Assembly: GCF_000003815.2 (NCBI RefSeq)
Contig: NC_049984.1
Location: forward strand, 10,107,087 to 10,171,086
Source: Branchiostoma floridae
Lineage: Eukaryota > Chordata > Leptocardii > Amphioxiformes > Branchiostomatidae
Length of the DNA: 64,000 nt
Direction of reading: 5' to 3'
Shown here: positions 1-64,000 of the stretch, piece after piece
How the letters are laid out: each line of letters opens with the position of its first letter
Numbering within the stretch: the first letter of the stretch is position 1
Translations under genes and position numbers: made by a program
The notes under the pieces: generated by a model
Told to the model about the DNA's origin: nothing
Database searches by the model: none
The model's input: the letters and a program-made list of their open reading frames with translations, nothing else

Positions 1-343
1 GACTCATGGTCTAAGGGGTTGTAGTACGTCGGTGCTGTGAAGTAAGTAAACGAGAGTATGTGAAGTAAATAAACAAAAGTACAAATGTACACATTTGCCC
101 CATTTTGCTTATTCTATCATACGACACAACATCAAGGCAAGGCAAGAAGAATATCGCAATTGTCATCATAATTGAAAAAGCTTACCTGGTACATCCTTGG
201 TCTGTGGATGATCTGGGTAAAGAAGAAAAAAAATTAAAAAAAAAAATCAAGGACACAAATCCTACTCCCGTAAGTAGGCAACACTACACCCTCTTCATTA
301 GAAAGTGTCTGGTAGCAAAGGAGAGATATAGCTGTACTCGTAC

Positions 344-1000
344 CCTGCTTCTCGTAGTAGTCCGTTTGTTGCTGGAATCTGGCAGGGCAGTTCTCGTACG
401 CCTGGGCAGCACTGTCGCGGGTGTCGGTGGACAGGGAACACGTCAGGTGGTGGAAGTTGAAGTCAAACGACCGACATCTGCGGGGAGAAATGCACAGTAC
501 ATGTGTGAAAATAAGGGCGGAAAGCAGTAAACAAATGGAAAGTCAATAACTGAAGAAATTATTAAAACTTCTATTCATCAATCTTACAGGCGTCTTCTCT
601 TCTTCCGCCAAGCGTCTTCCTTCTTCCGTTAAAGCCTAATGCTTGAGACGGAGTTCACATACATACTACATACAACTTTTAACGTTAGCTAACATTGACA
701 ATTTCTTTTCAGATGAATCTATGTACTGGTAGGCCAATTAAAGCTCTGTTCATGCTGTCTACTACAATGTATATGCATTTGTGAATTCCTATTGCTTAAA
801 AGGGTCGATACACTACTGATCGAAGTAGTCTAAGATTGATGAATTTCTGTGAAAGAAGCTGATGAAAACCTACGCGAGGAGCAAGTCGCATGACACTGCA
901 CATCTTTGTACGGAGGAGTCCCTCTCCGTGCCGAGCTGGTTCCGGTGCCGGATGCAGTTTTTCCGGAAAACGGCGTAACCAGGAGGGGCGTCCGCCAGGA
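344..1000 (-). CDS. PAN/apple domain, two exons (1000-874 and 477-344)
   Basis: The first exon gives FRKNCIRHRNQL...VQRCAVSCDLLL and the second ACRSFDFNFHHLTCSLSTD followed by YENC and DYYEKQ. Together they give the PAN pattern with a mid-domain phase-2 intron. Donor GTAGGT (873-868) and acceptor CCCCGCAG (478) are good. A TAG would follow if the exon were read four bases further, so this splice is required. Confidence 0.8.
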
Positions 1001-3523
1001 CTGAGGGAGACAGAGCGTAGGACTTACGACTATGATAAATACAGAATCCTCCTCATTTTGCTATTATAGTAGAAGACGTTTTATTGCACACCCAAGGAGG
1101 TTCCTTGGCACACCCCATTTGCCAGTGTATTTCGTGCAATTAACCGGGTGGTGCAACAATGCGAAGTTATCCACCTGGACCCCACCGGCTTGGGATTTAA
1201 GGGATCCTGTGCAATTAACAGAAGTGTGAGGTAATCCGTTGTGCAATTAACTGGCATCTACTGTATTGTAAAACAACAGATGCGCCTTTCAATCATACAG
1301 ATGGCGTATGTTAACACTTTACAACTGATAACAACTATGACAACAATGATTTCATTGAGAATTCTACTTTCCATAGCAAATGATCTATTTAACTTAAAAC
1401 AACTCATCCCAAACTCACCCCGGAAGCCATAGAGCCCCAGCTCCAGGAGCCATGGCTGCCAGCCTTTGTGGGTTTGGCTGATAAGGAGCCTCCAGTGTCG
1501 CGCCGTCGCCGCGAAACCGCCGCGTTCCTGCCATTCGTCTGTCCCTGCCACGATGTCATCTGCGCTCGTGACGTTTTCCCAGCTATAAGGATACCCACTG
1601 CCCGACCTCTGCAGTGTGAATGCTTTAATGTCGTGGATGTCGTCTCCGAAGTTGGCGATCCCGACACGGAACAGGCTGTAGGGCACCCTCAGGTCCAACA
1701 CGATGTACCAGTTGTTGTAGTACCGTTCCAGTCCGTAAGGGTTCCAGTAGGTGCTCGTGTCGCCGTCCAGCACCTTCCCGGCGTCGAAAGTCAGACCGCC
1801 GAAACTGTAGACAGCTCCAGACGACCCGACAGCCCATGCCTGGTCCCGGGCCAACCAATCAGCTGGGAGAGAAGTAACTAAGTATTAATTGTACAATTGT
1901 ACAAAGAAAGTCTTCTTGGTCATATATCGGCAAAAGATATCTCATTCTTACATGTTAAAGAAAGACATTGGTATGTCAGCGGTCTAGACGCAGTTCTTTA
2001 TAGGCTCGTACAAGAACATGGGCTAATTGTCTTTAACAAGCCTGGATGCCCCAAATATCTACATAGAAACACGAAGTTACAAACATCAGCTCTTCTGTAA
2101 GTTTACAGAACCAGACCTTACCACAGTCTCGCACGTCACACCGCTCATATCTCGTGTCGGGGTCCGTGGTGTAGCACCACACCTCAGTCCAGCCGTCCGG
2201 GTTCCGGCAGTAGTTCTGCTCCAGTCCGGCTGATGGGTAGTTCGCTAGTGTTCTGCTGTGTTCGTGCGGTTCCTGACTGTCCCAGCGCTGACACGTCTTT
2301 CCTGACTCCGTCACAGAGACTGTTCCTCGGTAGGACGCTCCGTCTCCCACCTGGCAATCTGTTGGGTGGTGACATTTGAAAACCGAGGTATGGATGACCG
2401 CTGTCTTAAATTTCGAGTTGGAAATAACCAAGTTTGGGACTGAGGGGGGGGGGCACAATATCTTATGGCAATGTATGATTTTCTATGGGAAAATAGTGTG
2501 TCATAATAATCAACGCTGCAGTACGCCTTATTAGAGTACTCTCCAAGCAGAAGTTGATTGATAAGATTGTGGCCGTCTTCTCATATGCCCGTTTAAAATG
2601 ACCGGCTGTCAGAAAACCGGGCATAGGTAAAGAAGGTTACAATATTCCCAATCAACCTCTGCTTGGAAAATACCAGTACATGTCGCTTCATCAAGCATTG
2701 TCACCCCTTTTGCACCTAATTTCCATTCTGCCTTTGTTATCGATCGGAGATTAACCCTTAAGTCTATGTTTCCATCGACCCCCATTTTGCCGTTATCGCG
2801 AAATTGATTGTTTAATTTGCAAAGGCATCACCAGTGCAATATAAAGAAGGGGTCCAGCGATCTTTCCTCTGATCTGTTGATGGCTTTCAGCCAGAGTTTT
2901 GCCAGAAAATTAATAATCATTACTGTGGCATTGAGCTGTAGGCAGGGGTAGGACTAAGCCACACAATGAGGTCAATGATCAGATAGTGATCATGCTTTGT
3001 TTGTCGAAACAAGGCTTGTAGCAAACTTGTGTCAACTGCGAGCCTAACTTATCATTTTCTTGCTTCCTGGCACTAAAAGATGCTGTAACGTGTTAAAGTA
3101 CTTCAAAGAGACCATCTAGAGTTGAGATTCAAAGTAACGTCTATCTGACTGCAAGTTTACCAGCATTTTCACGTTCTTCTGCAAACTGCGCGTTCAGAGC
3201 AAAATGCTTTCGTGAGTTGTCTTGCGCCTAAAAGCACGTGCTTTAATCATTTTACGTGAAAGATACAATAAACGAAATGCTATTTTAGTGAAGTGATACT
3301 ATAATGTCACTAGACAAAGGATCAAGCCAACACAAACACACCATTACCAGAGGTTCGTCTGCTCACCTGAAGAGTCCTCATGAAGGAGCGTCAGCGACGA
3401 CAGAACTTCAGGATTCCCATCTTCATCAGTACCGTCTGGACCAAGCGTTCCGCTCAGACTCAGAGGGGTCGCCAGTCCCTGGCAGACGACCATCATTAAC
3501 ATCAACTCTCTTAAACATCGCAT
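344..3523 (-). CDS. Kringle / F5/8C-like / PAN domain protein, 5' part (partial gene)
   Basis: Five exons join in phase on the minus strand: 3523-3367 (signal peptide), 2358-2122 (kringle), 1862-1419 (F5/8C-like), 1000-874 and 477-344 (PAN domain split by an intron). Lengths 157, 237, 444, 127 and 134 fit phases 1, 1, 1, 2 and 1 without a stop. Each exon has an AG acceptor and a GT donor. The last donor in the window (GTACGA after 344) shows that the gene continues past the left edge. The module set is typical of secreted proteins or receptors that bind protein or sugar ligands, as in plasminogen/HGF-like and discoidin families. I do not recognise an orthologue, so function is unknown. Start choice: the ATG at 3523 opens a leucine/methionine-rich signal peptide; several later in-frame ATGs exist (for example 3502), so the exact start is uncertain. 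No protease domain is seen here. Confidence 0.75.
1419..1862 (-). CDS. F5/8 type C (discoidin)-like domain exon
   Basis: A single 148-codon phase 1-1 exon between CTCTCCCAG and GTGAGT. The translation has the galactose-binding beta-barrel hallmarks GKVLDGDTSTYW, WYIVLDL, then IKAFTLQRSGS and the closing PWLLELGLYG. Such domains bind carbohydrate or phospholipid. The flanking cysteine pair of classical discoidin domains is not evident, so it is called F5/8C-like. Confidence 0.75.
2122..2358 (-). CDS. Kringle domain exon
   Basis: One phase 1-1 exon encodes a full kringle of about 79 residues with the six expected cysteines (DCQ, TCQ, NYC, VWC, ERC, RDC). It carries the conserved NYCRNPDG and VWCYTTDP segments. 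The acceptor is CCCAACAG and the donor is GTAAGG. Kringles bind lysine-containing peptides or other protein partners outside the cell; ligand-pocket residues were not assessed. Confidence 0.9.
2537..2672. mobile_element. MITE of the CTCCAAGCAGAGG inverted-repeat family
   Basis: The left end TACTCTCCAAGCAGAAG and the right end CCTCTGCTTGGA are inverted copies extending inward (GTTGATTG / CAATCAAC). About 135 bp, no coding capacity. It lies in intron 1 of the kringle gene. Related ends occur at 43690-43858, 54127-54320 and as a single end near 42520. Confidence 0.7.
2673..3366. other. Intronic sequence, nothing recognised
   Basis: Intron 1 of the kringle gene between the MITE and exon 1. I see no coding exon, RNA gene or clear repeat. 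Confidence 0.4.
3367..3523 (-). CDS. Exon 1 of the kringle/PAN gene: signal peptide exon
   Basis: The reading frame starts MRCLRELMLMMVVCQGLA, a hydrophobic signal-peptide-like stretch, followed by an acidic, Ser/Leu-rich linker of about 30 residues. It ends in phase 1 at the donor GTGAGC (3361-3366). The next good acceptor is the phase-1 kringle exon at 2358, so the join is consistent. The link to the kringle exon is inferred from phase and position only. Confidence 0.6.
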
Positions 3524-4075
3524 TTCTCTTCACTTGTGGGCACCTAGGAGCGAATGGCGTGGACTTGTGTAAGGCTATTGTGGTGTGATTTTGTGTACAT
3601 TGCCGCATGTGATAATTTATGATCCACTTGTTTGTGTGAGAAGGGCCCAGCATGTTTGATCAGTGTCTCAGGTATTGCCGTGATTCAATGTTGACCCTGT
3701 AAAACATCTCCTTTACACATACATATGGGGATATGCTAGGATTGGTTTAGAAGCAAAGAGTTGCATGCTCTTGGGTGTAAAAGAGTCACACGGATGTGTT
3801 GGTTTCGAAAAATACTTTTCATTAGATTTAGAATGTCTATCTAAAGGCTTCAGTTGTCTTGCTGATCATGGTTTACAACGAAAGTCATTTCTTTTACCTT
3901 CATCGCAGACACATCTTTCAACTTCCATACTTTCATAAAATTTTCAACAGATGTTTGGAAACGGAGTAGTGAGACAAGGTTTTCTGGCAGCATTCATGCC
4001 TCACCCACGCGGAAGATGGGTGTCAGAAAACTGTGTGAGGCTGAAAACACGAAAATTTTCTATCCTAACATCACC
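3524..4075. other. Upstream flank of the kringle gene
   Basis: Probable 5' UTR and promoter of the minus-strand gene starting at 3523. No clear TATA box or other exon is visible. It ends at the interrupted inverted-repeat element at 4076. Confidence 0.35.
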
Positions 4076-4140
4076 TAGTCTGTGTAACACAAACTCTGCT
4101 GTCCGAGGCTGTAACTGGTGGATATTGGGTGGGCTGCTAT

Positions 4141-4660
4141 AGTGGGATAATTCGCAGCGCCACACCCATTCCCGCCCCCTCAGCCAGGTGATGGAGTTAT
4201 AAGGAGTGCGGAAAAAGTCCCCATCCCTGACCGGAGAACGAGGCGAATGCCTACTATGAGCCTACAAACCGAGGGTGGGAGGGAGGGGGAAAAGAAAGCA
4301 TCCCCTTCTTCTCTCTTCATACCTCCATATTACCTAACCCACTTCCTGTCTCCCCCTTGGCCTTTACCTTTCGCCTGTTTTTCCCAACAACCTCGTGCTT
4401 TCCTTCCCCAAAGTCTAACTGCGCGCCTTTTACTCTAAAGCTCTCTACTTTTATACCCTAGCCTTCATTAGCATACATACTTATTTGCATAATCCCTCTG
4501 ATTGGTTACTTCCCAAAATTGGGTTAATTAACCACCTGACTGAGGCGTGCGGGAACAGGTGTAGCGCTGCGAATAGTGGGATAATTCGCAGCGCCACACC
4601 CATTCCCGCCCCCTCAGCCAGGTGATGGAGTTATAAGGAGTGCGGAAAAAGTCCCCATCC
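4141..4660 (-). repeat. DIRS 3' repeats B1 (4575-4660), A2 (4411-4577), B2 (4141-4226)
   Basis: B1 and B2 are identical over 86 bp beginning AGTGGGATAATTCGCAG; A2 is identical to A1. A2 and B1 share the AGT at 4575-4577. The 4227-4410 segment between B2 and A2 is GA/CT-rich and not repeated elsewhere in the window. This arrangement allows a full-length copy to be regenerated through a circular intermediate. Confidence 0.9.
4564..4594. other. Putative recombinase crossover site at the A2/B1 junction
   Basis: Two perfect 11-bp inverted arms, GCGCTGCGAAT (4564-4574) and ATTCGCAGCGC (4584-4594), flank the 9-bp spacer AGTGGGATA. This is the architecture of a tyrosine-recombinase core site. The element's left end has spacer plus right arm, and its right end has left arm plus AGT only. 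Confidence 0.7.
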
Positions 4661-4889
4661 TCCTGACCTGCTTCTTCACTCTTGCCCCCCTTGAGCTCTC
4701 ATCCTCACATATCCCCTCTTCCCCAATCCTTTCCCCAACCTATCCTTTCCTCTTCTCCCAAACCTACTTAAAAACTTCCCTGCTATTATCATTAAGGCCA
4801 GATACACACACTTTTTTTTTTTTTTTTAAACTTTATTTCCTTTCCCATGCGGACTGCCATTCTCCGCCACTCCTCCCATTGTCAATCCT

Positions 4890-5903
4890 TCATCCCATCT
4901 TCTGACACAACGGAACAAAGCCTTTCAAGTCATTCAGGTTTTTGTACAACTTGATCAGGGAATTGATACCTGAACCCCTTCCTTCCCCTTCATTTAATGC
5001 GGCTGCCATATTACCTGCCGGACTATTCACCTTAAGTACTTTAGCTAGTTTCAAGTAGTGCTCTGCTGTTGGTTCAGCGAACCACCCCACATGGGCCATT
5101 ATGTCCTGCTTAGATGACCCAGCTAAAGCCAAAGTCAGGGCACAACCTGATCTAAAACTGTGCCCTGACTCCCCTTCGTAGATACCTGCGTCCTTTAAAT
5201 GTATCCTCAACCTAGCTTCTGCCGCCCCTGCCGAGAACGGGTTCTCTGTAACTTCACCTCTTACAGAAGTAGCCCTGAATACGTAGCCTGTAAGAAGAGA
5301 TAACCCTAAACTCTTACACACCTCCCAGTATATCTCCAGGCCTTTAACTGGACAAATCATGGTATTCTCCAACCTTTTTAACCCAAACACATTTGGCCTA
5401 TCAGACCTAACCGTCTTACCCTCAGTGTGGTTAAACAATAAACCACTCTTATCCGGGTACATCATGATCTCATTGACCTTGGTAAGGCCAAGATCATTGA
5501 ATCTATCCCCCGCAAACATAGCCACCTTGAAAAATGCAATGTCCCTCACCAGCGTATATATATCCCTTGGAGAAATACCTTCTACCGATAACTTATCATT
5601 AATGTACACAGCCAATTTTTCCAACTTATCTGGAAATATGGGGATGGCCTGTTTTGGAAGTACCAAAGCTCTCGACTGTTCTCTCCTAATAGCTGCTAGG
5701 TAGTCCTTTATCTTCCTATGCACCGCAGGGTTTCCCATACTCGCCCCATCATTATAATCACCTACCCTGCCACTAGCTGCAAATATTGCCCTAAGCTTTC
5801 CTATCATTGCATCTACTGTACCTGCCGCCAACCTCTGAGGGCAGGCACAGTTCTCTGCCTGAGATGAACCTAATGAAGGGCATGAACTAACATGTACTTT
5901 TGT
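4890..5903 (-). CDS. DIRS tyrosine recombinase
   Basis: Open from the gap edge (5903) to the stop at 4890, about 337 codons. The catalytic block includes a first-Arg candidate (FAGDRFNDLG), the HxxR box (GHSFRSG), the downstream HVGW and the Tyr candidate in AEHYLKL. This is the R-H-R-H/W-Y set of the tyrosine recombinase superfamily and would catalyse integration of the circular cDNA. There is no ATG after the gap; the start lies in or beyond the missing bases. An AATAAA followed by an A-rich run lies about 50-80 bp past the stop on this strand (4836-4810). Confidence 0.88.
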   Translation of the reverse strand, partial: TKVHVSSCPSLGSSQAENCACPQRLAAGTVDAMIGKLRAIFAASGRVGDYNDGASMGNPAVHRKIKDYLAAIRREQSRALVLPKQAIPIFPDKLEKLAVYINDKLSVEGISPRDIYTLVRDIAFFKVAMFAGDRFNDLGLTKVNEIMMYPDKSGLLFNHTEGKTVRSDRPNVFGLKRLENTMICPVKGLEIYWEVCKSLGLSLLTGYVFRATSVRGEVTENPFSAGAAEARLRIHLKDAGIYEGESGHSFRSGCALTLALAGSSKQDIMAHVGWFAEPTAEHYLKLAKVLKVNSPAGNMAAALNEGEGRGSGINSLIKLYKNLNDLKGFVPLCQKMG

Positions 5904-6003
5904 NNNNNNNNNNNNNNNNNNNNNNNNNNNNNNNNNNNNNNNNNNNNNNNNNNNNNNNNNNNNNNNNNNNNNNNNNNNNNNNNNNNNNNNNNNNNNNNNN
6001 NNN
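5904..6003. other. Assembly gap of 100 Ns
   Basis: Exactly 100 Ns, the usual placeholder for a gap of unknown size. It lies in the DIRS recombinase reading frame, so the frame across it cannot be judged. Confidence 0.99.
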
Positions 6004-6250
6004 ACCCTTCTAACTCCTTCTGCAATGCCGACTTTTGTTTTTTATACTTGGTAACATCCTGCTGTAGTTGCGTAATTCTGGCGTCCAGCTCCTCTACATT
6101 TACTTGCTGGAGCAAACTACCCCTACTCACACCTAAACGTTTTCTCTTGTAACCACACATTTGGCAGAAATTAAAAGTTTCGTCATTTGCGTGTCCACAC
6201 TCTGGACATGCTACTGCTGGGCCGCACAATCTTGGGGCTCTTGGTAGCAC
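6004..6250 (-). CDS. DIRS zinc-ribbon and coiled-coil segment, N-terminal part of the recombinase ORF
   Basis: After an acceptor (TATTTTCACAG, ending 6251) the frame reads a zinc ribbon with two CxxC pairs (CPECGHAND...FCQMCGYKRKR) and then a heptad-like, Gln/Lys-rich coiled coil ending at the assembly gap. It probably forms the N-terminal part of the recombinase protein encoded at 5903-4890. The exact join is hidden by the gap. Confidence 0.65.
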
Positions 6251-6422
6251 CTGTGAAAATAAATAAATGATGACCATAACTGTGTTGTCAAAGTCCTTTA
6301 TTGGATCTCTCCTTCTAGGAGATACATAGAAATTATACATTTTGTAAGAATATCTTAACTTGCCAAAACTCCCCTTATTTAGATCCTCCCCTATATGCAT
6401 GTCTCTGCTACAATCCTTTCTG

Positions 6423-8621
6423 TCAGATCTCCCACGCCCATAAGTCCCATTCCAGACGACGTGGAGACCATCCCTCCGGCGAGGGAATCTTGACTACCCC
6501 ACTCTCTCCCTTGCGGCCTAACAAGATGCGCTTGCCCGCTAAAGCCTTCAAAATAGGCCACCAATACTCTACCGGGGAGGTTTGAGGTGCCACCAGCGTG
6601 CACGAATATCCGCATTGTTTAATGAAATTAACCACCTGACCTACCAACTGCACCGGTGGAAACACATACCCTTTACCCCAGTTAGAGAAATCCTCCCCTA
6701 GCTGCTGGGCAAAGAAATCCACTGCCTTTGCTCCCCGGACAGGGAACGGGGCCACAAAATCAGGGAGCTTTGAATTTGATGGCAACGCCATACAATCAAT
6801 ACCGTATGGGCCCCAATTTGCCTGCAAAATTCCCCATGCTTTATCCGTCAGAGTCATGTCCCCTTCCGCAAAGGTCCTGGACGGTGCATCCGCTGGGTTT
6901 TCCAACGAACTAACATAATACATTGACAATGAGCAGTTCAGGCGCATAGTTAAGAAAAAGATCTCTTTCAGGACATCAAACATCTGCTTAGATTTTCTAC
7001 CTTGTGCCCTCCATGCAAACAACAATGCTTGATTATCTACCTCCATCCTCACTCTAGCATTCTCAAACCTTGCTCCCCCTGCTTCCAAAACATACTTAAC
7101 TGCCAAAGCTTCCTTAACATTAATGTGCAAATTTCTCTCTTGTGATGACCACGCATCTCCAACCACTACCTGGGCATCACTCCCCGGGTGTATCACACCC
7201 CCCCAGCGCGCGTTAGATGCATCCGAAGCCACTTTGACAGCCACATGCTTCTCATCTCTCCAGGGGAAAGTCCCTGTCCAATCATGTAAGAAGCTCCAAT
7301 GTTCAATCTCCTTTCTTAAGTCCCCTCTTACATAAATCAATTGATTCTTACGAATTGCCTGAGATATAGCTGCATTACACTCCCTAGTGAATAACAATGC
7401 TCCTGGCACGGCCACAGCAAATGAAACCACCTTCCCCACAAACTTCTGTAGCATCTTAACCTGTACCTTACCTTCCCTTAGAATCTGTACTCTGAGATCC
7501 TCAAACTTGTCTTTCTTTACTACGGGGATAGCAAAAGACAGCAGAATTGAGTTGACAATCATCCCCAGGAAAGTGAGGACTTGTGTTGGGATCAGGACCG
7601 ACTTTTCTAAATTTAGGAAATATCCTAGCCTAACCAAGAGTGACGCCAACAAGAAGATGGCTTGTTCCGCCAACTTGAAACATGTGTCCTTATCTAATAC
7701 CTTAGCTTGTCCTGGTCTTACCAACTGGCCCCCATGTCTATCATCTATATATTGAGCAGCTGGAACTCCCAACTTCCTTACATAACTTGTTGCCGCTAAA
7801 CCTATCGTGTGAAAGATCCAAGCGGACAAGGCCCAGCCAAATGGGAGGCTTGCACAAACAAATAGAAAACCCTGCCATTGAAAACCTAACAGAGTTCTAG
7901 ACCGCTCTTTGATGGTCACGTGATCGTAGCCTGACTTGTCGTCACATTTGGTCTGGAAGAAACCTCTCTCTATATAACGCGTGACATCCATCAACTTATC
8001 CAAGCTAAAAGGTACCTTCTTTGTGAAAAGATTGAGGAACCGCATGTCACAACATAATCGAGGTTTTGATGGCTCAACCGTTAAAGGCATCACCAAATGT
8101 GGCGGGTCTACTTCCCCTACTTTACCCCACAGCTGAACAGCCCCCGTTTTTAAGCGGTCCTCAATCGTTTCAGAAATGAAATCTACAAATTGATTACACG
8201 AAGATCCATTAGGGAACAGCCTTTTTGGTGGATACAATTCATCATAATATTGGCCTTGCCACGAGCCCTTAAATGGCACAATAAAATCTTCCACATCAAC
8301 GCCTTCTCTGATCCATTTCATCAATAATTCCCTATCTGCATGTTCCCTTAGGATCAGCTCCCATTCTCCTGGATATTTATGTATATTCCCTGCTATAAAG
8401 TGTGATGGATTTCTAAACTTCAACATAGTGGCATTTCCATGGCACGTCCCCTCCAAAACGTCGCTGAAGGTGGGAGCTGGGGGGTTGGTGTTGTCCCAGG
8501 GCTTCCCATCAAAAGTTACCCATGAGTGGCTCACTCGCTTACACTTGGCTGCCGTCTCAGGGTCAAAGTGCACGTTGGGAAACTTCTGTGCCAAATGAAT
8601 GTTACCCTTACCACGAGTGCA
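6423..8621 (-). CDS. DIRS reverse transcriptase / RNase H
   Basis: One open frame of more than 720 codons. The RT domain shows CDMRFLNLF, SLPFGW and the catalytic YIDD box (QYIDDR). RNase H follows with KVASDASNARWGG, KEALAVKY and MEVDNQALLFAW, giving the D-E-D pattern. The frame ends LEWDLWAWEI-stop at 6423. No ATG near the N-terminus is obvious. An acceptor (CTTTACAG at 8622) just upstream suggests that translation enters through a splice or that the start lies upstream, so the start is uncertain. DIRS elements use this enzyme to copy their RNA into a circular DNA. Confidence 0.88.
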   Translation of the reverse strand, partial: CTRGKGNIHLAQKFPNVHFDPETAAKCKRVSHSWVTFDGKPWDNTNPPAPTFSDVLEGTCHGNATMLKFRNPSHFIAGNIHKYPGEWELILREHADRELLMKWIREGVDVEDFIVPFKGSWQGQYYDELYPPKRLFPNGSSCNQFVDFISETIEDRLKTGAVQLWGKVGEVDPPHLVMPLTVEPSKPRLCCDMRFLNLFTKKVPFSLDKLMDVTRYIERGFFQTKCDDKSGYDHVTIKERSRTLLGFQWQGFLFVCASLPFGWALSAWIFHTIGLAATSYVRKLGVPAAQYIDDRHGGQLVRPGQAKVLDKDTCFKLAEQAIFLLASLLVRLGYFLNLEKSVLIPTQVLTFLGMIVNSILLSFAIPVVKKDKFEDLRVQILREGKVQVKMLQKFVGKVVSFAVAVPGALLFTRECNAAISQAIRKNQLIYVRGDLRKEIEHWSFLHDWTGTFPWRDEKHVAVKVASDASNARWGGVIHPGSDAQVVVGDAWSSQERNLHINVKEALAVKYVLEAGGARFENARVRMEVDNQALLFAWRAQGRKSKQMFDVLKEIFFLTMRLNCSLSMYYVSSLENPADAPSRTFAEGDMTLTDKAWGILQANWGPYGIDCMALPSNSKLPDFVAPFPVRGAKAVDFFAQQLGEDFSNWGKGYVFPPVQLVGQVVNFIKQCGYSCTLVAPQTSPVEYWWPILKALAGKRILLGRKGESGVVKIPSPEGWSPRRLEWDLWAWEI

Positions 8622-9359
8622 CTGTAAAGAATCAAAGAACGAAATTCAAATTCTGTAAACTTTTAAAAAACCAACAGTAATTTTTTCAGCCCTGGGAAAC
8701 ACCAACCCACAAAGGTGGGGATAAGGGAACAGGAAAGCCCCTGGTGTTTGCCATGACGATAAAACCAGAACAGAAATTTTTATTTTATTTTTTTTTTTTT
8801 TTAAATAACACGAAAATATACTATCCTACGACTCTAAAAGAGCGAGACACATCTCAAAAGAAGAAATTGCCATATAAAAATTGCCAAAACATTTTTTATT
8901 CACGTCCAGTCCAGTCCAGTCCAGGTCCATTATCTGTTCAAATGCCTCTCACAAACTTTTCATTGTTACTGAGAGAACTTGCAATACTCAATACAATTTT
9001 AAGTCATCTCTAATATATACGAATCTTCTGAAATCAATATCACCGGTACAATATACATATTGAAGAAAATCTCGTCGACCGAATATTTCACACAAAACAC
9101 GTTAACCTTATATTCTCATCAACAAACTATTACAAATTCAGTACTTCTTCAATTTTGACAACCAGATTATCCAACATATTTTACATCTTCACATCAAATT
9201 GTTCAAAATGCAACAAACAGCACACTATAATCTTTCAACAGCATGTTCTTACCAACTCGCATCGGGCACGATCACTGACTTCCAAAGAAAAAACATACAA
9301 TTCAACAGTGTTACAAAATTGCTTCATTCTCCATAACAATAATAGTACAAACAAAAATG

Positions 9360-11473
9360 TTACTCCTTTTTCATCCTACCCCTCTTCTCGGGACATTTCG
9401 CTATCAAATGCCTATTACTTCCACATCCATAACACCGCCTGGTTCTACTGCTAGCCTGTTGAAATTGGTTGCTATTTCCAAACTGAGGCGGATTGGAGTT
9501 CCAGAGCTGGCCCTGGCCAGAGCAGCCCTGCTGGCCCAGGTTGGGGCTCCACTGCTGGCTGGGGAAACTCTGCAAACCCAGGTTGGGAATTATCTGGGGA
9601 AGGTTGGAAAGCCATTGCTGTGGTACTGCGTTAGAAAATGGCTGAGGCGGGCTGAAGAAACCCTGCGGGACATAGGGTTGCCACCGCTGCTGCATCAGCC
9701 CACACTGTCCCGACTGTTGCCGCGACCCATGTGCTGGTGCAGATGAAACTGCCTGGTTACCCTTATTACTTAAATTCTCCAGGATCCCCCCAACACGCTT
9801 TCCAACCTTTCTTTCTGCATCAGTTGCATACATTTCCCTCAACGCCGCCTTAAGGTTAGGATCGTGACGATTCATTCTAAAAAGTTCTGCTGCCGCTTGA
9901 TAATCGTCCGCTTTTCTATGTCCTTCCCTCTTAGCGGCCGCCGCCAAGTCCTCCACCAGCTGCATGGCTGAGGCAGCATCAAACAGCGCGTCTGGCCGCT
10001 GTACGATGCTCCTTATATCTCTCAAAATGGCTCTCATTCCCACTTGCCCCCTCTGGAACCCCTCCACTGTAGCCTGAAGGGATCTTACCAACTGCGCAAG
10101 TTCCTGCAAGAATAAAAGCAGAAACATGCCTTCAATTTTTTCAGCCACACTGGCTAATTTCCACACAGGAAAAAGTACATAAAATACCTTTCACACCAAA
10201 TTAATTAGCCATACAGGCTACAACATGTGAGATCAGCCACACATGCTACAATACCCCAAACTATTAACCACACAGGTTATTGGCCACACAGGCTACATCA
10301 TGCGTCTTGTTAGCCACACAGGCTACTACCACCAACTAATAACCACACAGGTTACTGGCCACACAGGCTACATCATGTAAAATTGTCCGACATCATGTAA
10401 ATTGTCAGCCACACAGGCTACTATCCCCAACTAATAACCACACAGGTTACTGGCCACACAAGGCTACATCATGCAAATTGTCAGCCACACAGGCTACATC
10501 ATGTAAATTGTCAGCCACACAGGCTACTATCCCCAACTAATAACCACACAGGTTACTGGCCACACAGGCTACATCATGTGAATTGTCAGCCACACAGGCT
10601 AAATCATGTAAATTGTCAACCACACATGCTACTACCACAAACTATTGACCACACAGTCTGTCACCAGGCTAAAACCGCCCTAACAAATTTCAAACCATAC
10701 TTGTAAACACGCTAGTAAACAACGAACTAAAAATTTTTTTTTTTTTTTTTTTTAACTACCCGGAAGCATGTAACCAAACACACAATCTAGCGCTAAAATC
10801 TTTCTACTTAGGTCAAAACCAGCATGAAACTTCTTTTTACCTCTTGCGGTGGGATAGGAGGGGCACCATCCGGCTGAACTCCAGCCGCCTGCTGGACTTG
10901 TGGAGGTAATCCCGGGGGTGCTTGCGGTGCAGCTGCACCCCTGAGTGCCGCTGGTGGCTGTTGAGGGGGTATTTGCTGCTGCCCCTGGGGTAGAAACCAC
11001 CAAAAAAAACGTTAACATACTTAAAATTGCGACATTCCTAACCACTCCTCCGCCACACTACAATAAAAGAGAACGCCCTCCCCACTTTCCTTATTCGCCC
11101 TCCCCCACTCACTACGTACAAAGAGTGACCACGAAGTCACCAACAAAATCGTGAACGACACTACCTGTCCCTGCTGCACAATCGGCGCTCCGGCCCCTTG
11201 TCCTTGTCCTACCGGCTGAAGTGGCGCTGGGGGTGGCGCTGGGGGTGCTGCCGCGTGCTGGGGGGCGGCTTGCGGACCTTGCCCCGCGGCCTGCGGAGCT
11301 TGCGCTGCCTGCAGACCTTGCCCCGCTGCCTGCGGACCTTGCCCCGCTGCCTGCGGACCTTGCCCCGCTGCCTGTTGGACTGCTTGTTGAGGTGCTGCCG
11401 GTACCGGTGGGCCCTGTCCTGCCAGCAATGCTTGGATGGCCCCCGGAGGAGGGGCGTGCGGGGCTTGCGCCAT
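9360..11473 (-). CDS. DIRS gag, three exons, zinc knuckle at C-terminus
   Basis: Exons 11473-11165, 10984-10841 and 10103-9360 join in phase 0 (309, 144 and 744 nt) to give a 398-residue protein. The N-terminus is Ala/Gln/Pro-rich with tandem AAGQGPQ units. The middle is helical and charged. The end holds a CCHC knuckle, CYGCGSNRHLIAKC, close to the stop. Splice sites are CAG|GTAGTG with CCCCAG, and GAG|GTAAAA with CTTGCAG. Gag would package the element RNA. Each exon on its own would terminate soon after its donor, which supports splicing. Confidence 0.75.
10190..10670 (-). repeat. Tandem repeats inside DIRS gag intron 2
   Basis: Irregular tandem units built from CCACACAGGCTAC and CATCATGTAAATTGTC (plus orientation), over about 480 bp. 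The array lies wholly within the intron 10840-10104. Confidence 0.8.
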
Positions 11474-11507
11474 GATTTTCTCCGACAGCCTCGTGCGTCC
11501 GCACCCG

Positions 11508-11674
11508 AAGTCTAACTGCGCGCCTTTTACTCTAAAGCTCTCTACTTTTATACCCTAGCCTTCATTAGCATACATACTTATTTGCATAATCCCTCTGATT
11601 GGTTACTTCCCAAAATTGGGTTAATTAACCACCTGACTGAGGCGTGCGGGAACAGGTGTAGCGCTGCGAATAGT
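11508..11674 (-). repeat. DIRS 5' repeat A1
   Basis: 167 bp identical to 4411-4577. It ends GCGCTGCGAAT-AGT against host DNA at 11675. It carries the presumed promoter (CCAAT, octamer and TATA motifs) and the leader directly before the gag ATG. Confidence 0.9.
11546..11602 (-). promoter_or_regulatory. DIRS promoter: TATA, octamer and CCAAT motifs in A1
   Basis: On the minus strand: CCAAT (11602-11598), an octamer-like ATGCAAAT (11587-11580) and TATAAAA (11552-11546), ordered 5' to 3' and about 75 bp upstream of the gag ATG at 11473. The same set lies in A2. Promoter role is inferred from motif order. Confidence 0.6.
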
Positions 11675-11697
11675 AAGATTTAATCAGGCTAATCACC

Positions 11698-14586
11698 CCT
11701 TTGGAGACAACATAGCTAAAATACAAATGTTACAAACCGTTTCTTTATTTCGTCTCTTTAAAACCATAAATCTACCTTTCGATTCAATACAATCCGCGAC
11801 AGTGAACGAATGTAACAAACTACATTTAGTCTTCTTCAGCCTATTAGGCAGCTCTCTGTCTTCATGGCCACCTTGTCCCCCCAATGGCCTGGAGGTCATG
11901 GGAGTAGGTACGTATGTAGGTAGTAGGCTATTGCCTATAGTAGAAGTGGTTGTAGTAGAGTCATACGGTGTACCATGCTCTTCACAAATATTATAGGGTA
12001 TTGTAACACTACAACAGGGACCACGCACACTTCAAGGAAAAGACAACTTTATTTCAAATATTCCAGCTTCATAACACTCCGGTTCAGAAGAAACAACCCA
12101 ACTATACAGATAAAAGAGTTGTGATAAACAACCCGAATATACAGATTTTGACAGTATAAAATCACCTAAGCACAGTATGGCTAAGTTCCCAGTAACACAC
12201 TGCATTGTAATATATGTAGGGACTTTCTCATTTAGAAAATGGGGGGTAGGGTGCTTAGAAAAAAATCCATGAAATATAGAATCAATAGAAAAGGAAAACC
12301 ACCCAAATTCAATATGTGGGAAGTGAGCCAAATGAAAAGGAGGTAACGTTATCTAAGAATTAAGATGAAAAGAGGGAAGTTGAAATGAAATGAGATGAAA
12401 ATGTGTTGCCATCTTGAAATGTATCAGTCAAACTACAAACTACTTGCATATTTTTGCTTCACCTGATCTGTAAGAAGATTCACAAAGCAAGTTCCCATAG
12501 TAATGGAATATATCCCTTTAAAAACTACAAGATGCATACATCGGAATACATCCATGTACAATGTCCATTGAAAACAGATAGATTCTACTAGTATGAGCGT
12601 TTTGAAAAAGACTGTAGTCATATAAACATGTAACATTGTTGGACTTGTTTGCAATGCCAGAAACGTACAAGCACATTTGCACGTAGAATGTACATGTATA
12701 TTCATTTACAACTGTGGCAGATAGGTACTATATTCCTGCACTAAGTCTAGATTTCACACACTATCCCAGGTTATAAGGCACAATTATATAACATCCTATC
12801 ACCCGAGTAACCGACAAATAATATATCTTAGAAACTCTAAAAGCACTGTACCCTACTACACCAAAAACCATAGGTTTATAAACTTTCCTTTGTCTATATT
12901 AAAAATCACACAATCTTTCATGTAAAATGCATGTCATAAAATGTAAAAAAGCCACCAATAATATCATATATTAGAAGTATAGACAGAGAGCTCAGCAAAT
13001 TGACAGTTAAGTGAGCTAAAGATAATGTTGCATTGTTGATCTGCAGATTTCTTCACCAAAGGAATACTGGGTGAAGAAGCCCTTATTTGTGACACAAGTT
13101 AAAAGAGAACACTAGTCTTTCATTAAAAGCCTTAACAATTTGAGGACAACAGCTCGGAATGTCACATAATCTTCTGAATGTGCAGACAAAATATCATGTT
13201 CTTTCCAAGCTCTTGCAGTAACTTTGAAGCACCTAAACCACCAAAAACATGTTTGAAGTGCAAACCTCAGGGCAATTTCACATCAGTGTCCAGATACACA
13301 CACACATTCACAAATAGACTATCTAAAGAACATGGAAACTGCAAGATACCCTTCATTACATCTACAGTATATGTTTCTACAGTATGATTGTCTTTGGGAA
13401 TCACATTGCTTCAGTTTACCAAAGCAAGCAGAAATGTGTACATCTTGTTTCATTCCCATAGTTGTGGCAGTAGTAGCACAAAGGTCGTTCAAATATACAA
13501 ACACAGTAAAGAAGGTAAATATCATTCTTGTCAAACAACAGGTTTCAGTCATAAACATTGCCAATAGCAAGTACAGCCAGTGATTGTAGAACAGTAGCCA
13601 GTTACAAATATATACTCCTCCCTTCTTGAGCTTTACATGATTAAATATTCCATCTAGACTTCTTGATAAACATCATGTAAGCTCTTTTCATATTCTCTTT
13701 CAAAAGTATTGTCAGTGATTTTAACACATGCTACTGGCATATGACAAGATGTGTATACAACTGCAAGGTCTACTTTATGCTACCAAATAAATGCTACCAA
13801 GTGACTGTGGTATAATGAGACTTGGCTGATGAAATCTTTGGCAAAAGCACCGACCACAGCCTCTAAAGTCTTTTATCCATTCTGTTGCCATTGCAATTTC
13901 CATGCATGATGTGTAAAATGTATCTTATATATTACACAGAAACTTTTACAAATTTAATCAATAGATTTTATATGACTCAAAAACTCTCCAATAGTCTCCA
14001 CTGACAAGATAAGACTGATAGTAAAAGATCTAATGACTCTCTTCTACAACACATAGCATACATTAGTCCCCATAATCTACAGGCACCATAAATACATATG
14101 TTGATTATAAATAGTTTAAGCTCATGACAGATACCAAAATAGTTCCCATATACAAATACAAAAGCCTCCACCCTGCATAGAACCCAAAAAATAATACATG
14201 TATAATAGAAAAGTAAAAATCAAAGGAACTTCATGCAGCTACTATGATGAAATGAAATGATTGACTGTAGTGACATCTTGAATATGTTGCTCCACTTTCC
14301 ACACAGGTAAAACAATTGTATACACCTCAACTTGTCACCTTGACAGCTCACATGACAAGTATCTATATGAAAGAGTACAATTCAAGTTCAGATGTGATCT
14401 GTTTTGCCATAAGGCTTATCTATTGCTGTAAATTTATGAAATTGTAGCTGAGATGCCGGAGTACGTTACAAAGTTGTCCAATGCTGTCCCCCTATCAAAT
14501 GTGCTGCCCTTGAATGATTTGAAAGTGATATAGAGACACTTGCATTACTGTAGTACTATGGGTGGGTGGCGTGATTTAGCCCTTAT
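11698..14586 (-). other. Probable 3' UTR and downstream flank of the LRP/polydom-like receptor gene
   Basis: No coding exon, RNA gene or clear repeat seen on either strand. AATAAA signals on the minus strand occur at 12053-12048 and 11746-11741. The first would give a 3' UTR of about 2.55 kb after the stop at 14587. The sequence is AT-rich and unique-looking. Confidence 0.45.
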
Positions 14587-15020
14587 TCACGCAATAGTGG
14601 TGACCTTCATTTTCTTGCGGCTGTCGCGTCCAGGGTGCTGTAGGCCCTGGTATGTGTTATCCTGTGTTTTCTGTAACCCCTGGTACGTGTCATCACTAGG
14701 CGGGCCACTTTTGCGCTGCGCTGGTAGGGGCGGGGCAGCAGACACATCTCCCTTGTAACCATACTCCGGTATCTCAGCGTACACATTCTCCTGTGGGGGA
14801 ACGGACCCCCCGGCGGGATGCTCATAAATGCTGTTGGGAAAATTCTGAACCTTTTCGTTTTTCTTAGCGGGACTCCCACCCTCCTTGTTCCTGCTGGCAC
14901 GGCGAGCACAGCAGACAATGGCAACGATGATGATGATAAGGAGTGCGCCTCCCCCAGCTGCCCCCGCTATGATGGCGATGGGGAGACCAGCTGATGACTG
15001 GGGCTCCGGTGGAACCATAC
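14587..15020 (-). CDS. Receptor last exon: transmembrane helix and ITAM cytoplasmic tail
   Basis: Residues about 1542-1568 form an uncharged hydrophobic helix ([20 protein letters not shown]..) with small-residue packing motifs, then RRASRNK as stop-transfer. The tail of about 105 residues has NVYAEI, a proline-rich PPLPAQR stretch that could bind SH3 domains, and [18 protein letters not shown]. The last is YxxL-x7-YxxL, the canonical ITAM spacing, with tyrosines near 1642 and 1653. Such motifs are phosphorylated by Src kinases and recruit tandem SH2 domains of Syk-family kinases. Confidence 0.88.
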
Positions 15021-18000
15021 CTTTGGAAGAGAGACATTTAAGTTACATTGGTGTTCTTGAATAGATATTTTTTGTCCGTGATAAAAGCTACATCAACATG
15101 GAGCTTAACACAGTTGAAAGTATTACAATGAAAGTTATGAGTGTTTGCAAACATTAAACAGTTAACCTGGACTCTTTAGCCAAACATTACACAGTTGTAA
15201 GAACAATATAGACAACCACCATGGTCGTCTGGAAAAATGGTTTGCTGTAAACTTACATTGGTCTTTCCTGTAGGCTCCCGGCATGTCTGTCACGGTTCCT
15301 TCTGGACATGCCTTGCAGCTGAGCTGCCCTTCCTCAGGCTGGTAGAAGCTCTGAACACAGTATGTGCACTTGTCTCCATCATGGAAAGTTCCAGCAGGAC
15401 AGGTAACTACATGTGAGGAGGAAACGATATAAACACGATAATGAGAAACATATAGATATGAGCTATCTACCTTTCAAATAACGATTACAGCGTGACCAGA
15501 ACACGAGATGTAAATCCCAGACATTCTTCTGCAGTACGGCAGGAAGCTTCAAGGAGGAAATATGCTTTAAGAACAGCACAACCACAGCGGATTATAAGGA
15601 CTTTGACCACTCTTGATTTATGTTAAAATTAGCCAGCAGTGTTGTTTCTCTTTCTGCTTTGAGTCAGAGTCATTTTTTACATCACCATAACATTTTAGCA
15701 CCATCATAAACAACAGAATTTGTCACTGCCAATTAGCAAACTTGGTACTACTGCTCTGTAACTATTGGTACAACAGAGAAAATAATTGAAATGTAATGTC
15801 ATTTACTCCATATCACTGGTCAGACAACAAATAAATCTTACCACAGACTTTGTTGACCTCAACCATGCCTTGGTCACACTCGTACGTAATTGCGGAGGCA
15901 GTAAATGAGTCACTCGTGCTGACATACGTCTCTCCACGCGCCTCTACCGTCACGCCTGCGTCCGTGAGCCTCTCGACCTGCACATAATAATTGTAAGAAC
16001 TGGTAGTTGGCGGAGGGTGCTGAGGGAGTAGAAGGGGGAATGGGGAGAAAGACAAGGAAAAAGCATTGGAAAAGGCACAGATACTAGACAGCAAAGAAGC
16101 AGCAGTGTGACAGAATGCTGAGAGAAAGGTGTCATCTGCACAGATGTGTCAAAACAGACAACTGTTACAAAGCATAAGAAGCCAAGAGAATTTGTTTCAC
16201 CCACATAAAATGTCAGAAATGTAAGGCTTAAAGGTACAGTGTTGTATCTCCTTTTTCATCTAAGATGAGCAGTTTTTAAGGAATGTGTTTCCAATGCAAG
16301 ATGCAACAGCGTAATGCAACAACGTAAAATCCTTCACGTGATTAGGCTTCTGGGAGCCTTACTCCTTGAGCCAAACAAAGAAGAACGAAGTCATGCTTCC
16401 ATTCTCACCTGTTCCACTGCCTTATCCAGCACTTCATCCCCCTCATCTACAGTGTCCACAGCATCTCCAGACTGGTCAGGCTGGACCTCCAGGGGGATCT
16501 CTACCGACACGCCATCTCCTGCTCTCTTCATCCGCCCAAACACAGAGCGTTTCTCCAGGCCACACTGAACATTGTAGTTATTCCTGTTGCAGAGTCCGAC
16601 TTCGTCTGCTTGGCCGGGGGTACACAGACCGTTGGTCTGGAAGCTGTGGTACAAGCCATCACGGAATTCATTCTGGAAGGACTCCTCACTGCTGCAGTAG
16701 CCAGAGAACCTCATGTTCACACTCCTTCTCTGCCTTCTAGGGGCTGAGGCACCTGGATAATTAAGGTTGAAAATCCAATGTAAATAAGTATGTCCCTACC
16801 AAAATTCCATGGCACATGTACATGCCCTCTGTTTAGTAAGAACAAAATAGTAACAATGTAATGCAAACTGCACTTGTCAACAGGTACTGGCATTTCCAAT
16901 GTGTTTCTTCAGTCATTTCAACGAATGAATGAATGAAGACCTTTATTGTACAATTTTGCCCAACCGAGCTAAGTAGAGGTCACAACAAGTCAGGATATAT
17001 ACATATAAAAGGTATCACAAATCTAGTCTAACACAAAAGTTTGGCTTCTTCTCGCTTCTTGGTAATGGTGAAAATGTAGGACTGTATGGGTTTCGCTATT
17101 GTCGGGTTGTCAAAACGCATGAGAAATATAAACTTGTCAGTGCTACTCATGTGTCTAAAATGAGGGAATCTACTTTCTATATAACTAAATAGAGTATTTC
17201 TATCAATAAACTTAAAGACACAAATCACTGTGTCATGAAATTATCATGCCACAAACTTGAATGAAAGCACAGTACTTACGGACACAGGAGAATGTTGTGA
17301 TGATGCTGCTCCACACGCTGCCCAGGCAGTAGCTTGTCGCAGGTCCGGAAAGTAGCTGGTAACCACGGTTACACACAACAGTGCATGGTCCGCGCTCACG
17401 ATCCCCTTCCGTACAGTCTAGTCGGCCATTTCGGGGTACCTCCAATTCTGGGCACTTGGGACCTGTAATGACCAATGACATTGCATTTAAGAATACTTCA
17501 TATCTTGGACTTTTAAATGAAGCAAAGGTACTGTGACATGGTTCTGAATAAAGAATGTAAAACAAAGTAATTCTGACAGGAATGGACCACAAGGCCATAC
17601 CAGTTTTATTTGTTGGTTCTCAGACTTAAAAAAATGCTTGACTGGAAAACCATAATGAAAACAAAGCCCAAGGACCAAGTTTATGCCATAGTGCACTCAG
17701 TTCTATGAGGTCAATACAGTCATATTCAAGTTTTCTTCCATGATTGTTGCTTTAAGATTGCTATATTTTCATTTTAAAAAATCCAAGAACCGACAAAATG
17801 AATTGGTGTAGCCCAACTATTTCATACCTTGTACTGCAACAATAAATGAACATGTGGAGGGATTTCCTGCTTCGTCCCTTGCTGAATATGTGACCGTGTG
17901 AGGGGAGTTCTCGCGGAAGAACCGTGACCCTGGCGTGCGGGAGCTGGTCAGCATGGGTTTCTTGCCACTGTTATCACTGGTGACAGGAGCATCCCATCTG

Positions 18001-21000
18001 ACAATTGCTGACTCTCCAGATGTCTCCACAATGATGTCATCAGGGCAGACCAATTGGGGAGGGGTTATATCTATGGGAAATGAAGAATTTAACGTAGATC
18101 TTTGAAGTCTCTGGTGTAACGGAATCTGATTGGCAAAATTATCACCTTTAGATAAGCATGGTGGGAAGACTAGCTGACTGCTGCCTACCCGTGATCCCAG
18201 CAGCAGTATAATCAAATACTGGATACTACTACTACTACTATTACTACTACTACTACTACTAGAAGAAATTTTCAATATGTAGGAAATGTACTATGATATG
18301 TAAAGCCACAGAATGGTAAATACCTTCTATGGTGACCTCAATCCTACATTTGACCATGTTGTCCCACTGATCTGTGGCTGTGAACTGGTGTATCATGCTG
18401 CCTGTGCCATAGTAGATCTTACTGGGGACCCTAGGGCTGATCTCCAGGGGGCGATCATACCCGTCCAAGGCGCGCAGCCGGATGTCCCATGTCACGTAGT
18501 TTGCATCCTCGGGTAGCTGCCAGCTGTGAGTGTCTGGACAGCTTTCAAAGCGTGGCATGGTGCCTGGATTGGGGGCAAAACGACAGGTGAGCATGGAATG
18601 TGGAATAATATGATACATGGACGTCTAATAAGAGTCCATTATCTTATGTTTTGCTTTATGCATTTAACTACTACATATTATTAAGAAAATGAAAAAGATT
18701 TTCTACATTGCACTGGATAGTACAACCATATGTCAACTTCCTCTTTATTGGAAAAGTAACATCAGAGAACACAACATATTTCCCTCTGTCTAATACTGAA
18801 GTGGAATATACATGTACTAGGCACACAAAATGTACCACAGGACTTGGTGAATGAACCAATGATAGATAATGTAAAGATCAAATTGCAAACAGGAACATTT
18901 CTTTCCTGCCCAAGTCTAGAACTTCCTAAACAATCCCTCTGTACCTGGGAAGACCAATGGTGTTGTTGGTCTGGCCGTCACCTCAGGTACATCAGAGGTG
19001 CATTCCCCCATGTACCACTGGAGACCCCCGCGGCACACACAGCTCGTCCTGGCAGCTGTGGACGACACACCGTCGGGGCACTGGGTACACTGTCCTGGTC
19101 GCAGCACGGACTTGTAGTACCCAAAATCACATGCTGTAAACAATACAAAGGTACTTAGATTTACCAATCTCTTTTACTTTGAGGGTTTCTAGTGCTAAAG
19201 CAGGAACAGGACATGCTCTTTGGCTCTAGCTATGCAAGTGAAGAATCCACAGAGCATTCTGTTACTGTACAGTATCTGCCAATGTACATGTATATTACAT
19301 ATCTAGGAAGATGACGACAATGCACAGTCAAAACCCTACAAGGGTATATCCATGTATCTAAAGCATACCTGTGCAACCGCTTCCTTGGAAACCGTTTCCT
19401 TGGTAACCTGCCTTGCAGACACATCTGTATATGGTGGGGTTGCTGACCTCCACAGCACAGTATGCCTGCTCATGGCAGGACTGAGCACATCTCCAGTCCT
19501 CCACACGGATCCATGGTTCAGGTGCTGGGGGTTGTATTGTAATATTAGTACATGATACATCAATGAAGGTTAGACATCCAGGTAATAAGATACGCCAAAG
19601 ACCAGTTGCTTGAGTAACTGCTCTTTGGCATATTAGTACATAATGATATCGCCAGTTAACCTATGGTATATCCGAGCGGTATCCTATATTCGTTGTTTTG
19701 AAAATAAAAAGGTATCTAGAAATCTAAAGTCGACGGACGCAGGTTTGAAATGCCAATATTTGAAGAAAAATGCAATGTTTTCAACATATTATAGTTTGAA
19801 ACCACAGTCCGTTTACTCAATATCCCTAGGTACCACGCGGAGAAAGGTAAACTAGTATTACATACTCAAGCACAACAATTGGCATAACCCCAATATGAAA
19901 TACAGTACCCATAAAAATTTATCACACATATTCTGTACATGAGTTGTACAAAAATAAAATGTTTCTGAATCCAAATGCATGGTTCAGTTGCTGAGAGTTG
20001 TAAGATAGTATTATGATTAGGATAATAGTATATGGTGATATCTACATATTCAAGCACAACAATTGGCATAACCTCAATGTGAAATATCCACAAAAATACC
20101 CACATATGAGTTGTACAAAAATGTTTCTGAATCCAAATGCATGATTTTCACCTGTTTCACATGTCTTGTCATCTGCCTTCAACTTCCTGCCCACTCTACA
20201 CTTGCAGTGGCAGCCACCAGGTACTGGGATGGCCATGTCACTGCACCCATACGCTGTACATTCATTTTCTGTGGGAGGGCACAACAAGGAAGACTTGACA
20301 CATCAAATGTCTGTTTATACATAAGTACAAGTTGTAATCTCTAGTCATATACAGTATTAAAACTAGTTACTAGTAACACCATAATGTAGACTTCCTGAGG
20401 GAGAGGACAACTGGATCATCAAAGTATGTGAGGCACTCATCAATGATCTATTAAAAGTTTTATGTTTCATTAACAACAACTGGAAAACACTGGAGCCAAA
20501 CTTCGTTTAACTTTTCTTCTGGCTGGGTTGTATGTACTATGTAAATCATTCATACAGCAATCAATTCTCACAATACACCGATAATGAATGGTTCCACTTG
20601 CTGTTGAACGTTAAAAGTATACAGTTGTTGGTGAGGCCCTTACCAGGATATGGCTGAGGGTGGTGCAGGTACAACTGTGTGGGACGAGTCAGCCCTTCCA
20701 CCAGTACCTGGGTGATACCACTCTCAAGGTTAGTCAGGTGGATCCCTTTGCTGACCCAGTCCGAGTAGAAGAGGGTGTTGTCGTGCATGGTCAGCCCAAA
20801 CACCTGGTCCACATGTGTGTCTGTCAGGTGGACCAGCTCTGTTCTGTTCACACCTATGGAACACAAGAAAATTGGTTTGTTCCCCTTCCAAAAATCATCT
20901 GTCACAAACACATACATGACAAAAGTATGACTACTTCTGTATCATAGCATTCAACTACATGTACCAGGCAACACAGGCATTTTGTACAGCATCATAGATT

Positions 21001-24000
21001 TGTTTATGGCAACACACTTCATAGTTGAAACAGTAACATCACAGCCAATGACTTGAGCTATCCATAACTCTACTTCATTCTGTATGCATTACAAACTTTC
21101 TCCATCTACATCTATTGTTACCTCTATAGTCTGTGTATTCAATCTTCTCCTGTGCAGAGTGCCCATCAGCAAAGAAGACTCTTTCCCTGACAGTGTCCAG
21201 AGCAATTCCGTTGGGCCACTGCAGTTCCTCGTCGATGAGTGCGTTCTTGTTGGAGCCGTCCATGTCTGCTCGCCAGATGGTCGCATTCTCGCCCCAATCA
21301 CTCCAGAATAGATACCTAATGTGTAGCAATGTGGTATTAATTTGCTTCATCATTAAATCACAACAGAAAAATGTGGCAAAATGATATTTCTTCATGAGTG
21401 CCTGTACGAGCAAATACATATATAGCATCACCAATAAAGATTGACTGATTTATTTATTTATTGATTCATTGATTTGATTGATAAATGACAAACTGAATAA
21501 ATCCATGAAAACATTTCAACAAGGTCACATCTATAGCAGCATTTGATATTAATGCTACATAGAAATGGTTATCTACAGACTTGGACATTATCATCTTGCT
21601 TCAACATGCAGGATTTCTATCTGTAAAGCTCACTCAGTAGACTTGTAACACTTTATGCACATTGCTTTGTTTTTGAATGATAGAATGTCAAACTTTTCAA
21701 TGAAAAAATAAATACCGTTGGTTTGGATCCAAGCCGATTGCCCTTGGTTTGTCCAGTCCACTGATGAGTTCTACATGGGATGAAACGTTTCCATCCAGAG
21801 GCATCATCTCCACAGTGCCACTGGTGTAGTCTGTCCAGTACAGATTACGTCCCACGGGATCAATGGCAAGTCCATCCACCACATCAGCCATGGAGTACAC
21901 CACCGATGCACCTGTGCCATTCAGGTGAACCCTCATGATCATACCTGGGGACAAAACAAGCACAGCAGCAATGAACAAACAGCTTTCCTTACATACATGG
22001 TAGTAAAAGTACACTGGAGCAGTGGATATACAATCATGTATACAATTTAGATACTACATTACGACAGCACAAATCAAAATACTTGATGAATATAAAAAGA
22101 ATGCAGTATAAATGGTGAGTTTCACAACCAAGATACCTTCCTACATGTATAAGTCATGTCATGCAATAGATAGTATTGCTACTAACATACAATTAGTTAA
22201 GTCTCAACTACATCACTTTATAACCAAACTAATCTTTGTTGCATTTCTGACAACTTACCACTGTCCACATTGCTGAAGTAGATGTTTTCTTCCCTTGAAT
22301 CATAGGTGACAGCCACCAGGTTAGTGAAGTACTCGTGCCTCTGTACCACAGGGTAGGCGTAGCTGTCCTGGGTGTCCATGCCAAGCATACGGATCTCAGC
22401 ATAGTCGGCAAACAGCAGGAACTTGGTTGGTCCTGTAGGAGTGACATAGGCGGCAGAAAGGGCATAAGTATGGGTGGGCTGTAATATCAACAAAAGTTAT
22501 ATACAGGAAATACAGCCAAGAGAAAGTGACAACAAATGATACAAGGATGATGCATTAGGTGCAATTATATCTCTTACTGCTAGGTGGCACAATTATACGA
22601 AAGGTCTATTCCTTACATACATGGTAGTGAAAGTAAACTTGAACAGTGGATGTATAATCACATATACTATGTACATACTGCATTATTACAGCACAAATCT
22701 GAATATCTGATGAATATAAAAAGAATGCAGTTGACTTTTATGACCAAGATCCCTGCTATATACTACAATATTGTACAAGTGAATTAGTGATTAATTGTGT
22801 TTGTGATAGACAAATAAAAGTAATTGATATAAAATTCCATCTTCACCTTCTAGAGCCTTTAAAATGGAGTATTTCTTTTTAAATGCAGATTTTTGGTGGA
22901 TTAGTTTTTCTACTTACTCCTGCAGTTCTTTCCATTGTCATCCAGCACCTTGCCTCCTATGTCAGGACACAGGCAGCGGAAAGACTGGGCTGGAGTTGGT
23001 ACGCAGATATCGCTGCAGTCGTGGCTCCGACAGGGGTTCTGTACTGGCGCCGCATCACGTTCTGCATACTTCACCCCCATTGGTGAGCCGACGTCCGTGA
23101 CTAATACTGACTTCTGATTGGTGTCCGAGTCGATGAGGTGGATAGCGCTGGTGCCCCAGTCACTGATGAAAATCTGGCTCCCCTTCACAGAGATGCCAAA
23201 TGGGGTCTGATACAAGGACAAAGATATGTTAGATATGCTTCTGAATTACTAACAAGCTCTGGTGCCCTAATTCCAGTCTTGAAGTATGGCAAGGACAGAG
23301 CCAGAGATTAGCCTAGTTTTAATTGGAATTCAAGGCATAGGCTTTTAAGATGACTTAACTAAGAATGTGGTAAGCCTTTTAGCACACTGCCTTGTTTATA
23401 CTTCCTGACTGCATTTCTGGAGTTTGGTGCAGTGATTAACACTGTGTACTAGTATAGAGTCTGAGATTTACTGGAGGAAGTCTTAGTGTATTTTGATGAT
23501 AAGAAACTCCAAAATCATGACATGCATATCACAGGAGCATTTTCTAGCATTTTATCATTAGACAATGAAGTCCCAGCAATACTGTAAATGCAGAAACTTT
23601 CGCGGTGGTTTAATGGTCGCGGTTTTCCTGTTGGCCGCTTCACCGCGAACTTAAAATCACCGCAAACATTTTTACATGCCAGTAAGAGACTACAGTGCAT
23701 GGCGCTACCGCGAACTTAAAACCACCGCGAAAAGTCATTTTTCCCGCTATCGCGAAATCAAATCCCAGCGAACTTAAATGTATTTTAAGTACCTGCAGGC
23801 CCAGACCGTCATTAGTGTTCCTGACGTTCTGGTCATCCAGGTCAATCTTGTCCAGGCTTCCCGGGGCCAGCTGGGTCCCGTTCTCGGTCACCACGTCCAG
23901 CCGGGCGTGGGAGTCCAGGATGTAGAGCTGACCGGCGCTCAGGGCCAGGCCGTTGGGGTTGTGCATCCCGTTGTGGTTCATGACCACGGCGTTGGAACCA

Positions 24001-27000
24001 TCCAGCTCGACTTTCACCACCTTCGCAACTTCTCCCCAGTCAGAGTAGTACAAGTATCTAGGGAAGGTAAAACATTGAGAGAAAAAACGTTTATCTTCTG
24101 ACTTTTCAGGGCATTAATGTCCAGGCATTTGCTGATGAAAGCCACATTTATTGCCGAACTTTTGAAATATCTCAGTAATTGTAAAACAATTTGTCTTCGG
24201 AATGCAAAAGAGATATAAAGGTGGTTACATCCTTGAATAAAATCAACACTGATGCTCAAATAAATTTAAAAAAAAAAACAACTTCAGCTAAGTCCATCAA
24301 TTCTAAGGTATATGGAACCATCTGAATCATACATACCCCCTCTCTGTGTCCACCACGAGAGCTCGAGGCTTGTCCAAAGACTTCTCCACAATCCTCCTCC
24401 TCTGCTTGCCATCCAGGCCGACCATCTCCACCCGTTGCCATGGAGACCCTCCGCCCCAGTAGTGGGTTCCCATGTTAGTGAAGTAAAGCTTCCTGTTACG
24501 CCAGTCCAGAGTCATGCCTGGGGATCAAAGTTTTTTATGGTTAAATATGTGCAATTGTGCTCCTACAACAACATACAGCCTTTATTCACTATGTTTATTA
24601 GACTGTTATACACATCTGGCTCTCACTGCTGCTCTAAAAAGCTCTCACAAACAATTATTGAGACTGGAGAATGTTCTTTTGACAGAATAGCTTCAACAAT
24701 TAATGACTAAGATAGAAAATTACTGAAAGAACAAACTATTGATGACATCAACACCAGTATATTCATTAGTGCTAGCAAACAAGTAAATGGCCTATAGGTG
24801 TCAAAACTCAGATGTGTATTGTTGTTGTAACTTTACCTACCATCAACAACTCCAATGCCAGCATCCAGGAATACCTCAAATCCTGTACCATTGAGGAACA
24901 CTCGACAAATCCGGAACATCCCATTATCACTGTAGTACACCCGCTGTATGAGGAAGGACACAAATCCGAATGAATGTATACGTTTAGTAGGGAACAGGAT
25001 GTATTCAATTACAAGTACATGGCAGGTTGTAAAAAGTCTAGCAGTAACAGTAGAAGTCGTTCCTGTTTCATTAGTCACAGCAGTAGTCTTTTACTTCACA
25101 TTTACAAAGAGGTGCATTGAACACTTATGAACAAAGAGCAACTAAATCAACAACATCATAAAAGATGAATTATTATGTTTTATGTTATATATCCATTAAC
25201 TTTATAAAAGTGCTATCTGTATTGTAACTCTTTTATTTAACACCAAATAAATCAACACAAATCTATCAGAATATTTACATGAGACACTGTATTACATGCA
25301 GCTTTTTAAGTTGTGTATTTAACTAACCTCACTAGACTTGTGTCACAAAGACTTAAACAAAGAAATAGCTATCATCAACACAGGTGTCCAATATAACTAC
25401 ATCGTTGATTGGCACTGCACTTAACCACTGCTTAGTAATAGTTACTGTGAAGCAAATACACTGGTTGCAAGGACTGTGTGACAACAAAGCATATGTTACA
25501 GTCCACCAAGGAGCTGACTATAACCCACCTTCTCAACCGGGTCGTACTCCACTGCGACTGGTCGCACTCCCCGTGCCACGATGACCGGCCGCTGCCCGGC
25601 GTTCGTATCCAGGGACAGCATCATGACATGTCCGGTGTCACCAGCAGCATACAGAAGGAACTTGGAAGGTTCTGTGTGCCAACAGCAGCTTGTCAGTAAC
25701 AGGGATCTTTGACCTTTCTCTAGTGGGATGCAACTAGTGAAAGTACCCTTCCACACCAGATGGTGAAAAGGGTAGTGCCCATCTCCATTTCAATAGCCCT
25801 TGGGCCACTTGCACTGGTTGTGGTGTGTCTTCAACCAAGTAGGTTTTGTAACCTCCTTGGTTCAATTATCACGCTGTTATCCAAATGCTAAGTACTATGC
25901 AGAGAGAGGAGCATGTACCATGTCTAAAGTCTTTGATACGACTGGGCAGGGGATCAAACTCAAGCTACCAAATGCAAGGTGAACACTCTACCCACGTGGC
26001 CATTGTACTGGTTAGTTCGCAATGCCAAAACATAATAGGCTTTACTCATTCAGACTGAAATATTTACAAACCTTCACAAGTTCTCCTGTCCGACCCCAGG
26101 GTCATCCCCCCATAGCTGGGACAGGCACACTTGTAGCTGTAGCGACCCGTAGGGAGGCACAAGTGGCTGCACATCCCGTTGTTGTCTCCACAAGCACCCT
26201 CTGTGGAAATATTGTTTTCCAAACTTCAATTCAGTACAAATGTATCTACAACACCGTTTATAATGTTAAGAGACTGGTAAACAGAGCTAAATGCCCCAAA
26301 ATGCAGTTACTCAAGCTACTGGATACAATTTAGAAATGGTTAAAATGAAAGTTTCCAAAATCTTATACAGTTGCTTGAGTAACTGCTTTTGGTCATATCT
26401 TGTTACCTTGATGTCTAATCTTCATCAAGTAAACAGGAGTATAACTTAGGTGAAACAAATGGAACCTTGAGGAAGAAATCTCTCTACATATAGGGTGCAC
26501 AATTTTCAACTTTATAGAAGAAGAAGAACTTTATTGCGCAACGATCGTACACGGTACAATGTATGGCAAAAAAAAAAAAAGAAGAAACAAACTTATCATC
26601 CTTATTACTAAAACAAGTATCAAACTTAGTACATATGCAGATTATGAATATAGAATGAAATAATTGGCATCCTAATTTCTAGAACAATAAGAACTAGCCG
26701 AAATCATTGATATTGTATTACAATCGAGTGGGGCTAATTATGAGTTTCGGCATTTTTTCTTATGACAAAGCAGTCTTTTATATATTTGCCTATTTTAGCA
26801 TTGTGGGAGTTATTACATCTGAATATATAATCATATCTGTCTGTATCATTGAGTCTCTTAAATATATCTCTTAGTGAACAACTATGCTTGTTCATTTTAG
26901 CTAAACAAATAGGAACAAAAAAAGCAAAAGGATTCCATTCTTACGTTCCAGTGTGTTCTGAGAATTACTGTCCACTGCCTGCAGACCAAATGGTCGGTCC

Positions 27001-30000
27001 CCGAGGCCCTGCAGCAGTAGGGTTGGTTCACTACTACCACTGGTAGGGATGGAGTACACAGCTCCTTCATCCCACACTGTAGGGTACAACACAAGTTAAA
27101 TTAACACACATTAGGACACAGAAGATTACATTTTAGATAATTATCATTTCTCATTAAGAATACAAAATGGCATTAGACATTGGAAAATAAACTGCATCAA
27201 AGTAAAACTGTTTCCTTGAAAGATACATCCTTTAATTCTTCATTTTGCAACCTACTTTTTCAACCTTCAAAAGTCGTCAGCTATTTAATGTTAATGTGAG
27301 ACATACATCTCTTCTAATCTCAGTCTAATGTTACAAGAGAATGAAAAAAAAATCATATCAACGAGTTTCAACTAGCCTGATTAAATCTCGCTTATAGCAG
27401 CCCGCCCAACATCCTCCGGCCTCTTCAGAGAGGGGTCAATTACAGCCCCAGATTTTGTATTATACAGACTAAGTTTCAACCAAGAGTGCTGCATTAGTTA
27501 CGTACCTGTGAAGTACAACTTATCATTGTGAAGAGCCAGGCCAAAGGACACACTGTTCCCCACCACATTGGTGATGTTGGCCACTTGGCTGTGTGTTCTG
27601 TACTGGAGGTCATAACACTCCAGCAGACGGGTGTAGCCATCTACCCAGTACAGCTTCCTACAGGAACAGAAGTTTCAATGTAAGTGGGACAGTCAAATTC
27701 AAACCATGTCAAAGGGTAGAGATTACTCAATGGCAACAATGGAACAATTCTTTCCCATCTTTTCTATAATCAAGTCTTCTCAAGTTAGCTTTGTGTCTTC
27801 ACTCAGTAGTATGATAGACATATTTCAACATAACAATATGCTTGACATCAACAACTACTTTCAGGTAAATAACCCACCACACTTATCGAAAAGAGTAGGG
27901 TACCTTCCCGGTGTGAGTGGATCAAACCTTACGGTATATAGGCTACAAAATCTTTAGCAAGTTGAAGTTGGGTTAGCCTCAAACGAAAGAAGAAAAAATG
28001 GACAAAATGTACGGCCTTAATTGACAATGGTTACTTAAAGGCACCTCCTTGTTGGAATCTGCAAATATTACTTTTGAAATGAAAGATAAGGTTGATCAAA
28101 GCTTCAAACATATCTTGTTGCCTAAATAGACTTTACAGAGATAAAACCTACCTGCAGAGTCAACGGACTACAGAACACATTTGGCAAACTGCGTTCTATA
28201 GGCCATTGACCCCTGCTGGGAGCTTAACCTCTGGATGCAATTTCTAATTTGGGATGATCCTGAATTTGATACTGGCTCATATTTACTTTTGAATGTTGAA
28301 GTTATGAAATATTCCCAACAAAACAGATCTACAAAAAGCAACCTTTGTTCACGATTTTGACCTAGCAGCAGCGTATGGCTTGACCTATTTTGTGGGTTTG
28401 TGTCCAGCAAACTTCTGCAGACCAAAGTTTACTAGTTAATGTTTGTTATGTAATTGTAACTGCTTATGCATGTTGGGAAAGGGCAAATGTCCACCAGCAA
28501 AAATGAATCTCACAAGTCAGCAGGCGACAATACAAATATTGCCTCATTAGAGAGGTGCAGGAAAGGAAAGGAACAAACCATTGCAGGGTCCTACATTACA
28601 TGATATATGACATGTACATGCTGAATGAAAATCAATTCATGTAGCACTTTTACAAGTACACCTACAGGAATGTTAATAGCTGAGCTTGCAAAAAAAGTCA
28701 TTGACATGACTGTAATCTAGATATCTGACCAATGTGACCATATAACAATTCATACCCTTGTCCTTGGAGAAACATACCCAGAAAGCAAATAGGCCAACCT
28801 GACACTCCTGTGCAATCAGAATTATAAGTTGATTTTATCAAGCAATTACACAGATTAAATCTGTGACAAGATCAACTGTTAACAACAAATAGACATGAGT
28901 ATTTAACCTTGAACAACTTTGTACCTCAGTTGCAATGTTTTGTCAGGCAATAGTTTAGGATTGGTTTTGTTGTGACTAAATTATAAGAATCAACCACAGT
29001 ACTGTAAATGCATTTAAGTTCGCGGAGATTTAATTTTGCGGTAGCAGGAAAATTGATTTTTTGCGGTAGCACCACGAACTGTAGTCTCTTAATGCCATGG
29101 AAAAATGTAACCGGTGGTTTTAAATTCGCAGTGAAGCGGCCGCCGCAAGAACCGCGAACATTAAACCACCGTGAAAGTTTCTGCATTTACAGTATCTGAT
29201 GTATGTTTTATGGACCAACATTAGAATAATATGCATTGAATACCATTTCAAAAATATACAAGATATTGTACACATTCATTCCAGTAAGGTGGACATGAGC
29301 CGTCAGGTGGCTTACACCTGGCCGAGTTAACTGGTGCCGCCAGGTACGCTGGTTAGTCTAACCACTGCCTAATTTGCATAACAAGTCAGGTACAAAGGTG
29401 GTACAGAAAGTACATGCACGTCACCTATTGTTATGATCTCAAGGTCCTAAGCAATGCCTAACTAGCAGTTTTCTTGTGGGCCCGCCGCCCACACATTAGG
29501 AGGGTGGAGAAAATACTGTAAAAGCAGAAATGTTCGCGGTGGTTTTATGTTCGCTTTATATTTCCATGGTAGTAAGAGACTACAGTACATGGTGCTACCG
29601 CAAACTTAAAACCACGGCAAACAGTCAGTTTTCCTTCTACTGTGAAATTAAATCCCCACGAACTTACATTCACCAAGCAATGCATTTACCGTAGTAATGA
29701 GGTGACAAATGCCTTACATAAACAGACTGAAACATTATGCCTTGAGTTCCTTTCCCATGGAGAATTGGGTAGACCTAATTCATAAGCAGCTATTAAATGG
29801 ACCAGCTTTTAAGGGGGCACTGTGTATTACTTCAGTGTTACATGACAAACCTTTGGTTTCAATCTACAGGGGCACATATGGCCTTGAATGTGAATGAGGA
29901 CATTTAAGGAGGGGTACAAATCAGGCATTATTTACAGGTCTACAAACAAACCTTCTCTGGGCCTCAGCAGTCCTACATAACTTCACAGAATCTTTAACAA

Positions 30001-33000
30001 AATGCAGGTTACATTCGTCGTGATGAATCTTACATTTACAACACTTTGGTATTGATTGATATAAATCTAGCAACAGCACTTGACATTCAACTTCAAGGCA
30101 TAGTCCTTCAGTGCTTACATAACATGTTCAATGTTTGGGCCTGCAAGAGGGTAGTTGACATTAATGTGGGCAGCTGGGAACACTTGGAAATACCTTTATC
30201 CAAAAGTGGCTGAGGAAAAAACCCAATTATGGACAATGGTCTGGTCACCATTGGTTATGGGGAGAAACCAGCTGCCTCTCTGATTGGTCCATTCCATATC
30301 ACCCCACAGTACACCCTGGTAGGGAGCATCTACTGGGGGTACAAAGGAGTTTAACAGGATACTACTTTTTACAAAAAAGACATTTCTGTGGGTAACAGAT
30401 TTTAAATCTATCACCTTTTCAACACTATGATACATTCTATTGACTACTGATCCATAAATATGCTAATTATAGGGTTAATTATTGTTAGAACTAATAATAT
30501 CCACTGTACCTGAATACCCCTACAGTAGCCTCCTCATACAAAAGACTGTCTGCTCCAGGCTCTGTAGGTCAACTGATGATGAGCTAACCCATGTAGAAAC
30601 ATTTATAGACAGTTCTGTACAGCGGAGGCATAGGAGGTATGTATTGTGTTTCTACATTTGCATTTGTAGGACTGAACATGTAACATGTTAGCTTACGTTC
30701 AATGCATTCTTCATCATGTAAATGCATTTGTTGTAAGATTGACATGTGTCATGCTTGCATACGCATGCAGCTGTTTCAAAATTATTGTTGATCAGTGCTG
30801 TATCAATACACTTGTCTGAGTGTTGTATCTGTATGGATTATACATGGGCCATAATTGATACCAATTGTGCAAATAATGCATGAGGATTTTTCCTTCATCA
30901 ATTTTGCAAATTCTAAGTAACATGTTCTGCATAGATGATTTCTAATGCACTGCAGTCGACATGTACAGCCTTTGTTATGTTTGCTTCCCCATTATTACTA
31001 GTACAGTATGTGTATTCTACATGTGTATTCATGTATGCACATAAGGGTGTACTGCTCATTTTTGTGACAACACTCGTCATACCCTAAAGGGGTTTCTGTA
31101 GGAGCAGCTGGACAGACCACATTCTCAGCATGTTATTTCATCAATCAAATGCAGTAAATGATGTTAGAATAATGAATATAAATGAAACATATAATTAAGC
31201 TCAAGGACTTTTTGTCTTAAATTTCACATTACCCTCAGAAAGAAAAAGCCTAGTAGCCAAGCCAAGATAAATGTCACACCTGTCCAAGCATTTTACGACT
31301 TCAATATTCATCAGTCTATAAAAAAAGTCACCCACAATCTACCTTTAACCCCAGTTAATCTTTGGACTGGCCAAACTGAAAATGCCTTGCTAAGCAGTTT
31401 GGGCTATTGCGAGTAATAGCTCTTGTCTAAACAAAAGCCTTTGTTTTTGCATTAATTGTTTAGAGGTGTCAACTCCTTTTGAGGGTGTTCAATTGTCTTG
31501 TATAGACAATGAACACTTTCCATTATGGTTGGATGTGTATTTGTGTTAGTACATGATTTCTAGACTGTTTTATGGTTTCAACAATATATTCTAAGCCTTA
31601 TGTAAGCTTAGTATACCTATATACAAGTTGACTTACTTGCCTACTTGTAAGTTGTACAGCCAATGCATCATAGAGCCTGTCCCCATATGAACTTTTAAAA
31701 CTATAAGGTCTGGTTACATAGTTAAAAATACCTTTGTAGAAAAAACGCCCATAGGCACGCAAGGATCTAAGTAAGGTCATTATGATCAGCACATAAAAGA
31801 AAAATGGGACATGTGAATTCCAGAGAGCCTTGTTAGTTGTGCTTGAGGTCACAATCTAAGCCTACGGAGTGCAGGAAGCTACAAATCCACATACCTGGCA
31901 AAACGAGACCATTTGCATACTTGGTAGTACACTTAGTAAGACAAGCACTGTGAAGCAGCTTATGAAAGGAAATCCCTACATTCTTACCTGATGAGCTAAA
32001 TGGTAAGTCTAAAGATTCATTGCTTAGTGCCACCTTTACATAATAGTTAATACAACAAGGCATACGGTTTGCAGACTGAACTGTCCCTTCATTTGACTCC
32101 TGGGTCAATAATCTTTATCATTCTATGAATCTCTGATTTAGACGTCTGACACATAAAGTTCTAAACACGCGGCTGTAGTCCAGTTCATACACGTGCCTGT
32201 GTTTGCACTATTTGACCACTGCACAGTGTACTTTGAGTCGTGTCGCAATGGGTTTCCTGTCCTATTTGAACAGCAAAGGAGACTAGCCAATGACATAACC
32301 CATTGTGTTTGGCCATGTGGATCACCCCACTATACCTAGCCTCAGCTGAGGGGAAGTGTGGTCGCATTTCCTGTCCTTGTTCATGTCCTTCACATTCATC
32401 AGTCATGAATGCATTATCTAAAAGCCCCCCTTAAAAACAGGCAGTGCTTCAATTATTTTTAAATCAAAGGTCAGGCTACTGTTTTCAGGTATTACTAGCC
32501 ATTAGCAATCCACTTACAAAAGTAAGACACCTGCTTTTTAATTTTCAACATTTGGCACATCAGTAATTTGATAAACATGCCTTTTGTTTGGTACAAAATG
32601 TTGTCGTCCATATATCCTTTCACATTAGTCACAAGGGCATTGTATGAAACTTGGTCTTCCTTTTTTCTTCAACAGACTAACATAGCAGACCAGCACTGAA
32701 CACATGGCTAAGGTACAACAGAGAACAAGAATGCCCAGTGGCAGTGAGACAGTGGTCCTGGAGAGGAACTCCCAACAAGAAGACATAAAAGTGGCCAATG
32801 GAGCTAGTAGTCCCATCAAGGCTGGACAATGGGGCCGTGCATGGTATGTGTTTTTATTCTGGTATATCGTTTACCGCTATTGGTTGATTATAATTGTAAA
32901 ATTTGAATATTAAAACCACAGTGCACCTGTCTTAAGGGTAAGTACACAAACATAATGTAAAAGTACACATAATCTAGGTCCAATCATCTATGGTATATTT

Positions 33001-36000
33001 AGGATATGAAATGAGTTTACAGCTAGATTTTGTACAGTATCATAGCTTCAAACTCATTTCAAAACCTCGTTAGCATTAACTTGGTGCATCTGACAGGTGT
33101 TAACCTAATGTGTGACTGACCGATGATGATAATAGCATATACTATTGTCTACTACAGACTGTGTCAAAGACGGTAAATGTTTAGCTTCAATGACTGAAGT
33201 TTAGGTACACAAACTTAGGACAGGTGTGAGTGGGCCTTTTTACTGTTTTAGATACGTATGCATGGCTGATACAGTCCCAACCACTGACCCATATTTTTGG
33301 CATATTGGGCATACTTTTGTGCATATAGCAACACAAAATGGGCAGGTGATAAGCGCAGGACCCATATAATAAAAAACTTTGGTGTTAATATAATAGAAAA
33401 AATTCCTAGGACAGAATTTGAACATCTATTCAAGAAAAGACAATTAGTAGGTCTTACTTTAAGTGGGTTTATTACAACAATAATCTACCATGTTTCATTT
33501 CTCTCTCCTGGACTTTGTTCTTATTCAGTACAAAGTCTGACCAAGTACAAAGTCTGACCACATAAAGTTATGTATATCTGCTAAATCTATTCTGGTTTAC
33601 TTCACTGTTTACACTTACAATCTTACTTTCCTAGGTAGCACAAGCTTAGGGCATATTCATCTCCATTTCAGTAACTCTACTGACATCTCAGTTATTCCTG
33701 AAACAGGTCTGGTATTGTGGTATACATGTAACACTAAAAGATGGGATCAAACCATAATATGAGGTCATGTTGTTGCCTTCTACAGGGAAGTCAACTTGTT
33801 CACCTATGTTGGTGTGCTGGTCCTCTTGACTGCCTGTCCCTTGCTGGTTCTGTACTTCTACATTGCCTGTGACAAGTACCAATGTTCCCTGACCACCCCT
33901 CTACTGGAGGTGTACTATGGAGAGGCTACTCTGCACGACCTGTGGTTGAAGGCACCAGCAATGACAGCCAAAGCCTGGAAGATTGGCGCCATCTGGCTGG
34001 CGTGGCAGGTACTGCAATACCTCACAATGCTTGGTACTTGGCTAGAGTTATACTCATATTACATCATGGGAAATGGCATTTTATCTTCTGGCAGCATGAA
34101 GCATTTACTGTCTTCAAAATGTTAGGAATAAGTGACATAGGCGAGATAACGGTTTGAATAGCTGGGTTTCACAATTACAAATTTGCCAAAGTGCCAATTG
34201 TTTGATGTTGCTTTTGAGTCTGCCAGATCTTTATGCTTGTTAGAAATTTCAATGTTGACAGGCCAGCACACATGTGCTCCATTTCATGTCTGACAGCAAG
34301 ATGTTTTCTTGTTTCCAGATTTTTCTCTATGTTGGTCTTCCTGATGTCTTCCACAAGATAATTCCTGGCTATGTAGGGGGCGTCCGTCCCGGCGCACGTA
34401 CCCCGGCCGGCCTGGTCAACGACTACAACGTCAACGGCCTCCAAGCCTGGGCAATAACCCACATCGTATTCTTTGCCAATGCCTTTTACTTCCATTGGTT
34501 CTCTCCAACCATTATATTCGACAACTGGGGTGGTCTTCTCTGGTTTGCAAATGCTGTTGGGTATGCTGTATCTATTTTTGCCTTTGTCAAAGCTCATTAT
34601 TTCCCAACTTGTGCGGAGGACAGAAAATTCAGCAGCAACTCCGTCTATGATTTCATGATGGGGGTTGAATTTAACCCTCGTATCGGGAAGTGGTTTGATT
34701 TCAAACTGTTCTTCAACGGCCGTCCTGGTATTGTTGCCTGGACCCTGATCAACCTCTCCGCAGCATTCAAGCAGTACGAGTTATACGGACATGTCACCAA
34801 CTCCATGATCCTGGTGAATGTGCTGCAAGCCATGTACGTCACGGACTACTTCTGGAATGAGCACTGGTACCTGCACACGATAGACATCTGCCACGACCAC
34901 TTCGGATGGTACCTGGGCTGGGGAGACAGCGTGTGGCTGCCATGGATGTACACTCTGCAGGTATGTGCAGTATTCTCTGGATCACCAAACATGAAACCCA
35001 GGAAACCTAATTTTATGCAGTATAGTTCCTTCCAAAGGATTTTCAATCTTGCAGTGCTGGGAAGAAAGCAGCAGTTTGAAGGAAAGCTGCTGGCAGGCCG
35101 GATATTTCATGACTTGTCCAGGATAAGTTCCAGTACAAACAAATACCATGTCAATACATTCATAACCTTTGGAATTACTGTGTCCTGATATTCACAAACT
35201 AGCAAAATGATACCCTTCTTGGTTTGGATAGAAAAGGTGCATTAACATGGATACAAATGCCAAACTTTGTGAACTACAGACCAGTATACTACAGACTTAA
35301 GGAAACTACAACAATAGCATCCCCTATTCAGCTAAAACAACACAGCAGCTGAGCTACACATCATTTCTCCATGTTAAACATGAATATTGATTTTATCCCC
35401 AGGGCCAGTATCTGGTGTACAACCCCGTACAGCTGTCAACCTTCCACTGCCTGGCCATGTGGATGCTCGGCCTCGGCGGCTACTACATCTTCCGCGCAGT
35501 CAACCGACAGAAGGACCTGTTCCGCCGCACCGACGGAAACTGCCTCATCTGGGGGAAGCCTCCGAAGTACCTGCAGTGCTCCTACATCTCCTCCGATGGG
35601 AAGAAGCACCAGAGCAAGCTGCTGCTGTCTGGCTGGTGGGGCCTGGCACGACACTTCAACTACACGGGCGACCTGATGGGCTGCCTGGCCTACTGCATGT
35701 CCTGCGGGTTCGGCCATCTTCTGCCGTACTTCTACATGGTCTTCATGCTCATCCTCCTCATCCATCGTTGTCTCCGTGATGAGGAGCGATGTCGATCCAA
35801 GTACGGGAATCAGTGGGACAAGTACGAGTCCCTCGTGCCATATAGGCTGATCCCTGGCATCTTCTAATCTCCTTTCTGCTTCCTAAACTTGTGGAAACTT
35901 AGTAGTACACTGACTACAGTAAGATATGTCTTCCAGTCCTTGGCGAAAGGCAGTAGTCAAGAACTTTCCTTTCATTTTCCCAACATTGATGAAGCTATTC

Positions 36001-39000
36001 ACTGTAGTCCTTAGCGCATTTCACCACCTAATGTATGTAAACTCTCTTCATTGTATGCCCTTGCTTAAACCATTTCCAAAGGCTTTGATCTTTCCGACAA
36101 TGTCCAATGTCAACAGTCTAAAGTAACCCATACTTAAGGAAGCTTTTGAATGTGCCCATGGATGTTGTTGACAAATACAAATGTCAAATATGCATATTAT
36201 AATACTGTTGTACATGTACAGTGTTTGAGTTATTCTTGATCTTTCAACGACAAAAATTTACGAGGCCAGAAATTTTGCCTGAGATGCCAGTTATTAGCAA
36301 GATAATGGATTTAGCATATTTATGACCGAATTTTAATTTTTCATTCAGGTGACTTAAACCTAATGATGTGCAATTTGTTATGATATGGGCATACATGTAT
36401 GTCCCTTATTTATGGCAATGAAATTCATAGTACCTTGGTTATGAAGCCATAGACCTCATACCTCAACTTGAGAGGAGTTTGTTCCTAAATATACAAGTCT
36501 ACATCTGACAGTATTGACTATTCCAAGAACTATATACAACATATGTAAGCTTATGGATCAACAGACTTTCCCCCTTTGGTATTTGACCTATACTGTACTT
36601 CTTTGAAAATATATGCAGCAATCATTACATTGTTTTATTTCATTTGTTGGTTAGATGCAATATGTCCCTTCTTAGTAGGACAGTGGAACACAAGAAAATA
36701 TTATTTTGGTTTTAGTGAACTATTTTGAACCTGGAATATTATTATCTACTATTCCTACTATGCATAGTGTTATTTCCTATAAGGTGCAAATATGCTATAA
36801 CTTAATAAGGTGTCAATATAAATGTAGCTCGAATATAACCATTACACTAAATGTGTATACCTTACAACTATGTAAAAACTAGGACCACTTTAACAGCCTG
36901 TGTAGACCTTGTGGAAATATCCAAACTACTTGTAACTTAGAATACCTGTCTGAGTGTATGAGAAGAATGAAAAATGTGACCAGTACTCACTTGCTCCTAT
37001 AGTCAATGACCATCTCGTTTGGCCAGAAGAGTCCGTCATCCACAAGAACTTCCCTGTCTGACCCGTCCATACGTGAGCGCTCAATAGTCTTCTTCCCTTG
37101 GTCACCCCAGTACAGGTACCTGTGGTAGAAATACATGGACAGTAGATTAAGTGTATGCAGATGAAACATTGTGAATCATGGTACCATAAACTCTTACTTA
37201 TGGACAGGGCTGATCAGTAGTTGTACCTACATTGAACTGGATAAGGCATAAAATAAATCTTAGTAACTGAGATATGTTTTTAGCAAAAACCTATTAGCAA
37301 AAACCTATACTAGTTTACCTATCTGAGGAGAATATACTGTAATCTAAGTAACATTCATTGGCAAAATATATGTCTGTATGTGTGACTTTCTGTTTGTCTG
37401 TGACCTGTACAACAGGAACTAGCCATTGTCATCAGCAAAGGTGTACATGTATGGTAAATAAATTTGAGGTGTCATATCTTTTTGTGGTTAGTTTCTGTGC
37501 TTGACTTTTAATTTAATCCTCTCCAATCACTTGGAAAAAAATATTGCAAGGACCAGGAAAGTTTTAAGACTGCCATGCTTAGATTAGTTGGTCCCTATGC
37601 TGATGATGACCCAGCCTTGACCTGTTCTGAACTTTGACCTGGCATGCATCATTTGTCAATAGAAAATAGCACAAACATTTTTCTAGGACAGATGATGTAT
37701 CAATCGGATTCAAACTCATAACAGGACTGTACCAATATAACATCACACTAATTGTTTTAATCTATACCTAATCACCCTGTGTAGGTGGAAGTCAGTCATT
37801 GGGCTGAAAGCTGTCAACTCAATGACAAGTGATGTAATATCGACAACTTGCGAGATCGCATGACATAACTGCAACATATTTGATCCAGAACCCCGCGGTC
37901 CCAGGTTTGAATCCCGCTATGTCACCAATCTTTTCATGACTTTCCTCACGTCACTCAGGTGAAAATGAGTACCTACAGTAACTGCGGATAAGAACATCCT
38001 TTAGATAGGTCGTCAAATAAAGACGTGCCATAATGATCAACACAATGATCGTGGGCACTACAAGAAAGAAGAACATGATTTACCCATTTGTTGGATCCAC
38101 TGCAATGCCTCTGGGGATATCCAGACCAGTGATGACTGTCTTCTTGCTGCTTCCATCATACTTGATCACCTCAATGGTTCCCTGCTGGGCATCAGTCAAG
38201 TAGATGTTGTTGGCCAACCAGTCCACTCCTACACCATTGGGTTCGTAGATATCTAAAACAGGAAGAACAACATGTCAGTTGAAGATATGCAGAGATAGTC
38301 ATATTTCACACAGCTTGTATCAAGTAGCAAATCTTCATGGAAGCTCATCTGTGTTCTCTCACTTGGTAGTGATCATATAGACAATGCTAAACTTTCTTCC
38401 AACACAAAGGTATACATGGATAAAATTTTAAACGACCACTGTCGCCTTCTTCAGGATCAATGCAAAAGTTTAGCATTGAACTAAGTAGTAAATCTATTTG
38501 TAATGGTTAACTGTGTGTGCTGAACCAAATATTTGATGAATTACCATTCAGAGGGGGAGGGCTACCTAAACTTTTGGCCTTGGGACAAGGTTGCTTTATT
38601 TCCTCATGACCTTGTAGAGAGGAAAGGGTTTTCATACAGTTTTGACTTAGCTGGAGGATACGAATTCAAACAATGCATTATTTTTCTTTCCTCTTTTATT
38701 GTGTCTATTCTATAGAGAAGTCAGGAATGTCAGGAAAATCAGGATGTGGGAAATACTGAAAAACCCAGGAACATCTTCCCACCCTTGTTATGGATTGTGT
38801 TATCCTTCTCTCATCAGGGTTAAATCTGTGAGGTGGTGTGGGCAGGACCTGTCATTACTCCTAAGTGTTCCAGAGTGCTCCCATTTGCTTAATTGCCCTT
38901 CGTTATACTTAAGAGTAAGTATCAATCTTACTCTGCATCCTATTCAAAATAATCAGGCAGTCATAGGGTAACCAAACAATGAAAAGGTGATGCTATCAGA

Positions 39001-42000
39001 TACTTCCTTCAAAGAGACTAGCTGGTCCCCTTGCAGCCCAAACTTGAACTGCCCTTGAAGTCGGGGCTACAGCAATGGGAAAATTTGGGACGACTGTGAT
39101 AGCTTTTGCGCTTCTCAATTGACAAAAATGGTCAAGGGAAGAGGTGGTAAAAACCTTTTTGACCATCTTTGCTTTGATTCACAATATCATCCCAACACCT
39201 GCATATCTTCTAATGGCAGCTTGTTCCTGTCTCATGTCACTAGAAAAAATTTAATTCCCATTGCTACCTGTGTCTTCCTTTCTACTCTAAAGCTGGCTTT
39301 AACATTACAGAGCAAGTATGTAACTAACAACACAAGACCTGCCTGGACTCCATCAATACTTCCTTCTTTGCTTCTTCCTGTACACCATTCCCCAGGGGCA
39401 TTAGGATAACCAACCAGGATAACCTATACAGGTGGGAGAGGGTTACCAAACTTTGGGTAAGGGTTACTGCCTTACATTTATCTCTGACTTATCTCCACAA
39501 AAATGCTTGTGCCTGCCTGTAGAATCTTTGGGGACAACACTTTTTCCCAGTGCAGCTTTAAGAAAAGAGCTTTCCCTAACAGCTAAGCCACTGTAAATGC
39601 ATTTAAGTTCGCGGGGATTTAATTTCGCGGTAGCGGGGAAAAGGGACTTTTCGTGGTGGCTGTAAGTTCGTGGTAGCACCATGCACTGTACCATACTCTC
39701 TTACTGCCATGGAAAAATGTTCGCGGTGGTTTTAAATTCGCGGTGAAGCGCCCACCGCAAAACCGTGAACATCAAACTACCGCGAAAGTTTCTGCATTTA
39801 CAGTATGTCAAAGCAATGCGCGAGGAAAGAGGTATGAACCTCTTATTTATACCAGCTTGGTATGATGGTACTAGTATCCATCTCTACAGTTTGATCCAAC
39901 GGTTATGTCCCGTTCAGATAATGCAGAAGGAAGTTTAACTGGAGGTAAGACAAACTTAAGATAGAAACGTATCAAGTTCAATGTTGCCATCATTCAAAAT
40001 CTACAGTGTTTTCCTGGTAACTTCTAAGAAGTTATTCTTTACACTAATCTGTGTTGTAACTGTCAACACAAATCTGTTGAAAAATGTTGACCAAAGCTAA
40101 AGTTTCATTCGTTAGAAATTCTCTTATCCAAAAATGCAGCCAAATGTAATAGTCCATCCTTGGGGATAAACCTAGGTGGGGGGCAAAATGTTCAATTTGA
40201 TGCAGTGATATAACAGATGTTATAGCTGAACATAAAGACTTTAAACTCTTAAAATGTTCCATACCTGTAATTCTTCATTGTAGACAATAAATGTATCTCC
40301 CTTATGGCGTTAAGTCTGACCAAAAGTACTCAATTCGTTCCAAGCAGGCACATTGTTGACAAGCATGTACCTGTGTCATATGTGCGAAGTTTGAAATTTT
40401 CTTTCAATTACATGGATAGTGAGTGAGTGAGAGAGTGAGTGTACATGATGCCTTACTCGAAGACACTCAGTATCTAATTCATCTGTTATCGAAAGGTGTA
40501 AGGATTAGCATTTCCTCCCTTGAACAGTTCTATTTGTACAGGTTAGTACAAATGACAAAGCCAAATGAAGACATGAGCCAAACCTGTCTAAAAAGCTCTT
40601 CAGAAAGAAACTATGGAAAGACTCCAACAAGTTCCAGGCACGAAGCACCCATCTGGGGCCTATTAGAGCCTCCAACAGAAGCAGGGGAGGATGTTAAAAC
40701 ATCAGTAAAACCAAACTTCACCACATGTCCAGGTCAAGGGACTACCCTTTGAAGAGTTCCCGCTGGGACGTTCTAACAACATACAGTAGCTGAAGCTTAC
40801 TTTCACAGCTGTGCTCTGGGAGAGAACATGCCACTGTCACCACCACCATCAGCACACATGACAAGAGAAAACCCAACTTATTCATCTTTATCAACTTTGA
40901 CAGTCGGACCACCAAGAAGTGGAGGTCAAGAAATTGACAAAGATGTTTCAAGGGTGTGTTTGCCTGTTCTGAGACATCGTTCCTTGCCACAAAGAGGCAG
41001 ATGTTTGGCAAGACTTTAACACCTGTTCCCCATTCCCTAGACAGGAGTGTATAAGGAGAGGAAGACCCTAGTACTAGTAGTATAGAGTATTCCGAGTGTT
41101 GGCTCAGGCACTGACTGACCTTCACTGCCATTACACTTAATTTACAGGAATCCCTTGCAGCTGCATGTAAAACGTAACTGAACAAGAACCATGCCATGGG
41201 CTAACATTGCCTTTGATCTCTTACCTATGAACAGACCCCTTATTACTCTCCAATTTGTTAGTAAATTGTACATGCTAACTATCTCCATGTGATTTTCTTG
41301 CATGTAATATCTTAAGTATCATCAACAAAATATTCTTTTGGTCAAGTCATAATTGAATAGATCACACTGAAATGAAACAAGATACAAATTAAATACTGTT
41401 TATCACTCTTATATTGAGAATTTCTATGGTCTTCCACTGTTTGGAAGACCATAGAAACTTTGTCATACTTAGAAGATTAGAAAATTATAATAAAAACAAA
41501 ATAACACAACACTGAGTAAAATAACACCTCCAATGCAATTTTGACAAGTGGCTGAGTGAAACTAAACTCTAAAGGTCACTGCATTCATGCAGCTGAGAGA
41601 GTAGAGGTTCTGTATAATAAGGATGAGGACATTGACAGTGCCATGCTATTTGCTTAGTCCTGAACCACTGGAGCTAACAGGAGAATATAGGTACCAATTA
41701 AGGCTGACCTCCGCCCACACCCTTGACTCCTGTGACCTCCAGGGCCCTTCATCACAAGCAATCAGAGGGTCGGCCTTCCAAGTTCAGGTCTTGTATCAGT
41801 TTGTAACACAATAAGTGGAGACAGGCTGGCACCAGGCTGACATGTACAGTCTGATCCCTGCAGATGTGAACCCTGCTGGGATTTTGTCTCCACAAGTGTG
41901 CTCCTTCTAGGTGGCACTGGTGTAATCGTCCCCTTCCAATATTGCACTGGGCCTGAAAAAAGGCCCACTTCAAGAACTCTGCAGGCTATTCCCAGCTCCT

Positions 42001-45000
42001 TTGTACCCCAACAGCAAGCAGAACTAAAGAGACACAGCAGTTTTGCAGGGTGGCTTTAAGTGGATTGGAGTTAAAAGATGGAGGGAGAAACATGAGCTGA
42101 AATGTGTGTGGATATAGGGACTTAACCTTGTCTGCCTTCAAGTTCAACCATGACTTGTGCTTTTTTGACAGACAGGCCTACCTATAGGAGATAGGATTTA
42201 GACAAATACTTAAGTTTGTTCCAGTTGGTGCCCTAACACTGTTTTTTACAGGCAAGCTCTTTTTATTTAAACTAAATTCAAGTTTTTGGAAGAATGTAAA
42301 TGAATGGACTTCCTGTCCCTTTCAAATCAATTTCTCTCATTACTACGATCATCAAATTTGAGTTTAACAATATTGTCAGGCTTATTTGCTTACTGACATG
42401 TTAATTTAGACAACAACCAATGGTTATGGTCTTTAAACTGCTCAACAGATAGCTGAGTGCAGTGCCCAGCAGTCGGCGAACATGACATATTTCACAGCAT
42501 GTATAATCTTCCATGACAACCTCTGCTTGGAGAGAACCACATTGTACAATATGTATATAGAATAGACCAGCAGGAGAGGACTTAATTATAGAGCATATTG
42601 TAAATCTATCAAGATTTTTTTCTTCTTAATCATCACCTGTCAAGTGAATTTACAGTCCTTTTTGTTTAGTGACCAGAAAGGTTGGGCTTTACAGCAACAT
42701 CCTTGTAAGTTGCATGTTTTTTTCTACTGTACAGGGTTCAGGAGTTGATACACAGCCTAGGGGTCAGATAGTGAAGGACCGTTTTGCAGCGCTGCCATGT
42801 TTAGAATGAGTCAGTGTCACCTGTTGTGTCAGTTACGACCGTATCCCCCAACTGGTCCAAGTATATGAGCCAATGTGCAAAGCTGCAATGCTACTCATGC
42901 CGGAATGTCCTGCTAAAAACAGCATGGTGGGGACTATGCATCCACGAATCTCAAATATGAAGCCTTCCAAGAAAAGGCATTGCCCAATTTTCCTTGGTAA
43001 TACTCTCATAATGATCAACAGAAATAAATACAGACAAAATAAGCACTGTTGGAATGTCCGGATATAGCTGGATGTGGTATATGTCCAACTTGGGGATATT
43101 CGCTCTGGAAAGTTGATGAATAGCCCTTACATACATGTATAGATTACTTTTTATGGCATTCTTAACCCTTGACCATTTGGCTCTTTAGGTGGCCCTTTCA
43201 CCTCAGTTACACTATTTGGATTCCCTCTGGCTTTTGTGTAGTTTTACTACTGTCATTAACTGAGCTGAGACGTTAAGCTATTTATGTGTGACTTTATCAC
43301 TACATATAACACAATGCTAGCTTCTCCCCGCTGATTTCTTTTCCAGGTCATCCACTTTTGCATGACAACTTTTATCCTGCTACTAGATGACAGCCAAGGA
43401 AAACAGACCAAGAGAAGGAAGAACTCTACTTGAGAGACATTAAATTGCAATGAGATGTTTAAGACAAGCTGGAGCAAAACATCTGCATGGAAAATAATGT
43501 ATGAAAAAGTTGCTCCCTACAGTTTCAAAAAGGGCAACCATTGCTAAAAGAGCTGACATGTAGGTTTGTTGTCATAACAGACCTTGACTGCACTGTTTAT
43601 GGTTGTATGCACCTGAGAATTTGTGATGTCTCTTCAAAACAAGCCTGAAGTAAATGCTAAACACATACTGTAGACAGATACCATTTTGATACTCGCCAAG
43701 CAGAGGTTGATGAAAATCGTGACCTTTTCCTTTTACTATGCCGCCTTTTTCTGTCAACTCAATAAACTCACTCAGCTGGTGGGTATTGCTGACAGAAAAA
43801 GGCGGAATACTTAATGAGAAGGTCACGATTTTCCACATCAACCTCTGCTTGGAGAGTAGTATTTTTAGGCCAGACACAAATGACTGTTCCTCAGGTCTTT
43901 CTTCTCATCAAATGTTAAATCTTTTTACAGACAACACTACTGCCTTAGTAAGCCCATCAGGTCACAGTGTCCATGCTTCCTGTCAGTTTAAATACTTCCT
44001 CTTTCTGTGATAACAAGGGCTAACTCCCACTAGAATAGATAATTAGTGACTCACAGGTGGATGAACCTCTTCCTGGCTCAGAATGAATAATAGCTAAACC
44101 ATGACAGTACAGGGATACAGTGCCACAGTCTTACATGTATGCAAAAATGGTATCTTTGGTTAATTTTGATTCTCATCTGTTGATAACTTATTTGATATTT
44201 TTTGAGAAGACATATATAAGCAAAAGTGATTCTTGTCTAATGCTCAATAAATGAATATGAATTGAAAAAGATAATAATTTAGCAATGCATAATTAATGAC
44301 ATAACGTTTTAGTTTTGTCCTGGCAAAATTTTTTTTAGGGCTTTGAAAATATTGACCGGAAACGTGGGATTTGCCTGCCAGTACATGTATATGGATATGA
44401 CTATGAGACAAGCCCTTCAATCGATTTTCATTTTGCAGGGTAAGGAAATAGATTCCTCTGAAACTAAATCTCCTGAGAAATAAAAATATGACACATCACA
44501 ATCCCTCCTAACCCCTTACATGGTGTCTCCACACTTTCCTTTTGTGGGATTTGTTGTCTCAAAACTGACATCATGAATCATGGACATGTCACCCATCTCT
44601 ACAGGAAGGTCAGGCGCAGTGTTTCCGCCAGACCTCAGCTGGGAGGCCGTCCACCTTGGGGCGCGAAAACCGCGAAAATTAAATTTAATTGCAAAACCGC
44701 GAACATTGAATTTAATTGTAAAACCGCGAAAATTAAATTTAATTGTAAAATCGCGAAAATTAAAGTTAATGGTTAACTGTCGCAAGAAAAAACAAAACAA
44801 CTAACGTCCGATTAGTTCAGTGCCGAAGTGTTATGATCTGTGCCGCGTACCGTATGCCGCACCGAACGGGTACTACGACTTTTAAAAAGTTCTAGAAACG
44901 GTTCTTGGACTTTCAAAAAAGAAATAGCATTTGTATATATTCTCTTTTATGTTGTGGTATACTTATAAATCATCTAAAACCTTCCATAGATCGAGAAATT

Positions 45001-48000
45001 TGCGTTCAGAAATGACGAAAAACATCGTCTATCGGCGACAGTGAGCGTAATGGCGGCCGAAATCCCGCAATCTCACGTGGTGACTTCTCGCGAGATCTGG
45101 GAAAGCTAGCGACGTCACGGGAAACTAGCGCTGTGATTGGCTAGGATACACAACAACTACCGACCGCCATTTTTGATGCAACAACAACAACAACATTTAT
45201 CCCGAAAATTTCTGCCGTTTTCGGAGATTTTTCGGGCTCAAAACTCATATAAAAAGGAACCAAAGTTATACTTGATGTTTTTTACGTCCATCATCTCTTA
45301 TGTGAACACTTTATTTTTCCGCTGTGTTGCCGATAGCGAACTTGAACGAGGTCGATTTCCCGTGCCGAGCACCCGGGCCGGTGGGCACATGTATCTGATT
45401 GTGTTTTGTTTTGTTTACGATGATTGACGATGAAAACAGAGACTAAAGTTGTTAATCTAGACAAAGTTTAATAGTGTGTTGTCTTATTTCTCCCAATAAC
45501 AAAGTTTAGTTTGTAGTGTTATACTTATAGCGAGATCGACCTACCGCCAAGTTTGCGAATTATGTGACAGGGCAAATTCGTGTAACTGAGGCCTTGAAAA
45601 ACGGGTTTTGATTATCGTATGCGAAAGGCCGCCGACACACATTGTCAACAACCATAACAATAGCAAAACAAACAGTGAGCGGCTTTCTGACTGTGGACGG
45701 CGTCCCAAGCCTCTAGCTTCAATACAAAACACAAAACTGCGGTTTACATTTATCAACTTTGTACAGATTTCTCGGCAAAATGTGGGTCGCAATTTTTTTA
45801 TGAGGACGGCCTCTGGTTGCGTTCAAGCCGTCCAAAACGAAATGAGACCGTCATTGGACGGGTGGACGCCCCTCTGGCGGAAACACTGGTCAGGCGATCA
45901 GGAAATGATTAGGTAATTATTGAGTATCCCCCACTATGGAGGAAGAGGGTAGCCTCAATACAGGTAGTAGAGTAGACACTTCCTTGACAATGGTAATGCA
46001 ATTTTACTATTTTTAGGTGAACACACTTCTTCCCAAGATCTGATATGAGTATGGATCACTACATGATGTGTCATCTTTTTAATCAGAGCAAAAAATGGCA
46101 GAAAATAATTTAATAATCTTTTCTGAAGGCTTTATAAAGTTTATTCCTTCAAGCTAAATGACAGCATTCAACCCTTTCATTTGTGTAACTGATGACACCA
46201 AATACACCTCAATGATTTGCACTTTCCTCTGCACTGAAGTGGGATGATAAAAGTTTCTTTTATCATGAAATATGTCCTGACAGGTAATTGATTACAGTAT
46301 GAAAAATTTGACAACAATCTGAGACACTTCCTTCCCCTGCTAAGTGCTTTCCCCAACCTGCTCCCTTCAGGCACAAGCTAATGAAAACCAAAATAAACAG
46401 TAACAAAATGAAGGACATCCTGTGAAATCTGACCCAGGTATACTCAAACTTTTAAAGTTAGATCAAGGAACAATCCATCTACAAAGCCACTACACAATCA
46501 TGTCAAGAGAAAAACAGACATGCAGAGAGAAATGGATCATAGCGTAAACTTCAAGCTTCACAATTTTGAAATGTACTGTCATGGTTTACAGAAATACAAT
46601 GTCAAGGTCATATGACTTATCTCTAGCTGACTCTGACTTCATTAGAGTCCACGAGACCTTTAAGTGTCTAAGGCGAAAGGAAGCAAAATCATAGATCCTG
46701 AGGCGGACAAGGCTTTACAGGGAAAGTCCAGCTCAGCTCTTCTGATTCTTCCCAGCTGTTCTAATGGTCACCAAATTACAGAGATGTTGAGAGGCAGGCA
46801 ACAGTATTTGATGTCAAGCCCCTTTTATCTGCCTTGAACATCCCAGCCTTAGGTTTGGAGACTCGTTACTGAAGGACACAATGAACGTTAATCGACAACA
46901 CAAGGTGGGCAACTTTTTACCACCATTAAATACAAGAATCTTAAGCCAAGGGGCTTGCCTTGTCATCTCTACTTGTCTAGATAAGTCAGTATAGGGCAGT
47001 TACAATACAGAATAGAAGAGTTTTGTGCATTGTAGTTTTGTACCAAACTCAGACTTTTCAAGATTGAAAGGTGACATTGTACAAAGGACTAGTACTAGCT
47101 CATTCGGCAGTCAATTTGTAGTGGTATAGGGAGAAGTATGACTATAGAAAAAGATCAAGGTCAACTGCATTTGCATCATAGGTTTGATTAGTGGAATCTT
47201 ATTATCCTATACTGTTTAATTAGATATATTCTGTATTCTTTCTCTTTTTCTGTTGTAGTTTATAGTTGGGCATACAAAAGTAACTTTACTTTTTGTCATG
47301 TCAATAAAGCTTGTATAATATTCGGTCTACTGTGAAACAACATAAGTGTTGGTCTTGTGTCTCTGTTGAACTAACCTAATGAGTCACCTTTGACTTTTCA
47401 ACAGAAATTCAGGGACCTCTTGTCATGCAAGGAATCATTGCTGGCCCACAGCACCCAGCTCATATCAAAAGAAACGCTGTACAAAAATAGATCAACCTGA
47501 AATAGATTTCCGTTATTGGGGTCATGCATGTGTTTGGGTGCCAAGTTTTATGTTTGAAATAGCCAAGCAGTTCACTGTTGGAAAAAACCTTAGGGAATAG
47601 AAATGAAACTGTGTTTAGTTAGGGTAAACAAACTTGTATGGAACTTTTACAATTGTATGCAAGGCACAAGGTGGACTTTTTTTATTGCATACCAACTGCA
47701 AAGGACAAGGTGACATTGGTGTAAGTGTTCAAATGCCATATCTTAGCAATCCTAGCAAACCTTAAGCTTCCTTGACCTTATATGTTTACCAAAGACAACT
47801 TGTTTCGTGGGTCACAGAGTTTGCATTATGAATTAATCTGTGATTTACAGGTGTATAGCATGGGCATAGACACATGGGTGCCAATGAGCAGCAAATGGGG
47901 GAAAGCCCTTACATGGTACATAATTTGAGTGGCAGAGCAATTCACACCTTATGTAACCCAAAGGCAGTGGATGAGGATAGATTTCTTATAAGTTATATCA

Positions 48001-51000
48001 GGACTCCAATCTCTCTACCACCTGAGGTATCTAAGTAATTATGTCTCACTATTTCTAGCTAAGAGCAATGCAGCATACACTTCTCTAGGACATAGGATAA
48101 TCCCCTCTGTGGGTACTAACTTTGATTTGAGAATCAAGCCCCGGGGGTTAAGTTCAAAAGATATCCCTGTTGTCAAGCCCATCTGTTGTTAGGGTGTATG
48201 TAAAGGCATTCTGGCTATCAATATCAAGCTATCAAGTACCAACTCTCTTTGCCAGCTTTTAGAACCTGAATAAACACGACCGTTTTTAAAAATGGAAAAT
48301 GTAAATGAATCTTATAACCAGACCTTTTCCTTACCTTTTGTCAACACCAACTTAAGCCATCAGTTCTACTCACTCATTCACTCACTCATTCTCACTCGCT
48401 CCTCATTTACTCACTCAATCGCTCTGAACCTCTCAACATTATTTCCGCTGTAAGTGTTTTTGTATCTGTGATGGAGGAAAAATAATGCCTACTGTACTGT
48501 ACAGCATTTTGTCCTTTGTATGCAAAAAGTAAGGAGCTCTTACCTTCTGATGCGAGAAGCTCCACCCCTGTACCATCTAGTCGAGCACGGTAGAGGCCTC
48601 GTCGATCGTAGTTCACATCCGTCCAGAACAACCAGTTGTCTTCTATATCTACACCAACTGCCACAGCACGCTGGATGTCATCCTGTATGATCAGAACACG
48701 ATAAAATAAAGCACCAAGGAAGACACGCACACATTCATACATACATATACCAGTATAATCTATATGCAGATCATATATTGGGATAAGATATTGTCATAAG
48801 CTGGCCGCAAGAGTGGAACTGGCCTAGGAGTATGCAAAGGTGGGAAATGCACACTCCTAAGATGGCTAAACTCTTGCGACCAGCTTATGATTCTATCTTA
48901 TCCCACAGTAGGATCTGCTTGGAGATGAAACACATATACACACACTTTCATTGTGCAAAAGAAAGTAGTAGTGTATCATTTCTAAAATTAGACACTAGAA
49001 GATAATGTAGCTACACTTCAAAAGACACAGGTTGATGGCGATGCCTCTGTAGTAGAGAATGTACCTTTGAGGTATAATTAGAGACAGATAGATTAATTAG
49101 GTACAAGGAAGATGGCATTGGAACTACTGTTCAGCATCTGCTTCTGATTGCAGGCAAGGTCATGCCAATTCAACCAACACTTTCTGGATATATCCCAACA
49201 ATGAACCATAACATAACAGTGCAGCAGCAAAGGTGGTGATTTGGACACCAAACATGTCTTTAGTTTAGGGCTACCCTACTACGTTACATTTGTATTATGT
49301 GTCAGTGTAAATTTGAAACATTTTGGAGAAAGTTTTAAAATCTGCTATCCGATATAGTTACAGAATCTTATTTGCTAACGACTGAAAATCTTATTGAGAT
49401 TTCATTTCATGCTTAATGGAATAAACCAGTTGAAACCTTCTTTCAACCAATTAGGTTGTGAGTCTTGCAACAATGTCAGTAAGATGATTTATGGCAATTA
49501 GACACATGTCAGCATGTATTTTTTACTTGAGGAAGGAGGACTTAAACTTCAATCACCTCCCACAACATGTGTTGTATGAACTTGACTCCGTGTCTTACAC
49601 TGTACATGTATGTCTTAGTTCAAGGACTTTAGGCTTGCACTCAGGTTAGGTTACTTGAATGGTGCGTTATCTTGAAACAACATACAGAAGAATTTTCACA
49701 GAATCCCAAATGGTCAGATAGTTTCAAGATTGGTGTCCAAAAACATCCATCCACATGACAGATTGTTCATGTCAGCAGGGCTCAAATGAGGAAATACAGC
49801 ACAGACAACCATAGCCAACAATAACAATAATAATGTTTTCCTATGGCCTAGCCTGATAAAAGCCAAAGTTCAGCAACCAACTCCTTTGTTTAATCCAAAA
49901 TTCTTTTGTTTACTATGAAATTGAGCAGTACAACATATGACATGTAAATAATGTAAATGGGTATGTTTCATCTCAGAATGGTAAATTGGTTCTTGCATAA
50001 TTCAAACTTGAGCTGGTATAATGGACGGTGACAGGTGACTGCTATAATCTGAGGCCCATGGAAATACCCTTGATCAGACGTAGCTTATAGGATGAATGCA
50101 GAAACCAAACATACAGTACCACATATCTTATCAGAAAAAGAAAGCCCCATTTGAGCCTTTATAAGTATTGCTCAGTCATTCTAATTCAAGGGCATATAAT
50201 GTGTCTGTACCCTTGTCAGGTGAAAATTTATACAACGTGATTCCAAAAAGGGTGTTAATTCATTTAGATACAACAAAGTACACATCATATTTCATAACCT
50301 TTCATATTGTGACATTGTTGAGTCAATTTCATGTCAACAGGTGTGCAAAGTCACAGTGAATGACTGTCAACTATGCCGTAACATGATACCACAGGCTTTC
50401 TCAATAACATTTACCTTTAAGCCCACCTGGTGTTGTTTTCACCTGGTTGCTTCTCTATCTTGTTTTTTTTTTACTGGGATCATTTCAACCTTTTCACTGA
50501 AAATGCTACCACTTGCTTCTTGTTTATTCATACAAAACTGTTACCAGTATTCAAGTTTTGTACTTAATGGTAGTGCTAATCTCAATTTTCAGGATCTATA
50601 TGAGGACTTGTTGTGTTATTACTATGTGGGAAAAGATTATTTAGATAACAGTACGATAAACATCATCTTGTGTTGGTTACCCGGACACTCTCGATATCCA
50701 CTCATTCCAATCATCCACAGTGTTTTATGTCTTCTACATGAACCATGACATCCCTACCTATGGTAAACAGACAATAGTTTTCAGTCTATGACAGAGAACA
50801 ACTGAAAACTGGACTGAGGAAATGCCTGTCAGGTTGTCAGGTAAATAGACTGTCTGCAGGCAGACGAGCTTCAAACAAAAGAACTTCCTGATGAGGTCAT
50901 TTTGCCCACCTGTGGAGATGATACAATCTACCTGTGTCTGCAAAGAGGAAGTTATTTACACTTACGTCTGTAATACAAAGAGGAAATTATCTGCTTACCC

Positions 51001-53349
51001 CTGAGAGTAACACGTCCAGGACATATCCATTTTCCAGGCTGACTTTGCTCACAGTAGAGGCATTGGCCACCAGTAGATATGGTGCATCAGCTGTTTGGAA
51101 AGATAAACAACTTCATGTAATCTGAAACCTGTCCATGTAGGGCCATAAACTTTATATAGCTGTGTTGAAAACAAACATGAATTGGCAGCAGGCACGTCTT
51201 CTCTCTGAAAACTAAACAATACGTCTTTGGTTAGCAATATGAGTGAAGCAAAGTCATAGATGGATATTGAATTATCATGAAATAATAAGGACAAATTTGA
51301 CAAGAGTTTGAATTAAAGATTGCAATTTCATATTCTATTATCTGTCTAGTCAACATTGTTTTCAACAGTAGAGGGTTTGTTGCATGATTTCTTTCCTCTT
51401 ATTGTTGACGTTTCACTAAATTCTCTGGAGCAGACTCACATTTGCATTTGAAAAGACCACAGGCCAGTTTATAGGTGTAATCCCCCAAATCTGTGTATTC
51501 AAAGCAAGCTACCTTATTGTTTACCTTTTTGAGGCTATTCTACAAGTGACTGGCCAAGTCTTTCCTCCTATCTTTGATTTTGAAAAAAAAATCACAGGGG
51601 CAAACTGAATGTTTTGTAGATCCTTCTCCATAAGAAATACTATCTCCAGCCATGTAGAGCAGTGTTTCGTTTCTGATTCAGAAGGAGCCTTTTATAAATG
51701 TAGTTTGTACAATATTTTTCTTGCAGCCCGCCCTCAGACAATTCATCATCTTCAACTGAACTCCTGCTGCTTGCCTTATGTGGAGACTCTCTGCTATTGC
51801 AACTTCCTGTGGTGAAAAACAATGTGCAGCAAGTTTACACCAAGGTGATTTTCCCATGGCCAAAAGACTGAGGGGAGGACAAAACCCGACCCCCTGAAGT
51901 CTGGGGGTACACATGCCCAGGCTATTAGGCCCTGTCAGTGGCCACCCAAAGGTTTCCGCCCACTTGAAACAACAAACACAATTTGTTTACTTTAGCCTCT
52001 TGTAATAAGATTTAAAGCTGTCATCCAAGTGGTCTTCTCTTTGACAGAAAGGTGCATGTCTTATCTGTGTGATGATATGAAATGACTTGGTCCCATTTCA
52101 ACACACAATTCCTGATCATTTAGATTCTAACAAATAGTGTTGTGTCCCTATTTGATACCAATTCATTTTTTTCATGTTATCTCAGATGGAGATCTTTTGC
52201 ATTTACCATAACTAATTGGAGTAATATGACCCAGTTAGAGAACATGACCACTCATGGGAAAGTACCACAGCCATAACATGCCTACTGCAGACAGCTTTCT
52301 ACCATTACACTCCTTTCACTGTTACCAAAACGTAAGACTGCATTCACCACAAAAGTGGCATTATAAAAGGACATTTAGGACACAAGTGAAATGCGTGTTT
52401 TACAAATGATATTATTGTTGTATCCAGTTCGCAGTAAGCTAATCTAAGGATAGTTGTTTCAACTGACAGGAAATAAATCCTACAAATCTGCCATGAAGGC
52501 CTCCCGGTCAGCCTGCGAAAACATGCCCACCACTTTATCTGATACAGTTTGAAGCTTTGCTATCGTTAAACGTCATTATTGTCGGGAAGCGACGTTGGTG
52601 GGCAATTTTACGGCTACAGTATTTGTAAAACGTTATTCCGGGTAAAAGAAATAACGGATTTTCGGCTAAAACAAGTTGAGTCATGTTCTGCTAAAATGGT
52701 CGTCTCCGCTGTCGGAGGTCTGCCGTCCCATGGTGTAACAAGTACGCACAAATCGCCTTCTGTGGCCAGATACACGTTAGCTTATTTTCTAGAAAAGGCT
52801 GTTTGTGGGGAGAGGACAAAATACATTCGTGCTGTCCATGCGTTGATTTCAATATTGTTGCATCATATTTTTAGTGGCGCCAGATATCAAACATAGCTGG
52901 TGCGAGGGGAGGACGGGAGGACGCCGTTAGGCACGCCTCTCACATTCCCAAACGGGACGGTCGGGACAGTCGCCAAACCAGGGTCATGTACCGTATACAT
53001 CTACTCACAAGATATCAAGAAAAATCATCACTAGATACAACAAGTCCTGTACAGCCTACGCAAGTCATTTTCAACAGAAGCGTGGAGAAAAACTAATTGT
53101 CTCCTCAGTTTGTTTACTGAAACAACCGCTCCGGACGACGAAGTTGACCATGAGGAAATAGTATCGGTAAACACGCAGTGCCACTGCGAAACAACAGAAC
53201 CCATCTACATAACTCATTTTTATGATACACTTGAAGAGGACGAACTTACAACTTCCTGCGGCCACAGTCGAGCATCCAACCGCCAGGAGAAGAGCGGTGA
53301 CAGCGATGAAACGTCCGGGTCTCGCTCCGAGCCCCCTCCCTGCCGCCAT
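14587..53349 (-). CDS. LRP5/6-like and SVEP1/polydom-like chimeric receptor with ITAM tail (27 coding exons)
   Basis: Exons: 53349-53250, 51090-50999, 48682-48544, 38252-38084, 37119-36991, 27657-27506, 27076-26945, 26200-26072, 25671-25529, 24943-24841, 24517-24337, 24057-23793, 23206-22918, 22432-22259, 21944-21716, 21315-21122, 20853-20644, 20268-20152, 19524-19369, 19133-18945, 18563-18324, 18070-17828, 17462-17280, 16752-16409, 15977-15842, 15406-15257, 15020-14587. All have AG/GT borders; lengths sum to 5,022 nt, giving 1,673 residues with every phase matching. Order: signal peptide, three six-bladed YWTD propellers each with an EGF, polydom-type EGF, GCC2/GCC3, two HYR, sushi, polydom-specific region, GCC2/GCC3, one TM, tail with ITAM. 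There are no LDLR-A repeats and no PPPSP motifs, so it is not a standard LRP5/6. A type I surface receptor is inferred; the ligand is unknown. A split into two genes is possible but exon 19 has no signal peptide or start. The start ATG at 53349 has context AAGATGG; another in-frame ATG is at 53361. Confidence 0.85.
15257..15406 (-). CDS. Receptor GCC2/GCC3 domain 2
   Basis: [36 protein letters not shown] and AYRKDQC; the final Cys codon is split across the next intron (T|GT). A very close match in layout to the SVEP1 cysteine-rich module. Confidence 0.9.
15842..16752 (-). CDS. Receptor polydom-specific region with dibasic sites (exons 24 and 25)
   Basis: Exon 24 (16752-16409) and exon 25 (15977-15842) encode about 160 residues with no named domain. 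They occupy the same place as the region between the sushi and GCC2/GCC3 domains of SVEP1. Two furin-like sites are visible, PRRQRRS and RMKRA. Exon 25 ends [14 protein letters not shown], which leads into the next cysteine-rich exon. The pattern suggests proteolytic processing of the ectodomain. Confidence 0.75.
16921..17216 (-). mobile_element. LINE 3' end fragment
   Basis: Minus strand reads a C-terminal LINE ORF2-like remnant ([14 protein letters not shown], then an IQSYIF segment) followed by a short 3' UTR, ACAATAAAGGTC and a terminal TTCATTCATTCATTC repeat. In an intron of the receptor gene between exons 23 and 24. Confidence 0.65.
17280..17462 (-). CDS. Receptor sushi (CCP) domain
   Basis: [14 protein letters not shown]...[14 protein letters not shown]...YCLG-VW...FSC: six cysteines and the conserved Trp, as in the SVEP1 sushi that follows its HYR pair. 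Confidence 0.88.
17828..18070 (-). CDS. Receptor HYR domain 2
   Basis: [49 protein letters not shown] and IVAVQG give a textbook HYR domain, closer to consensus than HYR 1. Confidence 0.92.
18224..18261. repeat. (TAC)n microsatellite
   Basis: About 12 copies of TAC/ACT with one interruption, in the intron between the two HYR exons. Confidence 0.9.
18324..18563 (-). CDS. Receptor HYR domain 1
   Basis: An exon of about 80 residues with [46 protein letters not shown] and the closing CRIEVTIEG. This is the hyalin-repeat immunoglobulin-like fold. Confidence 0.8.
18945..19133 (-). CDS. Receptor GCC2/GCC3-type cysteine-rich domain 1
   Basis: [19 protein letters not shown]...SCVCRGG is the ephrin-receptor-like GCC2/GCC3 pattern, followed by a Thr/Pro linker. 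In SVEP1 the same module follows the EGF. Confidence 0.8.
19369..19524 (-). CDS. Receptor polydom-type EGF-like domain
   Basis: [13 protein letters not shown]...[14 protein letters not shown]...GCT has six cysteines. It resembles the EGF-like module that follows the vWA domain of SVEP1, and the one at 58822-58968 in the neighbouring plus-strand gene. Confidence 0.8.
20152..20268 (-). CDS. Receptor EGF-like domain 3
   Basis: Exon with six cysteines ([18 protein letters not shown]), phase 1-1. It closes the LRP-like half; the next intron, 627 bp, is the junction to the polydom-like half. Confidence 0.85.
20644..22432 (-). CDS. Receptor propeller 3 (exons 14-17, residues about 675-943)
   Basis: Blades read [19 protein letters not shown]...[17 protein letters not shown]...MPLDGN and [30 protein letters not shown] with [21 protein letters not shown]. 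This is the best-preserved propeller and the closest to LRP5/6. Confidence 0.9.
22918..25671 (-). CDS. Receptor propeller 2 and EGF-like domain 2 (exons 9-13, residues about 348-674)
   Basis: Blades read [19 protein letters not shown]...[14 protein letters not shown]...VEMVGLDG and [18 protein letters not shown]...VELDGSN and [22 protein letters not shown]. The EGF at the end of exon 13 has six cysteines ([20 protein letters not shown]). The [22 protein letters not shown] junction is a classic LRP blade boundary. Confidence 0.88.
23580..23790. mobile_element. MITE, ACTGTAAATGCAGAAAC family, copy 1
   Basis: Starts TACTGTAAATGCAGAAAC with TTCGCGGTGG repeats. Ends GCGAACTTAAATGTATTTTA, one base from exon 12's donor. 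Non-coding, internally palindromic, about 210 bp. Confidence 0.75.
25745..26015 (-). mobile_element. tRNA-derived SINE
   Basis: Minus strand: GGCCACGTGGGTAGAGTG (A-box-like), TAGCTTGAGTTTGATCCCC (B-box-like), then a tail with CATGCTCCTCTCTCTGC. Lies between receptor exons 8 and 9. Right and left borders are approximate. Confidence 0.7.
26072..26200 (-). CDS. Receptor EGF-like domain 1
   Basis: One exon with six cysteines ([25 protein letters not shown]). The NGxCSHLC pattern is the form that follows propellers in the LRP family. Confidence 0.9.
26516..26890 (-). mobile_element. LINE 3' end fragment
   Basis: Minus strand encodes a LINE ORF2 C-terminal remnant ([16 protein letters not shown], then [14 protein letters not shown] and a stop) and ends with GCGCAATAAAGTTC plus TTC repeats. 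It ends about 55 bp from receptor exon 7 (26945). Confidence 0.7.
26945..51090 (-). CDS. Receptor propeller 1 (exons 2-7, residues about 34-304)
   Basis: Exon 2 [16 protein letters not shown], exon 3 WLFWTD...YRARLDGTG, exon 4 NNIYLTD...[10 protein letters not shown] and IPRGIAVDP, exon 5 YLYWGDQ...[10 protein letters not shown] and WPNEMVIDY, exon 6 [13 protein letters not shown], exon 7 the closing blade. About 270 residues fits six blades. The YWTD motif is variably degraded (FWTD, YLTD, YWGD, YWVD). Three very large introns separate exons 2, 3, 4 and exons 5, 6; the last contains DHCR7. Confidence 0.85.
27373..27471. mobile_element. Intact 99-bp inverted-repeat element (empty-site paralogue of the DIRS target)
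   Basis: TAGCCTGATT...CAGACTA with imperfect inverted ends, flanked by perfect 9-bp direct repeats AGTTTCAAC (27364-27372 and 27472-27480). The interrupted copy is at 4076-11691. Confidence 0.8.
29000..29194. mobile_element. MITE, ACTGTAAATGCAGAAAC family, copy 2
   Basis: Begins TACTGTAAATGCATTTAAG and ends CTGCATTTACAGTA, a near-perfect terminal inversion, with CGCGG-rich subterminal repeats and the conserved core CTCTTAATGCCATGG. In the large intron between exons 5 and 6. Confidence 0.85.
29514..29693. mobile_element. MITE, same family, copy 3 (diverged)
   Basis: Begins TACTGTAAAAGCAGAAATG and ends GCATTTACCGTA. Shares the AGTAAGAGACTACAGTACATG core, with more substitutions than the other copies. 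Confidence 0.75.
32704..35867 (+). CDS. DHCR7: 7-dehydrocholesterol reductase
   Basis: Four coding exons, 32704-32843, 33786-34008, 34319-34960 and 35403-35867, give 489 residues (human about 475). The enzyme reduces the C7-C8 double bond of 7-dehydrocholesterol with NADPH in the ER membrane, the last step of the Kandutsch-Russell cholesterol route. Diagnostic segments are [113 protein letters not shown] and the C-terminal YRLIPGIF. These separate it from the paralogues LBR and TM7SF2. The protein is polytopic. An acceptor (TCTTCAACAG, ending 32675) just upstream implies a 5' non-coding exon. The whole gene lies on the opposite strand inside one receptor intron. All phases (2, 0, 0) and splice sites fit, with no disruption. 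Confidence 0.97.
35868..36990 (+). other. Probable DHCR7 3' UTR and intron remainder
   Basis: No canonical AATAAA is evident before the opposite-strand receptor exon at 36991. AATATA-type variants occur. No other feature seen. Confidence 0.35.
37875..38035 (+). mobile_element. tRNA-derived SINE
   Basis: B-box-like GGTTTGAATCCCGCTATGTC followed by CACGTCACTCAGGTGAAAAT and GAGTACCT. The A-box is degenerate. It ends about 50 bp from receptor exon 4. Confidence 0.55.
38253..40800. other. Receptor intron between exons 3 and 4, proximal part
   Basis: Contains one MITE (39590-39805) listed separately. No exon or RNA gene recognised in the rest. Confidence 0.4.
39590..39805. mobile_element. MITE, ACTGTAAATGCAGAAAC family, copy 4
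   Basis: Begins ACTGTAAATGCATTTAAG, ends TCTGCATTTACAGTA, with four CGCGGT blocks and the CTCTTACTGCCATGG core. 216 bp, non-coding. Confidence 0.85.
40801..40885 (-). CDS. Candidate alternative first exon with signal peptide
   Basis: ATG at 40885 (context AAAGATGA) opens [20 protein letters not shown], a strong signal-peptide profile, then SLPEHSCE and a phase-1 donor GTAAGC (40800-40795). It sits in the large intron upstream of receptor exon 4 (38252), which accepts phase 1. It could therefore start a shorter receptor isoform without the first two propeller exons, or belong to an unrelated small gene. Exon status is inference only. Confidence 0.35.
41421..41457. other. Perfect 16-bp inverted repeat with 5-nt loop
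   Basis: TTTCTATGGTCTTCCA (41421-41436), loop CTGTT, then its exact complement to 41457. Too short for a typical miRNA precursor; may be the remains of a mobile element. Confidence 0.7.
43690..43858. mobile_element. MITE, CTCCAAGCAGAGG family
   Basis: Left TACTCGCCAAGCAGAGGTTG, right CAACCTCTGCTTGGAGAGTA. The inversion runs about 60 bp inward, including AAAATCGTGACCTT and GCCGCCTTTTTCTG, so nearly the whole element is a hairpin. Confidence 0.85.
44666..44772. repeat. 27-bp tandem repeat, four units, inside the hAT-like element
   Basis: Units of AAAACCGCGAAAATTAAA plus TTTAATTGY with a few substitutions. Confidence 0.9.
45048..45180. promoter_or_regulatory. Promoter-like motif cluster inside the hAT-like element
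   Basis: Within about 130 bp: ATGGCGGCC and GCCATTTT (YY1-like, facing each other), TCACGTGG (E-box), TCTCGCGAGA (45086-45095, exact palindromic core-promoter element), GACGTCAC (CRE-like) and ATTGG (inverted CCAAT, 45136-45140). The density is unlike the surrounding intron. Activity is inferred. Confidence 0.55.
45897..48543. other. Receptor intron, distal part
   Basis: Only a short CTCA/ACTC-rich simple stretch (about 48368-48420) next to exon 3 is notable. No other feature seen. Confidence 0.4.
48779..48905. mobile_element. MITE with TGGGATAAGATA termini
   Basis: TGGGATAAGATA...CATAAGCTGG and CCAGCTTATG...TATCTTATCCCA are inverted; the inner CGCAAGAGT/ACTCTTGCG also pairs. About 127 bp in the intron between exons 2 and 3. 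Confidence 0.75.
48906..50998. other. Receptor intron between exons 2 and 3
   Basis: No supported exon. An open frame on the plus strand at 50341-50748 has no recognisable domain. Confidence 0.4.
51091..53249. other. Receptor intron 1
   Basis: No supported exon or repeat. The 52500-52960 part is relatively rich in CpG and could include regulatory sequence of the 5' region. Confidence 0.35.
53250..53349 (-). CDS. Receptor exon 1: signal peptide
   Basis: The ATG sits in CAAGATGGCGGC, which is both a good start context and a YY1-like motif often found at housekeeping-type starts. A basic N-terminus is followed by [19 protein letters not shown], a clear signal peptide. Donor GTAAGT at 53249-53244; ends in phase 1. 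Confidence 0.8.
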
Positions 53350-54126
53350 CTTGCCTATCATGTGTATCAACCTGCGCGTTTGACACCCAACTGCGACACG
53401 GGGTGGTCTGGTCCGACCAGAAGAACAACTTTTTGAAGAGCCGACAAAAAACTTCTTACGCAAAAAATAACAACAAAAGTGGTTTAGAACTAACTACCTA
53501 AACAAACTATATGCACACACGTGGAAACGAAACTTGACTGGCTCTGTAAACTGTTGCTTTTCCCTAAAATAGCCTGTGCGTTAAAAAACCATTGCCTGAG
53601 GCAAAAGGCCCCGACATTAGCAAACTGCCATATATGGAAGTCGCTTTGTTTCTGTTCTTCACTCATCCCGTCTGGTTTGGTCACCCTGACGTCATTGTCC
53701 TTCAGGTGTGCAGGGGGGTGTGCTGGCCAATCCGAGAAGACGAATGAATAGGTGCGGTGAAGCCTAACTATCACTAGCCTTCTAGGCGGAACACAAACTC
53801 AACTCTAGTTACCACGCTTTTGATCTCTGCTAAAATCGTCTTGCTTGAAGAAGAAAAATTCAGCGTTAGTCACTTCCTGGATAAATCGTCCGAAGAGAGC
53901 TTATTGAAGAGCATGCATGCTTCGCATTGAAAACCATATGATATTATTGATAGGACATGTTAAAATTAGGAAATGGGGATGTATGATATGATAGACTTCT
54001 GCAGACAATCTTGATAAAAGGTATATACGCTCAATTGTATTGAAGCATGCAATTAGCCTTCGAACTTCGGGTATGATTTTGCAAATAAAACATTTTTTCT
54101 TTATATTGATATGTTTGTATTTTGTC

Positions 54127-54320
54127 TGCTCTCCAGGCAGAGGTTCAACTGAGGCCCTGGTTTTTTTGACGTTTTTAAAGCATTTTATCGGCTTTCCTTT
54201 TGTATCGTTTTCTTTATCTCTCCTAGCTGCGAGACACTAAGAGAGAAAACGGTACACAGTAGAAAGCCCGATAAAAACGCCTAAAAATACGTTTAAAAAA
54301 CAGCCTCTGCTTGGAGAGTA
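54127..54320. mobile_element. MITE, CTCCAAGCAGAGG family
   Basis: Left CTCTCCAGGCAGAGGTT, right CAGCCTCTGCTTGGAGAGTA, with inner inverted TTTTATCGGCTTTC/GAAAGCCCGATAAAA. Confidence 0.8.
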
Positions 54321-56369
54321 GTGTTTGCCCTGCTTTCCGGATCTGCATTTGGAGTTACAAGGCGTGACTAAAGAGACCCGCCCCGAGGAAAGTGAACTTG
54401 TAATAGTGAGGTTGTGGCAAAGTCGTCACGTATGTGCGAAATGTGAAGGCGTGAGAACGTGCGGGGTGACTTCTCCGTTTGGGCTTCGTGGTAAAGAATT
54501 TAGAAATCCATGAGTGAAAACTAAAAACAGTCACTCGGAATGAATGTCAAGTTGTATCCGGCCAATGCGACACTTTATAAGCACCGTGACCTCATTTTCA
54601 TTCTTTGAATTTCTTCTACAGGCGACTGGATCAACTGCCTCAGATTTCATTACGTGTGTTATAACCATGTAACGTCATGTCAAGAATTTGAAGATACATA
54701 GAATGTTTGTACTTCACAGCCATAGTTTCTCGCCTGCTTCAGTGAAAAAAAAGTCTTCAGTACGAACTTTTGTGATCAAAACTGCGGTAATATCTTTGGT
54801 AGAAATCTACAGCTAATCTATCTGACCACACTAAGTCCGTAAGTTGACATTGTATTGAGTTACAATCAACTCCTGGCCTAATGCTTCCGGTCGGCCTGTT
54901 ACATGTACTTTCATCTAGGTTATTGAGATGTAGAGATTTCTACGGGTGTATGCTAGAAACAGAAGCCTTTCCCTGGGAACAGGATAGTCACATACTTATA
55001 TTTGGCGCGTGTAACTTGCAGAGACATCAGAGGAGGAACATCAAGACGCGCGTGCCCACTACAGGGCTGCTAGGACGGAAACACTTTATGCTGTCTTTCG
55101 GGCCTACTCGTTCTGGAGAAAAAACTACTGACAAAAAAGTCTAGTCTAGGGACGATCACTCAGCAAAACTCTTGTCTCTGGGTTTAAAGGTTATCTTTTT
55201 TACGGGCGCTCAGAAGAACTTGTGTGACGGGCACGCCTCACAGGCACGCGCGGAAGTACCACTGTCCTGACAGGTGGAATGTCCTGGTAGGGTGGCGAAA
55301 AGCAAGCCTCTACCAGGATCTACCAGGCCTACCTACGCTACGGGGTTGCGAGGATCGTAGGAAAAATCGGGAAGTTGTGGCCAGAGTCAGTCCACGCTTT
55401 AATAGGTCCACGTTTCCCCTGCGCGACCGGCCAACTCCCCTGCAAGCAAAAATCCCCTGGCAAATTATTCCCCCTGCTAGGAATAGCCAGCGTAGTCAGT
55501 CTGGTAGTCTAGAGACTAGCGAAAAGCAGGATATCGACGTGACTTCACATCCAGGGGAAGGTGGGATACTTTACATGGCCGTGCAATCCGGCAGGAATGT
55601 AAAGTACGCCTCCGCAGTGGACTAGACCATAACAGGAGAAGCATGGCCATGCATACGGCTCCCTCGGGGTGGGAGAGATTTTCTCCACAGATTCATGATT
55701 CGCTACACGATCAAGTGAACAGGATCTGGACTAAAATTGTTGATGGAGAATCGTAAACATGTAACCAATGCAAGGGCATTGGATAAGTGATAGAAATGTA
55801 CTTTCATCCCACTATCATTCAATAGTTGTTCTGAATGTTTACGAATTGATCGGACAGCCTGAGTGGGGAGTTATCCGGAAGTGTGTACTCGTGCATGTCA
55901 GTAGATGTGTTTATAGACATTAAATCAAGGGACCTCTTATTCTTACTATCCTAATCAGACGTTGGTATAGCATGCATGTAAGACTTTCCAGTTTGTCTTG
56001 TTATCTGAAAGCACAACATCGTAAACTTCTTTTTAAATATCTATTGCGCCATCTATTTCTGCAGTCATTGTGTTTCTTGTTTAGATCTAAAACACCGACC
56101 GACATTGCAATGTTAAAAGAGTGCAAAGGTGGTGGTCAGCAATTTGACAGTTCAAGTTCAGGTTTTAAATCAACGTCCCGACGTATGACGTGACAGTAAG
56201 GGCGAGAGGTTCGAATTCGGTCGCCTGTTAAGTAGACTATGGTCGCTAGAAGTCGCTTCAGAATGCACTGAATGTCCCGCGGAACTCGCGACTGAAGTAT
56301 AGATAGTGCTGAACTTAACGTAAAGGGTTAGTGAAAACGCAAGAGGGGCGGGTAGAACAGAAAAAAACA

Positions 56370-56445
56370 ATGTATACAAATATCCGAACCCGGGCCGTCA
56401 GATTAAAACACTAGCAGCCTAACTGATCGAGCCAAAAGCCTGACA
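56370..56445 (-). mobile_element. tRNA-derived SINE fragment
   Basis: Minus strand GGCTCGATCAGTTAGGCTG (A-box-like) and GCCCGGGTTCGGATA (B-box-like). A second B-box-like GAGGTTCGAATTCGG lies at 56200-56215 on the plus strand. No foldable tRNA cloverleaf, so not called a tRNA gene. Confidence 0.45.
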
Positions 56446-56873
56446 GGCGTTTGGCATGGTCAGTTAGCGCTACTTGAACCCCCACTGTTACAGTTAGAAT
56501 GGCGACGACTAGTTGTGCGCTTTCACGTACGTACAGTATTATGTCGCCAGTTAAGCCGCCAGCGGCGCTCACATTCGAAATGTATCATGCGTTTGAAACA
56601 GCTAACGTTGATTCGTTAGACCGGTCACTTGTTATGGGAAATGCCGGTAAACCTGTAGTCCTACAAGGCTTACAACTTGCCGCAAGACATTCTGCTGTTT
56701 TCGTATGATCACCCATCTGGCTCGACAACCTTAGTGCCATCTGCTACTATTGTTTCTAAAAGGTAAATACGTGAACATTTCTAGATAAGCACGTTTAACA
56801 CACTCTGCTTGTATTTCTTGGGCAGCTTCCCGATACAGTACACGTTCTTTTGAGCCCAAAAATATTTTTCGAA

Positions 56874-57190
56874 CATTGGGCTACTCACACAGCAAAGATG
56901 CACACCGTAATGAAGTAAACTTTTGGAAGCTGTCACTAGACTGTACTGGTAATAAAAACTATTTTGAAGTAGGTAAGATTGATGTTATAATGCTTAATGA
57001 TGTTTGAATGCCAAACAAGCTAAGGTGGTTTCAATTGGGATAACATTGGGCTATTCACACAGCAAATATGCTTTCTTCTAACATCACACCGTAATGAACC
57101 GAATAAAACTTTTGTGCAAACTTTTGAAAGCTGCCATCAGACTGTGCTGGTAATCAGATGTTTGCATGCCAAACAAGGTGGTTTCAATTG
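56874..57190. repeat. Diverged tandem duplication of about 160 bp
   Basis: Copy 1 begins ATTGGGCTACTCACACAGC and ends AAGGTGGTTTCAATTG near 57038. Copy 2 begins ATTGGGCTATTCACACAGC at about 57047 and ends AAGGTGGTTTCAATTG near 57190. Both share CACACCGTAATGAA and CTGGTAAT. Confidence 0.8.
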
Positions 57191-57561
57191 ACGCTTCCCC
57201 GAAAAAAGGACGTCAGGTCTCTGAAATAGCCTGATTGACAAGTAGAGAAAACATCACGTGATTTCTTCAAAGCCAATTGCGGCGGACTACATTGTTGCGA
57301 TGAGCGCTCACATTCTGTAGGTAAACATTGTACCTGCCAGGTGAAAGCATGAAAGCAAGGACAAAAGACCGAAACCCGATACTTTCGAGGAAGTAAATGT
57401 TGCAGCCTCTGTGGGTTTGTTGTTTCTGCGCACTTGGAAGATGTACGTAGCAGGTGTCATACGTCGCTTTCGTCCCTTCTGATCGAAGCTACACATACAT
57501 AAAGTTCAACGTCGTCTGCAGGTCGTGGTTTTGTCACATCTTTAGAGCTTAACACAAGGTA

Positions 57562-58300
57562 ATGGCTACCTACTTAGCTCGACAAAGCGTGCTTGTGACA
57601 TGCGTTTTTCTTCTACACGTTTTCCATCGTACCCCAGTAGTCGCCCAGACGGCCACCGATATCGCCGACGACCTTAACACCAACCTCCTAACACCTTACC
57701 TGTCCACACCTGGACAGAAGGTGGACTTGGTGTTCGTGGCGGACCAGTCGGCGTTCTCTGAAGACAAGGTCAGCACAGGTTTCCTGTTCATGATCAACTT
57801 CGTCAAGGAAATCCTGTCAGGTTTTACAGTGGACTCCGACCACGCCAGAGTTTCTCTCATCACCTACAGCGCGGAAGCTTCCGTAAGAATCAACGATTTA
57901 GACAGCAGGTACGAGACCAAATGTGCTGTGTTCGGTAGGCTGGATGAGGTGAGGGTTGAGGTTCCTCAACACCGAGGTCTGACGGCTACAACAGATGCTC
58001 TCAGACAAGCCAAACAAGTTCTGTTGGAGTCCCGCTCAGATGCCAAGAAGGCTGTCATCCTCATCACTGACTCCTACTCCACCATTGGGGTTCCTCCGGC
58101 GGTGGCCTCCGCGGAGATCAGGTCGCTGCGGTGGGCAGGGTGGGACTCCAGCCTGGGCCCGCAGCTGCAGGTGTTCGCAGTGGGCGTGAACGGTGCGGAT
58201 GAGGCTGAACTGGAGTCAGTGGCTAGCTCCAGCCCCACCAACGTGTTCAGCATTGACAGCTTCTCAACCCTTCGACAAGTGTCAAAATTTATTCACAAAG
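57562..58300 (+). CDS. Polydom-like exon 1: signal peptide and vWA domain
   Basis: The vWA domain starts KVDLVFVADQSAFS at about residue 53 and ends near 245. MIDAS elements: D in DQSAF, T in GLTATTDAL and D in LITDSYS. The usual DxSxS is DxSxF here, so one metal-coordinating Ser is missing. The one-exon vWA is followed by a phase-1 donor GTACGT. Confidence 0.88.
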
Positions 58301-61300
58301 GTACGTTTTCTCTCCACATGATGGAAAATTCATTCAGGAAACAGTTCAGAAGCCTTGTGCCTTGCCACATTTAGAAAACAGCAAATTTAAAGAGGTATGA
58401 CCACTTCAGATATCAAGGTGTTCCATTTTAAAAGGTAGTTATAGATAAAGCTACCCATATTACAATACCCAGTCTAAATTTCACCAGGTAATGTACTATT
58501 TGACATAATAGAAGCTGGGTAAAGATCTGTTAAGACATTTAACTTATAGTTACATCATGTAGTATGCTTCTGTAAAAAATATTTATTTTCCAATATGATC
58601 ATATTGGTGATAGACAATGGCACTGAATATTTCATGTGGGTGAGCAAATATCACAGCAAATAAAGCCTCTGTATTTCTGTCATGTACTTGGCAATGGATA
58701 TTTTTGATTATTGCTGTCTCCATCACTGCAAAAAATTTTTCTGCATATTACTGGAAATAGATATTCTGTGTCACAGTAACGCTGTAAAAACTAATACTTA
58801 AGAAACTGCTGTATTGGTTAGTTCCAGAGAACTCGACCTGGGAGGTGACAAGCAGGAGGCACTGTGGACGGTGTGACATCTCAGCATCATGTGCCTGCGA
58901 CACCGGCCTGGGACAGTACCACTGTGTCTGTAACCCTGGTTACCATGGCGATGGAACAACTTGCCAAGGTACAACTCATGAGTCATAAAGCAAAAAAAAA
59001 AAAAAAATGTTAGAGTTACAGGTAACATTATACCTCACAGGTATACAGTAATTCACAGGTACAAAAATGAACTGTTTGTATTTCATTACAGAATATCTTA
59101 TAATCTGAATTTTTAAAAATCCAATGTTGCATTTCAACTTTGAAAATCTAAGTAAAATAACATTTCATGTCTTTCCCAGCCTGCCCAGTGGACACATACA
59201 AGGACAGTATGGGTCCAGGCACCTGCACAGCTTGTCCAGGGAACACCAGTACTGCTTTGGCAAATGGAGCCACTTCTGCAGAGGATTGTGCAGGTGAGTT
59301 CCTTTCAGAATACTTGAAATGACGTAAATGTGCACCCTCACCTGTCACCTAAAGCACTCTTAAAAATCCCAACCATCACATCAGGTTAAGTAGCTGTCAT
59401 CTACTTAATGTTTGTTTATTTCGTGAATGCCTTTCACAGTGTGACTAACTTCATTGTTCATTCAAGATTGTTGAAAATTGTATCATAGTGGCTAGAAATT
59501 ATGCTACTGTACTGTACGTGTAATAATGGGACTTGCTGTCAAGTTGAACAGCCTCATAATTTTTCATGGAGGGTGCATGTTTGTTTGCTATTGGTGTACT
59601 TAAGAGCCTGGCAAGTACTTAGTATTCAGGCCAAGTTTCCCCCTTAAGATAATGTTACTGTCATCATTCCTTACCATGCACCACTGTCCTTTAAGTTAGT
59701 TACTGTTAGCTACATGTATCAACTATAAATACAAAATGGTTGAATGTAAGTATTCACAAGGAAAGTCTGTCTGTTATTCGAATTTTAGTCTAATTTTGTG
59801 AGTAATAAAAGTATGAGAAAGCTAATAACGTTAAGCAAAAATTTGGTATACATTGTGTAATCGTCTAATCATTAGTTGATAAGATGTTGCACAACACAAG
59901 GAAATGACTATCAGGGTTATAAAAAAATCCCCTTCCAATCCCTTCCTTGTTGTCACACACTATTTTGAGCCTTGTTGTGACAATGTACCATTCATGATCA
60001 GGTACAGTTTCACTTGTTGTTGAAGCCATGAATGTAAGGTTACACCATGTCATTGACGTAACTGTTGACAAAACCAAGTTGACATTACCAGTTGGCCATA
60101 TCCATGTCAATGTTTTTTTACCTACCAGTATTAGCTTTGCCACTGCCAAACTGTGCCTGTATTTGTTTATGCACACACAGGATTGTACATAGAGGGAGAA
60201 TCTTGTCTCTCCTTTCTTGTATTATATTGACTGTGATACGAATTACCAGGAACAGCCACTAGTTCCTCCTCCTAAGTTTCAATGGTCCTTTCATCATTTT
60301 GCAGTGGAGCGTGTCACTCTTCCTGGTAGATAGCATGAATCCCTTGAAAACATTTGTGTCTGGTAGGAGGAAGGTCATATCTTTTAGATATTGGAAACCA
60401 GACTAAGTTCCTCTTTTTCTCAGTAAACATCATACCCCAGAGTAGAAAAGGAGAAATAAGTTTTTTTTAACTCTTGCTTACACTTAAAAGCAAGTGTAAA
60501 ACTAAGGCGTCCTTGGTGAATACAAGGGCCAAAAGCGAAGAAATATTTTTTCCTATCTGTTGCTTTAGAAATTTGGTGCATGGAAGCTCACATAAATTTA
60601 GCATTTCCAACATCAGGATTTTAAAGCGATTGATTATTAAAAGCTTTTATAAAGTAAATAACAGCTGAAATGGGGGCACCTTTGATGTAATTTTTTCCAC
60701 TGATATAATCTAATTTACAGTTTACCTTAATCAATTTAAACTTTGATTTTATTCTGCTTGCATGTACAGTAAGATATTGTGATGGTTAGGGTCTTTGATT
60801 AACATTTTCAACAGAAGGTTCCCTGGCTAAAGTGCTCCATTCTACCTCAGCTTGAACTTAACATTATATATGGGACTGTGCACTCGACTGTGATTTAGTA
60901 TAGATCCTATTATGTGTCAAAGTTCCTGGCAGCTTGGGTACCATCCTCTGTAGCAACCACTTGCTCAATCTTTTGCTTTCAAACCACGACTTAGCAGAGA
61001 AAAGATTGAGCCAGTGGTTACTATGGAGGGTAGAACCCAGGCTAATTTAAAAGTTCTTGGCCCCTGTTCAAGTTCACTAAGCCATTTATTTGTTGTATGT
61101 GTTGTCATGGCAATAAAGTCAGTCACGACCAGGTTGACTGGAGACAGATATGTGACCAAGAGACAGGAACTTGTCTGACTTGGTGCCAGTCACACCAGAC
61201 TATACAAAAATGTCTTCTGTCCATTAGACTTGGTATGTCCAAAGAGTAAATACCTAACACATTTACATGTCATTATGAGTCAACAGTTTAATGTTACCTA

Positions 61301-61827
61301 TTTCTCCCCATCTCCCATCTATCTGTTTGTCTATTGATTGATACATAGATATATATAGAGATATACCAGCCAACAGATGTTGTACCCACAAGGTGTAGGG
61401 GTTTGCGCACTCTGCCCCTTTTTGTATACATTCTGTATATCCAGCAGCCAGGGTTTGTGCCAAGGTTTGGACATGGCTGGCAATTTCTTTTAAGAGTGGG
61501 AAGTCAAGTCGTAAGCCCTGTGTATGAATGAAGAGCTGAAGGTGTTTAAATTAATCGTCAAACCTCTGAAAGTAAAAGAACACACTTATTCAGAAGATTA
61601 GGGTGACACAGTGTGTTTGGCCCAAAACATGAATTGTAGCAAAGCTGCATTGCACAACCACTAACTTGCTTCATGCTTCACCCAGTTGAAAATGACTGTT
61701 TTTCATCTTTTTAGGTAACGTTAAATAAGTAGATATAACAAAACATAGAGAACTACATAATGTATGTGCCACACACACACACACAGATGCACACATACAC
61801 ACATACATACACACACACACACACACA

Positions 61828-61864
<37 letters not shown>

Positions 61865-62839
61865 CAGACTAATACAGTAATGATTCTCTTTGATTTTTAC
61901 AGAGCTCTTGTGTCCAGTCCTGCCACCGGTGGACCATGCCACCAGCTTCCACATCTACAGCCCGGCTAACGAGGCCCAGGTAAACACCTTCACCACCTGT
62001 AAGAACACACCTGGGGACTTCTGCTACTTCCAGTGTGATGTGGGCTTCTCCACCTCAGATGATACCAGGTTGTACTGTGAAGGGACCAGATGGAATCATG
62101 GTCCACCCACCTGTGAAGGTAAGAAAGAACCACGCCTTTAGGTTTGCAATGATTTTTAAGTTTGCAGTAGGGAGGAAATGGAATATTTAGTTGTTTTAAG
62201 TCTGGAATAGAGCTACAGTCACCTGCTGTAAAGCAATAGAAGCACCAGTTCTAAGATTGCAGTGAGGCTGTCGTGCAAAAGCTGCAAATGTAAAAAAACT
62301 GCGGAAATTACAGTACTTTAAAAATCCAGGTTTTACTAGTATTGCAATAGGAAGACAGAATGTTCTTTTAAACGTGAGGTGTCAAGTAAATTTACATGTG
62401 TATTGAAAATGAGATGGGGAATATGTAGTGATAAAAGGCAAATAACATTATACATGTAATAAGTCTCAGACATACTACCTACCTTTTTTTTTAATTTAAA
62501 ATTTGTGATCTTTAGAACTTTGGAGCCAAAGGGGTTATGGGATAAGTGGCAAATAGATTTCAATTGTTTCATTAATGTTAAATAGTCTGTGACAATTGAA
62601 TAGAAAATAGTCCCAGTGCTAGGAAACTCATCTTTGTTCTTTTGCAACAGTGGTGGATTGTCCGAGGATCAATGCAACAGAAGGAATGACTGTTACATAC
62701 GATCATTCCACATACGGAGATTACACGTATGGCACAGTGGCCAATATCACCTGTGCAGACGGCTACAGGACCTATGGTTCTACAGAACGGACATGTGCAG
62801 AAGATGGCGACTGGAATGGCACCACAACTCAATGTCAAC
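57562..62839 (+). CDS. SVEP1/polydom-like protein, 5' part (continues beyond window)
   Basis: Five exons, 57562-58300, 58822-58968, 59180-59293, 61903-62118 and 62651-62839, all joined in phase 1, give the first 468 residues. Order: signal peptide, vWA, EGF-like, GCC2/GCC3, two sushi domains, matching the N-terminal order of SVEP1/polydom. SVEP1 is a secreted matrix protein that binds integrins and Tie-family ligands or receptors in vertebrates. The last donor GTAAGC (after 62839) shows that more exons follow outside the window. Start: ATG at 57562 with A at -3 opens a hydrophobic signal peptide ending near VVAQ. Orthology is not certain, because only the N-terminus is visible and the neighbour is also polydom-like. 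Confidence 0.85.
58301..58821. other. Polydom-like intron 1
   Basis: AT-rich, nothing recognised. Confidence 0.4.
58822..58968 (+). CDS. Polydom-like exon 2: EGF-like module
   Basis: RRHCGRCDISASCACDTG, then QYHCVCNPGYHGDGTTC, like the EGF after the vWA of SVEP1. Confidence 0.85.
59180..59293 (+). CDS. Polydom-like exon 3: GCC2/GCC3 module
   Basis: CPVDTYKDSMGPGTCTACPG and NGATSAEDC: the short ephrin-receptor-like cysteine module. Confidence 0.85.
59294..61902. other. Polydom-like intron 3
   Basis: 2.6 kb. Apart from the CA microsatellite near its 3' end I see no exon or clear element. The inverted segment AGCAACCACTTGCTCAATC and GATTGAGCCAGTGGTTACT near 60950-61025 suggests a small palindromic element. 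Confidence 0.4.
61769..61862. repeat. (CA)n microsatellite
   Basis: Interrupted ACAC repeats of about 90 bp, 40 bp before the sushi 1 exon. Confidence 0.95.
61903..62118 (+). CDS. Polydom-like exon 4: sushi domain 1
   Basis: CPVLPPVDHATS, TCKNTPGDFCYFQCDVGFS, LYCEGTRWNHGPPTC: complete CCP with the conserved Trp. Confidence 0.9.
62651..62839 (+). CDS. Polydom-like exon 5: sushi domain 2
   Basis: CPRINATEGMTVTYDHS, VANITCADGYRTYG, RTCAEDGDWNGTTTQC: four cysteines, standard CCP. Confidence 0.92.
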
Positions 62840-63560
62840 GTAAGCAATTCTTCTTGCTAGAAACCATACACTATCCTTGGTGCTGAACTTATGGTGAAGT
62901 TATGATTAACCTGGAATAGGTGTCAATTAGTATATACTAGTATGAGGTATAGCATCTAAGTTTCAGTCTTTTGTTTAAGATTCATCATTTTTGTTGTTCC
63001 AATCCAGTTCAGTTATGGATATTTTCAGTATATCTAAGTAATTACATGTATAATTTGTTTTTACAATAGGTATTTTTGATTGGACTTTTGGAGATGCAAT
63101 CATGCACAGTTTTTCTTCTATATTCTTCTATGATTACTTGGGGATTTCTTGCATATAATACCCTGATCATGTTTCCGTTATTTTTACCTCTGACAACCAC
63201 CCACTTTTATGTTCAACATATCTGATTACGTTTAAGTTTCTGCATTTTTTTCTCAAATGTTCATTACATATGATTATGTTCAATTTTCTGTATTGTTATA
63301 ATTTCAAAATTTCATTTATTTGTAGTCAATTCATGTCAACTCCAGGAAGAATAGAGAGTAAGTGTAATGCTGTAACACTAATGGAGATCTAAAGAAAACA
63401 AACAAGCAAACAAGTGAAATTACATAACATTTAGCAACAAAAGAATGCAAAGTTTTACATGTAAGTCAGAGGTAGGAAAATGAAGATTTTACATTAAGTT
63501 GATTGATTTTGCCCCATTCAAAAAAAAAGTTGGGATCTTATCTTAAATTTTAAAAGCTGC
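62840..63560. other. Polydom-like intron 5
   Basis: AT-rich, no feature recognised before the LINE fragment. Confidence 0.4.
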
Positions 63561-63985
63561 CTAAGTGGTCTACATTCAATGCAGACTACTAAGTATCTAA
63601 ACTTGACATCCTTGACATCTTCAACCCTGAAGTTGATTGCGCCCCGTGTGAGCAGGGAGTGTGTGAGGAGGTCGTTAGCGGTGGCGGGTCCGGCAGTCTG
63701 GAACGTCATCCCAGAAGATGTACGGAATTCTCCCTCTTTGCGAGCCTTCCGACATGGATTAATTTCGAACTGCTAGCTGATATCGATATTATGAGTTTGA
63801 ATTTGATATTATGATTGTATCTAGTGTAAATAACTGTATTAATGTCTATTTTGTTTATCTATTTATTTTCTCCCGTGACACCTCCCCTCAACTGGTCCTT
63901 AACTGGTCCCCTAGGAAGAACGGCCTACATGTTGGCCGATAGGGCTTATCAGTATAAATAAAGGTGAACTGAACTGAACTGAACC
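63561..63985 (+). mobile_element. LINE 3' end, 5'-truncated
   Basis: Encodes the last about 40 residues of a LINE ORF2 (RECVRRSLAVAGPAVWNVIP, then SPSLRAFRHGL) to a stop at 63776, followed by a short 3' UTR and a terminal TGAAC pentamer repeat, as in CR1/L2-type elements. Confidence 0.75.
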
Positions 63986-64000
63986 TTCCTACACAGCGAC

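Follow-up and report, generated by a model that had tools for sequence, protein, structure and literature searches.

A Branchiostoma floridae locus best read as one gene that joins three LRP-type propellers to a polydom-type core, a transmembrane helix and an ITAM match

A locus of the lancelet Branchiostoma floridae, in which exons of an LRP-type ectodomain are followed on the same strand by exons of polydom type, raises the question of whether one fused gene or two neighbouring genes are present, and of what kind of protein a fused gene would encode. The window, that is, the whole stretch of DNA analysed, comprises 64,000 nucleotides (C6:10107087-10171086; positions below are those of the window unless a contig is given), and the genome searched comprises 513 Mb in 431 contigs. 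The exons were assembled by hand from the raw sequence of the minus strand, with splice sites picked by us. This manual rebuild gave 27 exons running from 53361 to 14587 (minus strand), every intron being GT...AG; the phases agree at all 26 junctions and the exons form a single frame of 1677 residues with one stop at its end, which bears out the absence of phase conflict described in an earlier note on this DNA. The same note had placed the start of the gene at 53349, which is the second in-frame ATG, the first being at 53361, and had described an ectodomain only; exon 27 further encodes a membrane-spanning helix and a cytoplasmic tail that contains an ITAM match. The domain order given there, three propeller-EGF units, EGF, GCC2/GCC3, a pair of HYR, sushi, polydom-type region and GCC2/GCC3, was recovered, with the qualification that only the second HYR is recognized by Pfam, the first being degenerate and without a Pfam match. 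A Pfam scan of the whole 1677-residue chain returned 14 families at E up to 0.1, among them Ldl_recept_b (E 2.9e-42, six stretches), HYR (E 2.6e-14, one stretch) and Ephrin_rec_like, which is GCC2/GCC3 (E 4.9e-13, two stretches). The LRP-type half and the seam are laid out as follows:

53250..53361, minus strand: exon 1, start codon and signal peptide (rebuild; hydropathy peak from residues 16-20 on)
26945..51090, minus strand: exons 2-7, first YWTD propeller (rebuild, Pfam, match to solved structures), made up of exon 2 (51090-50999), exon 3 (48682-48544), exon 4 (38252-38084), exon 5 (37119-36991), exon 6 (27657-27506) and exon 7 (27076-26945)
26072..26200, minus strand: exon 8, EGF behind propeller 1 (FXa_inhibition match at 312-350, under its curated cut-off)
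22918..25671, minus strand: exons 9-13, second propeller and its EGF (rebuild, Pfam, solved-structure matches), singly 25671-25529, 24943-24841, 24517-24337, 24057-23793 and 23206-22918
20644..22432, minus strand: exons 14-17, third propeller (rebuild, Pfam, solved-structure matches), singly 22432-22259, 21944-21716, 21315-21122 and 20853-20644
20152..20268, minus strand: exon 18, EGF behind propeller 3, the final LRP-type exon (rebuild)
19525..20151, minus strand: seam intron, 627 bp, phase 1 (rebuild)

The solved structures that best match the propellers include LRP2, LRP4 and LRP6. Propeller 1 scored 154.6-164.8 bits against each of the four LRP4 propellers, 148.9 bits against a single-propeller chain of LRP6, and 320.2 bits for two against an LRP6 propeller pair. 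Thus, the propellers had rightly been called LRP5/6-like in so far as they belong to the LRP4/5/6 class, but they are not specifically LRP5/6, since LRP4 scores as high. The gene has three propeller-EGF units (exons 2-18), not four as in LRP5/6; the LRP4 structure match also shows four propeller stretches. As the earlier note had stated, LDLR-A repeats and PPPSP motifs are missing: LDLR-A is absent among the 14 Pfam families found over the whole chain at E up to 0.1, and a motif scan of the 1677-residue protein found no PPPSP or PPPSPxS and no NPxY. With three propellers and neither LDLR-A nor PPPSP, it is reasonable to predict that the product is not a Wnt co-receptor. A division of the propeller half, with exons 1-5 as a separate gene, was considered because a sterol reductase gene sits between exons 5 and 6, and was rejected: it would cut propeller 1 mid-fold, and the counterpart exons in the paralogue at C6:10.26M are only about 0.8 kb apart. 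The reductase gene itself, of the ERG4/ERG24 family (Pfam 2.5e-42 and 4.2e-48) and by eye 7-dehydrocholesterol reductase-like, lies within intron 5 on the opposite strand at 34262-35864 (plus strand), probably from 33763.

On the other side of the seam, the following features were read:

19369..19524, minus strand: exon 19, EGF, first polydom-type exon (rebuild; alignment to the neighbouring gene)
18945..19133, minus strand: exon 20, GCC2/GCC3 (Ephrin_rec_like; rebuild, Pfam)
18324..18563, minus strand: exon 21, degenerate HYR (alignment to the gene's own second HYR)
17828..18070, minus strand: exon 22, HYR (rebuild, Pfam)
17280..17462, minus strand: exon 23, sushi/CCP (rebuild, single-exon Pfam)
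16409..16752, minus strand: exon 24, first part of the polydom-type region (rebuild, alignment, profile comparison)
16724..16735, minus strand: furin-type site RQRR, ahead of the polydom-type region (motif scan, coordinates from the exon model)
16523..16534, minus strand: furin-type site RMKR, between the halves of the polydom-type region (motif scan, coordinates from the exon model)
15842..15977, minus strand: exon 25, second part of the polydom-type region (an alternative in-frame acceptor 42 bp upstream is possible)
15257..15406, minus strand: exon 26, GCC2/GCC3 (rebuild, Pfam)
14587..15020, minus strand: exon 27, stalk, transmembrane helix, cytoplasmic tail and stop (rebuild, hydropathy)
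14911..14982, minus strand: transmembrane helix, approximate (19-residue hydropathy up to 2.70)
14641..14685, minus strand: ITAM match (motif scan)

The core order of Polydom/SVEP1, HYR-HYR-sushi-polydom region-GCC2/GCC3, is present here with its first HYR degenerate. Exon 21 alone matched none of the Pfam families; it aligned with the gene's own second HYR (z 7.8) and with the first HYR of a polydom-type gene at C6:10.25M (z 6.7), while against the first HYR of the adjacent polydom-type gene it gave z 1.0, with 53 of 300 shuffles as good. The sushi module is not in the whole-chain Pfam list, and exon 23 alone scores above the family cut-off (22.4 vs 20.7 bits). VWA and pentraxin are both absent among the 14 Pfam families of the chain; the neighbouring gene has a VWA, and the chain under study ends in a transmembrane helix and tail, with no C-terminal sushi array.

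For the polydom-type region, which we take to be present in human SVEP1 as well, eight sequences were aligned (the window gene, two from C12, one each from the plus-strand locus at C6:10.26M, hereafter C6+, from C2 and from C13, and two polydom-type genes). The alignment has three invariant columns, and an RX[KR]R site between the two halves of the region, counted by eye, occurs in all eight; two such sites were found in the fusion protein by motif scan. In a profile comparison from which C2 was left out, five fusions matched the two polydom-type genes with a probability of 88.6 and E 2.7e-6 over 147 columns, and a direct comparison of the window gene's region with that of the adjacent polydom gene gave z 0.6, with 77/300 shuffles as good. 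The region of the fusion gene thus matches polydom-type genes by profile only. A SEA-like fold with a furin cut was tried as a candidate for this region and found no support in fold searches, which returned from Pfam four families, each in one of the eight members (best E 0.077), and from the PDB a designed repeat protein as the best match (E 0.016).

What stands next to the fusion gene bears on its origin. The neighbour was read exon by exon:

57562..64000, plus strand: start of a polydom/SVEP1-type gene, which runs past the window
57562-58300, plus strand: VWA exon
58822-58968, plus strand: EGF
59180-59293, plus strand: GCC2
~61903-62119 and ~62651-62839, plus strand: two sushi modules

Past the window, this gene continues with sushi, HYR, HYR, sushi, the polydom-type region, three GCC2/GCC3 and EGF repeats, an order that fits the one given for human polydom/SVEP1 (PMC12549020, PMC10281526). 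The two genes are arranged head to head, their start codons 4.2 kb apart. In the neighbour, the VWA exon closes in phase 1, and both the EGF and the GCC2 exon are of type 1-1. Because exons 19-20 match the EGF-GCC2 pair behind the neighbour's VWA (z 11.9, 0/300 shuffles as good), the seam sits where a VWA should end; with phase-1 ends at the same place, the simplest account would be that an LRP ectodomain replaced the VWA by way of a phase-1 intron. In the predicted protein, the signal peptide and the three propeller-EGF units stand at the VWA position of a polydom gene, before EGF-GCC2/GCC3, and the transmembrane helix with its 107-residue tail stands where polydom continues with GCC2/GCC3 and EGF repeats. 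A second polydom-type gene (C6:10249281-10242028, minus strand), whose part read lies past the VWA, faces the C6+ fusion, and this second fusion/polydom-type pair lies 80-117 kb from the window pair; the facing pairs, at C6:10121676-10179685 and C6:10242028-10277071, have mirror order on one chromosome. On C13, plus-strand HYR and GCC2/GCC3 exons at 18.29-18.32 Mb suggest a third pair. The head-to-head polydom gene may be co-regulated with the fusion, and its product may be a partner.

Similar joined genes were found elsewhere in the genome. Among the 48 of 303 candidates that were scored, the propeller half matched best, outside its own locus, at C6:10268659 (52%) and C2:12865458 (47%), followed by C4:6817925 (33%). 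The C6+ and C2 loci parallel the window gene over many exons at 31-64% identity (one chance-level row excluded) and have, on the same strand, propellers, then a polydom-type region, GCC2/GCC3 and a transmembrane exon, the last assigned by eye. Their exons could be joined in consistent phase at 6/6 (C6+) and 7/7 (C2) junctions tried, which is weak evidence alone, as the search takes the best consistent join. The middle exons of C2 aligned with z 11.5 (HYR) and z 3.8 (sushi), both under the Pfam cut-offs; in C6+ the sushi exon gave z 3.8 and no Pfam sushi match, the HYR-like exons are assigned by position only, and no third EGF was seen. The C6+ paralogue also carries, directly behind its last propeller blade and in one open frame, a long Thr-rich TTDVPTTT repeat (L022:466-1482). 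In the stretch read on C13 (C13:18272123-18258122), propellers precede sushi and HYR repeats, which are followed by a polydom-type region (z 8.1) and GCC2/GCC3. In the C12 cluster (19.43-19.68 Mb), propellers are followed by EGF and sushi (by eye), a polydom-type region (z 21.3 for one copy) and a transmembrane exon; HYR occurs at two places in the cluster, and no GCC2/GCC3 was found in a tblastn of 200 kb or among the matches listed in the genome search. Altogether, four further places (C6+, C2, C13 and C12) have polydom-type modules behind propellers on one strand, and many other propeller clusters are present in the genome. On C12, propeller matches extend as a large cluster over C12:19388095-19681258 (minus strand), accompanied by polydom-type regions and by tails with Tyr motifs (NPVY, YETI).

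By hydropathy, the fusion gene is predicted to encode a membrane protein with one transmembrane helix near its C-terminus. The pattern YxxL/I-x6-8-YxxL/I has a single match in the 1677 residues, and this match lies in the 107-residue tail; it arose in 406 of 200,000 shuffles of the tail, and in 125 of 200,000 when a leading acidic residue was required. The match holds two YQGL tyrosine motifs, including the short repeat TYQGLQ, and upstream of it the tail has the further Tyr motifs YEHP and YAEI. An ITAM is absent from the tail frames of C6+ and C2, read by eye to the stop; two C12 tails, in the part read, show NPVY and YETI-type motifs. Among the tails read, the match is thus seen in the window copy alone. 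A search of the genome for the SH2 family gave 60 matches, some near one another. A kinase search, in which 134 of 1264 candidates were scored, gave mostly open frames of several hundred residues, among which a Syk-type kinase was not pinned down. Amphioxus Lck is described as functional and able to replace human Lck in part (PMC8211107), and an amphioxus slp76/GADS/Itk complex has been described (PMC8211107; PMC5431462); according to the latter paper, Zap70 homologues had not been reported in amphioxus as of 2017 (PMC5431462).

We think it probable, with some reserve, that the locus constitutes a single gene, encoding a type I membrane receptor descended from polydom that would work by ligand capture, furin-type cleavage and ITAM signalling. 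Its VWA would have been swapped for an LRP ectodomain via a phase-1 intron, and the C-terminus of a polydom relative would have become a membrane anchor. The propellers would capture a protein ligand, and a furin-type protease would cut within the polydom-type region, after which the large N-terminal piece would either stay bound to a membrane stub or be released from it. Clustering might then allow a Src-family kinase to phosphorylate the two YQGL tyrosines, and phospho-YQGL could dock a Syk-type kinase, leading to activating, possibly phagocytic, signalling. Polydom is reported to undergo cleavage during secretion, yielding parts of 115 kD and 270 kD (PMC10281526), and an RX[KR]R site in the polydom-type region would fit as the site of that cut. 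It is a more speculative and rather doubtful extension that the gene belongs to a receptor family, perhaps restricted to cephalochordates, that turned polydom into a furin-processed membrane sensor with LRP propellers, represented here by a self-contained ITAM-bearing immune or phagocytic receptor that was duplicated as a mirror pair together with its secreted, head-to-head polydom partner.

The rebuild bore out the seam as the phase-1 intron of 627 bp described before. Phase agreement across it is weak evidence, because the exons flanking the seam are 1-1 and the splice sites were hand-picked, and chimeric gene models are documented for lancelets, where they lie behind supposedly new domain combinations (PMC4967905). 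Two neighbouring genes, one for an LRP-like ectodomain and one polydom-like, could have been misread as one through such a gene-prediction error, and some ATG-led frames within the seam intron are indeed hydrophobic (11-residue hydropathy up to 2.49). However, the LRP half has neither a transmembrane helix nor a stop of its own, and read-through past exon 18 adds 36 residues, whose hydropathy peaks at 1.49. A separate start with a signal peptide before 19524, which the earlier note had named as the observation that would count against a single gene, was looked for in the seam-intron sequence and none usable was found: the frame that is open ahead of exon 19 lacks an ATG, and a phase-1 GT[AG]AG donor, the donor type tested, is missing from every ATG-led intron frame of at least 15 codons. 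Because no usable start was found and the propeller-then-polydom order recurs on the same strand at four other places, an artefact of merged genes is unlikely, and we give this misreading very little probability; recurrence in paralogues is a stronger argument for one gene than phase agreement. Taken with the continuous frame, these observations support the claim of one fused gene, which is the best reading of the locus as judged from its sequence. Within the seam intron, at 19869-20151, a stretch containing 'atgcatttggattcagaaacat' occurs twice in similar form.

If the gene is one, its product could still differ from the receptor proposed above. That it is a divergent LRP5/6 orthologue, a Wnt co-receptor with acquired modules, is the least credible reading: propeller 1 does match LRP6 chains at about 1e-94, but LRP4 propellers score as high, the propellers are three, LDLR-A and PPPSP are lacking, many other propeller clusters exist in the genome, and separate LRP4 and LRP6 genes are attributed to B. 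belcheri (PMC10339998). It is possible, if rather unlikely, that the fused gene encodes a matrix adhesion or endocytic receptor in which YQGL was duplicated by chance, the ITAM match having no signalling role. Polydom is stated to bind integrin alpha9beta1 and Tie1 (PMC10281526) and LDLR-family receptors are regarded as endocytic (PMC10339998); the other tail frames read have no ITAM, and the motif contains the short repeat TYQGLQ. On the other hand, the spacing, the leading acidic residues and the extra Tyr motifs (YEHP, YAEI) suit a signalling tail, the low count of matching tail shuffles speaks against chance, and the window protein has no NPxY. The single-gene ITAM receptor therefore remains the account that we prefer.

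Compared with known systems, the fusion gene shares with Polydom/SVEP1 the order EGF, GCC2/GCC3, HYR, HYR, sushi, polydom-type region with RX[KR]R and GCC2/GCC3, which is also the order of the adjacent gene, and the phase-1 intron ahead of the EGF. It differs in the lack of the VWA, of the sushi repeats before the HYR pair, of the further GCC2/GCC3 and of the EGF repeats, and, relative to human SVEP1, of the pentraxin and the long sushi tail; instead, it has three propellers, a transmembrane helix and an ITAM match. With LRP5/6 and LRP4, which together with LRP2 are among the best-matching structures, it shares the succession of YWTD propeller and EGF, but it has three such units, and no LDLR-A, PPPSP or NPxY, and its propellers are separated from the membrane by a polydom core. 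In ITAM receptors, typified by CD3 zeta and its kin, the ITAM sits on a small adaptor; the arrangement D-x-YxxL-x7-YxxL in a cytoplasmic tail is the same here, whereas the fusion would carry the match in cis on a large LRP/polydom receptor. Polydom-like proteins of Nematostella likewise have the core without VWA and pentraxin and with domains added at either end, these being thrombospondin type 1 and Ig-like domains, with no mention of LRP propellers or an ITAM tail in the part of the paper drawn on here (PMC12549020). A survey of the LDLR family in B. belcheri lists six members, and its text contains neither 'HYR' nor 'sushi' (PMC10339998). The joining of polydom cores to other domains is therefore known already from Nematostella (PMC12549020), and what appears new is the combination of propellers, polydom core, transmembrane helix and ITAM match; in keeping with the earlier note, which knew of no described protein with this order, it was not found in the open-licence PMC papers searched, as far as their consulted text goes.

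Lancelets have been credited with domain-pair gains 10-100 times as fast as those of other animals, biased toward 1-1 phase exons (PMC4284660), and this has been challenged as a possible gene-prediction error (PMC4967905). This debate lends the fusion gene weight beyond a single gene: the case is open to checking one exon at a time, with related copies elsewhere in the genome and a polydom-type gene adjoining, and given the similar joined genes it serves well as an example of exon shuffling giving rise to a new receptor. With it come a membrane-anchored polydom and an LRP-type ectodomain combined with an ITAM match, and ITAM signalling in non-vertebrate chordates becomes open to concrete experiment. 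Elsewhere in the window, at 9360-10190 (minus strand), an open frame with no Pfam match at 0.01 carries by eye a CCHC zinc knuckle; it is gag-like and probably belongs to a retroelement.
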